Shown in pieces: positions 1 to 64,000 of a stretch of DNA of 64,000 bases; position 1 is the first letter of the stretch, and each line of letters begins with the position of its first letter. A model generated the notes under the pieces. That model searched no databases and was not told the DNA's origin. It saw nothing but the letters and a program-made list of their open reading frames with translations. This DNA comes from Odiellus spinosus (taxonomy: Eukaryota; Arthropoda; Arachnida; Opiliones; Phalangiidae). The DNA lies in contig OY987225.1 in the NCBI GenBank assembly GCA_963920705.1, positions 10,388,158-10,452,157 on the forward strand, read 5' to 3'. The translations under genes were made by a program, and so were the position numbers.

Positions 1-66
1 AACCTACTATGAGAATTGGGTTGTTTACTAACAGATATCGTGCCTGGTTTAAGTCGAATGTGATGT

Positions 67-189
67 TTAAACCAAGTGTTTTCTACCAGGTTTTCCAGAA
101 AACAATGTATACAATTCTTGGCTTAATAATAACAGATCATTGGTTTCAGACTCCAATAATAATTCTCCTAGGTTTAATTGGTTTACGTT
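67..189 (-). pseudogene. Pol linker fragment just upstream of reverse transcriptase
   Basis: A 41-codon open stretch on the minus strand includes LLLLSQELYTLF followed by SGKPGRKHLV and then a stop (complement of 67-69). In Ty3/Gypsy polyproteins a similar acidic, leucine-rich linker ends in a PGRxxLV-type motif a few residues before the reverse transcriptase begins. Below 67 the frame is broken by several stops in quick succession. It lies in a different frame from the protease segment, so an indel separates them. The family assignment is inferred from motif resemblance only. Confidence 0.5.
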
Positions 190-227
190 AACCTCAGGGA
201 TTTTCAGGGAGTTGGTTGACTTGAACT

Positions 228-560
228 AAAGGGTATTAAAGGCAAAATAAACCCACAATAAGAAAATGTGTCATTATCATAATCAATAATTGCTTTCATA
301 TCTCTAATTAATTCGTTACCCAAGATAAGGGGATGACGTAATCCTGGTACGTATTACATGAAACTTTAAGGGAATAATGCCCATATTTACTCCCAATTTA
401 TCTCAAGAGTAACGTGTCCCAAAGTTTCTTCCGTTAAATTATCGATTGGCATTTGTACAACTCTAGGCCTGTATTCTATTAATGTTGTTACCCCAAGCTC
501 ATAAACTAATTCTTCAGAAATAGTGCATTTATCAGCTCATTTATCGAGAAATGCTACTAT
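228..560 (-). pseudogene. Retropepsin-like aspartic protease remnant with destroyed active site
   Basis: In one minus-strand frame the segment reads VAFLD, then K, a stop and A, then DKCTISEELVYELG (active-site codons at 534-545). A retropepsin would have D-T-G-A at this place, so the threonine and glycine codons have been lost to K and a stop. Further along the same frame ILGNELIRDM (codons from 326 downward) matches the conserved ILGxxxL segment near the end of retropepsins. Three more stops lie between the two motifs. The frame is the same as that of the Gag zinc knuckle, consistent with a Gag-protease polyprotein. Non-functional. Confidence 0.55.
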
Positions 561-680
561 GTTTTTATTACATATTATAATTCTAATAATAATAATTTTG
601 TTTTGATTGGTTGGCTTGGTACATATTTAAATTAATTGATGGACCCTGTCCTTGTCCCTGTCCAGCGCCTTGCGGTCCAT

Positions 681-974
681 TCAAAGAGTTGGAATTTCGT
701 TTCCCGAAGAAGTACTATTTGGAGTAATCCTCCTTGAACCCTGCTGTACTGAATTAGGTGTACCAGTTTGGGTTGTGACATTGGGACAATTTCTACTAAT
801 ATGTCCAACTTCATGACATTGGAAACAGGTTGGGGTAAAATTAGATGACACCGTATGCCTAGGTAATTTGTTCTTTGTAAGGGACTTGATCTTTGTGGTG
901 CAGGAGGGGGATATATCGACACCACTATTTCGTGATTCTTGAATTTGTAGGATTTCACTATCAAATTGGGCCAT
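681..974 (-). pseudogene. Gag nucleocapsid fragment with CCHC zinc knuckle
   Basis: A 97-codon minus-strand frame contains CFQCHEVGHISRNC (codons 786-827), a perfect C-x2-C-x4-H-x4-C zinc knuckle. In retroelements this binds the RNA genome during packaging. Around it the protein is polar and basic, as expected of a nucleocapsid tail. It follows a capsid-like segment (1019-1222) in another frame, so a frameshift separates capsid from nucleocapsid. An overlapping frame at 632-964 is a shadow. The isolated ATG at 972-974 is probably not the original start; this is the internal part of a Gag polyprotein. Confidence 0.7.
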
Positions 975-1018
975 GGTTCCTAGGTATTCCTAGGCGACAA
1001 CATTTTAACTGATTTTTG

Positions 1019-2449
1019 CTAGCAATAAGCGAACCAATCTACAGTTAAAGGTTCCCGTAATGACCAATTCAATTTAACTATCTTATGTCTAAAATCCAAA
1101 AGATCATCCGTATCCTGGGCTAACGCTCCAAAAAGAGCCATTTCCAAACAACTTTCTCTATCATCGGATAAATATTTAATATGAAATTCCGTCGTGAACT
1201 TTTGCCATGTTAATCTACGATTTTTTTATACATTAAATCCATAATCCATACTTGAGCTCCTTTAGTGAATACCCTTTAGTATCTGAATAATTGAGGTTGT
1301 AGAGGGAATTGAACCAGGTAACGCTACCGTTAGAGTGGAGGTTTGACTTCCTGTTCCCAAACTACTAGGGATCTGTATACTTGAACTAAAACTTCCTGAC
1401 ATTCCACCAAAAGTATTGGCAGTGATTGGGATTGAATGTAAAATAGGTCCTCCCATACCTGAGCTAACTACACTAGCATTTTGAGAGGTAGTAGCCGCAG
1501 AATATATTAATCCCGTCGAGAAGGAAATACCTGAACCGGTTAAATTAACTGTTACTACGCTAGAAACAGGTAAACTGACAGGGTTTCCTAAACTCATAGA
1601 TACAGAGGACGAAGCAATTTGATTGTCTGCAATATTAACATCTCCCGATAATATAGGGTCAGGGTCAGTTCCCATATGCCTTAATGTGGCTGAATTAGCC
1701 TTTTCTCGTGAACTCTGTGGTAAATTAACTTCATTTTCTAGTGGATCAGTAATACTCCATTCACTGTTTGAAGTTTCCATTAGTTCTGGTGGAGGGGGGT
1801 CTCTTTCAAGGGAATTTAACTGTTGTAATCTACTTTGTAAATGGGCATGTACCTGATCCTCAAATAGCAATCGTTAGTGATTAAGTGTCTTTCTATCCTG
1901 TATAATCCTATTCTGGACACCAAATGTTTGCTGATCCAAGGCTTCTTTAGCCTGTAGTAACAATATGTGTTGTTGTTCCAACTCACCCCCCTCTCATTCC
2001 CTAGCTAACTGTTCCTGAATTTGTAAATTTAACGTAGGATCATCGTCTATTGCACTAGTATTAGTTGCTGTATTTGATTGTATAGGATTATTTACGGGTT
2101 TCTCTTTAGCTGCTTGCGTCAATACCCGGATTTTCTGCTCAGTATGTTCTAGTCTATTACTAAATTTATCAAAAACTCTACTGGAAATGGCTTAAACTAA
2201 TCGTTCCTCGTTAAATAGCTCTCTTTCAGCATTTTGAACGGTATTTCTATCGGTTAAATCAGATAAGATTCTAAATCTTGCCCTACGTAAAGGGGTTCTA
2301 TGAGGAGTTGGTGCAGGGGTATGATAATTAGTTTCTTGTGGAGTATGATATGTTGGTGATATTACACCAGCTTGTCGAATAGGATCAATTTGTGGATACG
2401 TCCCAGAGAAAAACATCCATATATCATTACTATGAAACATAACTACCAA
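1019..2449 (-). pseudogene. Gag-like frame (N-terminal, coiled-coil and capsid-like parts) with five in-frame stops
   Basis: One frame on the minus strand can be followed from 2449 to a stop at 1019-1021, about 477 codons. It is interrupted by in-frame stops whose complements lie at 2192-2194, 1994-1996, 1874-1876, 1262-1264 and 1226-1228. The first part is proline-, threonine- and arginine-rich. The middle has glutamine- and leucine-rich stretches that could form a coiled coil (about 2190-1880). The next part (1870-1262) begins MLFEDQVHAHLQSRLQQL and becomes serine/threonine/glycine-rich. The end (1222-1019) contains WQKFTTEFHIKYLSDDRE, capsid-like in style. Identification as Gag depends mainly on the adjacent zinc knuckle and protease. 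Confidence 0.55.
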
Positions 2450-3439
2450 ACATGATAATCAATAATATAGAGCTTAATATCCCAAAAAGATCACCTAACA
2501 TAAGAATGGTTACCTATAGAGCCTAAGGCCTAACACTTGAATTACAATTTTAAATTAGTAAAAAAATAAAAAATGTTGGCTAAATTAAAGAATAGCTGCT
2601 GCAGCGAATTTTTAGAGGAACCAATTTGTTTCTAAATCAGAAAAAATCTGAAAAATTATGGTGCAAAAATTATTCACCGCAAACTATTATTAAGAAAGTT
2701 ACACGCACTTATTAGAGATGGGTCAAGGCTTACCCATGGTTTAGCATTGCCGAAAATGCCCTTACCAAAATACAAGTCTAAATTAAAGCTATATTAAGGA
2801 TGAAAAATATTTAAGTCTTCAGTTAAGCTTAAACAAGTATTAAATATGGATCATTTACTATATTGTTTTTTAGCACAAAAATAAGTCTTTTTTTAAGTCT
2901 AAATTTGATATGAAATGGTGATCAAAATTGACGTTTTAATTAAGTCGCAATTAGGACTAAATTAAGACTGTTATAAGCATTGTTTAAAGACTCAAAAGGC
3001 AGATTTATTTAGGAATAATTTTAGACTTATTTTAGAGCATTCTTAGTATGGTTTAAGGATTCAAAATTAATATATATGTAAGACCAATTTAAGACTTAAT
3101 TTTAACTGTCAATAGTACGGTTGAAAGACTTATAATGCAGATTTATTTAAGATTAATACAAGACCAATTTAAGGCTTAATTTTGACTTTCATTAGTACGG
3201 TTGAAAGACTTATAAAGCAGATTAACATAAGACCAATTTAAGGGTTAATTTTTACTGTAGTTAGTATGGTTTAAATTTAAACCTCCATGATCACAACTGG
3301 CAATATTTTTTTTTCCTTTTTGGAGTCTTTTATATCTTGATATGGCCTATTTACTAATTGAATGAGAGTAAATGTACATTTAGATATTTTAATTTTATCT
3401 TAAAATATATAATTGTTGATCGTAACATACAAAATTAAA
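2450..3439. other. AT-rich non-coding stretch; possible but unproven LTR or leader of the element to the left
   Basis: No credible coding frame is seen. The sequence is strongly AT-rich and repeatedly uses AAGTCT/AGACTT words, including the tandem repeat annotated separately. By position it is where the leader and 5' LTR of the minus-strand retroelement would be expected, but I found no paired copy of an LTR, no TG...CA ends that I trust and no tRNA-complementary primer site. A poly-T run lies at about 3306-3314. Confidence 0.4.
2920..3290. repeat. Degenerate tandem repeat of about 70-80 bp
   Basis: The word AGACCAATTTAAG begins at 3081, 3161 and 3230 (spacings 80 and 69), each time followed by a TTAATTTT-ACT segment and a TAGTAYGGTT segment. 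Two of the copies continue with GAAAGACTTATAAWGCAGATT. A more diverged copy can be followed from about 2955 (ATTAAGACTG, then GTTTAAAGACTC and GGCAGATTTATTT). Copies differ by substitutions and small indels, so the repeat is old. Function unknown. Confidence 0.75.
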
Positions 3440-3880
3440 TTAGCTTCCTTCGGTTACATTACATGGTTCCGCGACATAGTTTACATTATTATTAAAAATT
3501 AAAAAGCAAGGTAGGAAAAGGTTTTGAATTGGAACTGCTTGGATAATGTTAGGAGTGTCACCGATTTTTTTTAAGTTTCCAGATATTTCACAAGTCTTGA
3601 ATGGCAATGAACAATTAAATTTTGAAATAACTGCGAAATAATTTATTGTACACTCGCAATTTACTCTTTGGCAAACACAACGTGGGCTGTGCTTTACAAA
3701 TATCTTAATTTTTCCATAATTAACCCTGCCATTATTTTTAAATGAGATAATATCATTTTGGTGCCTTATTGTTCGTGTGTACGATTCAGAGTGAAACATA
3801 AAGTTTTTGATTTTTAACCGTGAAAAAAGGCGAATTTGATTAACCCCATTATCCAAAACATTCCTAAAAGGCTCGTGCAC
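3440..3880 (-). CDS. Orphan 146-residue open frame of unknown function, possibly transposon-derived
   Basis: This minus-strand frame starts with ATG and is open for 146 codons, unusually long for AT-rich non-coding DNA. It contains NDIISFKNNGRVNYGKI, then a cysteine cluster of the form C-x-C-x5-C-x-C (CVCQRVNCEC), and ends NNNVNYVAEPCNVTEGS. The layout, a beta-rich stretch with a GKI motif and a closing YVAEPCN-like segment, reminds me of the C-terminal domain of unnamed transposon-associated proteins common in arthropod genomes, but I cannot name the family. It could be a 3' exon or a fragment of a mobile element. No splice sites or neighbours support a host gene. Confidence 0.35.
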   Translation of the reverse strand: MHEPFRNVLDNGVNQIRLFSRLKIKNFMFHSESYTRTIRHQNDIISFKNNGRVNYGKIKIFVKHSPRCVCQRVNCECTINYFAVISKFNCSLPFKTCEISGNLKKIGDTPNIIQAVPIQNLFLPCFLIFNNNVNYVAEPCNVTEGS

Positions 3881-3998
3881 GTAATTGAACTGGGCATGCC
3901 CACTAAAATTCCCCGAAGCCTGATCCCGCTAAATATAAATTTCTCAGAAGCTTACCTTCGGTTGCTAAATACCTGAGAAAATTCCGGAAAAGATCAAA

Positions 3999-4043
3999 TT
4001 TCACACAGAATAAATTTGACATTATTTCACATAGAATAAATTT
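3999..4043 (+). repeat. Short direct repeat, two 19 bp copies 26 bp apart
   Basis: TTTCACACAGAATAAATTT at 3999-4017 is repeated with one mismatch at 4025-4043 (TTTCACATAGAATAAATTT). A local tandem duplication; no function suggested. Confidence 0.8.
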
Positions 4044-4050
4044 CAATATT

Positions 4051-4083
4051 AAGTTAGGTAAGGTTAGGTTAGGTAAGGTTAAG
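4051..4083 (+). repeat. Short TTAGG-like interspersed repeat
   Basis: The stretch contains three GTTAGG words alternating with GTAAGG and GGTTAAG. TTAGG is the ancestral telomeric repeat of insects, and short AACCTAACC/TTAGG-like microsatellites are scattered through many insect genomes. Only about 33 bp, so this is a microsatellite and not a telomere. Confidence 0.6.
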
Positions 4084-4496
4084 TAAAAACTCAGTCAAAA
4101 AGAATTATGGCAATGTGTTGGTAAAGATTTACTTGAAAGTTCATCTTGTGAAAAAAAAAATTTAACCTATGGGATTTTTACTTAGGAAGGTTAAAATTTC
4201 AATCTCTTGTAACTTTCTTAATAATGGTTTGCGGTGGAACATTTTTGCACCAGAATTTTTTTCTCATTATACTGAATTAAAAAAATTCTTCAAAACTCCC
4301 AAAAGGTTAATATTAGGGTCAAAAATATATGTAATAATGATTAAGTTAATTATTCAAATTGATTTACCTTAGAAGCTGCAAAAAAATTCGATAATTTCGA
4401 AACAAAAAATCTTTCAAGCCATTGCATTGTTAATTGGAACACTTTGTTAGTCAATCACGACATATTTTAATATATTTAATATATTTAAAGCGACGA

Positions 4497-5258
4497 CGGT
4501 GTCGTGTTCGCCCCCTCCAACAAGAGCTGACACGCGGCTTATTCTGAAAAAACTAAAACAAGGCTCCTCAGCTGGCCCAGACATGATTCAGAATAGATTT
4601 CTCCGAATGTGTTGTAACACACTTGATGGTATTCTCGCCATTCTCTTCCTCTCTATACTCAGGCCAGCTCCCTGATGATTGGCTCAATGCTAATGTAGTG
4701 CCTATCTACAAAAAAAGTGGCTCTAAATAGGATCCAAAAAATTATCCCCCAATAAGCCTCACCTCCGCAATCTGCAAGACCCTTGAAATTTATTTACATG
4801 GTATAATCTACAACCATGTAAAGCACAAATTATATCCCGCGCAACATGGTTTCCTCTGAGGTCGCTCCACTACTACAAACCTTTTATCAACCCTATCTGA
4901 GTGGCTCCAGGCGCTTGATGCAGGCTTCCCCACGGATATTATTTACCTAGATATTTCAAAGGCTTTCGACTTAGTGCCTCATTTGCGCCTCCTATCTAAA
5001 CTTCGAGCCCTTGGTTTGGACGGTAATCTTCCCGATTGGCTCACCACTTACCTCTCTTGTCGCACTCAAAAGGTCTCTCTCAATGGCACTTTAAGCGATT
5101 CTGTACGTGTCCTCAGTGGTGTTCCCCAAGGCAGTGTCTTGGGGCCTCTAATCTTTTTGATATACATCAATGATATGCCATCTAACATTTTAAGTGCTCT
5201 TATTCTATACGCTGATGACGTCAAACTATACCGTACCATTCGGACCTACATACCCTGA
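4497..5258 (+). pseudogene. LINE reverse transcriptase domain, frameshifted and with stops
   Basis: The fingers region includes GSSAGPDMIQNRF (about 4534-4572), then a frameshift near 4670. In the following frame come LPDDWLNANVVPIYKKSGSK, PISLTS and KTLE, motif A as YLDISKAFDLVPH (aspartates at 4950-4952 and 4968-4970), motif B as GVPQGSVLGPL (about 5118-5150) and motif C as YADD (5208-5219). These are the catalytic and primer-grip motifs of non-LTR reverse transcriptases. In-frame stops lie at 4728-4730 and 4857-4859. After YADD the frame reaches a stop at 5256-5258 and the residues expected between motif C and the thumb appear to be missing, so a deletion is likely around 5240. Confidence 0.85.
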
Positions 5259-5442
5259 GTCAATGGCCTCTCTTTCAACCCAAACAAATCCTTCCACTTG
5301 AGAATATCTACGGTAAAAGGCGAGACTAACAACTCTCTTTCTCCATACTTTATATTCGGAACCCTCCTTCAGCGTACGCCTCACCACCGCTACCTGGGTG
5401 TTATAATTATAATCTCAAGCAACCTCTCATCCACGTATCATT

Positions 5443-5973
5443 GTGCAGACATCCTCAAGAACCAGTAAAATTACGGGGGCGATTCGAAGGAACTTCTCCT
5501 ATATGAACTACAAAATAGTTACTACCCTTTACAACCAATATGTGAGACCTATTCTCGAATACTGCTCCTCCATCTTGCGACCTCACCTTATTAAAGACAA
5601 TATCGTGCTCGAGAACATTCAATTCGCTGTGACCAAAGTCCCCTTGCCCCTTCGACCTTTTCCGCGTCACGAAAGGCAGAAAGTTCTCAACTGGCCCTCA
5701 CTCCAAACCAGGTGGGACTTATGTGATCTATTACTCCTATACAAGATTCTTGCGGACCCGCTTCAGAATTACTTCTCTCAAGTCACTGAATCTCAAACGC
5801 ATGGTAACTCGCGCAAACTTTTCGTCAAGCGCGCCCGGCTAAACGTGGTTAAAAACTCCTTCTTCCTTCGCGTTATCCCCAAGTGGAACGCTCTCCTTAC
5901 TGAACTGGTTGTGTCTACCTCTATCAATTCCTTCAAATCTAAGCTTTTCCAATTGGTCCATCCCTCTAACTAA
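5443..5973 (+). pseudogene. LINE ORF2 C-terminal region (thumb and beyond)
   Basis: A 176-codon open stretch in a different frame from motif C. It contains YNQYVRPILEYCSSI, a hallmark of the region after the thumb in Jockey/CR1-type ORF2 proteins, then HERQKVLNWPSLQTRWDLCD, a conserved block in the same elements, and ends with WNALL and FKSKLFQLV. The stop at 5971-5973 is the likely original end of ORF2. The segment 5259-5442 between the two frames also reads like ORF2 (NNP-type SFNPNKSFHL, then HHRYLGV) with frame changes. Confidence 0.75.
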
Positions 5974-5998
5974 ACCATCAATACCACTAAAAAGTTGT

Positions 5999-6180
5999 TC
6001 ACTACTGCGTCACTCCTACCCTTAAGTCACTAACTACTACTACGCCACTATCACTCCTACGTCACTATCACTCCTACGTCACTACTGCTACATAACCAAC
6101 TTCTACTTTGTCACCTACTACTCATCGTAAAATGTCTATACCTCTACTTCGTCAAGAACTCTACTTCGTCAATAACCCTA
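5999..6180 (+). repeat. Short tandem repeats in the LINE 3' untranslated region
   Basis: ACTATCACTCCTACGTC occurs twice back to back (6047-6063 and 6064-6080), with degenerate copies on both sides built from ACTACT, CACTCCTAC and CTACTTCGTCA words. It lies directly after the ORF2 stop and before the tail, so it is probably part of the element. Confidence 0.7.
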
Positions 6181-6275
6181 AAGCGTCTTTATTTTTATTT
6201 AATTTTACACATTTTGGGAGCCAGTTTGGGAGCTGTTAAGAATATAATCACATCCCTAGCTCCATACAAAATCCA

Positions 6276-6298
6276 GGAAGAAGAAGAAGAAAGAAAAA
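6276..6298 (+). repeat. GAA-rich 3' tail of the LINE
   Basis: GGAAGAAGAAGAAGAAAG continuing into an A-rich end. CR1/Jockey-type elements often end in a short microsatellite rather than a long poly-A. This marks the probable 3' end of the LINE. Confidence 0.6.
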
Positions 6299-6869
6299 GC
6301 TCAAAACAACGTGGCTTCTTAATGAGGTAGCTATTCCAAAAGAATGACACTAAAACCTTGGAAGAGAGAAGTAGTATGGAATGGAAAATACGGTACGAAT
6401 AGTACAGAGATCTTATCCCATGCCTAACACAGTAAAAACCAGGACGTCCGCTGTAAGTGCCACCTGGTGGGCTAAGAAAGCTTTGAGTTTCAAATTGTAT
6501 CGTCTGCTGTGGTTCTTAGGAAACGTTAGTTTAGGCCGCGTCGCGTGTTTGGACGTGTCTGTTAGTCATGAACTATTGCAGCACGTTAAATATTTTTATA
6601 CAATCACTAAATATGCCTAACCTTGCCATTTAAGAAATTCGAAACTCGTTCTTATTAAAAACTTAAAATCAGAAAAAATATCTGAAAGATCAAGAGAAGA
6701 AAAGAGAAGCAATCTCTCAATATCTGATATCATCGTAGTCTTACACGTGGATTTAAGCCTTAACCTCGAGGAGTTCAAGCAGAAGACAATTCGGGCAAAA
6801 ATGTACAAACAAAACTTAAAATCGCGCGATAGATGGCTCTACAACCTTAGGTACTGGAAAATTCTGTAA
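6299..6869. other. Intergenic sequence, no gene recognised
   Basis: A 79-codon plus frame (6381-6620) and a 63-codon minus frame (6617-6808) show no motif and lack the neighbours or composition of genes. Nothing else seen. Confidence 0.5.
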
Positions 6870-7023
6870 TACCCTTTTCAGACGAGGCGTAACTAGCCGG
6901 TTTAATCAGATTTAACCATGGTTTATTCAAAATAAACCGAGGTTTATTGAACTGAAAAGGCTATGTAAACCTCGGTTAAATCTGATTAAACCACGGCTAA
7001 TTACGCCTCGTCTGAAGAGGGTA
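6870..7023. mobile_element. Foldback / MITE-like element with about 50 bp inverted arms
   Basis: The left arm begins CCCTTTTCAGACGAGGCGTA and the right arm ends TACGCCTCGTCTGAAGAGGG. The complementarity continues through the block GTTTAATCAGATTTAACC, giving arms of about 50 bp with a few mismatches around a roughly 50 bp centre. Both outer ends abut TA (6870-6871 and 7022-7023), compatible with a TA target duplication as in Tc1/mariner-type MITEs. Inside, CTGAAAAGG repeats the terminal CCTTTTCAG in inverted orientation and TAAACC/GGTTTA words recur, suggesting nesting of smaller palindromes. It has no coding capacity, and the superfamily is not decided. Confidence 0.8.
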
Positions 7024-7920
7024 TACGGGCATGGCCCACCCTGTTTACCACTCCAGAATCACAAACAATCTCCTCCTAGCTAAAACTATCAAAGAGAAAA
7101 GCCCTCTCTCAATCACGTGATAAACCAAGGAGTATTCTAGCCTGTATTAGCAACTACCCAACATGTGATTCCAGTGTAAAAACCGGTCATTGATAGTTCA
7201 ATAGCTGTTCAAGCACATGGGACTGAAATTAGGCACAGAAATAAGTAGTGTCCCCTGGAAATTAATGTTCACAGCTGATGGGGCTGCACACATCCCCGAC
7301 CGAAAAAAGCGAGACCAAAAAAAAAAAAGAAAAAAAAAATACACGACGGCGCGAAAAAACGAAACTAACGTGCGCAAAAAAAGAAACGAACTAAGCGAAT
7401 CGAATCGGCGGTGCCTCCATTTGTAACTGGTGGGTCTTTGACAGAGAGTAAACAAACTGGTTTCACTTCTTAATGGGATAATATAATTTAAACAAATAAC
7501 ATTATAAATATTCAAGTTTAAACATGAGATCCTGAGTTCGTTCTCCCACCAATTGACCTCCGTAGGTTTGTAGCTTTCCATTTTATGAATGATCTCCCTG
7601 GAAGTGACGTGACATTCTAGATATGATGATCCCACATGATATGAGTTGCGGCTGGCGCCCTCTGTAGGAGATTTCTTCAGGCGTTGAAAGCATGATTAAG
7701 TCCCATTTGATAGCATGTGGTTCATGATCCTTGGTAAGCTTTTTGGTCTTTCATTAAATGTATAACCAGATGGTCAAGACCATAGGAATAGCTAGACCCA
7801 TGACATTGTAAAAAAGGCTGAAAGAATGATGCTATAGCAGGGGCTTGTTATGCATGCATAAACACTCTTTGAACAATTTGAATGGCGTTTCGATATTCCT
7901 TTAAAAACGAAATTGCGTAA
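7024..7920. other. Flank between the foldback element and the satellite, no gene recognised
   Basis: No convincing coding frame. An A-rich run lies at 7317-7339, which creates the phenylalanine-rich part of a minus-strand open frame at 7198-7635; that frame is not credible as a gene. The last 50 bases (about 7870-7920) are AT-rich and include CGTTTCGATATTC and AAAAACGAAATTGCG, which loosely resemble diverged pieces of the satellite monomer. Confidence 0.5.
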
Positions 7921-9120
7921 AGTTTTTCAAATTGTGTTTTTCGAATCGTGTTTTTCGAATCGTGTTTTTCGAATCGTGTTTTTCGAATCGTGTTTTTCGA
8001 ATCGTGTTTTTCGAATCGTGTTTTTCGAATCGTGTTTTTCGAATCGTGTTTTTCGAATCGTGCTTTTCGAATCGTGCTTTTCGAATCGTGCTTTTCGAAT
8101 CGTGCTTTTCGAATCGTGCTTTTCGAATCGTGTTTTTCGAATCGTGTTTTTCGAATCGTGTTTTTCGAATCGTGTTTTTCGAATCGTGTTTTTCGAATCG
8201 TGTTTTTCGAATCGTGTTTTTCGAATCGTGTTTTTCGAATCGTGTTTTTCGAATCGTGTTTTTCGAATCGTGTTTTTCGAATCGTGTTTTTCGAATCGTG
8301 TTTTTCGAATCGTGTTTTTCGAATCGTGTTTTTCGAATCGTGTTTTTCGAATCGTGTTTTTCGAATCCTGTTTTTCGAATCCTGTTTTTCGAATCCTGTT
8401 TTTCGAATCCTGTTCTTCGAATCGTGTTTTTCGAATCGTGTTTTTCGAATCGTGTTTTTCGAATCGTGTTTTTCGAATCGTGTTTTTCGAATCGTGTTTT
8501 TCGAATCGTGTTTTTCGAATCGTGTTTTTCGAATCGTTTTTTTCGAATCGTGTTTATCGAATCGTGTTTTTCGAATCGTGTTTTTCGAATCGTGTTTTTC
8601 GAATCGTGTTTTTCGAATCGTGTTTTTCGAATCGTGTTTTTCGAATCGTGTTTTTCGAATCGTGTTTTTCGAAAGGTGTTTTTCGAATCGTGTTTTTCGA
8701 AACGTGTTTTTCGAATCGTGTTTTTCGAATCGTGTTTTTCGAATCGTGTTTTTCGAATCGTGTTTTTCGAATCCTGTTCTTCGAATCCTGTTTTTCGAAT
8801 CCTGTTTTTCGAGTCGTGTTTTTCGAATCGTGTTTTTCGAATCGTGTTTTTCGAATCGTGTTTTTCGAATCGTGTTTTTCGAATCGTGTCGAATTTTCGA
8901 ATCGTGTTTTTCGAATCGTGTTTTTCGAATCGTGTTTTTCGAATCGTGTTTTTCGAATCGTGCTTTTCGAATCGTGTTTTTCGAATCGTGTTTTTCGAAT
9001 CGTGTTTTTCGGATCGTGCTTTTCGAATCGTGTTTTTCGAATCGTGCTTTTCGAATCGTGCTTTTCGAATCGTGTTTTTCGAATCGTGTTTTTCGAATCG
9101 TGTTTTAGAATCGTGTTTTT
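7921..9120 (+). repeat. Left-edge satellite domain, near-uniform monomers
   Basis: Mostly canonical 14-mers, with a short run of GTGCTTTTC monomers (about 8060-8125), CCTG-type monomers (about 8365-8415), and a marker cluster at 8671-8830: GAAAGGTG, then GAAACGTG, then CCTGTTCTTCG and two CCTG monomers ending in CGAGTCG. One 18 bp GTGTCGAATTTTCGAATC occurs near 8890 and one 13 bp copy near 9105. Confidence 0.85.
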
Positions 9121-12100
9121 CGAATCGTGTTTTTCGAATCGTGTTTTTCGAATCGTGTCTTTCGAATCGTGTCTTTCGAATCGTGTCTTTCGAATCGTGT
9201 CTTTCGAATCGTGTCTTTCGAATCGTGTCTTTCGAATCCTGTTGTTCAAATCCTGTTTTTCGAATCGTTCTTTTCGAATCGTGTTTTTCGAATCGTGTCG
9301 AATTTTCGAATCGTGTTTTTCTAACCCTGTTCTTCGAATCGTGTTTTTCGAATCGTAGTTTTCGAATCGTGTTTTTCGAATCGTGTTTTTCGAATCGTGT
9401 TTTTCGAATCGTGTTTTTCGAATCGTGTTTTTCGAAACGTGTTTTTCGAATCGTGTTTTTCGAATCGTGTTTTTCGAATCGTGTTTTTCGAATCGTGTTT
9501 TTCGAATCGTGTTTTTCGAATCGTGTTTATCGAATCGTGTTTTTCGAATCGTGTTTTTCGAATCGTGTTTTTCGAATCGTGTTTTTCGAATCGTGTTTTT
9601 CGAATCGTGTTTTTCGAATCGTGTTTTTCGAAAGGTGTTTTTCGAATCGTGTTTTTCGAATCGTGTTTTTCGAATCGTGTTTTTCGAATCGTGTTTTTCG
9701 AATCGTGTTTTTCGAATCGTGTTTTTCGAATCGTGTTTTTCGAATCCTGTTTTTCGAATCCTGTTTTTCGAGTCGTGTTTTTCGAATTGTGTTTTTCGAA
9801 TCATGTTTTTCGAAACGTGTTTTTCGAATCGTGTCGAATTTTCGAATCGTGTTTTTCGAATCGTGTTTTTCGAATCGTGTTTTTCGAATCGTGTTTTTCG
9901 AATCGTGCTTTTCGAATCGTGTTTTTCGAATCGTGTTTTTCGAATCGTGTTTTTGAATCGTGTTTTTCGAATCGTGTTTTTCGAATCGTGTTTTTCGAAT
10001 CGTGTTTTTCGAATCGTGTTTTTCGAATCGTGTTTTTCGAATCGTGTTTTTCGAATCGTGTTTTTCGAATCGTGTTTTTCGAATCGTGTTTTTCGAATCG
10101 TGTTTTTCGAATCGTGTTTTTCGAATCGTGTCTTTCGAATCGTGTCTTTCGAATCGTGTCTTTCGAATCGTGTCTTTCGAATCGTGTTTTTCGAATCGTG
10201 TCGAATTTTCGAATCGTGTCGAATTTTCGAATCGTGTTTTTCGAACCCTGTTCTTCGAATCGTGTTTTTCGAACCCTGTTCTTCGAATCGTGTTTTTCGA
10301 ATCGTGTTTTTCGAATCGTAGTTTTCGAATCGTGTTTTTCGAATCGTGTTTTTCGAATCGTGTTTTTCGAATCTCTTTTTTCGAATCGTGTTTTTCGAAT
10401 CGTGTCGAATTTTCGAATCGTGTTTTTCGAATCGTGTTTTTCGAATCGTGTTTTTCGAATCGTGTTTTTCGAAACGTGTTTTTCGAATCGTGTTTTTCGA
10501 ATCGTGTTTTTCGAATCCTGTTTTTCGAATCCTGTTTTTCGAGTCGTGTTTTTCGAATTGTGTTTTTCGAATCATGTTTTTCGAAACGTGTTTTTCGAAT
10601 CGTGTCGAATTTTCGAATCGTGTTTTTCGAATCGTGTTTTTCGAATCGTGTTTTTCGAATCGTGTTTTTCGAATCGTGCTTTTCGAATCGTGCTTTTCGA
10701 ATCGTGTTTTTCGAATCGTGTTTTTCGAATCGTGTTTTTGAATCGTGTTTTTCGAATCGTGTTTTTCGAATCGTGTTTTTCGAATCGTGTTTTTCGAATC
10801 GTGTTTTTCGAATCGTGTTTTTCGAATCGTGTTTTTCGAATCGTGTTTTTCGAATCGTGTTTTTCGAATCGTGTTTTTCGAATCGTGTCTTTCGAATCGT
10901 GTCTTTCGAATCGTGTCTTTCGAATCGTGTCTTTCGAATCGTGTTTTTCGAATCGTGTCGAATTTTCGAATCGTGTCGAATTTTCGAATCGTGTTTTTCG
11001 AACCCTGTTCTTCGAATCGTGTTTTTCGAACCCTGTTCTTCGAATCGTGTTTTTCGAATCGTGTTTTTCGAATCGTAGTTTTCGAATCGTGTTTTTCGAA
11101 TCGTGTTTTTCGAATCGTGTTTTTCGAATCTCTTTTTTCGAATCGTGTTTTTCGAATCGTGTCGAATTTTCGAATCGTGTTTTTCGAATCGTGTTTTTCG
11201 AATCGTGTTTTTCGAATCGTGTTTTTCGAAACGTGTTTTTCGAATCGTGTTTTTCGAATCGTGTTTTTCGAATCGTGTTTTTCGAATCGTGTTTTTCGAA
11301 TCGTGTCTTTCGAATCGTGTCTTTCGAATCGTGCTTTTCGAATCGTGTTTTTCGAATCGTGCTTTTCGAATCGTGCTTTTCGAATCGTGTTTTTCGAATC
11401 GTGTTTTTCGAATCGTGTTTTTCGAATCGTGTTTTCGAATCGTGTTTTTCGAATCGTGTTTTTCGAATCGTGTCCTTCGAATCGTGTCTTTCGAATCGTG
11501 TCTTTCGAATCGTGTCTTTCGAATCGTGTCTTTCGAATCCTGTTGTTCAAATCCTGTTTTTCGAATCGTTCTTTTCGAATCGTGTTTTTCGAATCGTGTC
11601 GAATTTTCGAATCGTGTTTTTCGAACCCTGTTCTTCGAATCGTGTTTTTCGAATCGTGTTTTTCGAATCGTAGTTTTCGAATCGTGTTTTTCGAATCGTG
11701 TTTTTCGAATCGTGTTTTTCGAATCGTGTTTTTCGAATCGTGTTTTTCAAATCGTGTCGAATTTTCGAATCGTGTTTTTCGAATCGTGTTTTTCGAATCG
11801 TGTTTTTCGAATCGTGTTTTTCGAATCGTGTTTTTCGAAACGTGTTTTTCGAATCGTGTTTTTCGAATCGTGTTTTTCGAATCGTGTTTTTCGAATCGTG
11901 TCTTTCGAATCGTGTCTTTCGAATCGTGTTTTTCGAATCGTTTTTCGAATCGTGTCTTTCGAATCGTGTCTTTCGAATCCTGTCTTTCGAATCCTGTTTT
12001 TCAAATCCTGTTTTTCGAATCGTTCTTTTCGAATCGTGTTTTTCGAATCGTGTTTTTCGAATCGTGTCGAATTTTCGAATCGTGTTTTTCGAACCCTGTT

Positions 12101-12600
12101 CTTCGAATCGTGTTTTTCGAATCGTGTTTTTCGAATCGTAGTTTTCGAATCGTGTTTTTCGAATCGTGTTTTTCGAATCGTGTTTTTCGAATCGTGTTTT
12201 TCGAATCGTGTTTTTCGAATCGTGTTTTTCGAATCGTGTTTTTCGAATCGTGTTTTTCGAATCGTGTTTTTCGAATCGTGTTTTTCGAATCGTCTTTCGA
12301 ATCGTGTCTTTCGAATCGTGTCTTTCGAATCGTGTCTTTCGAATCGTGTTTTTCGAATCGTGTTTTTCGAATCGTGTTTTTCGAATCGTGTTTTTCGAAT
12401 CGTGTTTTTCGAATCGTGTTTTTCGAATCGTGTTTTTCGAATCGTGTTTTTCGAATCGTGTTTTTCGAATCGTGTTTTTCGAATCGTGTTTTTCGAATCG
12501 TGTTTTTCGAATCGTGTTTTTCGAATCGTGTTTTTCGAATCGTGTTTTTCGAATCGTGTTTTTCGAATCGTGTCGAATTTTCGAATCGTGTTTTTCGAAT
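9120..12600 (+). repeat. Satellite domain with 757-785 bp higher-order duplication
   Basis: Monomers of type GTGTCTTTC and GTAGTTTTC and the marker CGAACCCTGTTCTTCG are common here. Markers repeat at fixed offsets: CGAGTCGTG followed by CGAATTGTG and AATCATG recurs after 771 bp (9771 and 10542). The pair of GTGTCGAATTTTCGAATC units (10201 and 10958), CCCTGTTC (10246 and 11003), GTAGTTTTC (10318 and 11075) and AATCTCTTTTTTCG (10370 and 11127) all recur after 757 bp. A 13 bp GTGTTTTTGAATC recurs after 785 bp. The offsets differ by single monomers. Confidence 0.85.
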
Positions 12601-14420
12601 CGTGTTTTTCGAATCGTGTTTTTCGAATCGTGTTTTTCGAATCGTGTTTTTCGAATCGTGTTTTTCGAATCGTGTTTTTCGAATCGTGTTTTTCGAATCG
12701 AGTTTTTCGAATCGTGTTTTACGAATCGTGTTTTTCGAATCGTGTTTTTCGAATCGTGTTTTTCGGATCGTGTTTTTCGAATCGTGTTTTTCGAATCGTG
12801 TTTTTCGAATCGTGTTTTTCGAATCTTGTTTTTCGAATCGTGCTTTTCGAATCGTGTTTTTCGAATCGTGTTTTTCGAATCGTGTTTCTCGAATCGTGTT
12901 TTTCGAATCGTGCTTTTCGAATCGTGCTTTTCGAATCGTGCTTTTCGAATCGTGTTTTTCGAATCGTGTTTTTCGAATCGTGTTTTTCGAATCGTGTTTT
13001 TCGAATCGTGCTTTTCGAATCGTGCTTTTCGAGTCGTGCTTTTCGAATCGTGCTTTTTGAGTCGTGCTTTTCGAATCGTGCTTTTCGAATCGTGCTTTTC
13101 GAATCGTGCTTTTCGAATCGTTCTTTTCGAATCGTGTTTTTCGAATCGTGTTTTTCGAATCGTGTTTTTCGAATCGTGATTTTCGAATCGTGTTTTTCGA
13201 ATCGTGTTTTTCGAATCGTGTTTTTCGAATCGTTTTTTTCGAATCGTTTTTTTCGAATCGTGTTTTTCGAATCGTGTTTTTCGAATCGTGTTTTTCGAAT
13301 CGTGTTTTTCGAATCGAGTTTTTCGAATCGCGTTTTACGAATCGTGTTTTTCGAATCGTGCTTTTCGAATCGTGTTTTTCGAATCGTGTTTTTCGAAACG
13401 TGTTTTTCGAATCGTGCTTTTCGAATCGTGCTTTTCGAATCGTGCTTTTCGAATCGTGTTTTTCGAATCGTGTTTTTCGAATCGTGTTTTTCGAATCTTG
13501 TTTTTCGAATCGTGCTTTTCGAATCGTGTTTTTCGAATCGTGTTTTTCGAAACGTGTTTTTCGAATCGTGTTTTTCGAATCGTGTTTTTCGAATCGTGTT
13601 TTTCGAATCGTGTTTTTCGAATCGTGTCGAATTTTCGAATCGTGTTTTTCGAATCGTGTTTTTCGAATCGTGTTTTTCGAATCGTGTTTTTCGAATCGTG
13701 TTTTTCGAATCGTGCTTTTCGAATCGTGCTTTTCGAATCGTGCTTTTCGAATCGTGCTTTTCGAATCGTGCTTTTCGAATCGTGCTTTTCGAATCGTGCT
13801 TTTCGAATCGTGCTTTTCGAATCGTGTTTTTCGAATCGTGTTTTTCGAATCGTGTTTTTCGAATCGTGGTTTTCGAATCGTGTTTTTCGAATCGTGTTTT
13901 TCGAATCGTGTTTTTCGAATCGTGTTTTTCGAATCGTGTTTTTCGAATCGTGCTTTTCGAATCGTTCTTTTCGAATCGTTCTTTTCGAATCGTGTTTTTC
14001 GAATCACTTTTTTCGAATCGTGTTTTTCGAATCGTGTTTTTCGAATCGTGTTTTTCGAATCGTGTTTTTTCGAATCGTGTTTTTCGAATCGTGTCGAATT
14101 CTCGAATCGTGTTTTTCGAATCGTGTTTTTCGAATCGTGTTTTTCGAATCGTGTTTTTCGAATCGTGCTTTTCGAATCGTGCTTTTCGAATCGTTCTTTT
14201 CGAATCGTGTTTTTCGAATCGTGTTTTTCGAATCGTGTTTTTCGAATCGTGTTTTTCGAATCGTGTTTTTCGAATCGTTTTTTTCGAATCGTGTTTTTCG
14301 AATCGTGTTTTTCGAATCGTGTTTTTCGAATCGTGTTTTTCGAATCGTGTTTTTCGAATCGTGTTTTTCGAATCGTGTTTTTCGAATCGTGTTTTTCGAA
14401 TCGAGTTTTTCGAATCGTGT
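12600..14420 (+). repeat. Satellite domain with C-type monomers and GAGTTTTTC / GTTTTACG markers
   Basis: Introduces runs of GTGCTTTTCGAATC, the alternation CGAATCGTGC / CGAGTCGTGC, and the markers CGAGTTTTTCG followed by GTTTTACG (12700, and 13316 with GCGTTTTACG; spacing 616 = 44 x 14). It also has CGGATCG, AATCTTG, GTTTCTCG, AATCACTTTTTTCG (about 13994), a 15 bp copy and GTCGAATTCTCG (about 14093). The 12.70-13.35 kb part is an extra, diverged copy of the 956 bp unit described for 16.27-19.2 kb. Confidence 0.8.
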
Positions 14421-16270
14421 TTTTGAATCGTGTTTTTCGAATCGTGTTTTTCGAATCGTGTTTTTCGAATCGTGTTTTTCGAATCGTGTTTTTCGAATCG
14501 TGTTTTTCGAATCGTGTTTTTCGAATCGTGTTTTTCGAATCGTGTTTTTCGAATCGTGTTTTTCGAATCGTGTCTTTCGAATCGTGTCTTTCGAATCGTG
14601 TCTTTCGAATCGTGTCTTTCGAATCGTGTCGAATTTTCGAATCGTGTCGAATTTTCGAATCGTGTTTTTCGAATCGTGTTTTTCGAATCGTGTTCTTCGA
14701 ATCGTGTTTTTCGAACCCTGTTCTTCGAATCGTGTTTTTCGAATCGTGTTTTTCGAATCGTAGTTTTCGAATCGTGTTTTTCGAATCGTGTTTTTCGAAT
14801 CGTGTTTTTCGAATCTCTTTTTTCGAATCGTGTTTTTCGAATCGTGTCGAATTTTCGAATCGTGTTTTTCGAATCGTGTTTTTCGAATCGTGTTTTTCGA
14901 AACGTGTTTTTCGAATCGTGTTTTTCGAATCGTGTTTTTCGAATCGTGTTTTTCGAATCGTGTTTTTCGAATCGTGTCTTTCGAATCGTGTCTTTCGAAT
15001 CGTGCTTTTCGAATCGTGTTTTTCGAATCGTGCTTTTCGAATCGTGCTTTTCGAATCGTGTTTTTCGAATCGTGTTTTTCGAATCGTGTTTTCGAATCGT
15101 GTTTTTCGAATCGTGTTTTTCGAATCGTGTCTTTCGAATCGTGTCTTTCGAATCGTGTCTTTCGAATCGTGTCTTTCGAATCGTGTCTTTCGAATCCTGT
15201 TGTTCAAATCCTGTTTTTCGAATCGTTCTTTTCGAATCGTGTTTTTCGAATCGTGTCGAATTTTCGAATCGTGTTTTTCGAACCCTGTTCTTCGAATCGT
15301 GTTTTTCGAATCGTGTTTTTCGAATCGTAGTTTTCGAATCGTGTTTTTCGAATCGTGTTTTTCGAATCGTGTTTTTCGAATCGTGTTTTTCGAATCGTGT
15401 TTTTTGAATCGTGTCGAATTTTCGAATCGTGTTTTTCGAATCGTGTTTTTCGAATCGTGTTTTTCGAATCGTGTTTTTCGAATCGTGTTTTTCGAAACGT
15501 GTTTTTCGAATCGTGTTTTTCGAATCGTGTTTTTCGAATCGTGTTTTTCGAATCGTGTCTTTCGAATCGTGTCTTTCGAATCGTGTTTTTCGAATCGTTT
15601 TTCGAATCGTGTCTTTCGAATCGTGTCTTTCGAATCGTGTCTTTCGAATCCTGTTTTTCAAATCCTGTTTTTCGAATCGTTCTTTTCGAATCGTGTTTTT
15701 CGAATCGTGTTTTTCGAATCGTGTCGAATTTTCGAATCGTGTTTTTCGAACCCTGTTCTTCGAATCGTGTTTTTCGAATCGTGTTTTTCGAATCGTAGTT
15801 TTCGAATCGTGTTTTTCTAATCGTGTTTTTCGAATCGTGTTTTTCGAATCGTGTTTTTCGAATCGTGTTTTTCGAATCGTGTTTTTCGAATCGTGTTTTT
15901 CGAATCGTGTTTTTCGAATCGTGTTTTTCGAATCGTGTTTTTCGAATCGTCTTTCGAATCGTGTTTTTCGAATCGTCTTTCGAATCGTGTCTTTCGAATC
16001 GTGTCTTTCGAATCGTGTCTTTCGAATCGTGTTTTTCGAATCGTGTTTTTCGAATCGTGTTTTTCGAATCGTGTTTTTCGAATCGTGTTTTTCGAATCGT
16101 GTTTTTCGAATCGTGTTTTTCGAATCGTGTTTTTCGAATCGTGTTTTTCGAATCGTGTTTTTCGAATCGTGTTTTTCGAATCGTGTTTTTCGAATCGTGT
16201 TTTTCGAATCGTGTTTTTCGAATCGTGTTTTTCGAATCGTGTTTTTCGAATCGTGTTTTTCGAATCGTGT
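14420..16270 (+). repeat. Segmental copy of the 10.74-12.6 kb satellite block
   Basis: Marker order is the same as at 10.74-12.6 kb: 13 bp GTGTTTTTGAATC, two 18-mers, CCCTG, GTAG, AATCTCTTTTTTCG, 13 bp GTGTTTTCGAATC, CCTGTTGTTCAAATCC, 12 bp GTTTTTCGAATC, CCTGTTTTTCAAATCC. Offsets: GTAG 11075 to 14760 and AATCTC 11127 to 14812 (both 3685), CCTGTTG 11539 to 15196 and CCTGTTTTTCAAATCC 11993 to 15650 (both 3657). The offset changes by whole monomers only. Confidence 0.85.
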
Positions 16271-19200
16271 CGAATTTTCGAATCGTGTTTTTCGAATCGT
16301 GTTTTTCGAATCGTGTTTTTCGAATCGTGTTTTTCGAATCGTGTTTTTCGAATCGTGTTTTTCGAATCGTGTTTTTCGAATCGTGTTTTTCGAATCGTGT
16401 TTTTCGAATCGAGTTTTTCGAATCGTGTTTTACGAATCGTGTTTTTCGAATCGTGTTTTTCGAATCGTGTTTTTCGGATCGTGTTTTTCGAATCGTGTTT
16501 TTCGAATCGTGTTTTTCGAATCGTGTTTTTCGAATCTTGTTTTTCGAATCGTGCTTTTCGAATCGTGCTTTTCGAATCGTGTTTTTCGAATCGTGTTTTT
16601 CGAATCGTGTTTCTCGAATCGTGTTTTTCGAATCGTGCTTTTCGAATCGTGCTTTTCGAATCGTGCTTTTCGAATCGTGCTTTTCGAATCGTGTTTTTCG
16701 AATCGTGTTTTTCGAATCGTGTTTTTCGAATCGTGTTTTTCGAATCGTGCTTTTCGAATCGTGCTTTTCGAGTCGTGCTTTTCGAATCGTGCTTTTCGAG
16801 TCGTGCTTTTCGAATCGTGCTTTTCGAATCGTGCTTTTCGAATCGTGCTTTTCGAATCGTTCTTTTCGAATCGTGTTTTTCGAATCGTGTTTTTCGAATC
16901 GTGTTTTTCGAATCGTGTTTTTCGAATCGTGTTTTTCGAATCGTGTTTTTCGAATCGTTTTTTTCGAATCGTGTTTTTCGAATCGTGTTTTTCGAATCGT
17001 GTTTTTCGAATCGTGTTTTTCGAATCGAGTTTTTCGAATCGCGTTTTACGAATCGTGTTTTTCGAATCGTGCTTTTCGAATCGTGTTTTTCGAATCGTGT
17101 TTTTCGAAACGTGTTTTTCGAATCGTGCTTTTCGAATCGTGTTTTTCGAATCGTGTTTTTCGAATCGTGTTTTTCGAATCGTGTTTTTCGAATCGTGTTT
17201 TTCGAATCGTGTTTTTCGAATCGTGTTTTTCGAATCGTGTCGAATTTTCGAATCGTGTTTTTCGAATCGTGTTTTTCGAATCGTGTTTTTCGAATCGTGT
17301 TTTTCGAATCGTGTTTTTCGAATCGTGTTTTTCGAATCGTGTTTTTCGAATCGTGTTTTTCGAATCGAGTTTTTCGAATCGTGTTTTACGAATCGTGTTT
17401 TTCGAATCGTGTTTTTCGAATCGTGTTTTTCGGATCGTGTTTTTCGAATCGTGTTTTTCGAATCGTGTTTTTCGAATCGTGTTTTTCGAATCTTGTTTTT
17501 CGAATCGTGCTTTTCGAATCGTGCTTTTCGAATCGTGTTTTTCGAATCGTGTTTTTCGAATCGTGTTTCTCGAATCGTGTTTTTCGAATCGTGCTTTTCG
17601 AATCGTGCTTTTCGAATCGTGCTTTTCGAATCGTGCTTTTCGAATCGTGTTTTTCGAATCGTGTTTTTCGAATCGTGTTTTTCGAATCGTGTTTTTCGAA
17701 TCGTGCTTTTCGAATCGTGCTTTTCGAGTCGTGCTTTTCGAATCGTGCTTTTCGAGTCGTGCTTTTCGAATCGTGCTTTTCGAATCGTGCTTTTCGAATC
17801 GTGCTTTTCGAATCGTTCTTTTCGAATCGTGTTTTTCGAATCGTGTTTTTCGAATCGTGTTTTTCGAATCGTGTTTTTCGAATCGTGTTTTTCGAATCGT
17901 GTTTTTCGAATCGTTTTTTTCGAATCGTGTTTTTCGAATCGTGTTTTTCGAATCGTGTTTTTCGAATCGTGTTTTTCGAATCGAGTTTTTCGAATCGCGT
18001 TTTACGAATCGTGTTTTTCGAATCGTGCTTTTCGAATCGTGTTTTTCGAATCGTGTTTTTCGAAACGTGTTTTTCGAATCGTGCTTTTCGAATCGTGTTT
18101 TTCGAATCGTGTTTTTCGAATCGTGTTTTTCGAATCGTGTTTTTCGAATCGTGTTTTTCGAATCGTGTTTTTCGAATCGTGTTTTTCGAATCGTGTTTTT
18201 CGAATCGTGTCGAATTTTCGAATCGTGTTTTTCGAATCGTGTTTTTCGAATCGTGTTTTTCGAATCGTGTTTTTCGAATCGTGTTTTTCGAATCGTGTTT
18301 TTCGAATCGTGTTTTTCGAATCGAGTTTTTCGAATCGTGTTTTACGAATCGTGTTTTTCGAATCGTGTTTTTCGAATCGTGTTTTTCGGATCGTGTTTTT
18401 CGAATCGTGTTTTTCGAATCGTGTTTTTCGAATCGTGTTTTTCGAATCTTGTTTTTCGAATCGTGCTTTTCGAATCGTGCTTTTCGAATCGTGTTTTTCG
18501 AATCGTGTTTTTCGAATCGTGTTTCTCGAATCGTGTTTTTCGAATCGTGCTTTTCGAATCGTGCTTTTCGAATCGTGCTTTTCGAATCGTGTTTTTCGAA
18601 TCGTGTTTTTCGAATCGTGTTTTTCGAAACGTGTTTTTCGAATCGTGCTTTTCGAATCGTGCTTTTCGAGTCGTGCTTTTCGAATCGTGCTTTTCGAGTC
18701 GTGCTTTTCGAATCGTGCTTTTCGAATCGTGCTTTTCGAATCGTTCTTTTCGAATCGTGTTTTTCGAATCGTGTTTTTCGAATCGTGTTTTTCGAATCGT
18801 GTTTTTCGAATCGTGTTTTTCGAATCGTGTTTTTCGAATCGTGTTTTTCGAATCGTGTTTTTCGAATCGTTTTTTTCGAATCGTGTTTTTCGAATCGTGT
18901 TTTTCGAATCGTGTTTTTCGAATCGTGTTTTTCGAATCGAGTTTTTCGAATCGCGTTTTACGAATCGTGTTTTTCGAATCGTGCTTTTCGAATCGTGTTT
19001 TTCGAATCGTGTTTTTCGAAACGTGTTTTTCGAATCGTGCTTTTCGAATCGTGCTTTTCGAATCGTGCTTTTCGAATCGTGTTTTTCGAATCGTGTTTTT
19101 CGAATCGTGTTTTTCGAATCTTGTTTTTCGAATCGTGCTTTTCGAATCGTGTTTTTCGAATCGTGTTTTTCGAAACGTGTTTTTCGAATCGGGTTTTTCG
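16270..19200 (+). repeat. 956 bp higher-order repeat, three tandem copies
   Basis: Five different marker variants recur at exactly 956 bp: CGAGTTTTTC at 16411, 17367, 18323; the same followed by GCGTTTTACG at 17027, 17983, 18939; CGGATCG at 16475, 17431, 18387; TCTTG at 16535, 17491, 18447; TTCTCG at 16611 and 17567. The length equals 67 monomers of 14 bp plus one 18 bp GTGTCGAATTTTCGAATC (938 + 18). Copies differ by point variants, such as a GAAACGTG near 18.62 kb only in the third, and by single-monomer losses between the 18-mer and the GAG marker (140, 126, 112 bp). Confidence 0.9.
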
Positions 19201-20300
19201 AATCGTGTTTTTCGAATCGTGTTTTTCGAATCGTGTCGAATTTTCGAATCGTGATTTTCGAATCGTGTTTTTCGAATCGTGTTTTTCGAATCGTGTTTTT
19301 CGAATCGTGTTTTTCGAATCGTGCTTTTCGAATCGTGCTTTTCGAATCGTGCTTTTCGAATCGTGCTTTTCGAATCGTGCTTTTCGAATCGTGCTTTTCG
19401 AATCGTGTTTTTCGAATCGTGTTTTTCGAATCGTGTTTTTCGAATCGTGGTTTTCGAATCGTGTTTTTCGAATCGTGTTTTTCGAATCGTGTTTTTCGAA
19501 TCGTGTTTTTCGAATCGTGTTTTTCGAATCGTGTTTTTCGAATCGTGCTTTTCGAATCGTTCTTTTCGAATCGTTCTTTTCGAATCGTGTTTTTCGAATC
19601 ACTTTTTTCGAATCGTGTTTTTCGAATCGTGTTTTTCGAATCGTGTTTTTTCGAATCGTGTTTTTCGAATCGTGTCGAATTCTCGAATCGTGTTTTTCGA
19701 ATCGTGTTTTTCGAATCGTGTTTTTCGAATCGTGTTTTTCGAATCGTGCTTTTCGAATCGTGCTTTTCGAATCGTTCTTTTCGAATCGTGTTTTTCGAAT
19801 CGTGTTTTTCGAATCGTGTTTTTCGAATCGTGTTTTTCGAATCGTGTTTTTCGAATCGTTTTTTTCGAATCGTGTTTTTCGAATCGTGTTTTTCGAATCG
19901 TGTTTTTCGAATCGTGTTTTTCGAATCGTGTTTTTCGAATCGTGTTTTTCGAATCGTGTTTTTCGAATCGAGTTTTTCGAATCGTGTTTTTGAATCGTGT
20001 TTTTCGAATCGTGTTTTTCGAATCGTGTTTTTCGAATCGTGTTTTTCGAATCGTGTTTTTCGAATCGTGTTTTTCGAATCGTGTTTTTCGAATCGTGTTT
20101 TTCGAATCGTGTTTTTCGAATCGTGTTTTTCGAATCGTGTTTTTCGAATCGTGTCTTTCGAATCGTGTCTTTCGAATCGTGTCTTTCGAATCGTGTCTTT
20201 CGAATCGTGTTTTTCGAATCGTGTTTTTCGAATCGTGTTTTTCGAATCGTGTTTTTCGAATCGTGCTTTTCGAATCGTGCTTTTCGAGTCGTGCTTTTCG
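19200..20300 (+). repeat. Segmental copy of the 13.6-14.6 kb satellite block
   Basis: The markers GTGGTTTTCG, AATCACTTTTTTCG, a 15 bp monomer, GTCGAATTCTCG and the 13 bp GTGTTTTTGAATC appear in the same order as at 13.86-14.43 kb. Offsets are 5581 bp for GTGTCGAATTC (14091 and 19672) and 5567 bp for the 13-mer, again differing by one monomer. Confidence 0.8.
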
Positions 20301-23300
20301 AATCGTGCTTTTTGAGTCGTGCTTTACGAATCGTGCTTTTCGAATCGTGCTTTTCGAATCGTTCTTTTCGAATCGTGTTTTTCGAATCGTGTTTTTCGAA
20401 TCGTGTTTTTCGAATCGTGTTTTTCGAATCGTGTTTTTCGAATCGTGTTTTTCGAATCGTTTTTTTCGAATCGTGTTTTTCGAATCGTGTTTTTCGAATC
20501 GTGTTTTTCGAATCGTGTTTTTCGAATCGAGTTTTTCGAATCGCGTTTTACGAATCGTGTTTTTCGAATCGTGTTTTTCGAATCGTGTTTTTCGGATCGT
20601 GTTTTTCGAATCGTGTTTTTCGAATCGTGTTTTTCGAATCGTGTTTTTCGAATCGTGTTTTTCGAATCTTGTTTTTCGAATCGTGCTTTTCGAATCGTGT
20701 TTTTCGAATCGTGTTTTTCGAAACGTGTTTTTCGAAACGTGTTTTTCGAATCGTGCTTTTCTAATCGTGCTTTTCGAATCGTGCTTTTCGAATCGTGTTT
20801 TTCGAATCGTGTTTTTCGAATCGTGTTTTTCGAATCTTGTTTTTCGAATCGTGCTTTTCGAATCGTGTTTTTCGAATCGTGTTTTTCGAAACGTGTTTTT
20901 CGAATCGTGTTTTGCGAATCGTGTTTTTCGAATCGTGTTTTTCGAATCGTGTTTTTCGAATCGTGTTTTTCGAATCGTGTATTTCGAATCGTGTCTTTCG
21001 AATCGTGTCTTTCGAATCGTGTCTTTCGAATCGTGTCTTTCGAATCCTGTTGTTCAAATCCTGTTTTTCGAATCGTTCTTTTCGAATCGTGTTTTTCGAA
21101 TCGTTCTTTTCGAATCGTGTTTTTCGAATCGTGTCGAATTTTCGAATCGTGTTTTTCGAACCCTGTTCTTCGAATCGTGTTTTTCGAATCGTGTTTTTCG
21201 AATCGTAGTTTTCGAATCGTGTTTTTCGAATCGTGTTTTTCGAATCGTGTTTTTCGAATCGTGTTTTTCGAATCGTGTCGAATTTTCGAATCGTGTTTTT
21301 CGAATCGTGTTTTTCGAATCGTGTTTTTCGAATCGTGTTTTTCGAATCGTGTTTTTCGAATCGTGTTTTTCGAATCGTGTTTTTCGAAACGTGTTTTTCG
21401 AATCGTGTTTTTCGAATCGTGTTTTTCGAATCGTGTTTTTCGAATCGTGTCTTTCGAATCGTGTCTTTCGAATCGTGTTTTTCGAATCGTGTTTTTCGAA
21501 TCGTTCTTTTCGAATCGTGTTTTTCGAATCGTGTCGAATTTTCGAATCGTGTTTTTCGAACCCTGTTCTTCGAATCGTGTTTTTCGAATCGTGTTTTTCG
21601 AATCGTAGTTTTCGAATCGTAGTTTTCGAATCGTAGTTTTTCGAATCGTGTTTTTCGAATCGTGTTTTTCGAATCGTGTTTTTCGAATCGTGTTTTTCGA
21701 ATCGTGTTTTTCGAATCGTGTTTTTCGAATCGTGTTTTTCGAATCGTGTCTTTCGAATCGTGTCTTTCGAATCGTGTTTTTCGAATCGTGTTTTTCGAAT
21801 CGTTCTTTTCGAATCGTGTTTTTCGAATCGTGTCGAATTTTCGAATCGTGTTTTTCGAACCCTGTTCTTCGAATCGTGTTTTTCGAATCGTGTTTTTCGA
21901 ATCGTAGTTTTCGAATCGTGTTTTTCGAATCGTGTTTTTCGAATCGTGTTTTTCGAATCGTGTTTTTCGAATCGTGTTTTTCGAATCGTGTTTTTCGAAT
22001 CGTGTTTTTCGAATCGTGTCGAATTTTCGAATCGTGTTTTTCGAATCGTGTTTTTCGAATCGTGTTTTTCGAATCGTGTTTTTCGAATCGTGTTTTTCGA
22101 ATCGTGTTTTTCGAATCGTGTTTTTCGAATCGTGTTTTTCGAATCGTGTTTTTCGAATCGTGTTTTTCGAATCGTGTCTTTCGAATCGTGTCTTTCGAAT
22201 CGTGTTTTTCGAATCGTGTTTTTCGAATCGTGTTTTTCGAATCGTGTTTTTCGAATCGTGTCGAATTTTCGAATCGTGTTTTTCGAACCCTGTTCTTCGA
22301 ATCGTGTTTTTCGAATCGTGTTTTTCGAATCGTAGTTTCGAATCGTTTTTTTCGAATCGTGTTTTTCGAATCGTGTTTTTCGAATCGTGTTTTTCGAATC
22401 GTGTTTTTCGAATCGTGTTTTTCGAATCGTGTTTTTCGAATCGTGCTTTTCGAATCGTGCTTTTCGATTCGTGCTTTTCGAATCGTGCTTTTCGAATCGT
22501 GCTTTTCGAATCGTGCTTTTCGAATCGTGTTTTTCGAATCGTGTTTTTCGAATCGTGTTTTTCGAATCGTGGTTTTCGAATCGTGTTTTTCGAATCGTGT
22601 TTTTCGAATCGTGTTTTTCGAATCGTGTTTTTCGAATCGTGTTTTTCGAATCGTGCTTTTCGAATCGTTCTTTTCGAATCGTTCTTTTCGAATCGTGTTT
22701 TTCGAATCACTTTTTTCGAATCGTGTTTTTCGAATCGTGTTTTTCGAATCGTGTTTTTTCGAATCGTGTTTTTTCGAATCGTGTTTTTCGAATCGTGTCG
22801 AATTCTCGAATCGTGTTTTTCGAATCGTGTTTTTCGAATCGTGTTTTTCGAATCGTGCTTTTCGAATCGTGCTTTTCGAATCGTTCTTTTCGAATCGTGT
22901 TTTTCGAATCGTGTTTTTCGAATCGTGTTTTTCGAATCGTGTTTTTCGAATCGTGTCTTTCGAATCGTGTCTTTCGAATCCTGTTGTTCAAATCCTGTTT
23001 TTCGAATCGTTCTTTTCGAATCGTGTTTTTCGAATCGTGTCGAATTTTCGAATCGTGTTTTTCGAACCCTGTTCTTCGAATCGTGTTTTTCGAATCGTGT
23101 TTTTCGAATCGTAGTTTTCGAATCGTGTTTTTCGAATCGTGTTTTTCGAATCGTGTTTTTCGAATCGTGTTTTTCGAATCGTGTTTTTCGAATCGTGTCG
23201 AATTTTCGAATCGTGTTTTTCGAATCGTGTTTTTCGAATCGTGTTTTTCGAATCGTGTTTTTCGAATCGTGTTTTTCGAAACGTGTTTTTCGAATCGTGT

Positions 23301-26300
23301 TTTTCGAATCGTGTTTTTCGAATCGTGTTTTTCGAATCGTGTTTTTCGAATCGTGTCTTTCGAATCGTGTCTTTCGAATCGTGTTTTTCGAATCGTGTTT
23401 TTCGAATCGTTTTTCGAATCGTGTCTTTCGAATCGTGTCTTTCGAATCGTGTCTTTCGAATCGTGTCTTTCGAATCCTGTTTTTCAAATCCTGTTTTTCG
23501 AATCGTTCTTTTCGAATCGTGTTTTTCGAATCGTGTTTTTCGAATCGTGTCGAATTTTCAAATCGTGTTTTTCGAACCCTGTTCTTCGAATCGTTTTTTC
23601 GAATCGTGTTTTTCGAATCGTGCTTTTCGAATCGTAGTTTTCGAATCGTGTTTTTCGAATCGTGTTTTTCGAATCGTGTTTTTCGAATCGTGTTTTTCGA
23701 AACGTGTTTTTCGAATCGTGTTTTTCGAATCGTGTTTTTCGAATCGTGTTTTTCAAATCGTGTCTTTCGAATCGTGTCTTTCGAATCGTGTCTTTCGAAT
23801 CGTGTTTTTCGAATCGTGTTTTTCGAATCGTTTTTCGAATCGTGTTTTTCGAATCGTGTTTTTCGAATCGTGTCGAATTTTCGAATCGTGTTTTTCGAAC
23901 CCTGTTCTTCGAATCGTGTTTTTCGAATCGTAGTTTCGAATCGTGTTTTTCGAATCGTGTTTTTCGAATCGTGTTTTTCGAATCGTGTTTTTCGAATCGT
24001 GTTTTTCGAATCGTGTTTTTCGAATCGTGTTTTTCGAATCGTGTTTTTCGAATCGTGCTTTTCGAATCGTGCTTTTCGATTCGTGCTTTTCGAATCGTGC
24101 TTTTCGAATCGTGCTTTTCGAATCGTGCTTTTCGAATCGTGTTTTTCGAATCGTGTTTTTCGAATCGTGTTTTTCGAATCGTGGTTTTCGAATCGTGTTT
24201 TTCGAATCGTGTTTTTCGAATCGTGTTTTTCGAATCGTGTTTTTCGAATCGTGTTTTTCGAATCGTGTTTTTCGAATCGTGCTTTTCGAATCGTTCTTTT
24301 CGAATCGTTCTTTTCGAATCGTGTTTTTCGAATCACTTTTTTCGAATCGTGTTTTTCGAATCGTGTTTTTCGAATCGTGTTTTTCGAATCGTGTTTTTCG
24401 AATCGTGTCTTTCGAATCGTGTCTTTCGAATCCTGTTGTTCAAATCCTGTTTTTCGAATCGTTCTTTTCGAATCGTGTTTTTCGAATCGTGTCGAATTTT
24501 CGAATCGTGTTTTTCGAACCCTGTTCTTCGAATCGTGTTTTTCGAATCGTGTTTTTCGAATCGTAGTTTTCGAATCGTGTTTTTCGAATCGTGTTTTTCG
24601 AATCGTGTTTTTCGAATCGTGTTTTTCGAATCGTGTTTTTCGAATCGTGTCGAATTTTCGAATCGTGTTTTTCGAATCGTGTTTTTCGAATCGTGTTTTT
24701 CGAATCGTGTTTTTCGAAACGTGTTTTTCGAATCGTGTTTTTCGAATCGTGTTTTTCGAATCGTGTTTTTCGAATCGTGTTTTTCGAATCGTGTTTTTCG
24801 AATCGTGTTTTTCGAATCGTGTCTTTCGAATCGTGTCTTTCGAATCGTGTTTTTCGAATCGTGTTTTTCGAATCGTGTTTTTCGAATCGTTTTTCGAATC
24901 GTGTCTTTCGAATCGTGTCTTTCGAATCGTGTTTTTCGAATCGTGTTTTTCGAATCGTGTTTTTCGAATCGTTTTTCGAATCGTGTCTTTCGAATCGTGT
25001 CTTTCGAATCCTGTTTTTCAAATCCTGTTTTTCGAATCGTTCTTTTCGAATCGTGTCTTTCGAATCGTGTTTTTCGAATCGTGTTTTTCGAATCGTTTTT
25101 CGAATCGTGTTTTTCGAATCGTGTTTTTCGAATCGTGTCGAATTTTCGAATCGTGTTTTTCGAACCCTGTTCTTCGAATCGTGTTTTTCGAATCGTGTTT
25201 TTCGAATCGTAGTTTCGAATCGTGTTTTTCGAATCGTGTTTTTCGAATCGTGTTTTTCGAATCGTGTTTTTCGAATCGTGTTTTTCGAATCGTGTTTTTC
25301 GAATCGTGTTTTTCGAATCGTGTTTTTCGAATCGTGTTTTTCGAATCGTGCTTTTCGAATCGTGCTTTTCGATTCGTGCTTTTCGAATCGTGCTTTTCGA
25401 ATCGTGCTTTTCGAATCGTGCTTTTCGAATCGTGTTTTTCGAATCGTGTTTTTCGAATCGTGTTTTTCGAATCGTGGTTTTCGAATCGTGTTTTTCGAAT
25501 CGTGTTTTTCGAATCGTGTTTTTCGAATCGTGTTTTTCGAATCGTGTTTTTCGAATCGTGCTTTTCGAATCGTTCTTTTCGAATCGTTCTTTTCGAATCG
25601 TTCTTTTCGAATCGTGTTTTTCGAATCACTTTTTTCGAATCGTGTTTTTCGAATCGTGTTTTTTCGAATCGTGTTTTTCGAATCGTGTCGAATTCTCGAA
25701 TCGTGTTTTTCGAATCGTGTTTTTCGAATCGTGCTTTTCGAATCGTGCTTTTCGAATCGTTCTTTTCGAATCGTGTTTTTCGAATCGTGTTTTTCGAATC
25801 GTGTTTTTCGAATCGTGTTTTTCGAATCGTGTTTTTCGAATCGTGTCTTTCGAATCGTGTCTTTCGAATCCTGTTGTTCAAATCCTGTTTTTCGAATCGT
25901 TCTTTTCGAATCGTGTTTTTCGAATCGTGTCGAATTTTCGAATCGTGTTTTTCGAACCCTGTTCTTCGAATCGTGTTTTTCGAATCGTGTTTTTCGAATC
26001 GTAGTTTTCGAATCGTGTTTTTCGAATCGTGTTTTTCGAATCGTGTTTTTCGAATCGTGTTTTTCGAATCGTGTCGAATTTTCGAATCGTGTTTTTCGAA
26101 TCGTGTTTTTCGAATCGTGTTTTTCGAAACGTGTTTTTCGAATCGTGTTTTTCGAATCGTGTTTTTCGAATCGTGTTTTTCGAATCGTGTTTTTCGAATC
26201 GTGTTTTTCGAATCGTGTTTTTCGAATCGTGTCTTTCGAATCGTGTCTTTCGAATCGTGTTTTTCGAATCGTTTTTCGAATCGTGTCTTTCGAATCGTGT

Positions 26301-29300
26301 CTTTCGAATCCTGTTTTTCAAATCCTGTTTTTCGAATCGTTCTTTTCGAATCGTGTTTTTCGAATCGTGTTTTTCGAATCGTGTCGAATTTTCGAATCGT
26401 GTTTTTCGAACCCTGTTCTTCGAATCGTGTTTTTCGAATCGTGTTTTTCGAATCGTAGTTTTCGAATCGTGTTTTTCGAATCGTGTTTTTCGAATCGTGT
26501 TTTTCGAATCGTGTTTTTCGAATCGTGTTTTTCGAATCGTGTTTTTCGAATCGTGTTTTTCGAATCGTGTTTTTCGAATCGTGTTTTTCGAATCGTGTTT
26601 TTCGAATCGTGTCTTTCGAATCGTGTCTTTCGAATCGTGTTTTTCGAATCGTTTTTCGAATCGTGTCTTTCGAATCGTGTCTTTCGAATCCTGTTTTTCA
26701 AATCCTGTTTTTCGAATCGTTCTTTTCGAATCGTGTTTTTCGAATCGTGTTTTTCGAATCGTGTCGAATTTTCGAATCGTGTTTTTCGAACCCTGTTCTT
26801 CGAATCGTGTTTTTCGAATCGTGCTTTTCGATTCGTGCTTTTCGAATCGTGCTTTTCGAATCGTGCTTTTCTAATCGTGCTTTTCGAATCGTGTTTTTCG
26901 AATCGTTTTTTTCGAATCGTGTTTTTCGAATCGTGGTTTTCGAATCGTGTTTTTCGAATCGTGTTTTTCGAATCGTGTTTTTCGAATCGTGTTTTTCGAA
27001 TCGTGTTTTTCGAATCGTGCTTTTCGAATCGTTCTTTTCGAATCGTTCTTTTCGAATCGTGTTTTTCGAATCACTTTTTTCGAATCGTGTTTTTCGAATC
27101 GTGTTTTTCGAATCGTGTTTTTTCGAATCGTGTTTTTCGAATCGTGTCGAATTCTCGAATCGTGTTTTTCGAATCGTGTTTTTCGAATCGTGTTTTTCGA
27201 ATCGTGCTTTTCGAATCGTGCTTTTCGAATCGTTCTTTTCGAATCGTGTTTTTCGAATCGTGTTTTTCGAATCGTGTTTTTCGAATCGTGTTTTTCGAAT
27301 CGTGTTTTTCGAATCGTTTTTTTCGAATCGTGTTTTTCGAATCGTGTTTTTCGAATCGTGTTTTTCGAATCGTGTTTTTCGAATCGTGTTTTTCGAATCG
27401 TGTTTTTCGAATCGTGTTTTTCGAATCGAGTTTTTCAAATCGTGTTTTACGAATCGTGTTTTTCGAATCGTGTTTTTCGAATCGTGTTTTTCGGATCGTG
27501 TTTTTCGAATCGTGTTTTTCGAATCGTGCTTTTCGAATCGTGTTTTTCGAATCGTGTTTTTCGAATCGTGTTTTTCGAATCGTGTTTTTCGAATCGTGCT
27601 TTTCGAATCGTGCTTTTCGATTCGTGTTTTTCGAATCGTGTTTTTCGAATCGTGTTTTTCGAATCGTGTTTTTCGAATCGTGCTTTTCGAATCGTGCTTT
27701 TCGATTCGTGCTTTTCGAATCGTGCTTTTCGAATCGTGCTTTTCGAATCGTGCTTTTCGAATCGTGTTTTTCGAATCGTTTTTTTCGAATCGTGTTTTTC
27801 GAATCGTGGTTTTCGAATCGTGTTTTTCGAATCGTGTTTTTCGAATCGTGTTTTTCGAATCGTGTTTTTCGAATCGTGTTTTTCGAATCGTGCTTTTCGA
27901 ATCGTTCTTTTCGAATCGTTCTTTTCGAATCGTGTTTTTCGTATCACTTTTTTCGAATCGTGTTTTTCGAATCGTGTTTTTCGAATCGTGTTTTTCGAAT
28001 CGTGCTTTTCGAATCGTGCTTTTCGAATCGTTCTTTTCGAATCGTGTTTTTCGAATCGTGTTTTTCGAATCGTGTTTTTCGAATCGTGTTTTTCGAATCG
28101 TGTTTTTTCGAATCGTGTTTTTCGAATCGTTTTTTTCGAATCGTGTTTTTCGAATCGTGTTTTTCGAATCGTGTTTTTCGAATCGTGTTTTTCGAATCGT
28201 GTTTTTCGAATCGTGTTTTTCGAATCGTGTTTTTCGAATCGAGTTTTTCGAATCGTGTTTTACGAATCGTGTTTTTCGAATCGTGTTTTTCGAATCGTGT
28301 TTTTCGGATCGTGTTTTTCGAATCGTGTTTTTCGAATCGTGTTTTTCGAATCGTGTTTTTCGAATCTTGTTTTTCGAATCGTGCTTTTCGAATCGTGTTT
28401 TTCGAATCGTGTTTTTCGAATCGTGTTTCTCGAATCGTGTTTCTCGAATCGTGTTTTTCGAATCGTGCTTTTCGAATCGTGCTTTTCGAATCGTGCTTTT
28501 CGAATCGTGTTTTTCGAATCGTGTTTTTCGAATCGTGTTTTTCGAATCGTGTTTTTCGAATCGTGCTTTTCGAATCGTGCTTTTCGAGTCGTGCTTTTCG
28601 AATCGTGCTTTTCGAGTCGTGCTTTTCGAATCGTGCTTTTCGAATCGTGCTTTTCGAATCGTGCTTTTCGAATCGTGCTTTTCGAATCGTTCTTTTCGAA
28701 TCGTGTTTTTCGAATCGTGTTTTTCGAATCGTGTTTTTCGAATCGTGTTTTTCGAATCGTGTTTTTCGAATCGTGTTTTTCGAAACGTGTTTTTCGAATC
28801 GTGTTTTTCGAATCGTGTTTTTCGAATCGTGTTTTTCGAATCGTGTTTTTCGAATCGTGTTTTTCGAATCGTGTTTTTCGAATCGTGTCTTTCGAATCGT
28901 GTCTTTCGAATCCTGTTGTTCAAATCCTGTTTTTCGAATCGTTCTTTTCGAATCGTGTTTTTCGAATCATGTCGAATTTTCGAATCGTGTTTTTCGAACC
29001 CTGTTCTTCGAATCGTGTTTTTCGAATTGTGTTTTTCGAATCGCAGTTTTCGAATCGTGTTTTTCGAATCGTGTTTTTCGAATCGTGTTTTTCGAATCGT
29101 GTTTTTCGAATCGTGTTTTTCGAATCGTGTTTTTCGAATCGTGTCGAATTTTCGAATCGTGTTTTTCGAATCGTGTTTTTCGAATCGTGTTTTTCGAATC
29201 GTGTTTTTCGAATCGTGTTTTTCGAAACGCGTTTTTCGAATCGTGTTTTTCGAATCGTGTTTTTCGAATCGTGTTTTTCGAATCGTGTTTTTCGAATCGT

Positions 29301-29600
29301 GTCTTTCGAATCGTGTCTTTCGAATCGTGTCTTTCGAATCCTGTTTTTCAAATCCTGTTTTTCGAATCGTTCTTTTCGAATCGTGTTTTTCGAATCGTGT
29401 TTTTCGAATCGTGTCGAATTTTCGAATCGTGTTTTTCGAGCCCTGTTCTTCGAATCGTGTTTTTCGAATCGTGTTTTTCGAATCGTAGTTTTCGAATCGT
29501 GTTTTTCGAATCGTGTTTTTCGAATCGTGTTTTTCGAATCGTGTTTTTCGAATCGTGTTTTTCGAATCGTGTTTTTCGAATCGTGTTTTTCGAATCGTGT
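20300..29600 (+). repeat. Mosaic satellite domain built from shuffled copies of the 9-16 kb modules
   Basis: The module GTGTCTTTC run, CCTGTTGTTCAAATCC, 18-mer, CCCTGTTCTTC, GTAG recurs many times. CCTGTTG lies at 21046, 22980, 24432, 25870 and 28912 (spacings 1934, 1452, 1438, 3042). CCTGTTTTTCAAATCC lies at 23476, 25010, 26310, 26690 and 29340. Between them are blocks with C-type monomers, GATTCGTGC variants, AATCACTTTTTTCG (near 22705, 24333, 25626, 27070), 15-mers and GTCGAATTCTCG. Shortened GTAGTTTCG copies (13 bp) and 12-mers are also specific to this part. The irregular spacing suggests repeated unequal exchange among a few parental modules. Confidence 0.8.
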
Positions 29601-32600
29601 TTTTCGAATCGTGTTTTTCGAATCGTCTTTCGAACCGTGTCTTTCGAATCGTGTCTTTCGAATCGTGTCTTTCGAATCGTGTTTTTCGAATCGTGTTTTT
29701 CGAATCGTGTTTTTCGAATCGTGTTTTTCGAATCGTATTTTTCGAATCGTGTTTTTCGAATCGTGTTTTTCGAATCGTGTTTTTCGAATCGTGTTTTTCG
29801 AATCGTGTTTTTCGAATCGTGTTTTTCGAATCGTGTTTTTCGAATCGTATTTTTCGAATCGTGTTTTTCGAATCGTGTTTTTCGAATCGTGTTTTTCGAA
29901 TCGTGTTTTTCGAATCGTGTTTTTCGAATCGTGTTTTTCGAATCGTGTTTTTCGAATCGTGTTTTTCGAATCGTGTTTTTCGAATCGTGTTTTTCGAATC
30001 GTGTTTTTCGAATCGTGTTTTTCGAATCGTGTCGAATTTTCGAATCGTGTTTTTCGAATCGTGTTTTTCGAATCGTGTTTTTCGAATCGTGTTTTTCGAA
30101 TCGTGTTTTTCGAATCTTGTTTTTCGAATCGTGTTTTTCGAATCGTGTTTTTCGAATCGTGCTTTTCGAATCGTGCTTTTCGAATCGTGCTTTTCGAATC
30201 GTGCTTTTCGAATCGTGCTTTTCGAATCGTGCTTTTCGAATCGTGTTTTTCGAATCGTGTTTTTCGAATCGTGTTTTTCGAATCGTGTTTTTCGAATCGT
30301 GTTTTTCGAATCGTGCTTTTCGAATCGTTCTTTTCGAATCGTTCTTTTCGAATCGTGTTTTTCGAATCACTTTTTTCGAATCGTGTTTTTCGAATCGTGT
30401 TTTTCGAATCGTGTTTTTTCGAATCGTGTTTTTCGAATCGTGTCGAATTCTCGAATCGTGTTTTTCGAATCGTGTTTTTCGAATCGTGTTTTTCGAATCG
30501 TGTTTTTCGAATCGTGCTTTTCGAATCGTGCTTTTCGAATCGTGCTTTTCGAATCGTGTTTTTCGAATCGTGTTTTTCGAATCGTGTTTTTCGAATCGTA
30601 TTTTTCGATTCATGTTTTTCGAATCGTGTTTTTCGAATCGTGTTTTTCGAATCGTGTTTTTCGAATCGTGTTTTTCGAATCGTGTTTTTCAAATCGTGTT
30701 TTTCGAATCGTGTTTTTCGAATCGTGTTTTTCGAATCGTGTTTTTCGAATCGTGTTTTTCGAATCGTGTTTTTCGAATCGTGTTTTTCGAATCGTGTCGA
30801 ATTTTCGAATCGTGTTTTTCGAATCGTGTTTTTCGAATCGTGTCGAATTTTCGAATCGTGTTTTTCGAATCGTGTTTTTCGAATCGTGCTTTTCGAATCG
30901 TGGTTTTCGAGTCGTGCTTTTCGAATCGTGCTTTTCGAATCGTGTTTTTCGAATCGTGTTTTTCGAATCGTGTTTTTCGAATCGTGTTTTTCGAATCGTG
31001 TTTTTCGAATCGTGTTTTTTCGAATCGTGTTTTTCGAATCGTGTCGAATTCTCGAATCGTGTTTTTCGAATCGTGTTTTTCGAATCGTGTTTTTCGAATC
31101 GTGTTTTTCTAATCGTGCTTTTCGAATCGTGCTTTTCGAATCGTGCTTTTCGAATCGTGTTTTTCGAATCGTGTTTTTCGAATCGTGTTTTTCGAATCGT
31201 GTTTTTCGAATCGTTTTTTTCGAATCGTGTTTTTCGAATCGTGTTTTTCGAATCGTGTTTTTCGAATCGAGTTTTTCGAATCGTGTTTTACGAATCGTGT
31301 TTTTCGAATCGTGTTTTTCGAATCGTGTTTTTCGAATTGTGTTTTTCGGATCGTGTTTTTCGAATCGTGTTTTTCGAATCGTGTTTTTCGAATCGTGTTT
31401 TTCGAATCGTGTTTTTCGAATCGTGCTTTTCGAGTCTTGCTTTTCGAATCGTGCTTTTTGAGTCGTGCTTTTCGAATCGTGCTTTTTGAGTCGTGCTTTT
31501 CGAATCGTGCTTTTCGAATCGTGCTTTTCGAATCGTGCTTTTCGAATCGTGCTTTTCGAATCGTTCTTTTCGAATCGGGTTTTTCGAATCGTGTTTTTCG
31601 AATCGTGTTTTTCGAATCGTGTTTTTCGAATCGTGTTTTTCGAATCGTTTTTTTCGAATCGTGTTTTTCGAATCGTGTTTTTCGAATCGTGTTTTTCGAA
31701 TCGTGTTTTTCGAATCGAGTTTTTCGAATCGTGTTTTTCGAATCGTGTTTTACGAATCGTGTTTTTCGAATCGTGTTTTTCGAATCGTGTTTTTCGGATC
31801 GTGTTTTTCGAATCGTGTTTTTCGAATCGTGTTTTTCGAATCGTGTTTTTCGAATCGTGTTTTTCGGATCGTGTTTTTCGAATCGTGTTTTTCGAATCGT
31901 GTTTTTCGGATCGTGTTTTTCGAATCGTGTTTTTCGAATCGTGTTTTTCGAATCGTGTTTTTCGAATCGTGTTTTTCGAATCGTGCTTTTCGAATCGTGC
32001 TTTTCGAATCGTGCTTTTCGAATCGTGTTTTTCGAATCGTGTTTTTCGAATCGTGTTTTTCGAATCGTGTTTTTCGAATCGTGTTTTTCGAATCGTGTCG
32101 AGTTTCCGAATTGTGTTTTTCGAATCTTGTTTTTCGAATCGTGTTTTTCGAATCGTGTTTTTTCGAATCGTGTTTTTTCGAATCGTGTTTTTCCAATCGT
32201 GTTTTTCGAATCTTGTTTTTCGAATCGTGTTTTTCGAATCGTGTTTTTCGAATCGTGTTTTTCGAATCTTGTTTTACGAATCGTGTTTTTCGAATCGTGT
32301 TTTTCGAATCGTGTTTTTCGAATCGTGTTTTTCGAATCGTGTTTTTCGAATCGTATTTTTCGAATCATGTTATTCGAATCGTGTTTTTCGAATCGTGTTT
32401 TTCGAATCGTGTTTTTCGAATCGTGTTTTTCGAATCGTGTTTTTCAAATCGTGTTTTTCGAATCGTGTTTTTCGAATCGTGTTTTTCGAATCGTGTTTTT
32501 CGAATCGTGTTTTTCGAATCGTGTTTTTCGAATCGTGTTTTTCGAATCGTGTCGAATTTTCGAATCGTGTTTTTCGAATCGTGTTTTTCGAATCGTGTCG

Positions 32601-33110
32601 AATTTTCGAATCGTGTTTTTCGAATCGTGTTTTTCGAATCGTGTTTTTCGAATCGTGTTTTTCGAATCGTGTTTTTCGAATCGTGTTTTTTCGAATCGTG
32701 TTTTTCGAATCGTGTCGAATTCTCGAATCGTGTTTTTCGAATCGTGTTTTTCGAATCGTGTTTTTCGAATCGTGTTTTTCTAATCGTGCTTTTCGAATCG
32801 TGCTTTTCGAATCGTGCTTTTCGAATCGTGTTTTTCGAATCGTGTTTTTCGAATCGTGTTTTTCGAATCGTGTTTTTCGAATCGTTTTTTTCGAATCGTG
32901 TTTTTCGAATCGTGTTTTTCGAATCGTGTTTTTCGAATCGAGTTTTTCGAATCGTGTTTTACGAATCGTGTTTTTCGAATCGTGTTTTTCGAATCGTGTT
33001 TTTCGAATTGTGTTTTTCGGATCGTGTTTTTCGAATCGTGTTTTTCGAATCGTGTTTTTCGAATCGTGTTTTTCGAATCGTGTTTTTCGAATCGTGCTTT
33101 TCGAGTCGTG
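29600..33110 (+). repeat. Satellite domain with a 1671 bp duplication
   Basis: GTGTCGAATTCTCG (31041 and 32712), CTAATCGTGC (31109 and 32780) and CGAATTGTG (31336 and 33007) each recur after exactly 1671 bp. A GTGTCGAGTTTCCGAATC 18-mer and two consecutive 15-mers occur near 32.1-32.2 kb. The start (29.6-30.1 kb) is a long run of nearly pure canonical monomers with two GTATTTTTC variants. Confidence 0.8.
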
Positions 33111-36100
33111 CTTTTCGAATCGTGCTTTTTGAGTCGTGCTTTTCGAATCGTGCTTTTCGAATCGTGCTTTTCGAATCGTGCTTTTCGAATCGTGCTTTTC
33201 GAATCGTGCTTTTCGAATCGTTCTTTTCGAATCGGGTTTTTCGAATCGTGTTTTTCGAATCGTGTTTTTCGAATCGTGTTTTTCGAATCGTGTTTTTCGA
33301 ATCGTTTTTTTTGAATCGTGTTTTTCGAATCGTGTTTTTCGAATCGTGTTTTTCGAATCGTGTTTTTCGAATCGAGTTTTTCGAATCGTGTTTTTCGAAT
33401 CGTGTTTTACGAATCGTGTTTTTCGAATCGTGTTTTTCGAATCGTGTTTTTCGGATCGTGTTTTTCGAATCGTGTTTTTCGAATCGTGTTTTTCGGATCG
33501 TGTTTTTCGAATCGTGTTTTTCGAATCGTGTTTTTCGAATCGTGTTTTTCGAATCGTGTTTTTCGAATCGTGCTTTTCGAGTCGTGCTTTTCGAATCGTG
33601 CTTTTTGAGTCGTGCTTTTCGAATCGTGCTTTTCGAATCGTGCTTTTCGAATCGTGCTTTTCGAATCGTGCTTTTCGAATCGTGCTTTTCGAATCGTTCT
33701 TTTCGAATCGTGTTTTTCGAATCGTGTTTTTCGAATCGTGTTTTTCGAATCGTGTTTTTCGAATCGTGTTTTTCGAATCGTTTTTTTCGAATCGTGTTTT
33801 TCGAATCGTGTTTTTCGAATCGTGTTTTTCGAATCGTGTTTTTCGAATCGTTTTTTTCGAATCGTTTTTTTCGAATCGTGTTTTTCGAATCGTGTTTTTC
33901 GAATCGTGTTTTTCGAATCGTGTTTTTCGAATCGAGTTTTTCGAATCGTGTTTTTCGAATCGTGTTTTACGAATCGTGTTTTTCGAATCGTGTTTTTCGA
34001 ATCGTGTTTTTCGGATCGTGTTTTTCGAATCGTGTTTTTCGAATCGTGTTTTTCGAATCGTGTTTTTCGAATCGTGTTTTTCGGATCGTGTTTTTCGAAT
34101 CGTGTTTTTCGGATCGTGTTTTTCGAATCGTGTTTTTCGAATCGTGTTTTTCGAATCGTGTTTTTCGAATCGTGTTTTTCGAATCGTGCTTTTCGAGTCG
34201 TGCTTTTCGAATCGTGCTTTTTGAGTCGTGCTTTTCGAATCGTGCTTTTCGAATCGTGCTTTTCGAATCGTGCTTTTCGAATCGTGCTTTTCGAATCGTG
34301 CTTTTCGAATCGTTCTTTTCGAATCGTGTTTTTCGAATCGTGTTTTTCGAATCGTGTTTTTCGAATCGTGTTTTTCGAATCGTGTTTTTCGAATCGTTTT
34401 TTTCGAATCGTGTTTTTCGAATCGTGTTTTTCGAATCGTGTTTTTCGAATCGTGTTTTTCGAATCGAGTTTTTCGAATCGTGTTTTACGAATCGTGTTTT
34501 TCGAATCGTGTTTTTCGAATCGTGTTTTTCGGATCGTGTTTTTCGGATCGTGTTTTTCGAATCGTGTTTTTCGAATCGTGTTTTTCGAATCGTGTTTTTC
34601 GAATCGTGTTTTTCGAATCGTGTTTTTCGAATCGTGTTTTTCGAATCGTGTTTTTCGAATCGTTTTTTTCGAATCGTGTTTTTCGAATCGTGTTTTTCGA
34701 ATCGTGTTTTTCGAATCGTGTTTTTCGAATCGAGTTTTTCGAATCGTGTTTTACGAATCGTGTTTTTCGAATCGTGTTTTTCGAATCGTGTTTTTCGAAT
34801 TGTGTTTTTCGGATCGTGTTTTTCGAATCGTGTTTTTCGAATCGTGTTTTTCGAATCGTGTTTTTCGAATCGTGTTTTTCGAATCGTGCTTTTCGAGTCG
34901 TGCTTTTCGAATCGTGCTTTTTGAGTCGTGCTTTTCGAATCGTGCTTTTCGAATCGTGCTTTTCGAATCGTGCTTTTCGAATCGTGCTTTTCGAATCGTT
35001 CTTTTCGAATCGGGTTTTTCGAATCGTGTTTTTCGAATCGTGTTTTTCGAATCGTGTTTTTCGAATCGTGTTTTTCGAATCGTTTTTTTCGAATCGTGTT
35101 TTTCGAATCGTGTTTTTCGAATCGTGTTTTTCGAATCGTGTTTTTCGAATCGAGTTTTTCGAATCGTGTTTTTCGAATCGTGTTTTACGAATCGTGTTTT
35201 TCGAATCGTGTTTTTCGAATCGTGTTTTTCGGATCGTGTTTTTCGAATCGTGTTTTTCGAATCGTGTTTTTCGAATCGTGTTTTTCGAATCGTGTTTTTC
35301 GGATCGTGTTTTTCGAATCGTGTTTTTCGAATCGTGTTTTTCGAATCGTGCTTTTCGAGTCGTGCTTTTCGAATCGTGCTTTTTGAGTCGTGCTTTTCGA
35401 ATCGTGCTTTTCGAATCGTGCTTTTCGAATCGTGCTTTTCGAATCGTGCTTTTCGAATCGTGCTTTTCGAATCGTTCTTTTCGAATCGTGTTTTTCGAAT
35501 CGTGTTTTTCGAATCGTGTTTTTCGAATCGTGTTTTTCGAATCGTGTTTTTCGAATCGTTTTTTTCGAATCGTGTTTTTCGAATCGTGTTTTTCGAATCG
35601 TGTTTTTCGAATCGTGTTTTTCGAATCGTTTTTTTCGAATCGTGTTTTTCGAATCGTGTTTTTCGAATCGTGTTTTTCGAATCGTGTTTTTCGAATCGAG
35701 TTTTTCGAATCGTGTTTTTCGAATCGTGTTTTACGAATCGTGTTTTTCGAATCGTGTTTTTCGAATCGTGTTTTTCGGATCGTGTTTTTCGAATCGTGTT
35801 TTTCGAATCGTGTTTTTCGAATCGTGTTTTTCGAATCGTGTTTTTCGGATCGTGTTTTTCGAATCGTGTTTTTCGGATCGTGTTTTTCGAATCGTGTTTT
35901 TCGAATCGTGTTTTTCGAATCGTGTTTTTCGAATCGTGTTTTTCGAATCGTGCTTTTCGAGTCGTGCTTTTCGAATCGTGCTTTTTGAGTCGTGCTTTTC
36001 GAATCGTGCTTTTCGAATCGTGCTTTTCGAATCGTGCTTTTCGAATCGTGCTTTTCGAATCGTGCTTTTCGAATCGTTCTTTTCGAATCGTGTTTTTCGA

Positions 36101-38000
36101 ATCGTGTTTTTCGAATCGTGTTTTTCGAATCGTGTTTTTCGAATCGTGTTTTTCGAATCGTTTTTTTCGAATCGTGTTTTTCGAATCGTGTTTTTCGAAT
36201 CGTGTTTTTCGAATCGTGTTTTTCGAATCGAGTTTTTCGAATCGTGTTTTACGAATCGTGTTTTTCGAATCGTGTTTTTCGAATCGTGTTTTTCGGATCG
36301 TGTTTTTCGGATCGTGTTTTTCGAATCGTGTTTTTCGAATCGTGTTTTTCGAATCGTGTTTTTCGAATCGTGTTTTTCGAATCGTGCTTTTCGAATCGTG
36401 TTTTTCGAATCGTGTTTTTCGAAACGTGTTTTTCGAATCGTGCTTTTCGAATCGTGCTTTTCGAATCGTGCTTTTCGAATCGTGTTTTTCGAATCGTGTT
36501 TTTCGAATCGTGTTTTTCGAATCGTGCTTTTCGAATCGTGCTTTTCGAGTCGTGCTTTTCGAATCGTGCTTTTCGAGTCGTGCTTTTCGAATCGTGCTTT
36601 TCGAATCGTGCTTTTCGAATCGTGCTTTTCGAATCGTGCTTTTCGAATCGTGCTTTTCGAATCGTTCTTTTCGAATCGTGCTTTTCGAATCGTTCTTTTC
36701 GAATCGTGCTTTTCGAATCGTGTTTTTCGAATCGTGTTTTTCGAATCGTGTTTTTCGAATCGTGTTTTTCGAATCGTGTTTTTCGAATCGTGTCGAGTTT
36801 CCGAATCGTGTTTTTCGAATCTTGTTTTTCGAATCGTGTTTTTCGAATCGTGTTTTTCGAATCGTGTTTTTCGAATCGTGTTTTTCCAATCGTGTTTTTC
36901 GAATCTTGTTTTTCGAATCGTGTTTTTCGAATCGTGTTTTTCGAATCGTGTTTTTCGAATCGTGTTTTTCCAATCGTGTTTTTCGAATCTTGTTTTTCGA
37001 ATCGTTTTTTTCGAATCGTGTTTTTCGAATCGTGTTTTTCGAATCGTGTTTTTCGAATCGTGTTTTTCGAATCGAGTTTTTCGAATCGTGTTTTTCGAAT
37101 CGTGTTTTACGAATCGTGTTTTTCGAATCGTGTTTTTCGAATCGTGTTTTTCGGATCGTGTTTTTCGAATCGTGTTTTTCGAATCGTGTTTTTCGAATCG
37201 TGTTTTTCGAATCGTGTTTTTCGGATCGTGTTTTTCGAATCGTGTTTTTCGAATCGTGTTTTTCGAATCGTGTTTTTCGAATCGTGTTTTTCGAATCGTG
37301 CTTTTCGAGTCGTGCTTTTCGAATCGTGCTTTTTGAGTCGTGCTTTTCGAATCGTGCTTTTCGAATCGTGCTTTTCGAATCGTGCTTTTCGAATCGTGCT
37401 TTTCGAATCGTGCTTTTCGAATCGTTCTTTTCGAATCGTGTTTTTCGAATCGTGTTTTTCGAATCGTGTTTTTCGAATCGTGTTTTTCGAATCGTGTTTT
37501 TCGAATCGTTTTTTTCGAATCGTGTTTTTCGAATCGTGTTTTTCGAATCGTGTTTTTCGAATCGTTTTTTTCGAATCGTGTTTTTCGAATCGTGTTTTTC
37601 GAATCGTGTTTTTCGAATCGTGTTTTTCGAATCGAGTTTTTCGAATCGTGTTTTTCGAATCGTGTTTTACGAATCGTGTTTTTCGAATCGTGTTTTTCGA
37701 ATCGTGTTTTTCGGATCGTGTTTTTCGAATCGTGTTTTTCGAATCGTGTTTTTCGAATCGTGTTTTTCGAATCGTGTTTTTCGGATCGTGTTTTTCGAAT
37801 CGTGTTTTTCGGATCGTGTTTTTCGAATCGTGTTTTTCGAATCGTGTTTTTCGAATCGTGTTTTTCGAATCGTGTTTTTCGAATCGTGCTTTTCGAGTCG
37901 TGCTTTTCGAATCGTGCTTTTTGAGTCGTGCTTTTCGAATCGTGCTTTTCGAATCGTGCTTTTCGAATCGTGCTTTTCGAATCGTGCTTTTCGAATCGTG
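33110..38000 (+). repeat. Satellite domain marked by GTGCTTTTTGAGTCG, spaced in whole monomers
   Basis: The CpG-lost monomer with TTGAGTCG begins at 33129, 33605, 34221, 34921, 35383, 35985, 37333 and 37921. Spacings are 476, 616, 700, 462, 602, 1348 and 588. All are multiples of 14 except 1348 = 95 x 14 + 18, and that interval holds exactly one 18-mer (near 36792). Each marker is followed by 5-6 C-type monomers, a GTTCTTTTC monomer, canonical monomers, a GTTTTTTTC variant, GAGTTTTTC, GTTTTACG and CGGATCG in nearly constant order. This is a HOR with variable monomer number. Confidence 0.85.
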
Positions 38001-39930
38001 CTTTTCGAATCGTTATTTTCGAATCGTGTTTTTCGAATCGTGTTTTTCGAATCGTGTTTTTCGAATCGTGTTTTTCGAATCGTGTTTTTCGAATCGTTTT
38101 TTTCGAATCGTGTTTTTCGAATCGTGTTTTTCGAATCGTGTTTTTCGAATCGTGTTTTTCGAATCGAGTTTTTCGAATCGTGTTTTACGAATCGTGTTTT
38201 TCGAATCGTGTTTTTCGAATCGTGTTTTTCGGATCGTGTTTTTCGAATCGTGTTTTTCGAATCGTGTTTTTCGAATCGTGTTTTTCGAATCGTGTTTTTC
38301 GAATCGTGTTTTTCGAATCGTGCTTTTCGAATCGTGTTTTTCGAATCGTGTTTTTCGAAACGTGTTTTTCGAATCGTGCTTTTCGAATCGTGCTTTTCGA
38401 ATCGTGCTTTTCGAATCGTGTTTTTCGAATCGTGTTTTTCGAATCGTGTTTTTCGAATCGTGCTTTTCGAATCGTGCTTTTCGAGTCGTGCTTTTCGAAT
38501 CGTGCTTTTCGAGTCGTGCTTTTCGAATCGTGCTTTTCGAATCGTGCTTTTCGAATCGTGCTTTTCGAATCGTGCTTTTCGAATCGTGCTTTTCGAATCG
38601 TTCTTTTCGAATCGTGCTTTTCGAATCGTTCTTTTCGAATCGTGCTTTTCGAATCGTGTTTTTCGAATCGTGTTTTTCGAATCGTGTTTTTCGAATCGTG
38701 TTTTTCGAATCGTGTTTTTCGAATCGTGTCGAGTTTCCGAATCGTGTTTTTCGAATCTTGTTTTTCGAATCGTGTTTTTCGAATCGTGTTTTTCGAATCG
38801 TGTTTTTCGAATCGTGTTTTTCCAATCGTGTTTTTCGAATCTTGTTTTTCGAATCGTGTTTTTCGAATCGTGTTTTTCGAATCGTGTTTTTCGAATCTTG
38901 TTTTTCGAATCGTGTTTTTCGAATCGTGTTTTTCGAATCGTGTTTTTCGAATCTTGTTTTACGAATCGTGTTTTTCGAATCGTGTTTTTCGAATCGTGTT
39001 TTTCGAATCGTGTTTTTCGAATCGTGTTTTTCGAATCGTGTTTTTCGAATCGTGTTTTTCGAATCGTGTTTTACGAATCGTGTTTTTCGAATCGTGTTTT
39101 TCGAATCGTGCTTTTCGAATCGTGCTTTTCGAGTCGTGCTTTTCGAATCGTGCTTTTCGAGTCGTGCTTTTCGAATCGTGCTTTTCGAATCGTGCTTTTC
39201 GAATCGTGCTTTTCGAATCGTGCTTTTCGAATCGTGCTTTTCGAATCGTGCTTTTCGAATCGTTCTTTTCGAATCGTGCTTTTCGAATCGTTCTTTTCGA
39301 ATCGTGCTTTTCGAATCGTGTTTTTCGAATCGTGTTTTTCGAATCGTGTTTTTCGAATCGTGTTTTTCGAATCGTGTTTTTCGAATCGTGTTTTTCGAAT
39401 CGTGTCGAGTTTCCGAATCGTGTTTTTCGAATCTTGTTTTTCGAATCGTGTTTTTCGAATCGTGTTTTTCGAATCGTGTTTTTCGAATCGTGTTTTTCCA
39501 ATCGTGTTTTTCGAATCTTGTTTTTCGAATCGTGTTTTTCGAATCGTGTTTTTCGAATCGTGTTTTTCGAATCTTGTTTTACGAATCGTGTTTTTCGAAT
39601 CGTGTTTTTCGAATCGTGTTTTTCGAATCGTGTTTTTCGAATCGTGTTTTTCGAATCGTGTTTTTCGAATCGTATTTTTCGAATCATGATTTTCGAATCG
39701 TGTTTTTCGAATCGTGTTTTTCGAATCGTGTTTTTCGAATCGTGTTTTTCGAATCGTGTTTTTCAAATCGTGTTTTTCGAATCGTGTTTTTCGAATCGTG
39801 TTTTTCGAATCGTGTTTTTCGAATCGTGTTTTTCGAATCGTGTTTTTCGAATCGTGTTTTTCGAATCGTGTTTTTCGAATCGTGTCTAATTTTCGAATCG
39901 TGTTTTTCGAATCGTGTTTTTCGAATCGTG
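36700..39930 (+). repeat. Satellite modules with GTGTCGAGTTTCCGAATC, CCAATC and AATCTTG markers
   Basis: The 18-mer GTGTCGAGTTTCCGAATC occurs near 36792, 38729 and 39404, each followed by AATCTTG monomers, GTGTTTTTCCAATC and, in most copies, AATCTTGTTTTACG. The same module returns at 44.15 and 44.83 kb and, earlier, at 32.10 kb. It is preceded by long runs of C-type monomers with interspersed GTTCTTTTC. Confidence 0.75.
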
Positions 39931-42900
39931 TTTGTTTTTCGAATCGTGTTTTTCGAATCGTGTTTTTCGAATCGTGTTTGTTTTTCGAATCGTGTTTTTC
40001 GAATCGTGTTTTTCGAATCGTGTTTTTCGAATCGTGTTTTTCGAATCGTGTTTTTCGAATCGTGTTTGTTTTTCGAATCGTGTTTTTCGAATCGTGCTTT
40101 TCGAATCGTGTTTTTCGAATCGTGTTTGTTTTTCGAATCGTGTTTTTCGAATCGTGTTTTTCGAATCGTGTTTTTCGAATCGTGTTTGTTTTTCGAATCG
40201 TGTTTGTTTTTCGAATCGTGTTTTTCGAATCGTGTTTGTTTTTCGAATCGTGTTTGTTTTTCGAATCGTGTTTTTCGAATCTTGTTTTTCGAATCGTGTT
40301 TTTCGAATCGTGTTTTTCGAATCGTGTTTTTCGAATCTTGTTTTACGAATCGTGTTTTTCGAATCGTGTTTTTCGAATCGTGTTTTTCGAATCGTGTTTT
40401 TCGAATCGTGTTTTTCGAATCGTATTTTTCGAATCGTGTTTTTCGAATCGTGTTTTTCGAATCGTGTTTTTCGAATCGTGTTTTTCGAATCGTGTTTTTC
40501 GAATCGTGTTTTTCGAATCGTGTTTTTCGAATCGTGTTTTTCGAATCGTGTTTTTCGAATCGTGTTTTTCGAATCGTGTTTTTCGAATCGTATTTTTCGA
40601 ATCGTGTTTTTCGAATCGTGTTTTTCGAATCGTGTTTTTCGAATCGTGTTTTTCGAATCGTGTTTTTCGAAACGTGTTTTTCGAATCGTGTTTTTCGAAT
40701 CGTGTTTTTCGAATCGTGTTTTTCGAATCGTGTTTTTCGAATCGTGTCGAATTTTCGAATCGTGTTTTTCGAATCGTGTTTTTCGAATCGTGTCGAATTT
40801 TCGAATCGTGTTTTTCGAATCGTGTTTTTCGAATCGTGTTTTTCGAATCGTGCTTTTCGAATCGTCCTTTTCGAATCGTGTTTTTCGAATCGTGTTTTTC
40901 GAATCGTGTTTTTCGAATCGTGTTTTTCGAATCGTGTTTTTCGAATCGTGTCGAATTTTCGAATCGTGTCGAATTTTCGAATCGTGTTTTTCGAAACGTG
41001 TCGAATTTTCGAATCGTGTTTTTCGAATCGTGTCGAATTTTCGAATCGTGTTTTTCGAATCGTGTTTTTCGAATCGTGTTTTTCGAATCGTGTCGAATTT
41101 TCGAATCGTGTTTTTCGAATCGTGTTTGTTTTTCGAATCGTGTTTTTCGAATCGTGTTTTTCGAATCGTGTTTTTCGAATCGTGTTTTTCGAATCGTGTT
41201 TTTCGAATCGTGTTTGTTTTTCGAATCGTGTTTTTCGAATCGTGTTTGTCGAATCGTGTTTTTGAATCGTGTTTTTCGAATCGTGTTTTTCGAATCGTGT
41301 TTTTCGAATCGTGTTTGTTTTTCGAATCGTGTTTTTCGAATCGTGTTTTTCGAATCGTGTTTTTCGAATCGTGTTTGTTTTTCGAATCGTGTTTTTCGAA
41401 TCGTGTTTTTCGAATCGTGTTTTTCGAATCGTGTTTGTTTTTCGAATCGTGTTTGTTTTTCGAATCGTGTTTTTCGAATCGTGTTTTTCGAATCGTGTTT
41501 GTTTTTCGAATCGTGTTTGTTTTTCGAATCGTGTTTTTCGAATCGTGTTTTTCGAATCGTGTTTTTCGAATCGTGTTTTTCGAATCGTGTTTTTCGAATC
41601 GTGTTTTTCGAATCGTGTTTTTCGAATCGTGTCGAATTTTCGAATCGTGTTTTTCGAATCGTGTTTTTCGAATCGTGTTTTTCGAATCGTGCTTTTCGAA
41701 TCGTCCTTTTCGAATCGTGTTTTTCGAATCGTGTTTTTCGAATCGTGTTTTTCGAATCGTGTTTTTCGAATCGTGTTTTTCGAATCGTGTTTTTCGAATC
41801 GTGTCGAATTTTCGAATCGTGTTTTTCGAATCGTGTTTTTCGAATCGTGTCGAATTTTCGAATCGTGTTTTTCGAATCGTGTTTTTCGAATCGTGTTTTT
41901 CGAATCGTGTTTTTCGAATCGTGTCGAATTTTCGAATCGTGTTTTTCGAATCGTGTTTTTCGAATCGTGTTTGTTTTTCGAATCGTGTTTTTCGAATCGT
42001 GTTTTTCGAATCGTGTTTTTCGAATCGTGTTTGTTTTCCGAATCGTGTTTTTCGAATCGTGTTTGTCGAATCGTGTTTTTCGAATCGTGTTTTTCGAATC
42101 GTGTTTTTCGAATCGTGTTTTTCGAATCGTGTTTTTCGAATCGTGTTTGTTTTTCGAATCGTGTTTTTCGAATCGTGTTTTTCGAATCGTGTTTTTCGAA
42201 TCGTGTTTGTTTTTCGAATCGTGTTTTTCGAATCGTGTTTTTCGAATCGTGTTTTTCGAATCGTGTTTGTTTTTCGAATCGTGTTTGTTTTTCGAATCGT
42301 GTTTTTCGAATCGTGTTTTTCGAATCGTGTTTGTTTTTCGAATCGTGTTTGTTTTTCGAATCGTGTTTTTCGAATCTTGTTTTTCGAATCGTGTTTTTCG
42401 AATCGTATTTTTCGAATCGTGTTTTTCGAATCGTGTTTTTCGAATCGTGTTTTTCGAATCGTGTTTTTCGAATCGTGTTTTTCGAATCGTGTTTTTCGAA
42501 TCGTGTTTTTCGAATCGTGTTTTTCGAATCGTGTTTTTCGAATCGTGTTTTTCGAATCGTGTTTTTCGAATCGTGTTTTTCGAATCGTGTTTTTCGAATC
42601 GTGTTTTTCGAATCGTGTTTTTCGAATCGTGTTTTTCGAATCGTGTTTTTCGAATCGTGTTTTTCGAATCGTGTTTTTCGAATCGTGTTTTTCGAATCGT
42701 GTTTTTCGAAAGGTGTTTTTCGAATCGTGTTTTTCGAATCGTGTTTTTCGAATCGTGTTTTTCGAATCGTGTTTTTCGAATCGTGTTTTTCGAATCGTGT
42801 TTTTCGAATCCTGTTCTTCGAATCCTGTTTTTCGAATCCTGTTTTTCGAGTCGTGTTTTTCGAATCGTGTTTTTCGAATCGTGTTTTTCGAATCGTGTTT

Positions 42901-43120
42901 TTCGAATCGTGTTTTTCGAATCGTGTTTGTTTTTCGAATCGTGTTTTTCGAATCGTGTTTTTCGAATCGTGTTTTTCGAAACGTGTTTGTTTTTCGAATC
43001 GTGTTTGTTTTTCGAATCGTGTTTTTCGAATCGTGTTTTTCGAATCGTGTTTGTTTTTCGAATCGTGTTTGTTTTTCGAATCGTGTTTTTCGAATCTTGT
43101 TTTTCGAATCGTGTTTTTCG
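39930..43120 (+). repeat. Satellite domain with the 18 bp GTGTTTGTTTTTCGAATC monomer, copy 1
   Basis: From 39931 a second type of 18-mer, with GTTT duplicated, appears in clusters (about 39931-40260, 41125-41530, 41968-42360, 42927-43080), often every four or five monomers and then twice in close succession. GTGTTTGTCGAATC (14 bp) and the 13 bp GTGTTTTTGAATC also occur near 41250. This form is absent left of 39.9 kb. Confidence 0.9.
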
Positions 43121-45650
43121 AATCGTGTTTTTCGAATCGTGTTTTTCGAATCTTGTTTTACGAATCGTGTTTTTCGAATCGTGTTTTTCGAATCGTGTTT
43201 TTCGAATCGTGTTTTTCGAATCGTGTTTTTCGAATCGTGTTTTTCGAATCGTATTTTTCGAATCGTGTTTTTCGAATCGTGTTTTTCGAATCGTGTTTTT
43301 CGAATCGTGTTTTTCGAATCGTGTTTTTCGAATCGTGTTTTTCGAATCGTGTTTTTCGAATCGTGTTTTTCGAATCGTGTTTTTCGAATCGTGTTTTTCG
43401 AATCGTGTTTTTCGAATCGTGTTTTTCGAATCGTGTTTTTCGAATCGTGTCGAATTTTCGAATCGTGTTTTTCGAAACGTGTTTTTCGAATCGTGTCGAA
43501 TTTTCGAATCGTGTTTTTCGAATCGTGTTTTTCGAATCGTGTTTTTCGAATCGTGCTTTTCGAATCGTGCTTTTCGAATCGTGTTTTTCGAATCGTGTTT
43601 TTCGAATCGTGTTTTTCGAATCGTGTTTTTCGAATCGTGTCGAATTTTCGAATCGTGTTTTTCGAATCGTGTCGAATTTTCGAATCGTGTTTTTCGAATC
43701 GTGTTTTTCGAATCGTGTCGAATTTTCGAATCGTGTTTTTCGAATCGTGTTTTTCGAATCGTGTTTTTCGAATCGTGTCGAATTTTCGAATCGTGTTTTT
43801 CGAATCGTGTTTGTTTTTCGAATCGTGTTTTTCGAATCGTGTTTTTCGAATCGTGTCGAATTTTCGAATCGTGTTTTTCGAATCGTGTTTTTCGAGTCGT
43901 GCTTTTCGAATCGTGCTTTTCGAATCGTGCTTTTCGAATCGTGGTTTTCGAGTCGTGCTTTTCGAATCGTGTTTTTCAAATCGTGTTTGTCGAATCGTGT
44001 CGAATTTTCGAATCGTGTTTTTCGAATCGTGTTTTTCGGATCGTGTTTTTCGAATCGTGTTTTACGAATCGTGTTTTTCGAATCGTGTTTTTCGAATCGT
44101 GTTTTTCGAATCGTGTTTTTCGAATCGTGTTTTTCGAATCGTGTCGAGTTTCCGAATCGTGTTTTTCGAATCTTGTTTTTCGAATCGTGTTTTTCGAATC
44201 GTGTTTTTCGAATCGTGTTTTTCGAATCGTGTTTTTCCAATCGTGTTTTTCGAATCTTGTTTTTCGAATCGTGTTTTTCGAATCGTGTTTTTCGAATCGT
44301 GTTTTTCGAATCGTGTTTTTCCAATCGTGTTTTTCGAATCTTGTTTTTCGAATCGTGTTTTTCGAATCGTGTTTTTCGAATCGTGTTTTTCGAATCTTGT
44401 TTTACGAATCGTGTTTTTCGAATCGTGTTTTTCGAATCGTGTTTTTCGAATCGTGTTTTTCGAATCGTGTTTTTCGAATCGTGTTTTTCGAATCGTGTTT
44501 TTCGAATCGTGTTTTTCGAATCGTGTTTTACGAATCGTGTTTTTCGAATCGTGTTTTTCGAATCGTGCTTTTCGAATCGTGCTTTTCGAGTCGTGCTTTT
44601 CGAATCGTGCTTTTCGAGTCGTGCTTTTCGAATCGTGCTTTTCGAATCGTGCTTTTCGAATCGTGCTTTTCGAATCGTGCTTTTCGAATCGTGCTTTTCG
44701 AATCGTTCTTTTCGAATCGTGCTTTTCGAATCGTTCTTTTCGAATCGTGCTTTTCGAATCGTGTTTTTCGAATCGTGTTTTTCGAATCGTGTTTTTCGAA
44801 TCGTGTTTTTCGAATCGTGTTTTTCGAATCGTGTCGAGTTTCCGAATCGTGTTTTTCGAATCTTGTTTTTCGAATCGTGTTTTTCGAATCGTGTTTTTCG
44901 AATCGTGTTTTTCGAATCGTGTTTTTCCAATCGTGTTTTTCGAATCTTGTTTTTCGAATCGTGTTTTTCGAATCGTGTTTTTCGAATCGTGTTTTTCGAA
45001 TCTTGTTTTACGAATCGTGTTTTTCGAATCGTGTTTTTCGAATCGTGTTTTTCGAATCGTGTTTTTCGAATCGTGTTTTTCGAATCGTGTTTTTCGAATC
45101 GTATTTTTCGAATCATGATTTTCGAATCGTGTTTTTCGAATCGTGTTTTTCGAATCTTGTTTTTCGAATCGTGTTTTTCGAATCGTGTTTTTCGAATCGT
45201 GTTTTTCGAATCGTGTTTTTCCAATCGTGTTTTTCGAATCTTGTTTTTCGAATCGTGTTTTTCGAATCGTGTTTTTCGAATCGTGTTTTTCGAATCTTGT
45301 TTTACGAATCGTGTTTTTCGAATCGTGTTTTTCGAATCGTGTTTTTCGAATCGTGTTTTTCGAATCGTGTTTTTCGAATCGTGTTTTTCGAATCGTATTT
45401 TTCGAATCATGATTTTCGAATCGTGTTTTTCGAATCGTGTTTTTCGAATCGTGTTTTTCGAATCGTGTTTTTCGAATCGTGTTTTTCAAATCGTGTTTTT
45501 CGAATCGTGTTTTTCGAATCGTGTTTTTCGAATCGTGTTTTTCGAATCGTGTTTTTCGAATCGTGTTTTTCGAATCGTGTTTTTCGAATCGTGTTTTTCG
45601 AATCGTGTCGAATTTTCGAATCGTGTTTTTCGAATCGTGTTTTTCGAATC
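43120..45650 (+). repeat. Satellite domain between the two GTTTG-rich blocks, with a 294 bp tandem duplication
   Basis: It holds several GTGTCGAATTTTCGAATC 18-mers (43.45-44.0 kb), two GTGTCGAGTTTCCGAATC modules (about 44.15 and 44.83 kb) and the marker CATGATTTTCG at 45114 and 45408. Those two lie 294 bp (21 monomers) apart, whereas the parallel block near 39685 has only one. GTGTTTTTCAAATC followed by GTGTTTGTCGAATC at about 43972-43996 is a module found again near 58.06 and 59.68 kb. Confidence 0.75.
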
Positions 45651-48650
45651 GTGTTTGTTTTTCGAATCGTGTTTTTCGAATCGTGTTTTTCGAATCGTGT
45701 TTGTTTTTCGAATCGTGTTTTTCGAATCGTGTTTTTCGAATCGTGTTTTTCGAATCGTGTTTTTCGAATCGTGTTTTTCGAATCGTGTTTGTTTTTCGAA
45801 TCGTGTTTTTCGAATCGTGCTTTTCGAATCGTGTTTTTCGAATCGTGTTTGTTTTTCGAATCGTGTTTTTCGAATCGTGTTTTTCGAATCGTGTTTTTCG
45901 AATCGTGTTTGTTTTTCGAATCGTGTTTGTTTTTCGAATCGTGTTTTTCGAATCGTGTTTTTCGAATCGTGTTTGTTTTTCGAATCGTGTTTGTTTTTCG
46001 AATCGTGTTTTTCGAATCTTGTTTTTCGAATCGTGTTTTTCGAATCGTGTTTTTCGAATCGTGTTTTTCGAATCTTGTTTTACGAATCGTGTTTTTCGAA
46101 TCGTGTTTTTCGAATCGTGTTTTTCGAATCGTGTTTTTCGAATCGTGTTTTTCGAATCGTGTTTTTCGAATCGTATTTTTCGAATCGTGTTTTTCGAATC
46201 GTGTTTTTCGAATCGTGTTTTTCGAATCGTGTTTTTCGAATCGTGTTTTTCAAATCGTGTTTTTCGAATCGTGTTTTTCGAATCGTGTTTTTCGAATCGT
46301 GTTTTTCGAATCGTGTTTTTCGAATCGTATTTTTCGAATCGTGTTTTTCGAATCGTGTTTTTCGAATCGTGTTTTTCGAATCGTGTTTTTCGAATCGTGT
46401 TTTTCGAAACGTGTTTTTCGAATCGTGTTTTTCGAATCGTGTTTTTCGAATTGTGTTTTTCGAATCGTGTTTTTCGAATCGTGTCGAATTTTCGAATCGT
46501 GTTTTTCGAATCGTGTTTTTCGAATCGTGTCGAATTTTCGAATCGTGTTTTTCGAATCGTGTTTTTCGAATCGTGTTTTTCGAATCGTGCTTTTCGAATC
46601 GTCCTTTTCGAATCGTGTTTTTCGAATCGTGTTTTTCGAATCGTGTTTTTCGAATCGTGTTTTTCGAATCGTGTTTTTCGAATCGTGTCGAATTTTCGAA
46701 TCGTGTTTTTCGAAACGTGTCGAATTTTCGAATCGTGTTTTTCGAATCGTGTTTTTCGAATCGTGTCGAATTTTCGAATCGTGTTTTTCGAATCGTGTTT
46801 TTCGAATCGTGTTTTTCGAATCGTGTCGAATTTTCGAATCGTGTTTTTCGAATCGTGTTTGTTTTTCGAATCGTGTTTTTCGAATCGTGTTTTTCGAATC
46901 GTGTTTTTCGAATCGTGTTTGTTTTTCGAACCGTGTTTTTCGAATCGTGTTTGTCGAATCGTGTTTTTGAATCGTGTTTTTCGAATCGTGTTTTTCGAAT
47001 CGTGTTTTTCGAATCGTGTTTGTTTTTCGAATCGTGTTTTTCGAATCGTGTTTTTCGAATCGTGTTTTTCGAATCGTGTTTGTTTTTCGAATCGTGTTTT
47101 TCGAATCGTGTTTTTCAAATCGTGTTTTTCGAATCGTGTTTGTTTTTCGAATCGTGTTTGTTTTTCGAATCGTGTTTTTCGAATCGTGTTTTTCGAATCG
47201 TGTTTGTTTTTCGAATCGTGTTTGTTTTTCGAATCGTGTTTTTCGAATCGTGTTTTTCGAATCGTGTTTTTCGAATCGTGCTTTTCGAATCGTCCTTTTC
47301 GAATCGTGTTTTTCGAATCGTGTTTTTCGAATCGTGTTTTTCGAATCGTGTTTTTCGAATCGTGTCGAATTTTCGAATCGTGTTTTTCGAATCGTGTCGA
47401 ATTTTCGAATCGTGTTTTTCGAATCGTGTCGAATTTTCGAATCGTGTTTTTCGAATCGTGTTTTTCGAATCGTGTTTTTCGAATCGTGTCGAATTTTCGA
47501 ATCGTGTTTTTCGAATCGTGTTTTTCGAATCGTGTTTGTTTTTCGAATCGTGTTTTTCGAATCGTGTTTTTCGAATCGTGTTTTTCGAATCGTGTTTGTT
47601 TTTCGAATCGTGTTTTTCGAATCGTGTTTGTCGAATCGTGTTTTTCGAATCGTGTTTTTCGAATCGTGTTTTTCGAATCGTGTTTTTCGAATCGTGTTTT
47701 TCGAATCGTGTTTGTTTTTCGAATCGTGTTTTTCGAATCGTGTTTTTCGAATCGTGTTTTTCGAATCGTGTTTGTTTTTCGAATCGTGTTTTTCGAATCG
47801 TGTTTTTCGAATCGTGTTTTTCGAATCGTGTTTGTTTTTCGAATCGTGTTTGTTTTTCGAATCGTGTTTTTCGAATCGTGTTTTTCGAATCGTGTTTGTT
47901 TTTCGAATCGTGTTTGTTTTTCGAATCGTGTTTTTCGAATCTTGTTTTTCGAATCGTGTTTTTCGAATCGTGTTTTTCGAATCGTGTTTTTCGAATCTTG
48001 TTTTACGAATCGTGTTTTTCGAATCGTGTTTTTCGAATCGTGTTTTTCGAATCGTGTTTTTCGAATCGTGTTTTTCGAATCGTGTTTTTCGAATCGTATT
48101 TTTCGAATCGTGTTTTTCGAATCGTGTTTTTCGAATCGTGTTTTTCGAATCGTGTTTTTCGAATCGTGTTTTTCGAATCGTGTTTTTCGAATCGTGTTTT
48201 TCGAATCGTGTTTTTCGAATCGTGTTTTTCGAATCGTGTTTTTCGAATCGTGTTTTTCGAATCGTGTTTTTCGAATCGTGTTTTTCGAATCGTGTTTTTC
48301 GAATCGTGTTTTTCGAATCGTGTTTTTCGAATCGTGTTTTTCAAATCGTGTTTTTCGAATCGTGTTTTTCGAATCGTGTTTTTCGAATCGTGTTTTTCGA
48401 AAGGTGTTTTTCGAATCGTGTTTTTCGAATCGTGTTTTTCGAATCGTGTTTTTCGAATCGTGTTTTTCGAATCGTGTTTTTCGAATCGTGTTTTTCGAAT
48501 CCTGTTCTTCGAATCCTGTTCTTCGAATCCTGTTTTTCGAATCGTGTTTTTCGAATCGTGTTTTTCGAATCGTGTTTTTCGAATCGTGTTTTTCGAATCG
48601 TGTTTTTCGAATCGTGTTTGTTTTTCGAATCGTGTTTTTCGAATCGTGTC
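45650..48650 (+). repeat. Satellite domain with GTGTTTGTTTTTCGAATC, copy 2 (5.6-5.7 kb duplication)
   Basis: This repeats the organisation of 39.93-42.95 kb. Offsets: first 18-mer 39931 to 45654 (5723), GTCC variant 40865 to 46602 (5737), 13-mer 41264 to 46969 (5705), second GTCC 41704 to 47293 (5589), GTTTGTCG 42061 to 47626 (5565), GAAAGGTG 42710 to 48401 (5691). The drift in offset is from monomer gain and loss. The last member of the variant family is near 48617. Confidence 0.85.
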
Positions 48651-50340
48651 GAATTTTCGGATCGTGTTTTTCGAATCGTGTTTTTCGAATCGTGTCGAAT
48701 TTTCGAATCGTGTTTTTCGAATCGTGTTTTTCGAATCGTGTTTTTCGAATCGTGTTTTTCGAATCGTGTTTTTCGAATCGTGTTTTTCGAATCGCGCTTT
48801 TCGAATCGTGCTTTTCGAGTCGTGCTTTTCGAATCGTGCTTTTCGAGTCGTGCTTTTCGAATCGTGTTTTTCGAATCGTGCTTTTCGAATCGTGCTTTTC
48901 GAATCGTGCTTTTCGAATCGTGCTTTTCGAATCGTGCTTTTCGAATCGTGCTTTTCGAATCGTGCTTTTCGAATCGTGCTTTTCGAATCGTGCTTTTCGA
49001 ATCGTGTTTTTCGAATCGTGTTGTTCGAATCGTGTTCTTCGAATCGTGTTTTTCGAATCGTGTTTTTCGAATCGTGTTTTTCGAATCGTGTTTTTCGAAT
49101 CGTGTTTTTCGAATCGTGTCGAATTTTCGAATCGTGTCGAATTTTCGAATCGTGTCGAATTTTCGAATCGTGTTTTTCGAATCGTGTTTTTCGAATCGTG
49201 TTTTTCGAATCGTGTTTTTCGAATCTTGTTTTTCGAATCGTGTTTTTCGAATCGTGTTTTTCTAATCGTGTTTTTCGAATCGTCTTTTTCGAATCGTGTT
49301 TTACGAATCGTGTTCTTCGAATCGTGTTTTTCGAATCGTGTTTTTCGAATCGTGTTTTTCGAATCGTGTTTTTCGAATCGTGTTTTTCGAATCGTGTTTT
49401 TCGAATCGTGTTTTTCGAATCGTGCTTTTCGAATCGTGCTTTTCGAATCGTGCTTTTCGAATCGTGTTTTTCGAATCGTGTTTTTCGAATCGTGTTTTTC
49501 GAATCGTGTCGAGTTTTCGAATCGTGTTTTTCGAATCGTGTTTTTCGAATCTTGTTTTTCGAATCGTGTTCTTCGAATCGTGTTCTTCGAATCGTGTTTT
49601 TCGAATCGTGTTTTTCGAATCGTGTTTTTCGAATCGTGTTTTTCGAATCGTGTTTTTCGAATCGTGTTTTTCGAATCGTGTTTTTCGAATCGTGTTTTTC
49701 GAATCGTGTTTTTCGAATCGTGTTTTTCGAATCGTGTTTTTCGAATCGTGTTTTTCGAATCGTGTTTTTCGAATCGTGTTTTTCGAATCGTGTTTTTCGA
49801 ATCGTGTTTTTCGAATCGTGTTTTTCGCATCGTGTTTTTCGAATCGTGTTTTTCGAATCGTGTTTTTCGGATCGTGTTTTACGAATCGTGTTTTACGAAT
49901 CGTGTTTTACGAATCGTGTTTTACGAATCGTGTTTTTCGAATCGTGTTTTTCGAATCGTGTTTTTCGAATCGTGTTTTTCGAATCGTGTTTTTCGAATCG
50001 TGTCGAATTTTCGAATCGTGTCGAATTTTCGAATCGTGTCGAATTTTCGAATCGTGTTTTTCGAATCGTGTTTTTCGAATCGTGTTTTTCGAATCGTGTT
50101 TTTCGAATCTTGTTTTTCGAATCGTGTTTTTCGAATCGTGTTTTTCTAATCGTGTTTTTCGAATCGTCTTTTTCGAATCGTGTTTTACGAATCGTGTTCT
50201 TCGAATCGTGTTTTTCGAATCGTGTTTTTCGAATCGTGTTTTTCGAATCGTGTTTTTCGAATCGTGTTTTTCGAATCGTGTTTTTCGAATCGTGCTTTTC
50301 GAATCGTGCTTTTCGAATCGTGCTTTTCGAATCGTGTTTT
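48650..50340 (+). repeat. Satellite domain with C-type runs, triple 18-mers and GTGTTTTAC runs
   Basis: It contains a run of GTGCTTTTC monomers (48.79-49.0 kb), GTGTTGTTCG/GTGTTCTTCG (49.02 kb), three adjacent GTGTCGAATTTTCGAATC 18-mers (about 49.12 and 50.01 kb), and four adjacent GTGTTTTACGAATC monomers (about 49.87-49.93 kb). The stop-bearing marker CTAATCG, GTCTTTTTC, GTTTTACG, GTTCTTC lies at 49.26 and 50.15 kb. A CGCATC variant is near 49.83 kb and again at 57.26 kb, where the surrounding block is repeated. Confidence 0.8.
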
Positions 50341-52340
50341 TCGAATCGTGTTTTTCGAATCGTGTTTTTCGAATCGTGTTTTTCGAATCGTGCTTTTCGA
50401 ATCGTGCTTTTTGAGTCGTGCTTTTCGAATCGTGCTTTTCGAGTCGTGCTTTTCGAATCGTGTTTTTCGAATCGTGCTTTTCGAATCGTGCTTTTCGAAT
50501 CGTGCTTTTCGAATCGTGCTTTTCGAATCGTGCTTTTCGAATCGTGCTTTTCGAATCGTGCTTTTCGAATCGTGTTTTTCGAATCGTGTTTTTCGAATCG
50601 TGTTTTTCGAATCGTGTCGAATTTTCGAATCGTGTTTTTCGAATCGTGTCGAATTTTCGGATCGTGTTTTTCGGATCGTGTTTTACGAATCGTGTTTTAC
50701 GAATCGTGTTTTACGAATCGTGTTTTACGAATCGTGTTTTTCGAATCGTGTTTTTCGAATCGTGTTTTTCGAATCGTGTTTTTCGAATCGTGTTTTTCGA
50801 ATCGTGTCGAATTTTCGAATCGTGTCGAATTTTCGAATCGTGTCGAATTTTCGAATCGTGTTTTTCGAATCGTGTTTTTCGAATCGTGTTTTTCGAATCG
50901 TGTTTTTCGAATCTTGTTTTTCGAATCGTGTTTTTCGAATCGTGTTTTTCTAATCGTGTTTTTCGAATCGTCTTTTTCGAATCGTGTTTTACGAATCGTG
51001 TTCTTCGAATCGTGTTTTTCGAATCGTGTTTTTCGAATCGTGTTTTTCGAATCGTGTTTTTCGAATCGTGTTTTTCGAATCGTGTTTTTCGAATCGTGTT
51101 TTTCGAATCGTGCTTTTCGAATCGTGCTTTTCGAATCGTGCTTTTCGAATCGTGTTTTTCGAATCGTGTTTTTCGAATCGTGTTTTTCGAATCGTGCTTT
51201 TCGAATCGTGCTTTTTGAGTCGTGCTTTTCGAATCGTGCTTTTCGAGTCGTGCTTTTCGAATCGTGTTTTTCGAATCGTGCTTTTCGAATCGTGCTTTTC
51301 GAATCGTGCTTTTCGAATCGTGCTTTTCGAATCGTGTTTTTCGAATCGTGTTTTTCGAATCGTGTTTTTCGAATCGTGTTTTTCGAATCGTGCTTTTCGA
51401 ATCGTGCTTTTTGAGTCGTGCTTTTCGAATCGTGCTTTTCGAGTCGTGCTTTTCGAATCGTGTTTTTCGAATCGTGCTTTTCGAATCGTGCTTTTCGAAT
51501 CGTGCTTTTCGAATCGTGCTTTTCGAATCGTGCTTTTCGAATCGTGCTTTTCGAATCGTGCTTTTCGAATCGTGTTTTTCGAATCGTGTTTTTCGAATCG
51601 TGTTTTTCGAATCGTGTCGAATTTTCGAATCGTGTTTTTCGAATCGTGTCGAATTTTCGGATCGTGTTTTTCGGATCGTGTTTTACGAATCGTGTTTTAC
51701 GAATCGTGTTTTACGAATCGTGTTTTACGAATCGTGTTTTTCGAATCGTGTTTTTCGAATCGTGTTTTTCGAATCGTGTTTTTCGAATCGTGTTTTTCGA
51801 ATCGTGTCGAATTTTCGAATCGTGTCGAATTTTCGAATCGTGTCGAATTTTCGAATCGTGTTTTTCGAATCGTGTTTTTCGAATCGTGTTTTTCGAATCG
51901 TGTTTTTCGAATCTTGTTTTTCGAATCGTGTTTTTCGAATCGTGTTTTTCTAATCGTGTTTTTCGAATCGTCTTTTTCGAATCGTGTTTTACGAATCGTG
52001 TTCTTCGAATCGTGTTTTTCGAATCGTGTTTTTCGAATCGTGTTTTTCGAATCGTGTTTTTCGAATCGTGTTTTTCGAATCGTGTTTTTCGAATCGTGTT
52101 TTTCGAATCGTGCTTTTCGAATCGTGCTTTTCGAATCGTGCTTTTCGAATCGTGTTTTTCGAATCGTGTTTTTCGAATCGTGTTTTTCGAATCGTGCTTT
52201 TCGAATCGTGCTTTTTGAGTCGTGCTTTTCGAATCGTGCTTTTCGAGTCGTGCTTTTCGAATCGTGTTTTTCGAATCGTGCTTTTCGAATCGTGCTTTTC
52301 GAATCGTGCTTTTCGAATCGTGCTTTTCGAATCGTGCTTT
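50340..52340 (+). repeat. 1000 bp higher-order repeat, two tandem copies
   Basis: Markers recur at exactly 1000 bp: TTGAGTCG 50411/51411 and 51215/52215, the GTGTTTTACG run 50681/51681, the triple 18-mer near 50.81/51.81 kb, CTAATCG 50951/51951. The match runs from about 50.34 to 51.34 kb against 51.34 to 52.34 kb, and I found no difference in the marker variants compared. The unit contains five 18-mers, and 65 x 14 + 5 x 18 = 1000. The near-identity implies a recent duplication, or an assembly duplication. Confidence 0.88.
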
Positions 52341-55300
52341 TCGAATCGTGCTTTTCGAATCGTGCTTTTCGAATCGTGTTTTTCGAATCGTGTTTTTCGA
52401 ATCGTGTTTTTCGAATCGTGTCGAATTTTCGAATCGTGTTTTTCGAATCGTGTCGAATTTTCGGATCGTGTTTTTCGAATCGTGTTTTTCGAATCGTGTC
52501 GAATTTTCGAATCGTGTTTTTCGAATCGTGTTTTTCGAATCGTGTTTTTCGAATCGTGTCGAATTTTCGAATCGTGTTTTTCGAATCGTGTTTTTCGAAT
52601 CGTGTTTTTCGAATCGTGTTTTTCGAATCGTGTTTTTCGAATCGTGTTTTTCGAATCGTGTTTTTCGAATCGTGTTTTTCGAATCGTGTTTTTCGAATCG
52701 TGCTTTTCGAATCGTGCTTTTCGAGTCGTGCTTTTCGAATCGTGCTTTTCGAGTCGTGCTTTTCGAATCGTGTTTTTCGAATCGTGCTTTTCGAATCGTG
52801 CTTTTCGAATCGTGCTTTTCGAATCGTGCTTTCCGAATCGTGCTTTTCGAATCGTGCTTTTCGAATCGTGCTTTTCGAATCGTGCTTTTCGAATCGTGCT
52901 TTTCGAATCGTGCTTTTCGAATCGTGTTTTTCGAATCGTGTTGTTCGAATCGTGTTCTTCGAATCGTGTTTTTCGAATCGTGTTTTTCGAATCGTGTTTT
53001 TCGAATCGTGTTTTTCGGATCGTGTTTTTCGAATCGTGTTTTTCGAGTCGTGTTTTTCGAATCGTCTTTTTCGAATCTTGTTTTTCGAATCGTGCTTTTC
53101 GAATCGTGTTTTTCGAATCGTGTTTTTCGAATCGTGCTTTTCGAATCGTGCTTTTTGAGTCGTGCTTTTCGAATCGTGCTTTTCGAGTCGTGCTTTTCGA
53201 ATCGTGTTTTTCGAATCGTGCTTTTCGAATCGTGCTTTTCGAATCGTGCTTTTCGAATCGTGCTTTTCGAATCGTGCTTTTCGAATCGTGCTTTTCGAAT
53301 CGTGCTTTTCGAATCGTGTTTTTCGAATCGTGTTTTTCGAATCGTGTTTTTCGAATCGTGTCGAATTTTCGAATCGTGTTTTTCGAATCGTGTCGAATTT
53401 TCGGATCGTGTTTTTCGAATCGTGTTTTTCGAATCGTGTCGAATTTTCGAATCGTGTTTTTCGAATCGTGTTTTTCGAATCGTGTTTTTCGAATCGTGTC
53501 GAATTTTCGAATCGTGTTTTTCGAATCGTGTTTTTCGAATCGTGTTTTTCGAATCGTGTTTTTCGAATCGTGTTTTTCGAATCGTGTTTTTCGAATCGTG
53601 TTTTTCGAATCGTGTTTTTCGAATCGTGCTTTTCGAATCGTGCTTTTCGAGTCGTGCTTTTCGAATCGTGCTTTTCGAGTCGTGCTTTTCGAATCGTGTT
53701 TTTCGAATCGTGCTTTTCGAATCGTGCTTTTCGAATCGTGCTTTTCGAATCGTGCTTTCCGAATCGTGCTTTTCGAATCGTGCTTTTCGAATCGTGCTTT
53801 TCGAATCGTGCTTTTCGAATCGTGCTTTTCGAATCGTGCTTTTCGAATCGTGTTTTTCGAATCGTGTTGTTCGAATCGTGTTCTTCGAATCGTGTTTTTC
53901 GAATCGTGTTTTTCGAATCGTGTTTTTCGAATCGTGTTTTTCGGATCGTGTTTTTCGAATCGTGTTTTTCGAGTCGTGTTTTTCGAATCGTCTTTTTCGA
54001 ATCTTGTTTTTCGAATCGTGCTTTTCGAATCGTGTTTTTCGAATCGTGTTTTTCGAATCGTGTTTTTCGAATCGTGTTTTTCGGATCGTGTTTTTCGAAT
54101 CGTGTTTTTCGAGTCGTGTTTTTCGAATCGTCTTTTTCGAATCTTGTTTTTCGAATCGTGCTTTTCGAATCGTGTTTTTCGAATCGTGTTTTTCGAATCG
54201 TGTTTTTCGAATCGTGTTTTTCGAATCGTGCTTTTCGAATCGTGCTTTTCGAATCGTGCTTTTCGAATCATGGTTTTCGAGTCGTGCTTTTCGAATCGCC
54301 CTTTTCGAATCGTGTTTTTCGAATCGTGTTTTTCGAATCGTGTCGAATTTTCGAATCGTGTTTTTCGAATCGTGTTTTTCGAATCGTGTTTTTCGAATCG
54401 TGTTTTTCGAATCTTGTTTTTCGAATCGTGTTTTTCGAATCGTGTTTTTCTAATCGTGTTTTTCGAATCGTCTTTTTCGAATCGTGTTTTACGAATCGTG
54501 TTCTTCGAATCGTGTTTTTCGAATCGTGTTTTTCGAATCGTGTTTTTCGAATCGTGTTTTTCGAATCGTGTTTTTCGAATCGTGTTTTTCGAATCGTGTT
54601 TTTCGAATCGTGCTTTTCGAATCGTGCTTTTCGAATCGTGCTTTTCGAATCGTGTTTTTCGAATCGTGTTTTTCGAATCGTGTTTTTCGAATCGTGTTTT
54701 TCGAATCGTGCTTTTCGAATCGTGCTTTTTGAGTCGTGCTTTTCGAATCGTGCTTTTCGAGTCGTGCTTTTCGAATCGTGTTTTTCGAATCGTGCTTTTC
54801 GAATCGTGCTTTTCGAATCGTGCTTTTCGAATCGTGCTTTTCGAATCGTGCTTTTCGAATCGTGCTTTTCGAATCGTGCTTTTCGAATCGTGTTTTTCGA
54901 ATCGTGTTTTTCGAATCGTGTTTTTCGAATCGTGTCGAATTTTCGAATCGTGTTTTTCGAATCGTGTTTTTCGAATCGTGTTTTTCGAATCGTGTCGAAT
55001 TTTCGAATCGTGTTTTTCGAATCGTGTTTTTCGAATCGTGTTTTTCGAATCGTGTCGAATTTTCGAATCGTGTTTTTCGAATCGTGTTTTTCGAATCGTG
55101 TTTTTCGAATCGTGTTTTTCGAATCGTGTTTTTCGAATCGTGTTTTTCGAATCGTGTTTTTCGAATCGTGTTTTTCGAATCGTGCTTTTCGAATCGTGCT
55201 TTTCGAGTCGTGCTTTTCGAATCGTGCTTTTCGAGTCGTGCTTTTCGAATCGTGTTTTTCGAATCGTGCTTTTCGAATCGTGCTTTTCGAATCGTGCTTT

Positions 55301-56000
55301 TCGAATCGTGCTTTCCGAATCGTGCTTTTCGAATCGTGCTTTTCGAATCGTGCTTTTCGAATCGTGCTTTTCGAATCGTGCTTTTCGAATCGTGCTTTTC
55401 GAATCGTGTTTTTCGAATCGTGTTGTTCGAATCGTGTTCTTCGAATCGTGTTTTTCGAATCGTGTTTTTCGAATCGTGTTTTTCGAATCGTGTTTTTCGG
55501 ATCGTGTTTTTCGAATCGTGTTTTTCGAGTCGTGTTTTTCGAATCGTCTTTTTCGAATCTTGTTTTTCGAATCGTGCTTTTCGAATCGTGTTTTTCGAAT
55601 CGTGTTTTTCGAATCGTGTTTTTCGAATCGTGTTTTTCGGATCGTGTTTTTCGAATCGTGTTTTTCGAGTCGTGTTTTTCGAATCGTCTTTTTCGAATCT
55701 TGTTTTTCGAATCGTGCTTTTCGAATCGTGTTTTTCGAATCGTGTTTTTCGAATCGTGTTTTTCGAATCGTGCTTTTCGAATCGTGCTTTTCGAATCGTG
55801 CTTTTCGAATCATGGTTTTCGAGTCGTGCTTTTCGAATCGCCCTTTTCGAATCGTGTTTTTCGAATCGTGTTTTTCGAATCGTGTCGAATTTTCGAATCG
55901 TGTTTTTCTAATCGTGTTTTTCGAATCGTGTTTTTCGAATCGTGTTTTTCGAATCGTGTTTTTCGAATCGTGTTTTTCGAATCGTGTTTTTCGGATCGTG
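52340..56000 (+). repeat. Satellite domain with a 926-940 bp HOR, three copies
   Basis: TTGAGTCG (52215, 53155, 54729) and the rare GTGCTTTCCGAATC (52831, 53757, 55313) mark three copies. The first two are 926-940 bp apart and the third is displaced by 1556-1574 bp. Each copy has a C-type run with two CGAGTCG monomers, GTGTTGTTCG, GTGTTCTTCG, CGGATCG, CGAGTCG, GTCTTTTTC and AATCTTG. CATGGTTTTCG and CGCCCTTTTCG recur at 54.27 and 55.81 kb (1542 bp). Confidence 0.82.
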
Positions 56001-58310
56001 TTTTTCGAATCGTGTTTTACGAATCGATTTTTACGAATCATGTTTTTCGAATCGTGTTTTTCGAATCGTGTTTTTCGGATCGTGTTTTTCGAATCGTGTT
56101 TTTCGAATCGTGTTTTACGAATCGTGTTTTACGAATCGTGTTTTTCGAATCGTGTTTTTTGAATCGTGTTTTTCGAATCGTGTTTTTCGAATCGTGTTTT
56201 TCGAATCGTGTTTGTCGAATCGTGTTTTTCGAATCGTGTTCTTCGAATCCTGTTTCTCGAATCGTGTTTTTCGAATCGTGTTTTTCGAATCGTGTTTTTC
56301 GAATCGTGTTTTTCGAATCTTGTTTTTCGAATCGTGTTTTTCGAATCGTGTTTTTCTAATCGTGTTTTTCGAATCGTCTTTTTCGAATCGTGTTTTACGA
56401 ATCGTCTTTTTCGAATCGTGTTTTACGAATCGTGTTTTTCGAATCGTGTTTTTCGAATCGTGTTTTTCGAATCGTGTTTTTCGAATCTTGTTTTTCGAAT
56501 CGTGCTTTTCGAATCGTGTTTTTCGAATCGTGTTTTTCGAATCGTGTTTTTCGAATCGTGTTTTTCGAATCGTGCTTTTCGAATCGTGCTTTTCGAATCG
56601 TGCTTTTCGAATCGTGTTTTTCGAATCGTGTTTTTCGAATCGTGTTTTTCGAATCGTGTTTTTCGAATCGTGCTTTTCGAATCGTGCTTTTTGAGTCGTG
56701 CTTTTCGAATCGTGCTTTTCGAGTCGTGCTTTTCGAATCGTGTTTTTCGAATCGTGCTTTTCGAATCGTGCTTTTCGAATCGTGCTTTTCGAATCGTGCT
56801 TTTCGAATCGTGCTTTTCGAATCGTGCTTTTCGAATCGTGCTTTTCGAATCGTGCTTTTCGAATCGTGTTTTTCGAATCGTGTTTTTCGAATCGTGTTTT
56901 TCGAATCGTGTCGAGTTTTCGAATCGTGTTTTTCGAATCGTGTTTTTCGAATCTTGTTTTTCGAATCGTGTTCTTCGAATCGTGTTCTTCGAATCGTGTT
57001 TTTCGAATCGTGTTTTTCGAATCGTGTTTTTCGAATCGTGTTTTTCGAATCGTGTTTTTCGAATCGTGTTTTTCGAATCGTGTTTTTCGAATCGTGTTTT
57101 TCGAATCGTGTTTTTCGAATCGTGTTTTTCGAATCGTGTTTTTCGAATCGTGTTTTTCGAATCGTGTTTTTCGAATCGTGTTTTTCGAATCGTGTTTTTC
57201 GAATCGTGTTTTTCGAATCGTGTTTTTCGAATCGTGTTTTTCGAATCGTGTTTTTCGCATCGTGTTTTTCGAATCGTGTTTTTCGAATCGTGTTTTTCGG
57301 ATCGTGTTTTACGAATCGTGTTTTACGAATCGTGTTTTACGAATCGTGTTTTACGAATCGTGTTTTTCGAATCGTGTTTTTCGAATCGTGTTTTTCGAAT
57401 CGTGTTTTTCGAATCGTGTTTTTCGAATCGTGTCGAATTTTCGAATCGTGTCGAATTTTCGAATCGTGTCGAATTTTCGAATCGTGTTTTTCGAATCGTG
57501 TTTTTCGAATCGTGTTTTTCGAATCGTGTTTTTCGAATCGTGTTTTTCGAATCGTGTTTTTCGAATCGTGTTTTTCGAATCGTGCTTTTCGAATCGTGCT
57601 TTTCGAATCGTGTTTTTCGAATCGTGTTTTTCGAATCGTGCTTTTCGAATCGTGCTTTTCGAATCGTGCTTTTCGAATCGTGCTTTTCGAATCGTGCTTT
57701 TCGAATCGTGTTTTTCGAATCGTGTTTTTCGAATCGTGTTTTTCGAATCGTGTTTTTCGAATCGTGTTTTTCGAATCGTGTTTTTCGAATCGTGTTTTTC
57801 GAATCGTGTTTTTCGAATCGTGTTTTTCGAATCGTGTTTTTCGAATCGTTTTTCGAATCGTGTCGAATTTTCGAGTCGTGTTTTTCGAATCGTGTCGAAT
57901 TTTCGAATCGTGTTTTTCGAATCGTGTCGAATTTTCGAATCGTGTTTTTCGAATCGTGTTTTTCGAATCGTGTTTTTCGAATCGTGCTTTTCGAATCGTG
58001 CTTTTCGAATCGTGCTTTTCGAATCGTGGTTTTCGAGTCGTGCTTTTCGAATCGTGTTTTTCAAATCGTGTTTGTCGAATCGTGTCGAATTTTCGAATCG
58101 TGTTTTTCGAATCGTGTTTTTCGGATCGTGTTTTTCGAATCGTGTTTTACGAATCGTGTTTTACGAATCGTGTTTTTCGAATCGTGTTTTTCGGATCGTG
58201 TTTTTCGAATCGTGTTTTTCGAATCGTGTTTTTCGAATCGTGTTTTACGAATCGTGTTTTTTGAATCCTGTTTTTCGAATCGTGTTTTTCGAATCGTGTT
58301 TTTCGAATCG
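56000..58310 (+). repeat. Satellite domain with GTTTTACG-rich monomers and a long pure run
   Basis: It begins with ATCGATTTTTACGAATCATG, a variant found only near 56.03, 59.03 and 60.24 kb. It includes a C-type run (56.66-56.87 kb), GTGTCGAGTTTTCGAATC (56.91 kb), a long run of about 17 canonical monomers (57.0-57.25 kb), CGCATC, four adjacent GTGTTTTACG and three adjacent 18-mers (57.43 kb). This repeats the 49.5-50.05 kb block. A 12-mer and several 18-mers lie at 57.84-57.95 kb. Confidence 0.78.
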
Positions 58311-58360
58311 TGTTTTTCGTCTCCTGTTTTTCGTCTCCTGTTTTTCGTATCCTGTTTTTC
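58310..58360 (+). repeat. Private cluster of strongly variant monomers (GTCTCCTG type)
   Basis: Three consecutive monomers read TTTTTCGTCTCCTG, TTTTTCGTCTCCTG and TTTTTCGTATCCTG, replacing the usual CGAATCGTG. I saw this form nowhere else in the array. Confidence 0.85.
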
Positions 58361-61300
58361 GGATCGTGTTTTTCGAATCGTGCTTTTCGAATCGTGCTTT
58401 TCGAATCGTGCTTTTCGAATCGTGCTTTTCGAATCGTGTTTTTCGAATCGTGTTTTTCGAATCGTGTTTTTCGAATCGTGTTTTTCGAATCGTGTCGAAT
58501 TTTCGAATCGTGTTTTTCGAATCGTGTTTTTCGAATCGTGTTTTTCGAATCGTGCTTTTCGAATCGTTCTTTTCGAATCGTGTTTTTCGAATCGTGTTTT
58601 TCGAATCGTGTTTTTCGAATCGTGTTTTTCGAATCGTGTTTTTCGAATCGTGTTTTTCGAATCGTGTTTTTCGAATCGTGTTTTTCGAATCGTGTTTTTC
58701 GAATCGTGTTTTTCGAATCGTGTTTTTCGAATCGTGTTTTTCGAATCGTGTTTTTCGAATCGTGTCGAATTTTCGAATCGTGTTTTTCGAATCGTGTCGA
58801 ATTTTCGAATCGTGTTTTTCGAATCGTGTCGAATTTTCGAATCGCGTTTTTCAAATCGTGTTTTTCGAATCGTGTTTTTCGAATCGTGTCGAATTTTCGA
58901 ATCGTGTTTTTCTAATCGGGTTTTTCGAATCGTGTTTTTCGAATCGTGTTTTTCGAATCGTGTTTTTCGAATCGTGTTTTTCGAATCGTGTTTTTCGGAT
59001 CGGGTTTTTCGAATCGTGTTTTACGAATCGATTTTTACGAATCATGTTTTTCGAATCGTGTTTTTCGAATCGTGTTTTTCGGATCGTGTTTTTCGAATCG
59101 TGTTTTTCGAATCGTGTTTTACGAATCGTGTTTTACGAATCGTGTTTTTCGAATCGTGTTTTTTGAATCGTGTTTTTCGAATCGTGTTCTTCGAATCCTG
59201 TTTTTCGAATCGTGTTTTTAGAATCGTGTTTTTCGAATCGTGTTTTTCGAATCGTGTTTTTCGAATCTTGTTTTTCGAATCGTGTTTTTCGAATCGTGTT
59301 TTTCTAATCGTGTTTTTCGAATCGTCTTTTTCGAATCGTGTTTTACGAATCGTGTTCTTCGAATCGTGTTTTTCGAATCGTGTTTTACGAATCGTGTTTT
59401 TCGAATCGTGTTTTTCGAATCGTGTTTTTCGAATCGTGTTTTTCGAATCTTGTCTTTCGAATCGTGCTTTTCGAATCGTGTTTTTCGAATCGTGTTTTTC
59501 GAATCGTGTTTTTCGAATCGTGTTTTTCGAATCGTGCTTTTCGAATCTTGCTTTTCGAATCGTGCTTTTCGAATCGTGTTTTTCGAATCGTGTTTTTCGA
59601 ATCGTGCTTTTCGAATCGTGCTTTTCGAATCGTGCTTTTCGAATCGTAGTTTTCGAGTCGTGCTTTTCGAATCGTGTTTTTCAAATCGTGTTTGTCGAAT
59701 CGTGTCGAATTTTCGAATCGTGTTTTTCGAATCGTGTTTTTCGGATCGTGTTTTTCGAATCGTGTTTTACGAATCGTGTTTTACGAATCGTGTTTTTCGA
59801 ATCGTGTTTTTCGGATCGTGTTTTTCGAATCGTGTTTTTCGAATCGTGTTTTTCGAATCGTGTTTTACGAATCGTGTTTTTCGAATCGTGTTTTTCGAAT
59901 CGTGTTTTTCGAATCGTGTTTTTCGAATCGTGTTTTTCGAATCGTGTTTTTCGAATCGTGTTTTTCGAATCGTGTCGAATTTTCGAATCGTGTTTTTCGA
60001 ATCGTGTCGAATTTTCGAATCGTGTTTTTCGAATCGTGTCGAATTTTCGAATCGCGTTTTTCAAATCGTGTTTTTCGAATCGTGTTTTTCGAATCGTGTC
60101 GAATTTTCGAATCGTGTTTTTCTAATCGTGTTTTTCGAATCGTGTTTTTCGAATCGTGTTTTTCGAATCGTGTTTTTCGAATCGTGTTTTTCGAATCGTG
60201 TTTTTCGGATCGTGTTTTTCGAATCGTGTTTTACGAATCGATTTTTACGAATCATGTTTTTCGAATCGTGTTTTTCGAATCGTGTTTTTTGGATCGTGTT
60301 TTTCGAATCGTGTTTTTCGAATCGTGTTTTACGAATCGTGTTTTACGAATCGTGTTTTTCGAATCGTGTTTTACGAATCGTGTTTTTCGAATCGTGTTTT
60401 TCGAATCGTGTTTTTCGAATCGTGTCTTTCGAATCGTGTTTTTCGAATCGTGTTTGTCGAATCGTGTTTTTCGAATCGTGTTCTTCGAATCCTGTTTTTC
60501 GAATCGTGTTTTTCGAATCGTGTTTTTCGAATCGTGTTTTTCGAATCGTGTTTTTCGAATCTTGTTTTTCGAATCGTGTTTTTCGAATCGTGTTTTTCTA
60601 ATCGTGTTTTTCGAATCGTCTTTTTCGAATCGTGTTTTACGAATCGTGTTCTTCGAATCGTGTTTTTCGAATCGTGTTTTACGAATCGTGTTTTTCGAAT
60701 CGTGTTTTTCGAATCGTGTTTTTCGAATCGTGTTTTTCGAATCTTGTTTTTCGAATCGTGCTTTTCGAATCGTGTTTTTCTAATCGTGTTTTTCGAATCG
60801 TGTTTTTCGAATCGTGTTTTTCGAATCGTGCTTTTCGAATCGTGCTTTTCGAATCGTGCTTTTCGAATCGTGTTTTTCGAATCGTGTTTTTCGAATCGTG
60901 TTTTTCGAATCGTGTTTTTCGAATCGTGCTTTTCGAATCGTGCTTTTCGAGTCGTGCTTTTCGAATCGTGCTTTTCGAGTCGGCTTTTCGAATCGTGTTT
61001 TTCGAATCGTGCTTTTCGAATCGTGCTTTTCGAATCGTGCTTTTCGAATCATGCTTTTCGAATCGTGCTTTTCGAATCGTGCTTTTCGAATCGTGCTTTT
61101 CGAATCGTGCTTTTCGAATCGTGTTTTTCGAATCGTGTTTTTCGAATCGTGTTTTTCGAATCGTGTCGAGTTTTCGAATCGTGTTTTTCGAATCGTGTTT
61201 TTCGAATCTTGTTTTTCGAATCGTGTTCTTCGAATCGTGTTCTTCGAATCGTGTTTTTCGAATCGTGTTTTTCGAATCGTGTTTTTCGAATCGTGTTTTT

Positions 61301-61400
61301 CGAATCGTGTTTTTCGAATCGTGTTTTTCGAATCGTGTTTTTCGAATCGTGTTTTTCGAATCGTGTTTTTCGAATCGTGTTTTTCGCATCGTGTTTTTCG
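58360..61400 (+). repeat. Satellite domain with repeated 18-mer, CTAATCG and ATCGATTTTTACG modules
   Basis: The sequence of markers 18-mer, CGCGTTTTTCAAATC, 18-mer, CTAATCG, CGGATCG, GTTTTACG, ATCGATTTTTACG, GTTTTACG run, GTTCTTCG, AATCCTG appears at 58.75-59.2 kb and again at 59.97-60.5 kb (about 1.2 kb apart). The module GAGTCGTGC, GTGTTTTTCAAATC, GTTTGTCG, 18-mer, CGGATCG recurs with CAAATC at 58062 and 59682 (1620 bp). A C-type run with a 13 bp GGCTTTTCG copy lies near 60.98 kb. Confidence 0.78.
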
Positions 61401-64000
61401 CATCGTGTTTTTCGAATCGTGTCGAATTTTCGAATCGTGTTTTACGAATCGTGTTTTTCGAATCGTGTCGAATTTTCGAATCGTGTTTTTCGAATCGTGT
61501 CGAATTTTCGGATCGTGTTTTTCGAATCGTGTTTTTCGAATCGTGTCGAATTTTCGAATCGTGTTTTTCGAATCGTGTTTTTCGAATCGTGTTTTTCGAA
61601 TCGTGTTTTTCGAATCGTGCTTTTCGAATCGTGCTTTTCGAGTCGTGCTTTTCGAATCGTGCTTTTCGAGTCGTGCTTTTCGAATCGTGTTTTTCGAATC
61701 GTGCTTTTCGAATCGTGCTTTTCGAATCGTGCTTTTCGAATCGTGCTTTTCGAATCGTGCTTTTCGAATCGTGCTTTTCGAATCGTGCTTTTCGAATCGT
61801 GCTTTTCGAATCGTGCTTTTCGAATCGTGTTTTTCGAATCGTGTTGTTCGAATCGTGTTCTTCTAATCGTGTTTTTCGAATCGTGTTTTTCGAATCGTGT
61901 TTTTCGAATCGTGTTTTTCGGATCGTGTTTTTCGAATCGTGTTTTTCGAATCGTGTTTTTCGAATCGTGTTTTTCGAATCGTGTCGAATTTTCGAATCGT
62001 GTTTTTCGAATCGTGTCGAATTTTCGAATCGTGTCGAATTTTCGAATCGCGTTTTTCAAATCGTGTTTTTCGAATCGTGTTTTTCGAATCGTGTCGAATT
62101 TTCGAATCGTGTCGAATTTTCGAATCGTGTTTTTCTAATCGTGTTTTTCGAATCGTGTTTTTCGAATCGTGTTTTTCGAATCGTGTTTTTCGAATCGTGT
62201 TTTTCGAATCGTGTTTTTCGAATCGTGTTTTTCGGATCGTGTTTTTCGAATCGTGTTTTTTGGATCGTGTTTTTCGAATCGTGTTTTTCGAATCGTGTTT
62301 TACGAATCGTGTTTTTCGAATCGTGTTTTACGAATCGTGTTTTTCGAATCGTGTTTTTCGAATCGTGTTTTTCGAATCGTGTTTTTCGAATCGTGTTTGT
62401 CGAATCGTGTTTTTCGAATCGTGTTCTTCGAATCCTGTTTTTCGAATCGTGTTTTTCGAATCGTGTTTTTCGAATCGTGTTTTTCGAATCGTGTTTTTCT
62501 AATCGTGTTTTTCGAATCGTCTTTTTCGAATCGTGTTTTACGAATCGTGTTCTTCGAATCGTGTTTTTCGAATCGTGTTTTACGAATCGTGTTTTTCGAA
62601 TCGTGTTTTTCGAATCGTGTTTTTCGAATCTTGTTTTTCGAATCGTGCTTTTCGAATCGTGTTTTTCTAATCGTGTTTTTCGAATCGTGTTTTTCGAATC
62701 GTGTTTTTCGAATCGTGCTTTTCGAATCGTGCTTTTCGAATTGTGCTTTTCGAATCGTGTTTTTCGAATCGTGCTTTTCGAATCGTGTTTTTCGAATCGT
62801 GTTCTTCGAATCGTGTTTTTCGAATCGTGTTTTTCGAATCGTGCTTTTCGAGTCGTGCTTTTCGAATCGTGCTTTTCGAGTCGTGCTTTTCGAATCGTGT
62901 TTTTCGAATCGTGCTTTTCGAATCGTGCTTTTCGAATCGTGTTTTTCGCATCGTGTTTTTCGCATCGTGTTTTTCGAATCGTGTCGAATTTTCGAATCGT
63001 GTTTTTCGAATCGTGTTTTTCGAATCGTGTCGAATTTTCGAATCGTGTTTTTCGAATCGTGTCGAATTTTCGGATCGTGTTTTTCGAATCGTGTTTTTCG
63101 AATCGTGTCGAATTTTCGAATCGTGTTTTTCGAATCGTGTTTTTCGAATCGTGTTTTTCGAATCGTGTTTTTCGAATCGTGTTTTTCGAATCGTGCTTTT
63201 CGAATCGTGCTTTTCGAGTCGTGCTTTTCGAATCGTGCTTTTCGAGTCGTGCTTTTCGAGTCGTGCTTTTCGAATCGTGTTTTTCGAATCGTGCTTTTCG
63301 AATCGTGCTTTTCGAATCGTGCTTTTCGAATCGTGCTTTTCGAATCGTGCTTTTCGAATCGTGCTTTTCGAATCGTGCTTTTCGAATCGTGTTTTTCGAA
63401 TCGTGTTGTTCGAATCGTGTTCTTCTAATCGTGTTTTTCGAATCGTGTTTTTCGAATCGTGTTTTTCGAATCGTGTTTTTCGGATCGTGTTTTTCGAATC
63501 GTGTTTTTCGAATCGTGTTTTTCGAATCGTGTTTTTCGAATCGTGTCGAATTTTCGAATCGTGTTTTTCGAATCGTGTCGAATTTTCGAATCGTGTTTTT
63601 CGAATCGTGTCGAATTTTCGAATCGCGTTTTTCAAATCGTGTTTTTCGAATCGTGTTTTTCGAATCGTGTCGAATTTTCGAATCGTGTCGAATTTTCGAA
63701 TCGTGTTTTTCTAATCGTGTTTTTCGAATCGTGTTTTTCGAATCGTGTTTTTCGAATCGTGTTTTTCGAATCGTGTTTTTCGAATCGTGTTTTTCGAATC
63801 GTGTTTTTCGGATCGTGTTTTTCGAATCGTGTTTTTTGGATCGTGTTTTTCGAATCGTGTTTTTCGAATCGTGTTTTACGAATCGTGTTTTTCGAATCGT
63901 GTTTTACGAATCGTGTTTTTCGAATCGTGTTTTTCGAATCGTGTTTTTCGAATCGTGTTTTTCGAATCGTGTTTGTCGAATCGTGTTTTTCGAATCGTGT
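61400..64000 (+). repeat. Satellite domain with a 1562-1576 bp HOR, running off the right edge
   Basis: GTTGTTCG (61844 and 63406) and TGGATCG (62261 and 63837) recur after 1562 and 1576 bp. The intervening order of C-type run, CTAATCG, CGGATCG, 18-mers, CGCGTTTTTCAAATC, double 18-mer and CTAATCG is the same. The array is still regular at position 64000. Confidence 0.82.

Follow-up and report, generated by a model that had tools for sequence, protein, structure and literature searches.

A 14-bp satellite array in the harvestman Odiellus spinosus that probably grew from the internal repeat of a small Helentron-type transposon

What is the very short tandem repeat that fills most of this stretch of DNA, and from which sequence did it start? 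The window, i.e. the whole stretch of 64,000 bp that was analysed, corresponds to C1:10388158-10452157 in the Odiellus spinosus assembly, where C1 is chromosome 1 (35.4 Mb). A first-pass annotation had likened the repeat to satellites of insects. The host, however, is the harvestman O. spinosus, in agreement with COX1 on contig C286, which is 98% identical to Oligolophus tienmushanensis (Phalangiidae) and 95-96% identical to other Phalangioidea entries. The following features were assigned in the window:

1..7763, no strand: degraded mobile-element flank, with gag zinc-knuckle and LINE-type reverse transcriptase pieces identified by Pfam
681-989, minus strand: gag zinc-knuckle piece (Pfam zf-CCHC, E 3.9e-5)
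4860-5258, plus strand: LINE-type reverse transcriptase piece (Pfam RVT_1, E 1.2e-16)
7764..7921, plus strand: head module (158 bp) of a dispersed HINE-like element and putative seed of the array (40 scored matches; aligned with 11 other copies)
7770..7783, plus strand: short palindrome ATGGTCAAGACCAT near the terminus, read from the sequence
7789..7799, plus strand: subterminal inverted repeat TAGCTAGACCC, which lies 25 nt from the terminus in all 26 copies read
7922..7935, plus strand: first unit GTTTTTCAAATTGT, read from the sequence; like the units of the dispersed copies it is of the CA type, and most of the units after it are of the CG type
7922..64000 and on to about C1 10,547,755, plus strand: 14-bp satellite array with the consensus GTGTTTTTCGAATC (TRF, unit alignment, sampling)

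The array and its genome-wide family

TRF detected a single array in the window at 7922-64000 (period 14, 3945.1 copies, 93% matches, 2% indels). Wrap-around alignment resolved it into 3,946 units with 96.8% base identity. The units are of 112 distinct kinds, and 2,262 of them (57%) are identical to GTGTTTTTCGAATC. The most common odd unit length is 18 bp, found in 178 of the 3,946 units, of which 136 are exactly GTGTCGAATTTTCGAATC. All 14 rotations of the 14-mer were found on the plus strand and none on the minus strand, and no foreign sequence was found within the window's share of the array (7922-64000). To the right of the window the array was followed by sampling, not base by base. It was present at C1 10.452-10.462, 10.480-10.490, 10.520-10.530, 10.535, 10.540 and 10.545 Mb, and the samples at 10.550 and 10.560 Mb were not array. 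Its right end lies near C1 10,547,755, after one foreign insert of ~1.4 kb, and the whole array, counted from C1 10.396 Mb, is ~152 kb long. The first-pass annotation had described about 4,000 copies in one orientation over at least 56 kb, which is confirmed and understates the overall length. Its statement that no insertion interrupts the array holds for the part in the window but not for the whole.

The TTCGAA palindrome of the unit is unremarkable in itself, since a 6-base palindrome of some kind is also present in 1,970 of 20,000 shuffled versions of the 14-mer. A coding function of the array was rejected: all six frames of the window unit are open, but the same is true for 2,029 of 20,000 shuffles, and TCA, which is a stop on the other strand, occurs in 4 of 9 unit types examined (those from 7.0 and 10.7 Mb and two from 10.9 Mb). 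The unit was also compared by eye with consensuses of the CENP-B box and the tRNA B box; these were unmatched or showed one mismatch and were judged to be chance.

Beyond the single unit, the array is organized in recurring blocks. Counting only exact matches of 20 or more units, with 6 or more variant units of 4 or more kinds among them, 51% of the window-array units fall in blocks which recur elsewhere in the array, and no such shared block was found in 3 of 3 shuffles of the unit order. Sharing is highest mainly at offsets of 53-138 units; other offsets range up to several hundred, and there is no fixed period. Further to the right, at C1 10.475-10.485 Mb, four variant positions recur at an offset of 8,167 bp. 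The 'elaborate higher-order structure' proposed earlier is thus real but irregular. The later growth of the array was probably by blocks.

For the distribution of the repeat, 443,074,358 bases of O. spinosus in 286 contigs were searched (the genome note gives 443.70 Mb and 310 scaffolds; PMC11503004). A degenerate dimer pattern, representing two neighbouring units of several 14-mer subfamilies, gave 132,876 matches (59,991 forward and 72,885 reverse), 2,551 of which belong to the window, while the reversed control gave 0. Counted as 14 bases per dimer match, the family comprises at least 1.86 Mb (0.4% of the genome). By extrapolation its total is perhaps 2-5 Mb, because 12 array loci show 22-45 bases per match (some of them include non-array bases). 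The exact window-type dimer was found 8,975 + 3,644 times. With a length of ~152 kb in this array, this abundance over several contigs and not at one locus, and no coding function, the repeat is a satellite, as had been claimed.

On C1, arrays were located by sampling and listing at 1.88, 4.80-4.96, 5.08-5.11, 7.00, 10.40-10.55, 10.68-10.73, 10.78-11.20 and 11.25 Mb. They occur in both orientations and differ in their units (GTG-, GGG-, CTG-, ATG- and ACG-, with CG or CA core). None of the 20 probes placed at 0.5-4 and 12.5-34 Mb of C1 was positive, yet the 1.88 Mb array sits there. Runs of 14 perfect window-type units occur at 63 places, which belong to the window's array, C17 3.92 Mb (13) and C84 (1). 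Eight perfect GGG-units were found at 396 places, the first 100 listed being on C1, C16, C17, C64 and C84. Perfect 14-mer arrays also lie at the end of C13 and at the start of C18. The repeat had not been recognized as a named satellite, and this still stands: six 11-mers of the unit were searched in the literature and matched no satellite paper by title. Likewise, no paper titled for a harvestman satellite was among those listed in the literature search, exact 14-mer dimers were absent (0) from viral and prokaryote contig collections, and the accessible text of the genome note does not contain the words 'satellite', 'repeat' or 'telomer' (PMC11503004).

The element at the left edge

The mobile-element debris adjoining the array had been treated as unrelated to it. 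This does not hold for its last 158 bp, which form the end of an element that itself carries the repeat. In the flank further to the left, the remaining ORF pieces tested against Pfam gave nothing above the cut-off, and the reverse transcriptase piece matched 1 protein of the protein collection, which was uninformative. A tRNA or another known RNA was rejected as the source of the head: no tRNA was found in 7 loci, Rfam gave two matches in 5 loci, both far below the cut-off, and the fold of the head has a z of -1.15.

Dispersed copies were searched with window 7690-7935 as the query. This gave 1,042 candidates, of which the 40 best were scored. These 40 span 18 contigs. Apart from the window itself, the other 39 begin at window 7753-7764 and end at 7932 or 7935, i.e. 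inside the first 14-mer. Since 14 bases of the query belonged to the repeat and scoring was limited to the 40 best candidates out of 1,042, heads that lack repeats may be under-represented. An exact 33-mer of the consensus head is present in 399 copies genome-wide (reversed control 0), not counting the window's own head, which differs from the consensus. The first 100 of these 399 places listed (on C1-C4) are spread along the chromosomes, with a few head-to-tail clusters.

We read 26 copies, namely 20 fetched from the 40 scored, the window, and the loci L016, L038, L154, L155 and L182. The 14-mer follows the head in all of them, directly in 25 and after ~90 bp in L016. All 20 fetched copies have the same outer edge and an A at -1; the DNA before the head is unlike among them, except for one duplicated locus (L165, L172). 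The arrays of 11 fetched copies close, after ~2, 2, 5, 8, 10, 12, 12, 13, 20, 30 and 30 units (the last may be partial), and those of the other 9 run off the fetched stretch. All 11 closed arrays are followed by a conserved far module. It is of two kinds, CTTGGCTAC... in 8 and ...CTGACATACTC... in 3, and is itself partly tandem.

Four copies were read to the far end and are ~1.26, 1.40, 1.43 and 1.59 kb long. The ends of the element are marked by AACAAG...TAGCTAGACCC and GGGTCTAGCTAAAA. Its terminal inverted match is 11, 12 and 12 bp in three complete copies (0 of 2,000 shuffles each), which lies within the ~11-15 bp of HINE subterminal inverted repeats. Read in reverse, the subterminal repeats lie ~4 nt (if the A/T run belongs to the element) and 25 nt from the ends. 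A hairpin TAGCTAGACCC-N10-GGGTCTAGCTA is located at the far end, perfect in the C17 9.89 Mb copy and imperfect in the other three, and it supplies the inverted repeat that DINE-1 has 3-22 bp from the first subterminal repeat. GGGTCTAGCTA, the complement of TAGCTAGACCC at the far end of complete copies, is absent from the window. The three copies which were read further show a run of A at the far end, and no target duplication was seen by eye in 3 of 3. Tandem repeats are present between the end modules in all copies, i.e. the 14-mer in 26 of 26 with the far module behind it in 11 of 11 closed ones. The palindrome pattern ATGG..CCAT was found in 24 of 26 copies, mostly with a 4-bp stem, and its longer-stem form ACCAT in 3.

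According to the accessible parts of two papers, HINE/DINE-1 elements carry one subterminal repeat within a few bases of an end, with an inverted repeat nearby, central tandem repeats, and a second subterminal repeat plus a short palindrome near the other end; their edges are T-rich, and they insert in TT or T-rich DNA without target-site duplication (PMC4067079, PMC7492417). In mite HINEs, the subterminal repeats are described 2-4 nt from one end and ~38-60 nt from the other (PMC4067079). Judged from its sequence, the harvestman element broadly shows this layout and is likely a non-autonomous Helentron (HINE/DINE-1). A foldback element would have long terminal inverted repeats which hold the tandem repeats; here the other end carries a different module and only 11-12 bp are inverted. 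Close inverted pairs of heads did not stand out by eye among the first 100 of the 399 places listed.

Origin, growth and possible role of the array

The array is probably a satellite that grew from the internal repeat of this small non-autonomous Helentron-type (HINE) transposon. A copy of the element would have inserted at C1 10.396 Mb, and its array would have gained units through slippage, unequal exchange or aberrant rolling-circle copying. Blocks of ~0.7-8 kb would then have been duplicated within the array, and the far module would have been lost at its right side. Against this origin speak the right side of the window array, which is without the far module, and the 4.8 Mb array, which has no head on its left. 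The right flank of the window array is 97.3% identical over 1,589 bp to a flank of that array. The units of the fetched dispersed copies are of the CA type (TTTTTCAAATC), with the exception of the C45 copy. In the three CG-type arrays which have a head (window, C17 3.92 Mb and C45), the first 1-2 units are still of the CA type, as if the array had changed its unit type while growing away from the head. By analogy, an array with the element on one side only would correspond to a described intermediate form: for the oyster satellite Cg170, the one-sided link between tandem array and element is taken as an intermediate, with recombination or aberrant rolling-circle replication as the process (PMC12628747, accessible part).

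The order of events could also have been the reverse, with an older satellite of which the element captured a piece and spread it. Capture of host sequence, tandem repeats included, has been reported for rolling-circle elements (PMC12628747), and the headless left edge of the 4.8 Mb array would also favour this order. We consider this order unlikely, however, as three large arrays (window, C1 1.88 Mb, C17 3.92 Mb) open at their left edge with the head itself, each after unlike DNA, and CG-type arrays have, right beside the head, a unit of the CA type that is usual for the element. Inflation of the array by the assembly is very improbable. The edge of the 4.8 Mb array does have an inverted copy at 5.08 Mb, 99.96% identical over 2,323 bp, which could be a haplotype or a fold-back error, and N runs are located nearby (loci L017, L068). 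On the other hand, the assembly is based on PacBio data with a reported QV of 60.6 (PMC11503004), the units differ by ~3% and the blocks recur at many offsets.

An origin from the element does not compete with a role at the centromere. The position of the array is compatible with pericentromeric heterochromatin, and it is most likely structural, pericentromere-like heterochromatin only. It is doubtful that the array is the functional centromere of chromosome 1 or a part of it. The arrays at 4.8-11.3 Mb lie inside a 35.4 Mb chromosome with both ends (sub)telomeric-looking, heteropycnotic blocks are reported at centromeres of Phalangiidae (PMC5904373), and CENP-A of Drosophila sits on 5-10 bp repeats (PMC5844345), all of which would fit a centromere. 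However, C1 also carries a 14-mer array at 1.88 Mb. Other repeats are centromere candidates as well, because a 23-bp satellite stands at the start of C8, C12, C15 and C16 and a 22-bp satellite at that of C17. A telomeric repeat, comparable to the short chromosome-end repeats of some sciarid flies, has next to no probability and was ruled out for the window array. It is true that Rhynchosciara is reported to have 14-bp terminal repeats (T-14; PMC7694509) and that the C13 end and C18 start lie in 14-mer array; the window, however, is located 10.4 Mb inside C1, and the telomeres are TTAGG: among the contigs C1-C18, 12 of 18 carry it at their right end and 2 at their left.

A 22-bp repeat forms arrays at C1 5.30 Mb, C1 7.05 Mb and the left end of C17. 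At locus L021, near 4548-4690, AAGATGGTCAAGCCCATAG occurs as in the head, followed by other sequence and then by about two 22-bp units. This single example is a hint that a further satellite may also have arisen from related elements. The 14-bp and 22-bp repeats have TTTTTCAAAT in common, and 7 of 2,000 shuffled pairs reach 10 bases; the sharing is weak, because this pair was picked among 12 afterwards. Tentatively, one rolling-circle family with a common terminal ~20 bp and different repeats (14 and 22 bp) might keep seeding large satellites, and the chromosome 1 domain might then contain all stages, from 2 to ~10,000 units.

The origin of satellites is mostly inferred after the evidence has decayed. 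In the harvestman genome, the putative seed and small, longer and giant arrays are found side by side in one good assembly. As this seed is still attached to the giant array, the gain of units, the duplication of blocks, the loss of the far module and the change of unit type become countable. In addition, FISH probes can be derived from the 14-mer family for this arachnid order, whose karyotypes vary.

Comparison with known systems

The foldback transposon Tetris of Drosophila virilis reportedly gave rise to a satellite from its internal repeats. The harvestman element resembles Tetris in that internal repeats of a transposon appear to become a satellite. Unlike in Tetris, no inverted copy of the whole head was apparent at its other end, judged by eye from the first 100 of the 399 head places listed.

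As far as the accessible text of the reference allows, the element is like DINE-1/HINE in its subterminal inverted repeats of 11-12 bp, the hairpin and the internal tandem repeats; the A/T-rich edges and the lack of a visible target duplication in the three copies inspected would also fit. It differs from mite HINEs in the distance of the second subterminal repeat from the terminus (25 nt versus 38-60 nt), and from the DINE-1/HINE reference in its 14-bp central unit and in the palindrome, which is weak in most copies (PMC4067079). With the chromosome-end repeats T-14, M-16 and M-22 of Rhynchosciara, compared by their description, the satellite shares a very short unit in an arthropod; it differs in the interior location of the array and the TTAGG ends (PMC7694509).

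The derivation of a satellite from an element is of a known kind, for which there are published precedents (PMC4067079, PMC7492417, PMC12628747, each in its accessible part). New here are the size of the unit (14 bp), the length of the array and the presence of the complete series within a single genome. The oyster Cg_HINE elements and the Cg170 (HindIII) satellite are similar in that an array is linked to the element on one side; the host is another one, and the harvestman unit is unrelated and much shorter (PMC7492417, PMC12628747). In contrast to what is described for Cg170, the putative seed module of the harvestman satellite is still attached to an array of ~152 kb (PMC12628747).

Insert and flank of the window's array

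The 14-bp satellite array that begins in the window contains, near its right end, an insert of about 1.4 kb (about 641-2060 of stretch L152, corresponding to about 10.5456-10.5471 Mb of chromosome 1, C1). Judged by eye, the ends of this insert are MITE-like (GGAGTCTATTCTCTAA ... TTAGAGAATTGCCTCC). The left flank of the array carries two inverted repeats, which are perhaps remnants of small DNA transposons:

window 6869-7024, inverted repeat, about 90% alike
window 2651-2703 / 4208-4260, inverted repeat, about 90% alike

A copy of the HINE-like element that carries the 14-mer was also found at 10.30 Mb of C1 (L038), and this copy bears a third unit type, TTTGTCAAATCAGG.

The 14-mer array at 4.8 Mb of C1

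The edge of this array recurs together with its flank in inverted orientation at 5.08 Mb:

C1:4,955,600-4,957,900 region (L015 7601-9923), array edge and flank
C1:5,083,000-5,086,000 (L151), inverted counterpart

Sequence comparison of L015 7601-9923 with L151 revealed 99.96% identity across 2,323 bp. Either the segment was duplicated in inverted orientation recently, or the pair is an artefact of the assembly. Immediately left of the array (L009, C1:4,795,000-4,804,999), open frames resembling LINE and Polinton were noticed by eye only.

Chromosome ends and other short satellites

Inverted subtelomeric repeats are common to both ends of C1 (L025 and L026; e.g., 95.7% over 1,525 bp). The left end of C1 therefore seems to be subtelomeric, although a long TTAGG array is absent there. 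On C17, several COX1-like pieces are located in nuclear DNA between 1.1 and 4.4 Mb, all on this one chromosome, and are probably mitochondrial insertions.

Further short tandem repeats were observed, among them a 20-bp repeat, TGATTCCGAATCGATTCGCG, at 10.65 Mb of C1 (L040). A 22-bp satellite occurs in CG and CA forms, as does the 14-mer, and a 23-bp satellite (GTATAGATTCACAAATTTCCCAA-like) opens four chromosome-scale contigs.

Locations of the 22-bp and 23-bp satellites

22-bp: C1 5.30 Mb (L032)
22-bp: C1 7.05 Mb (L054)
22-bp: C17 left end (L084)
22-bp: L021 about 4548-4690, two units, preceded by a sequence whose start resembles that of the element's head
23-bp: left end of C8 (L075)
23-bp: left end of C12 (L079)
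23-bp: left end of C15 (L082)
23-bp: left end of C16 (L083)

The 23-bp satellite is a rival candidate for the centromere.
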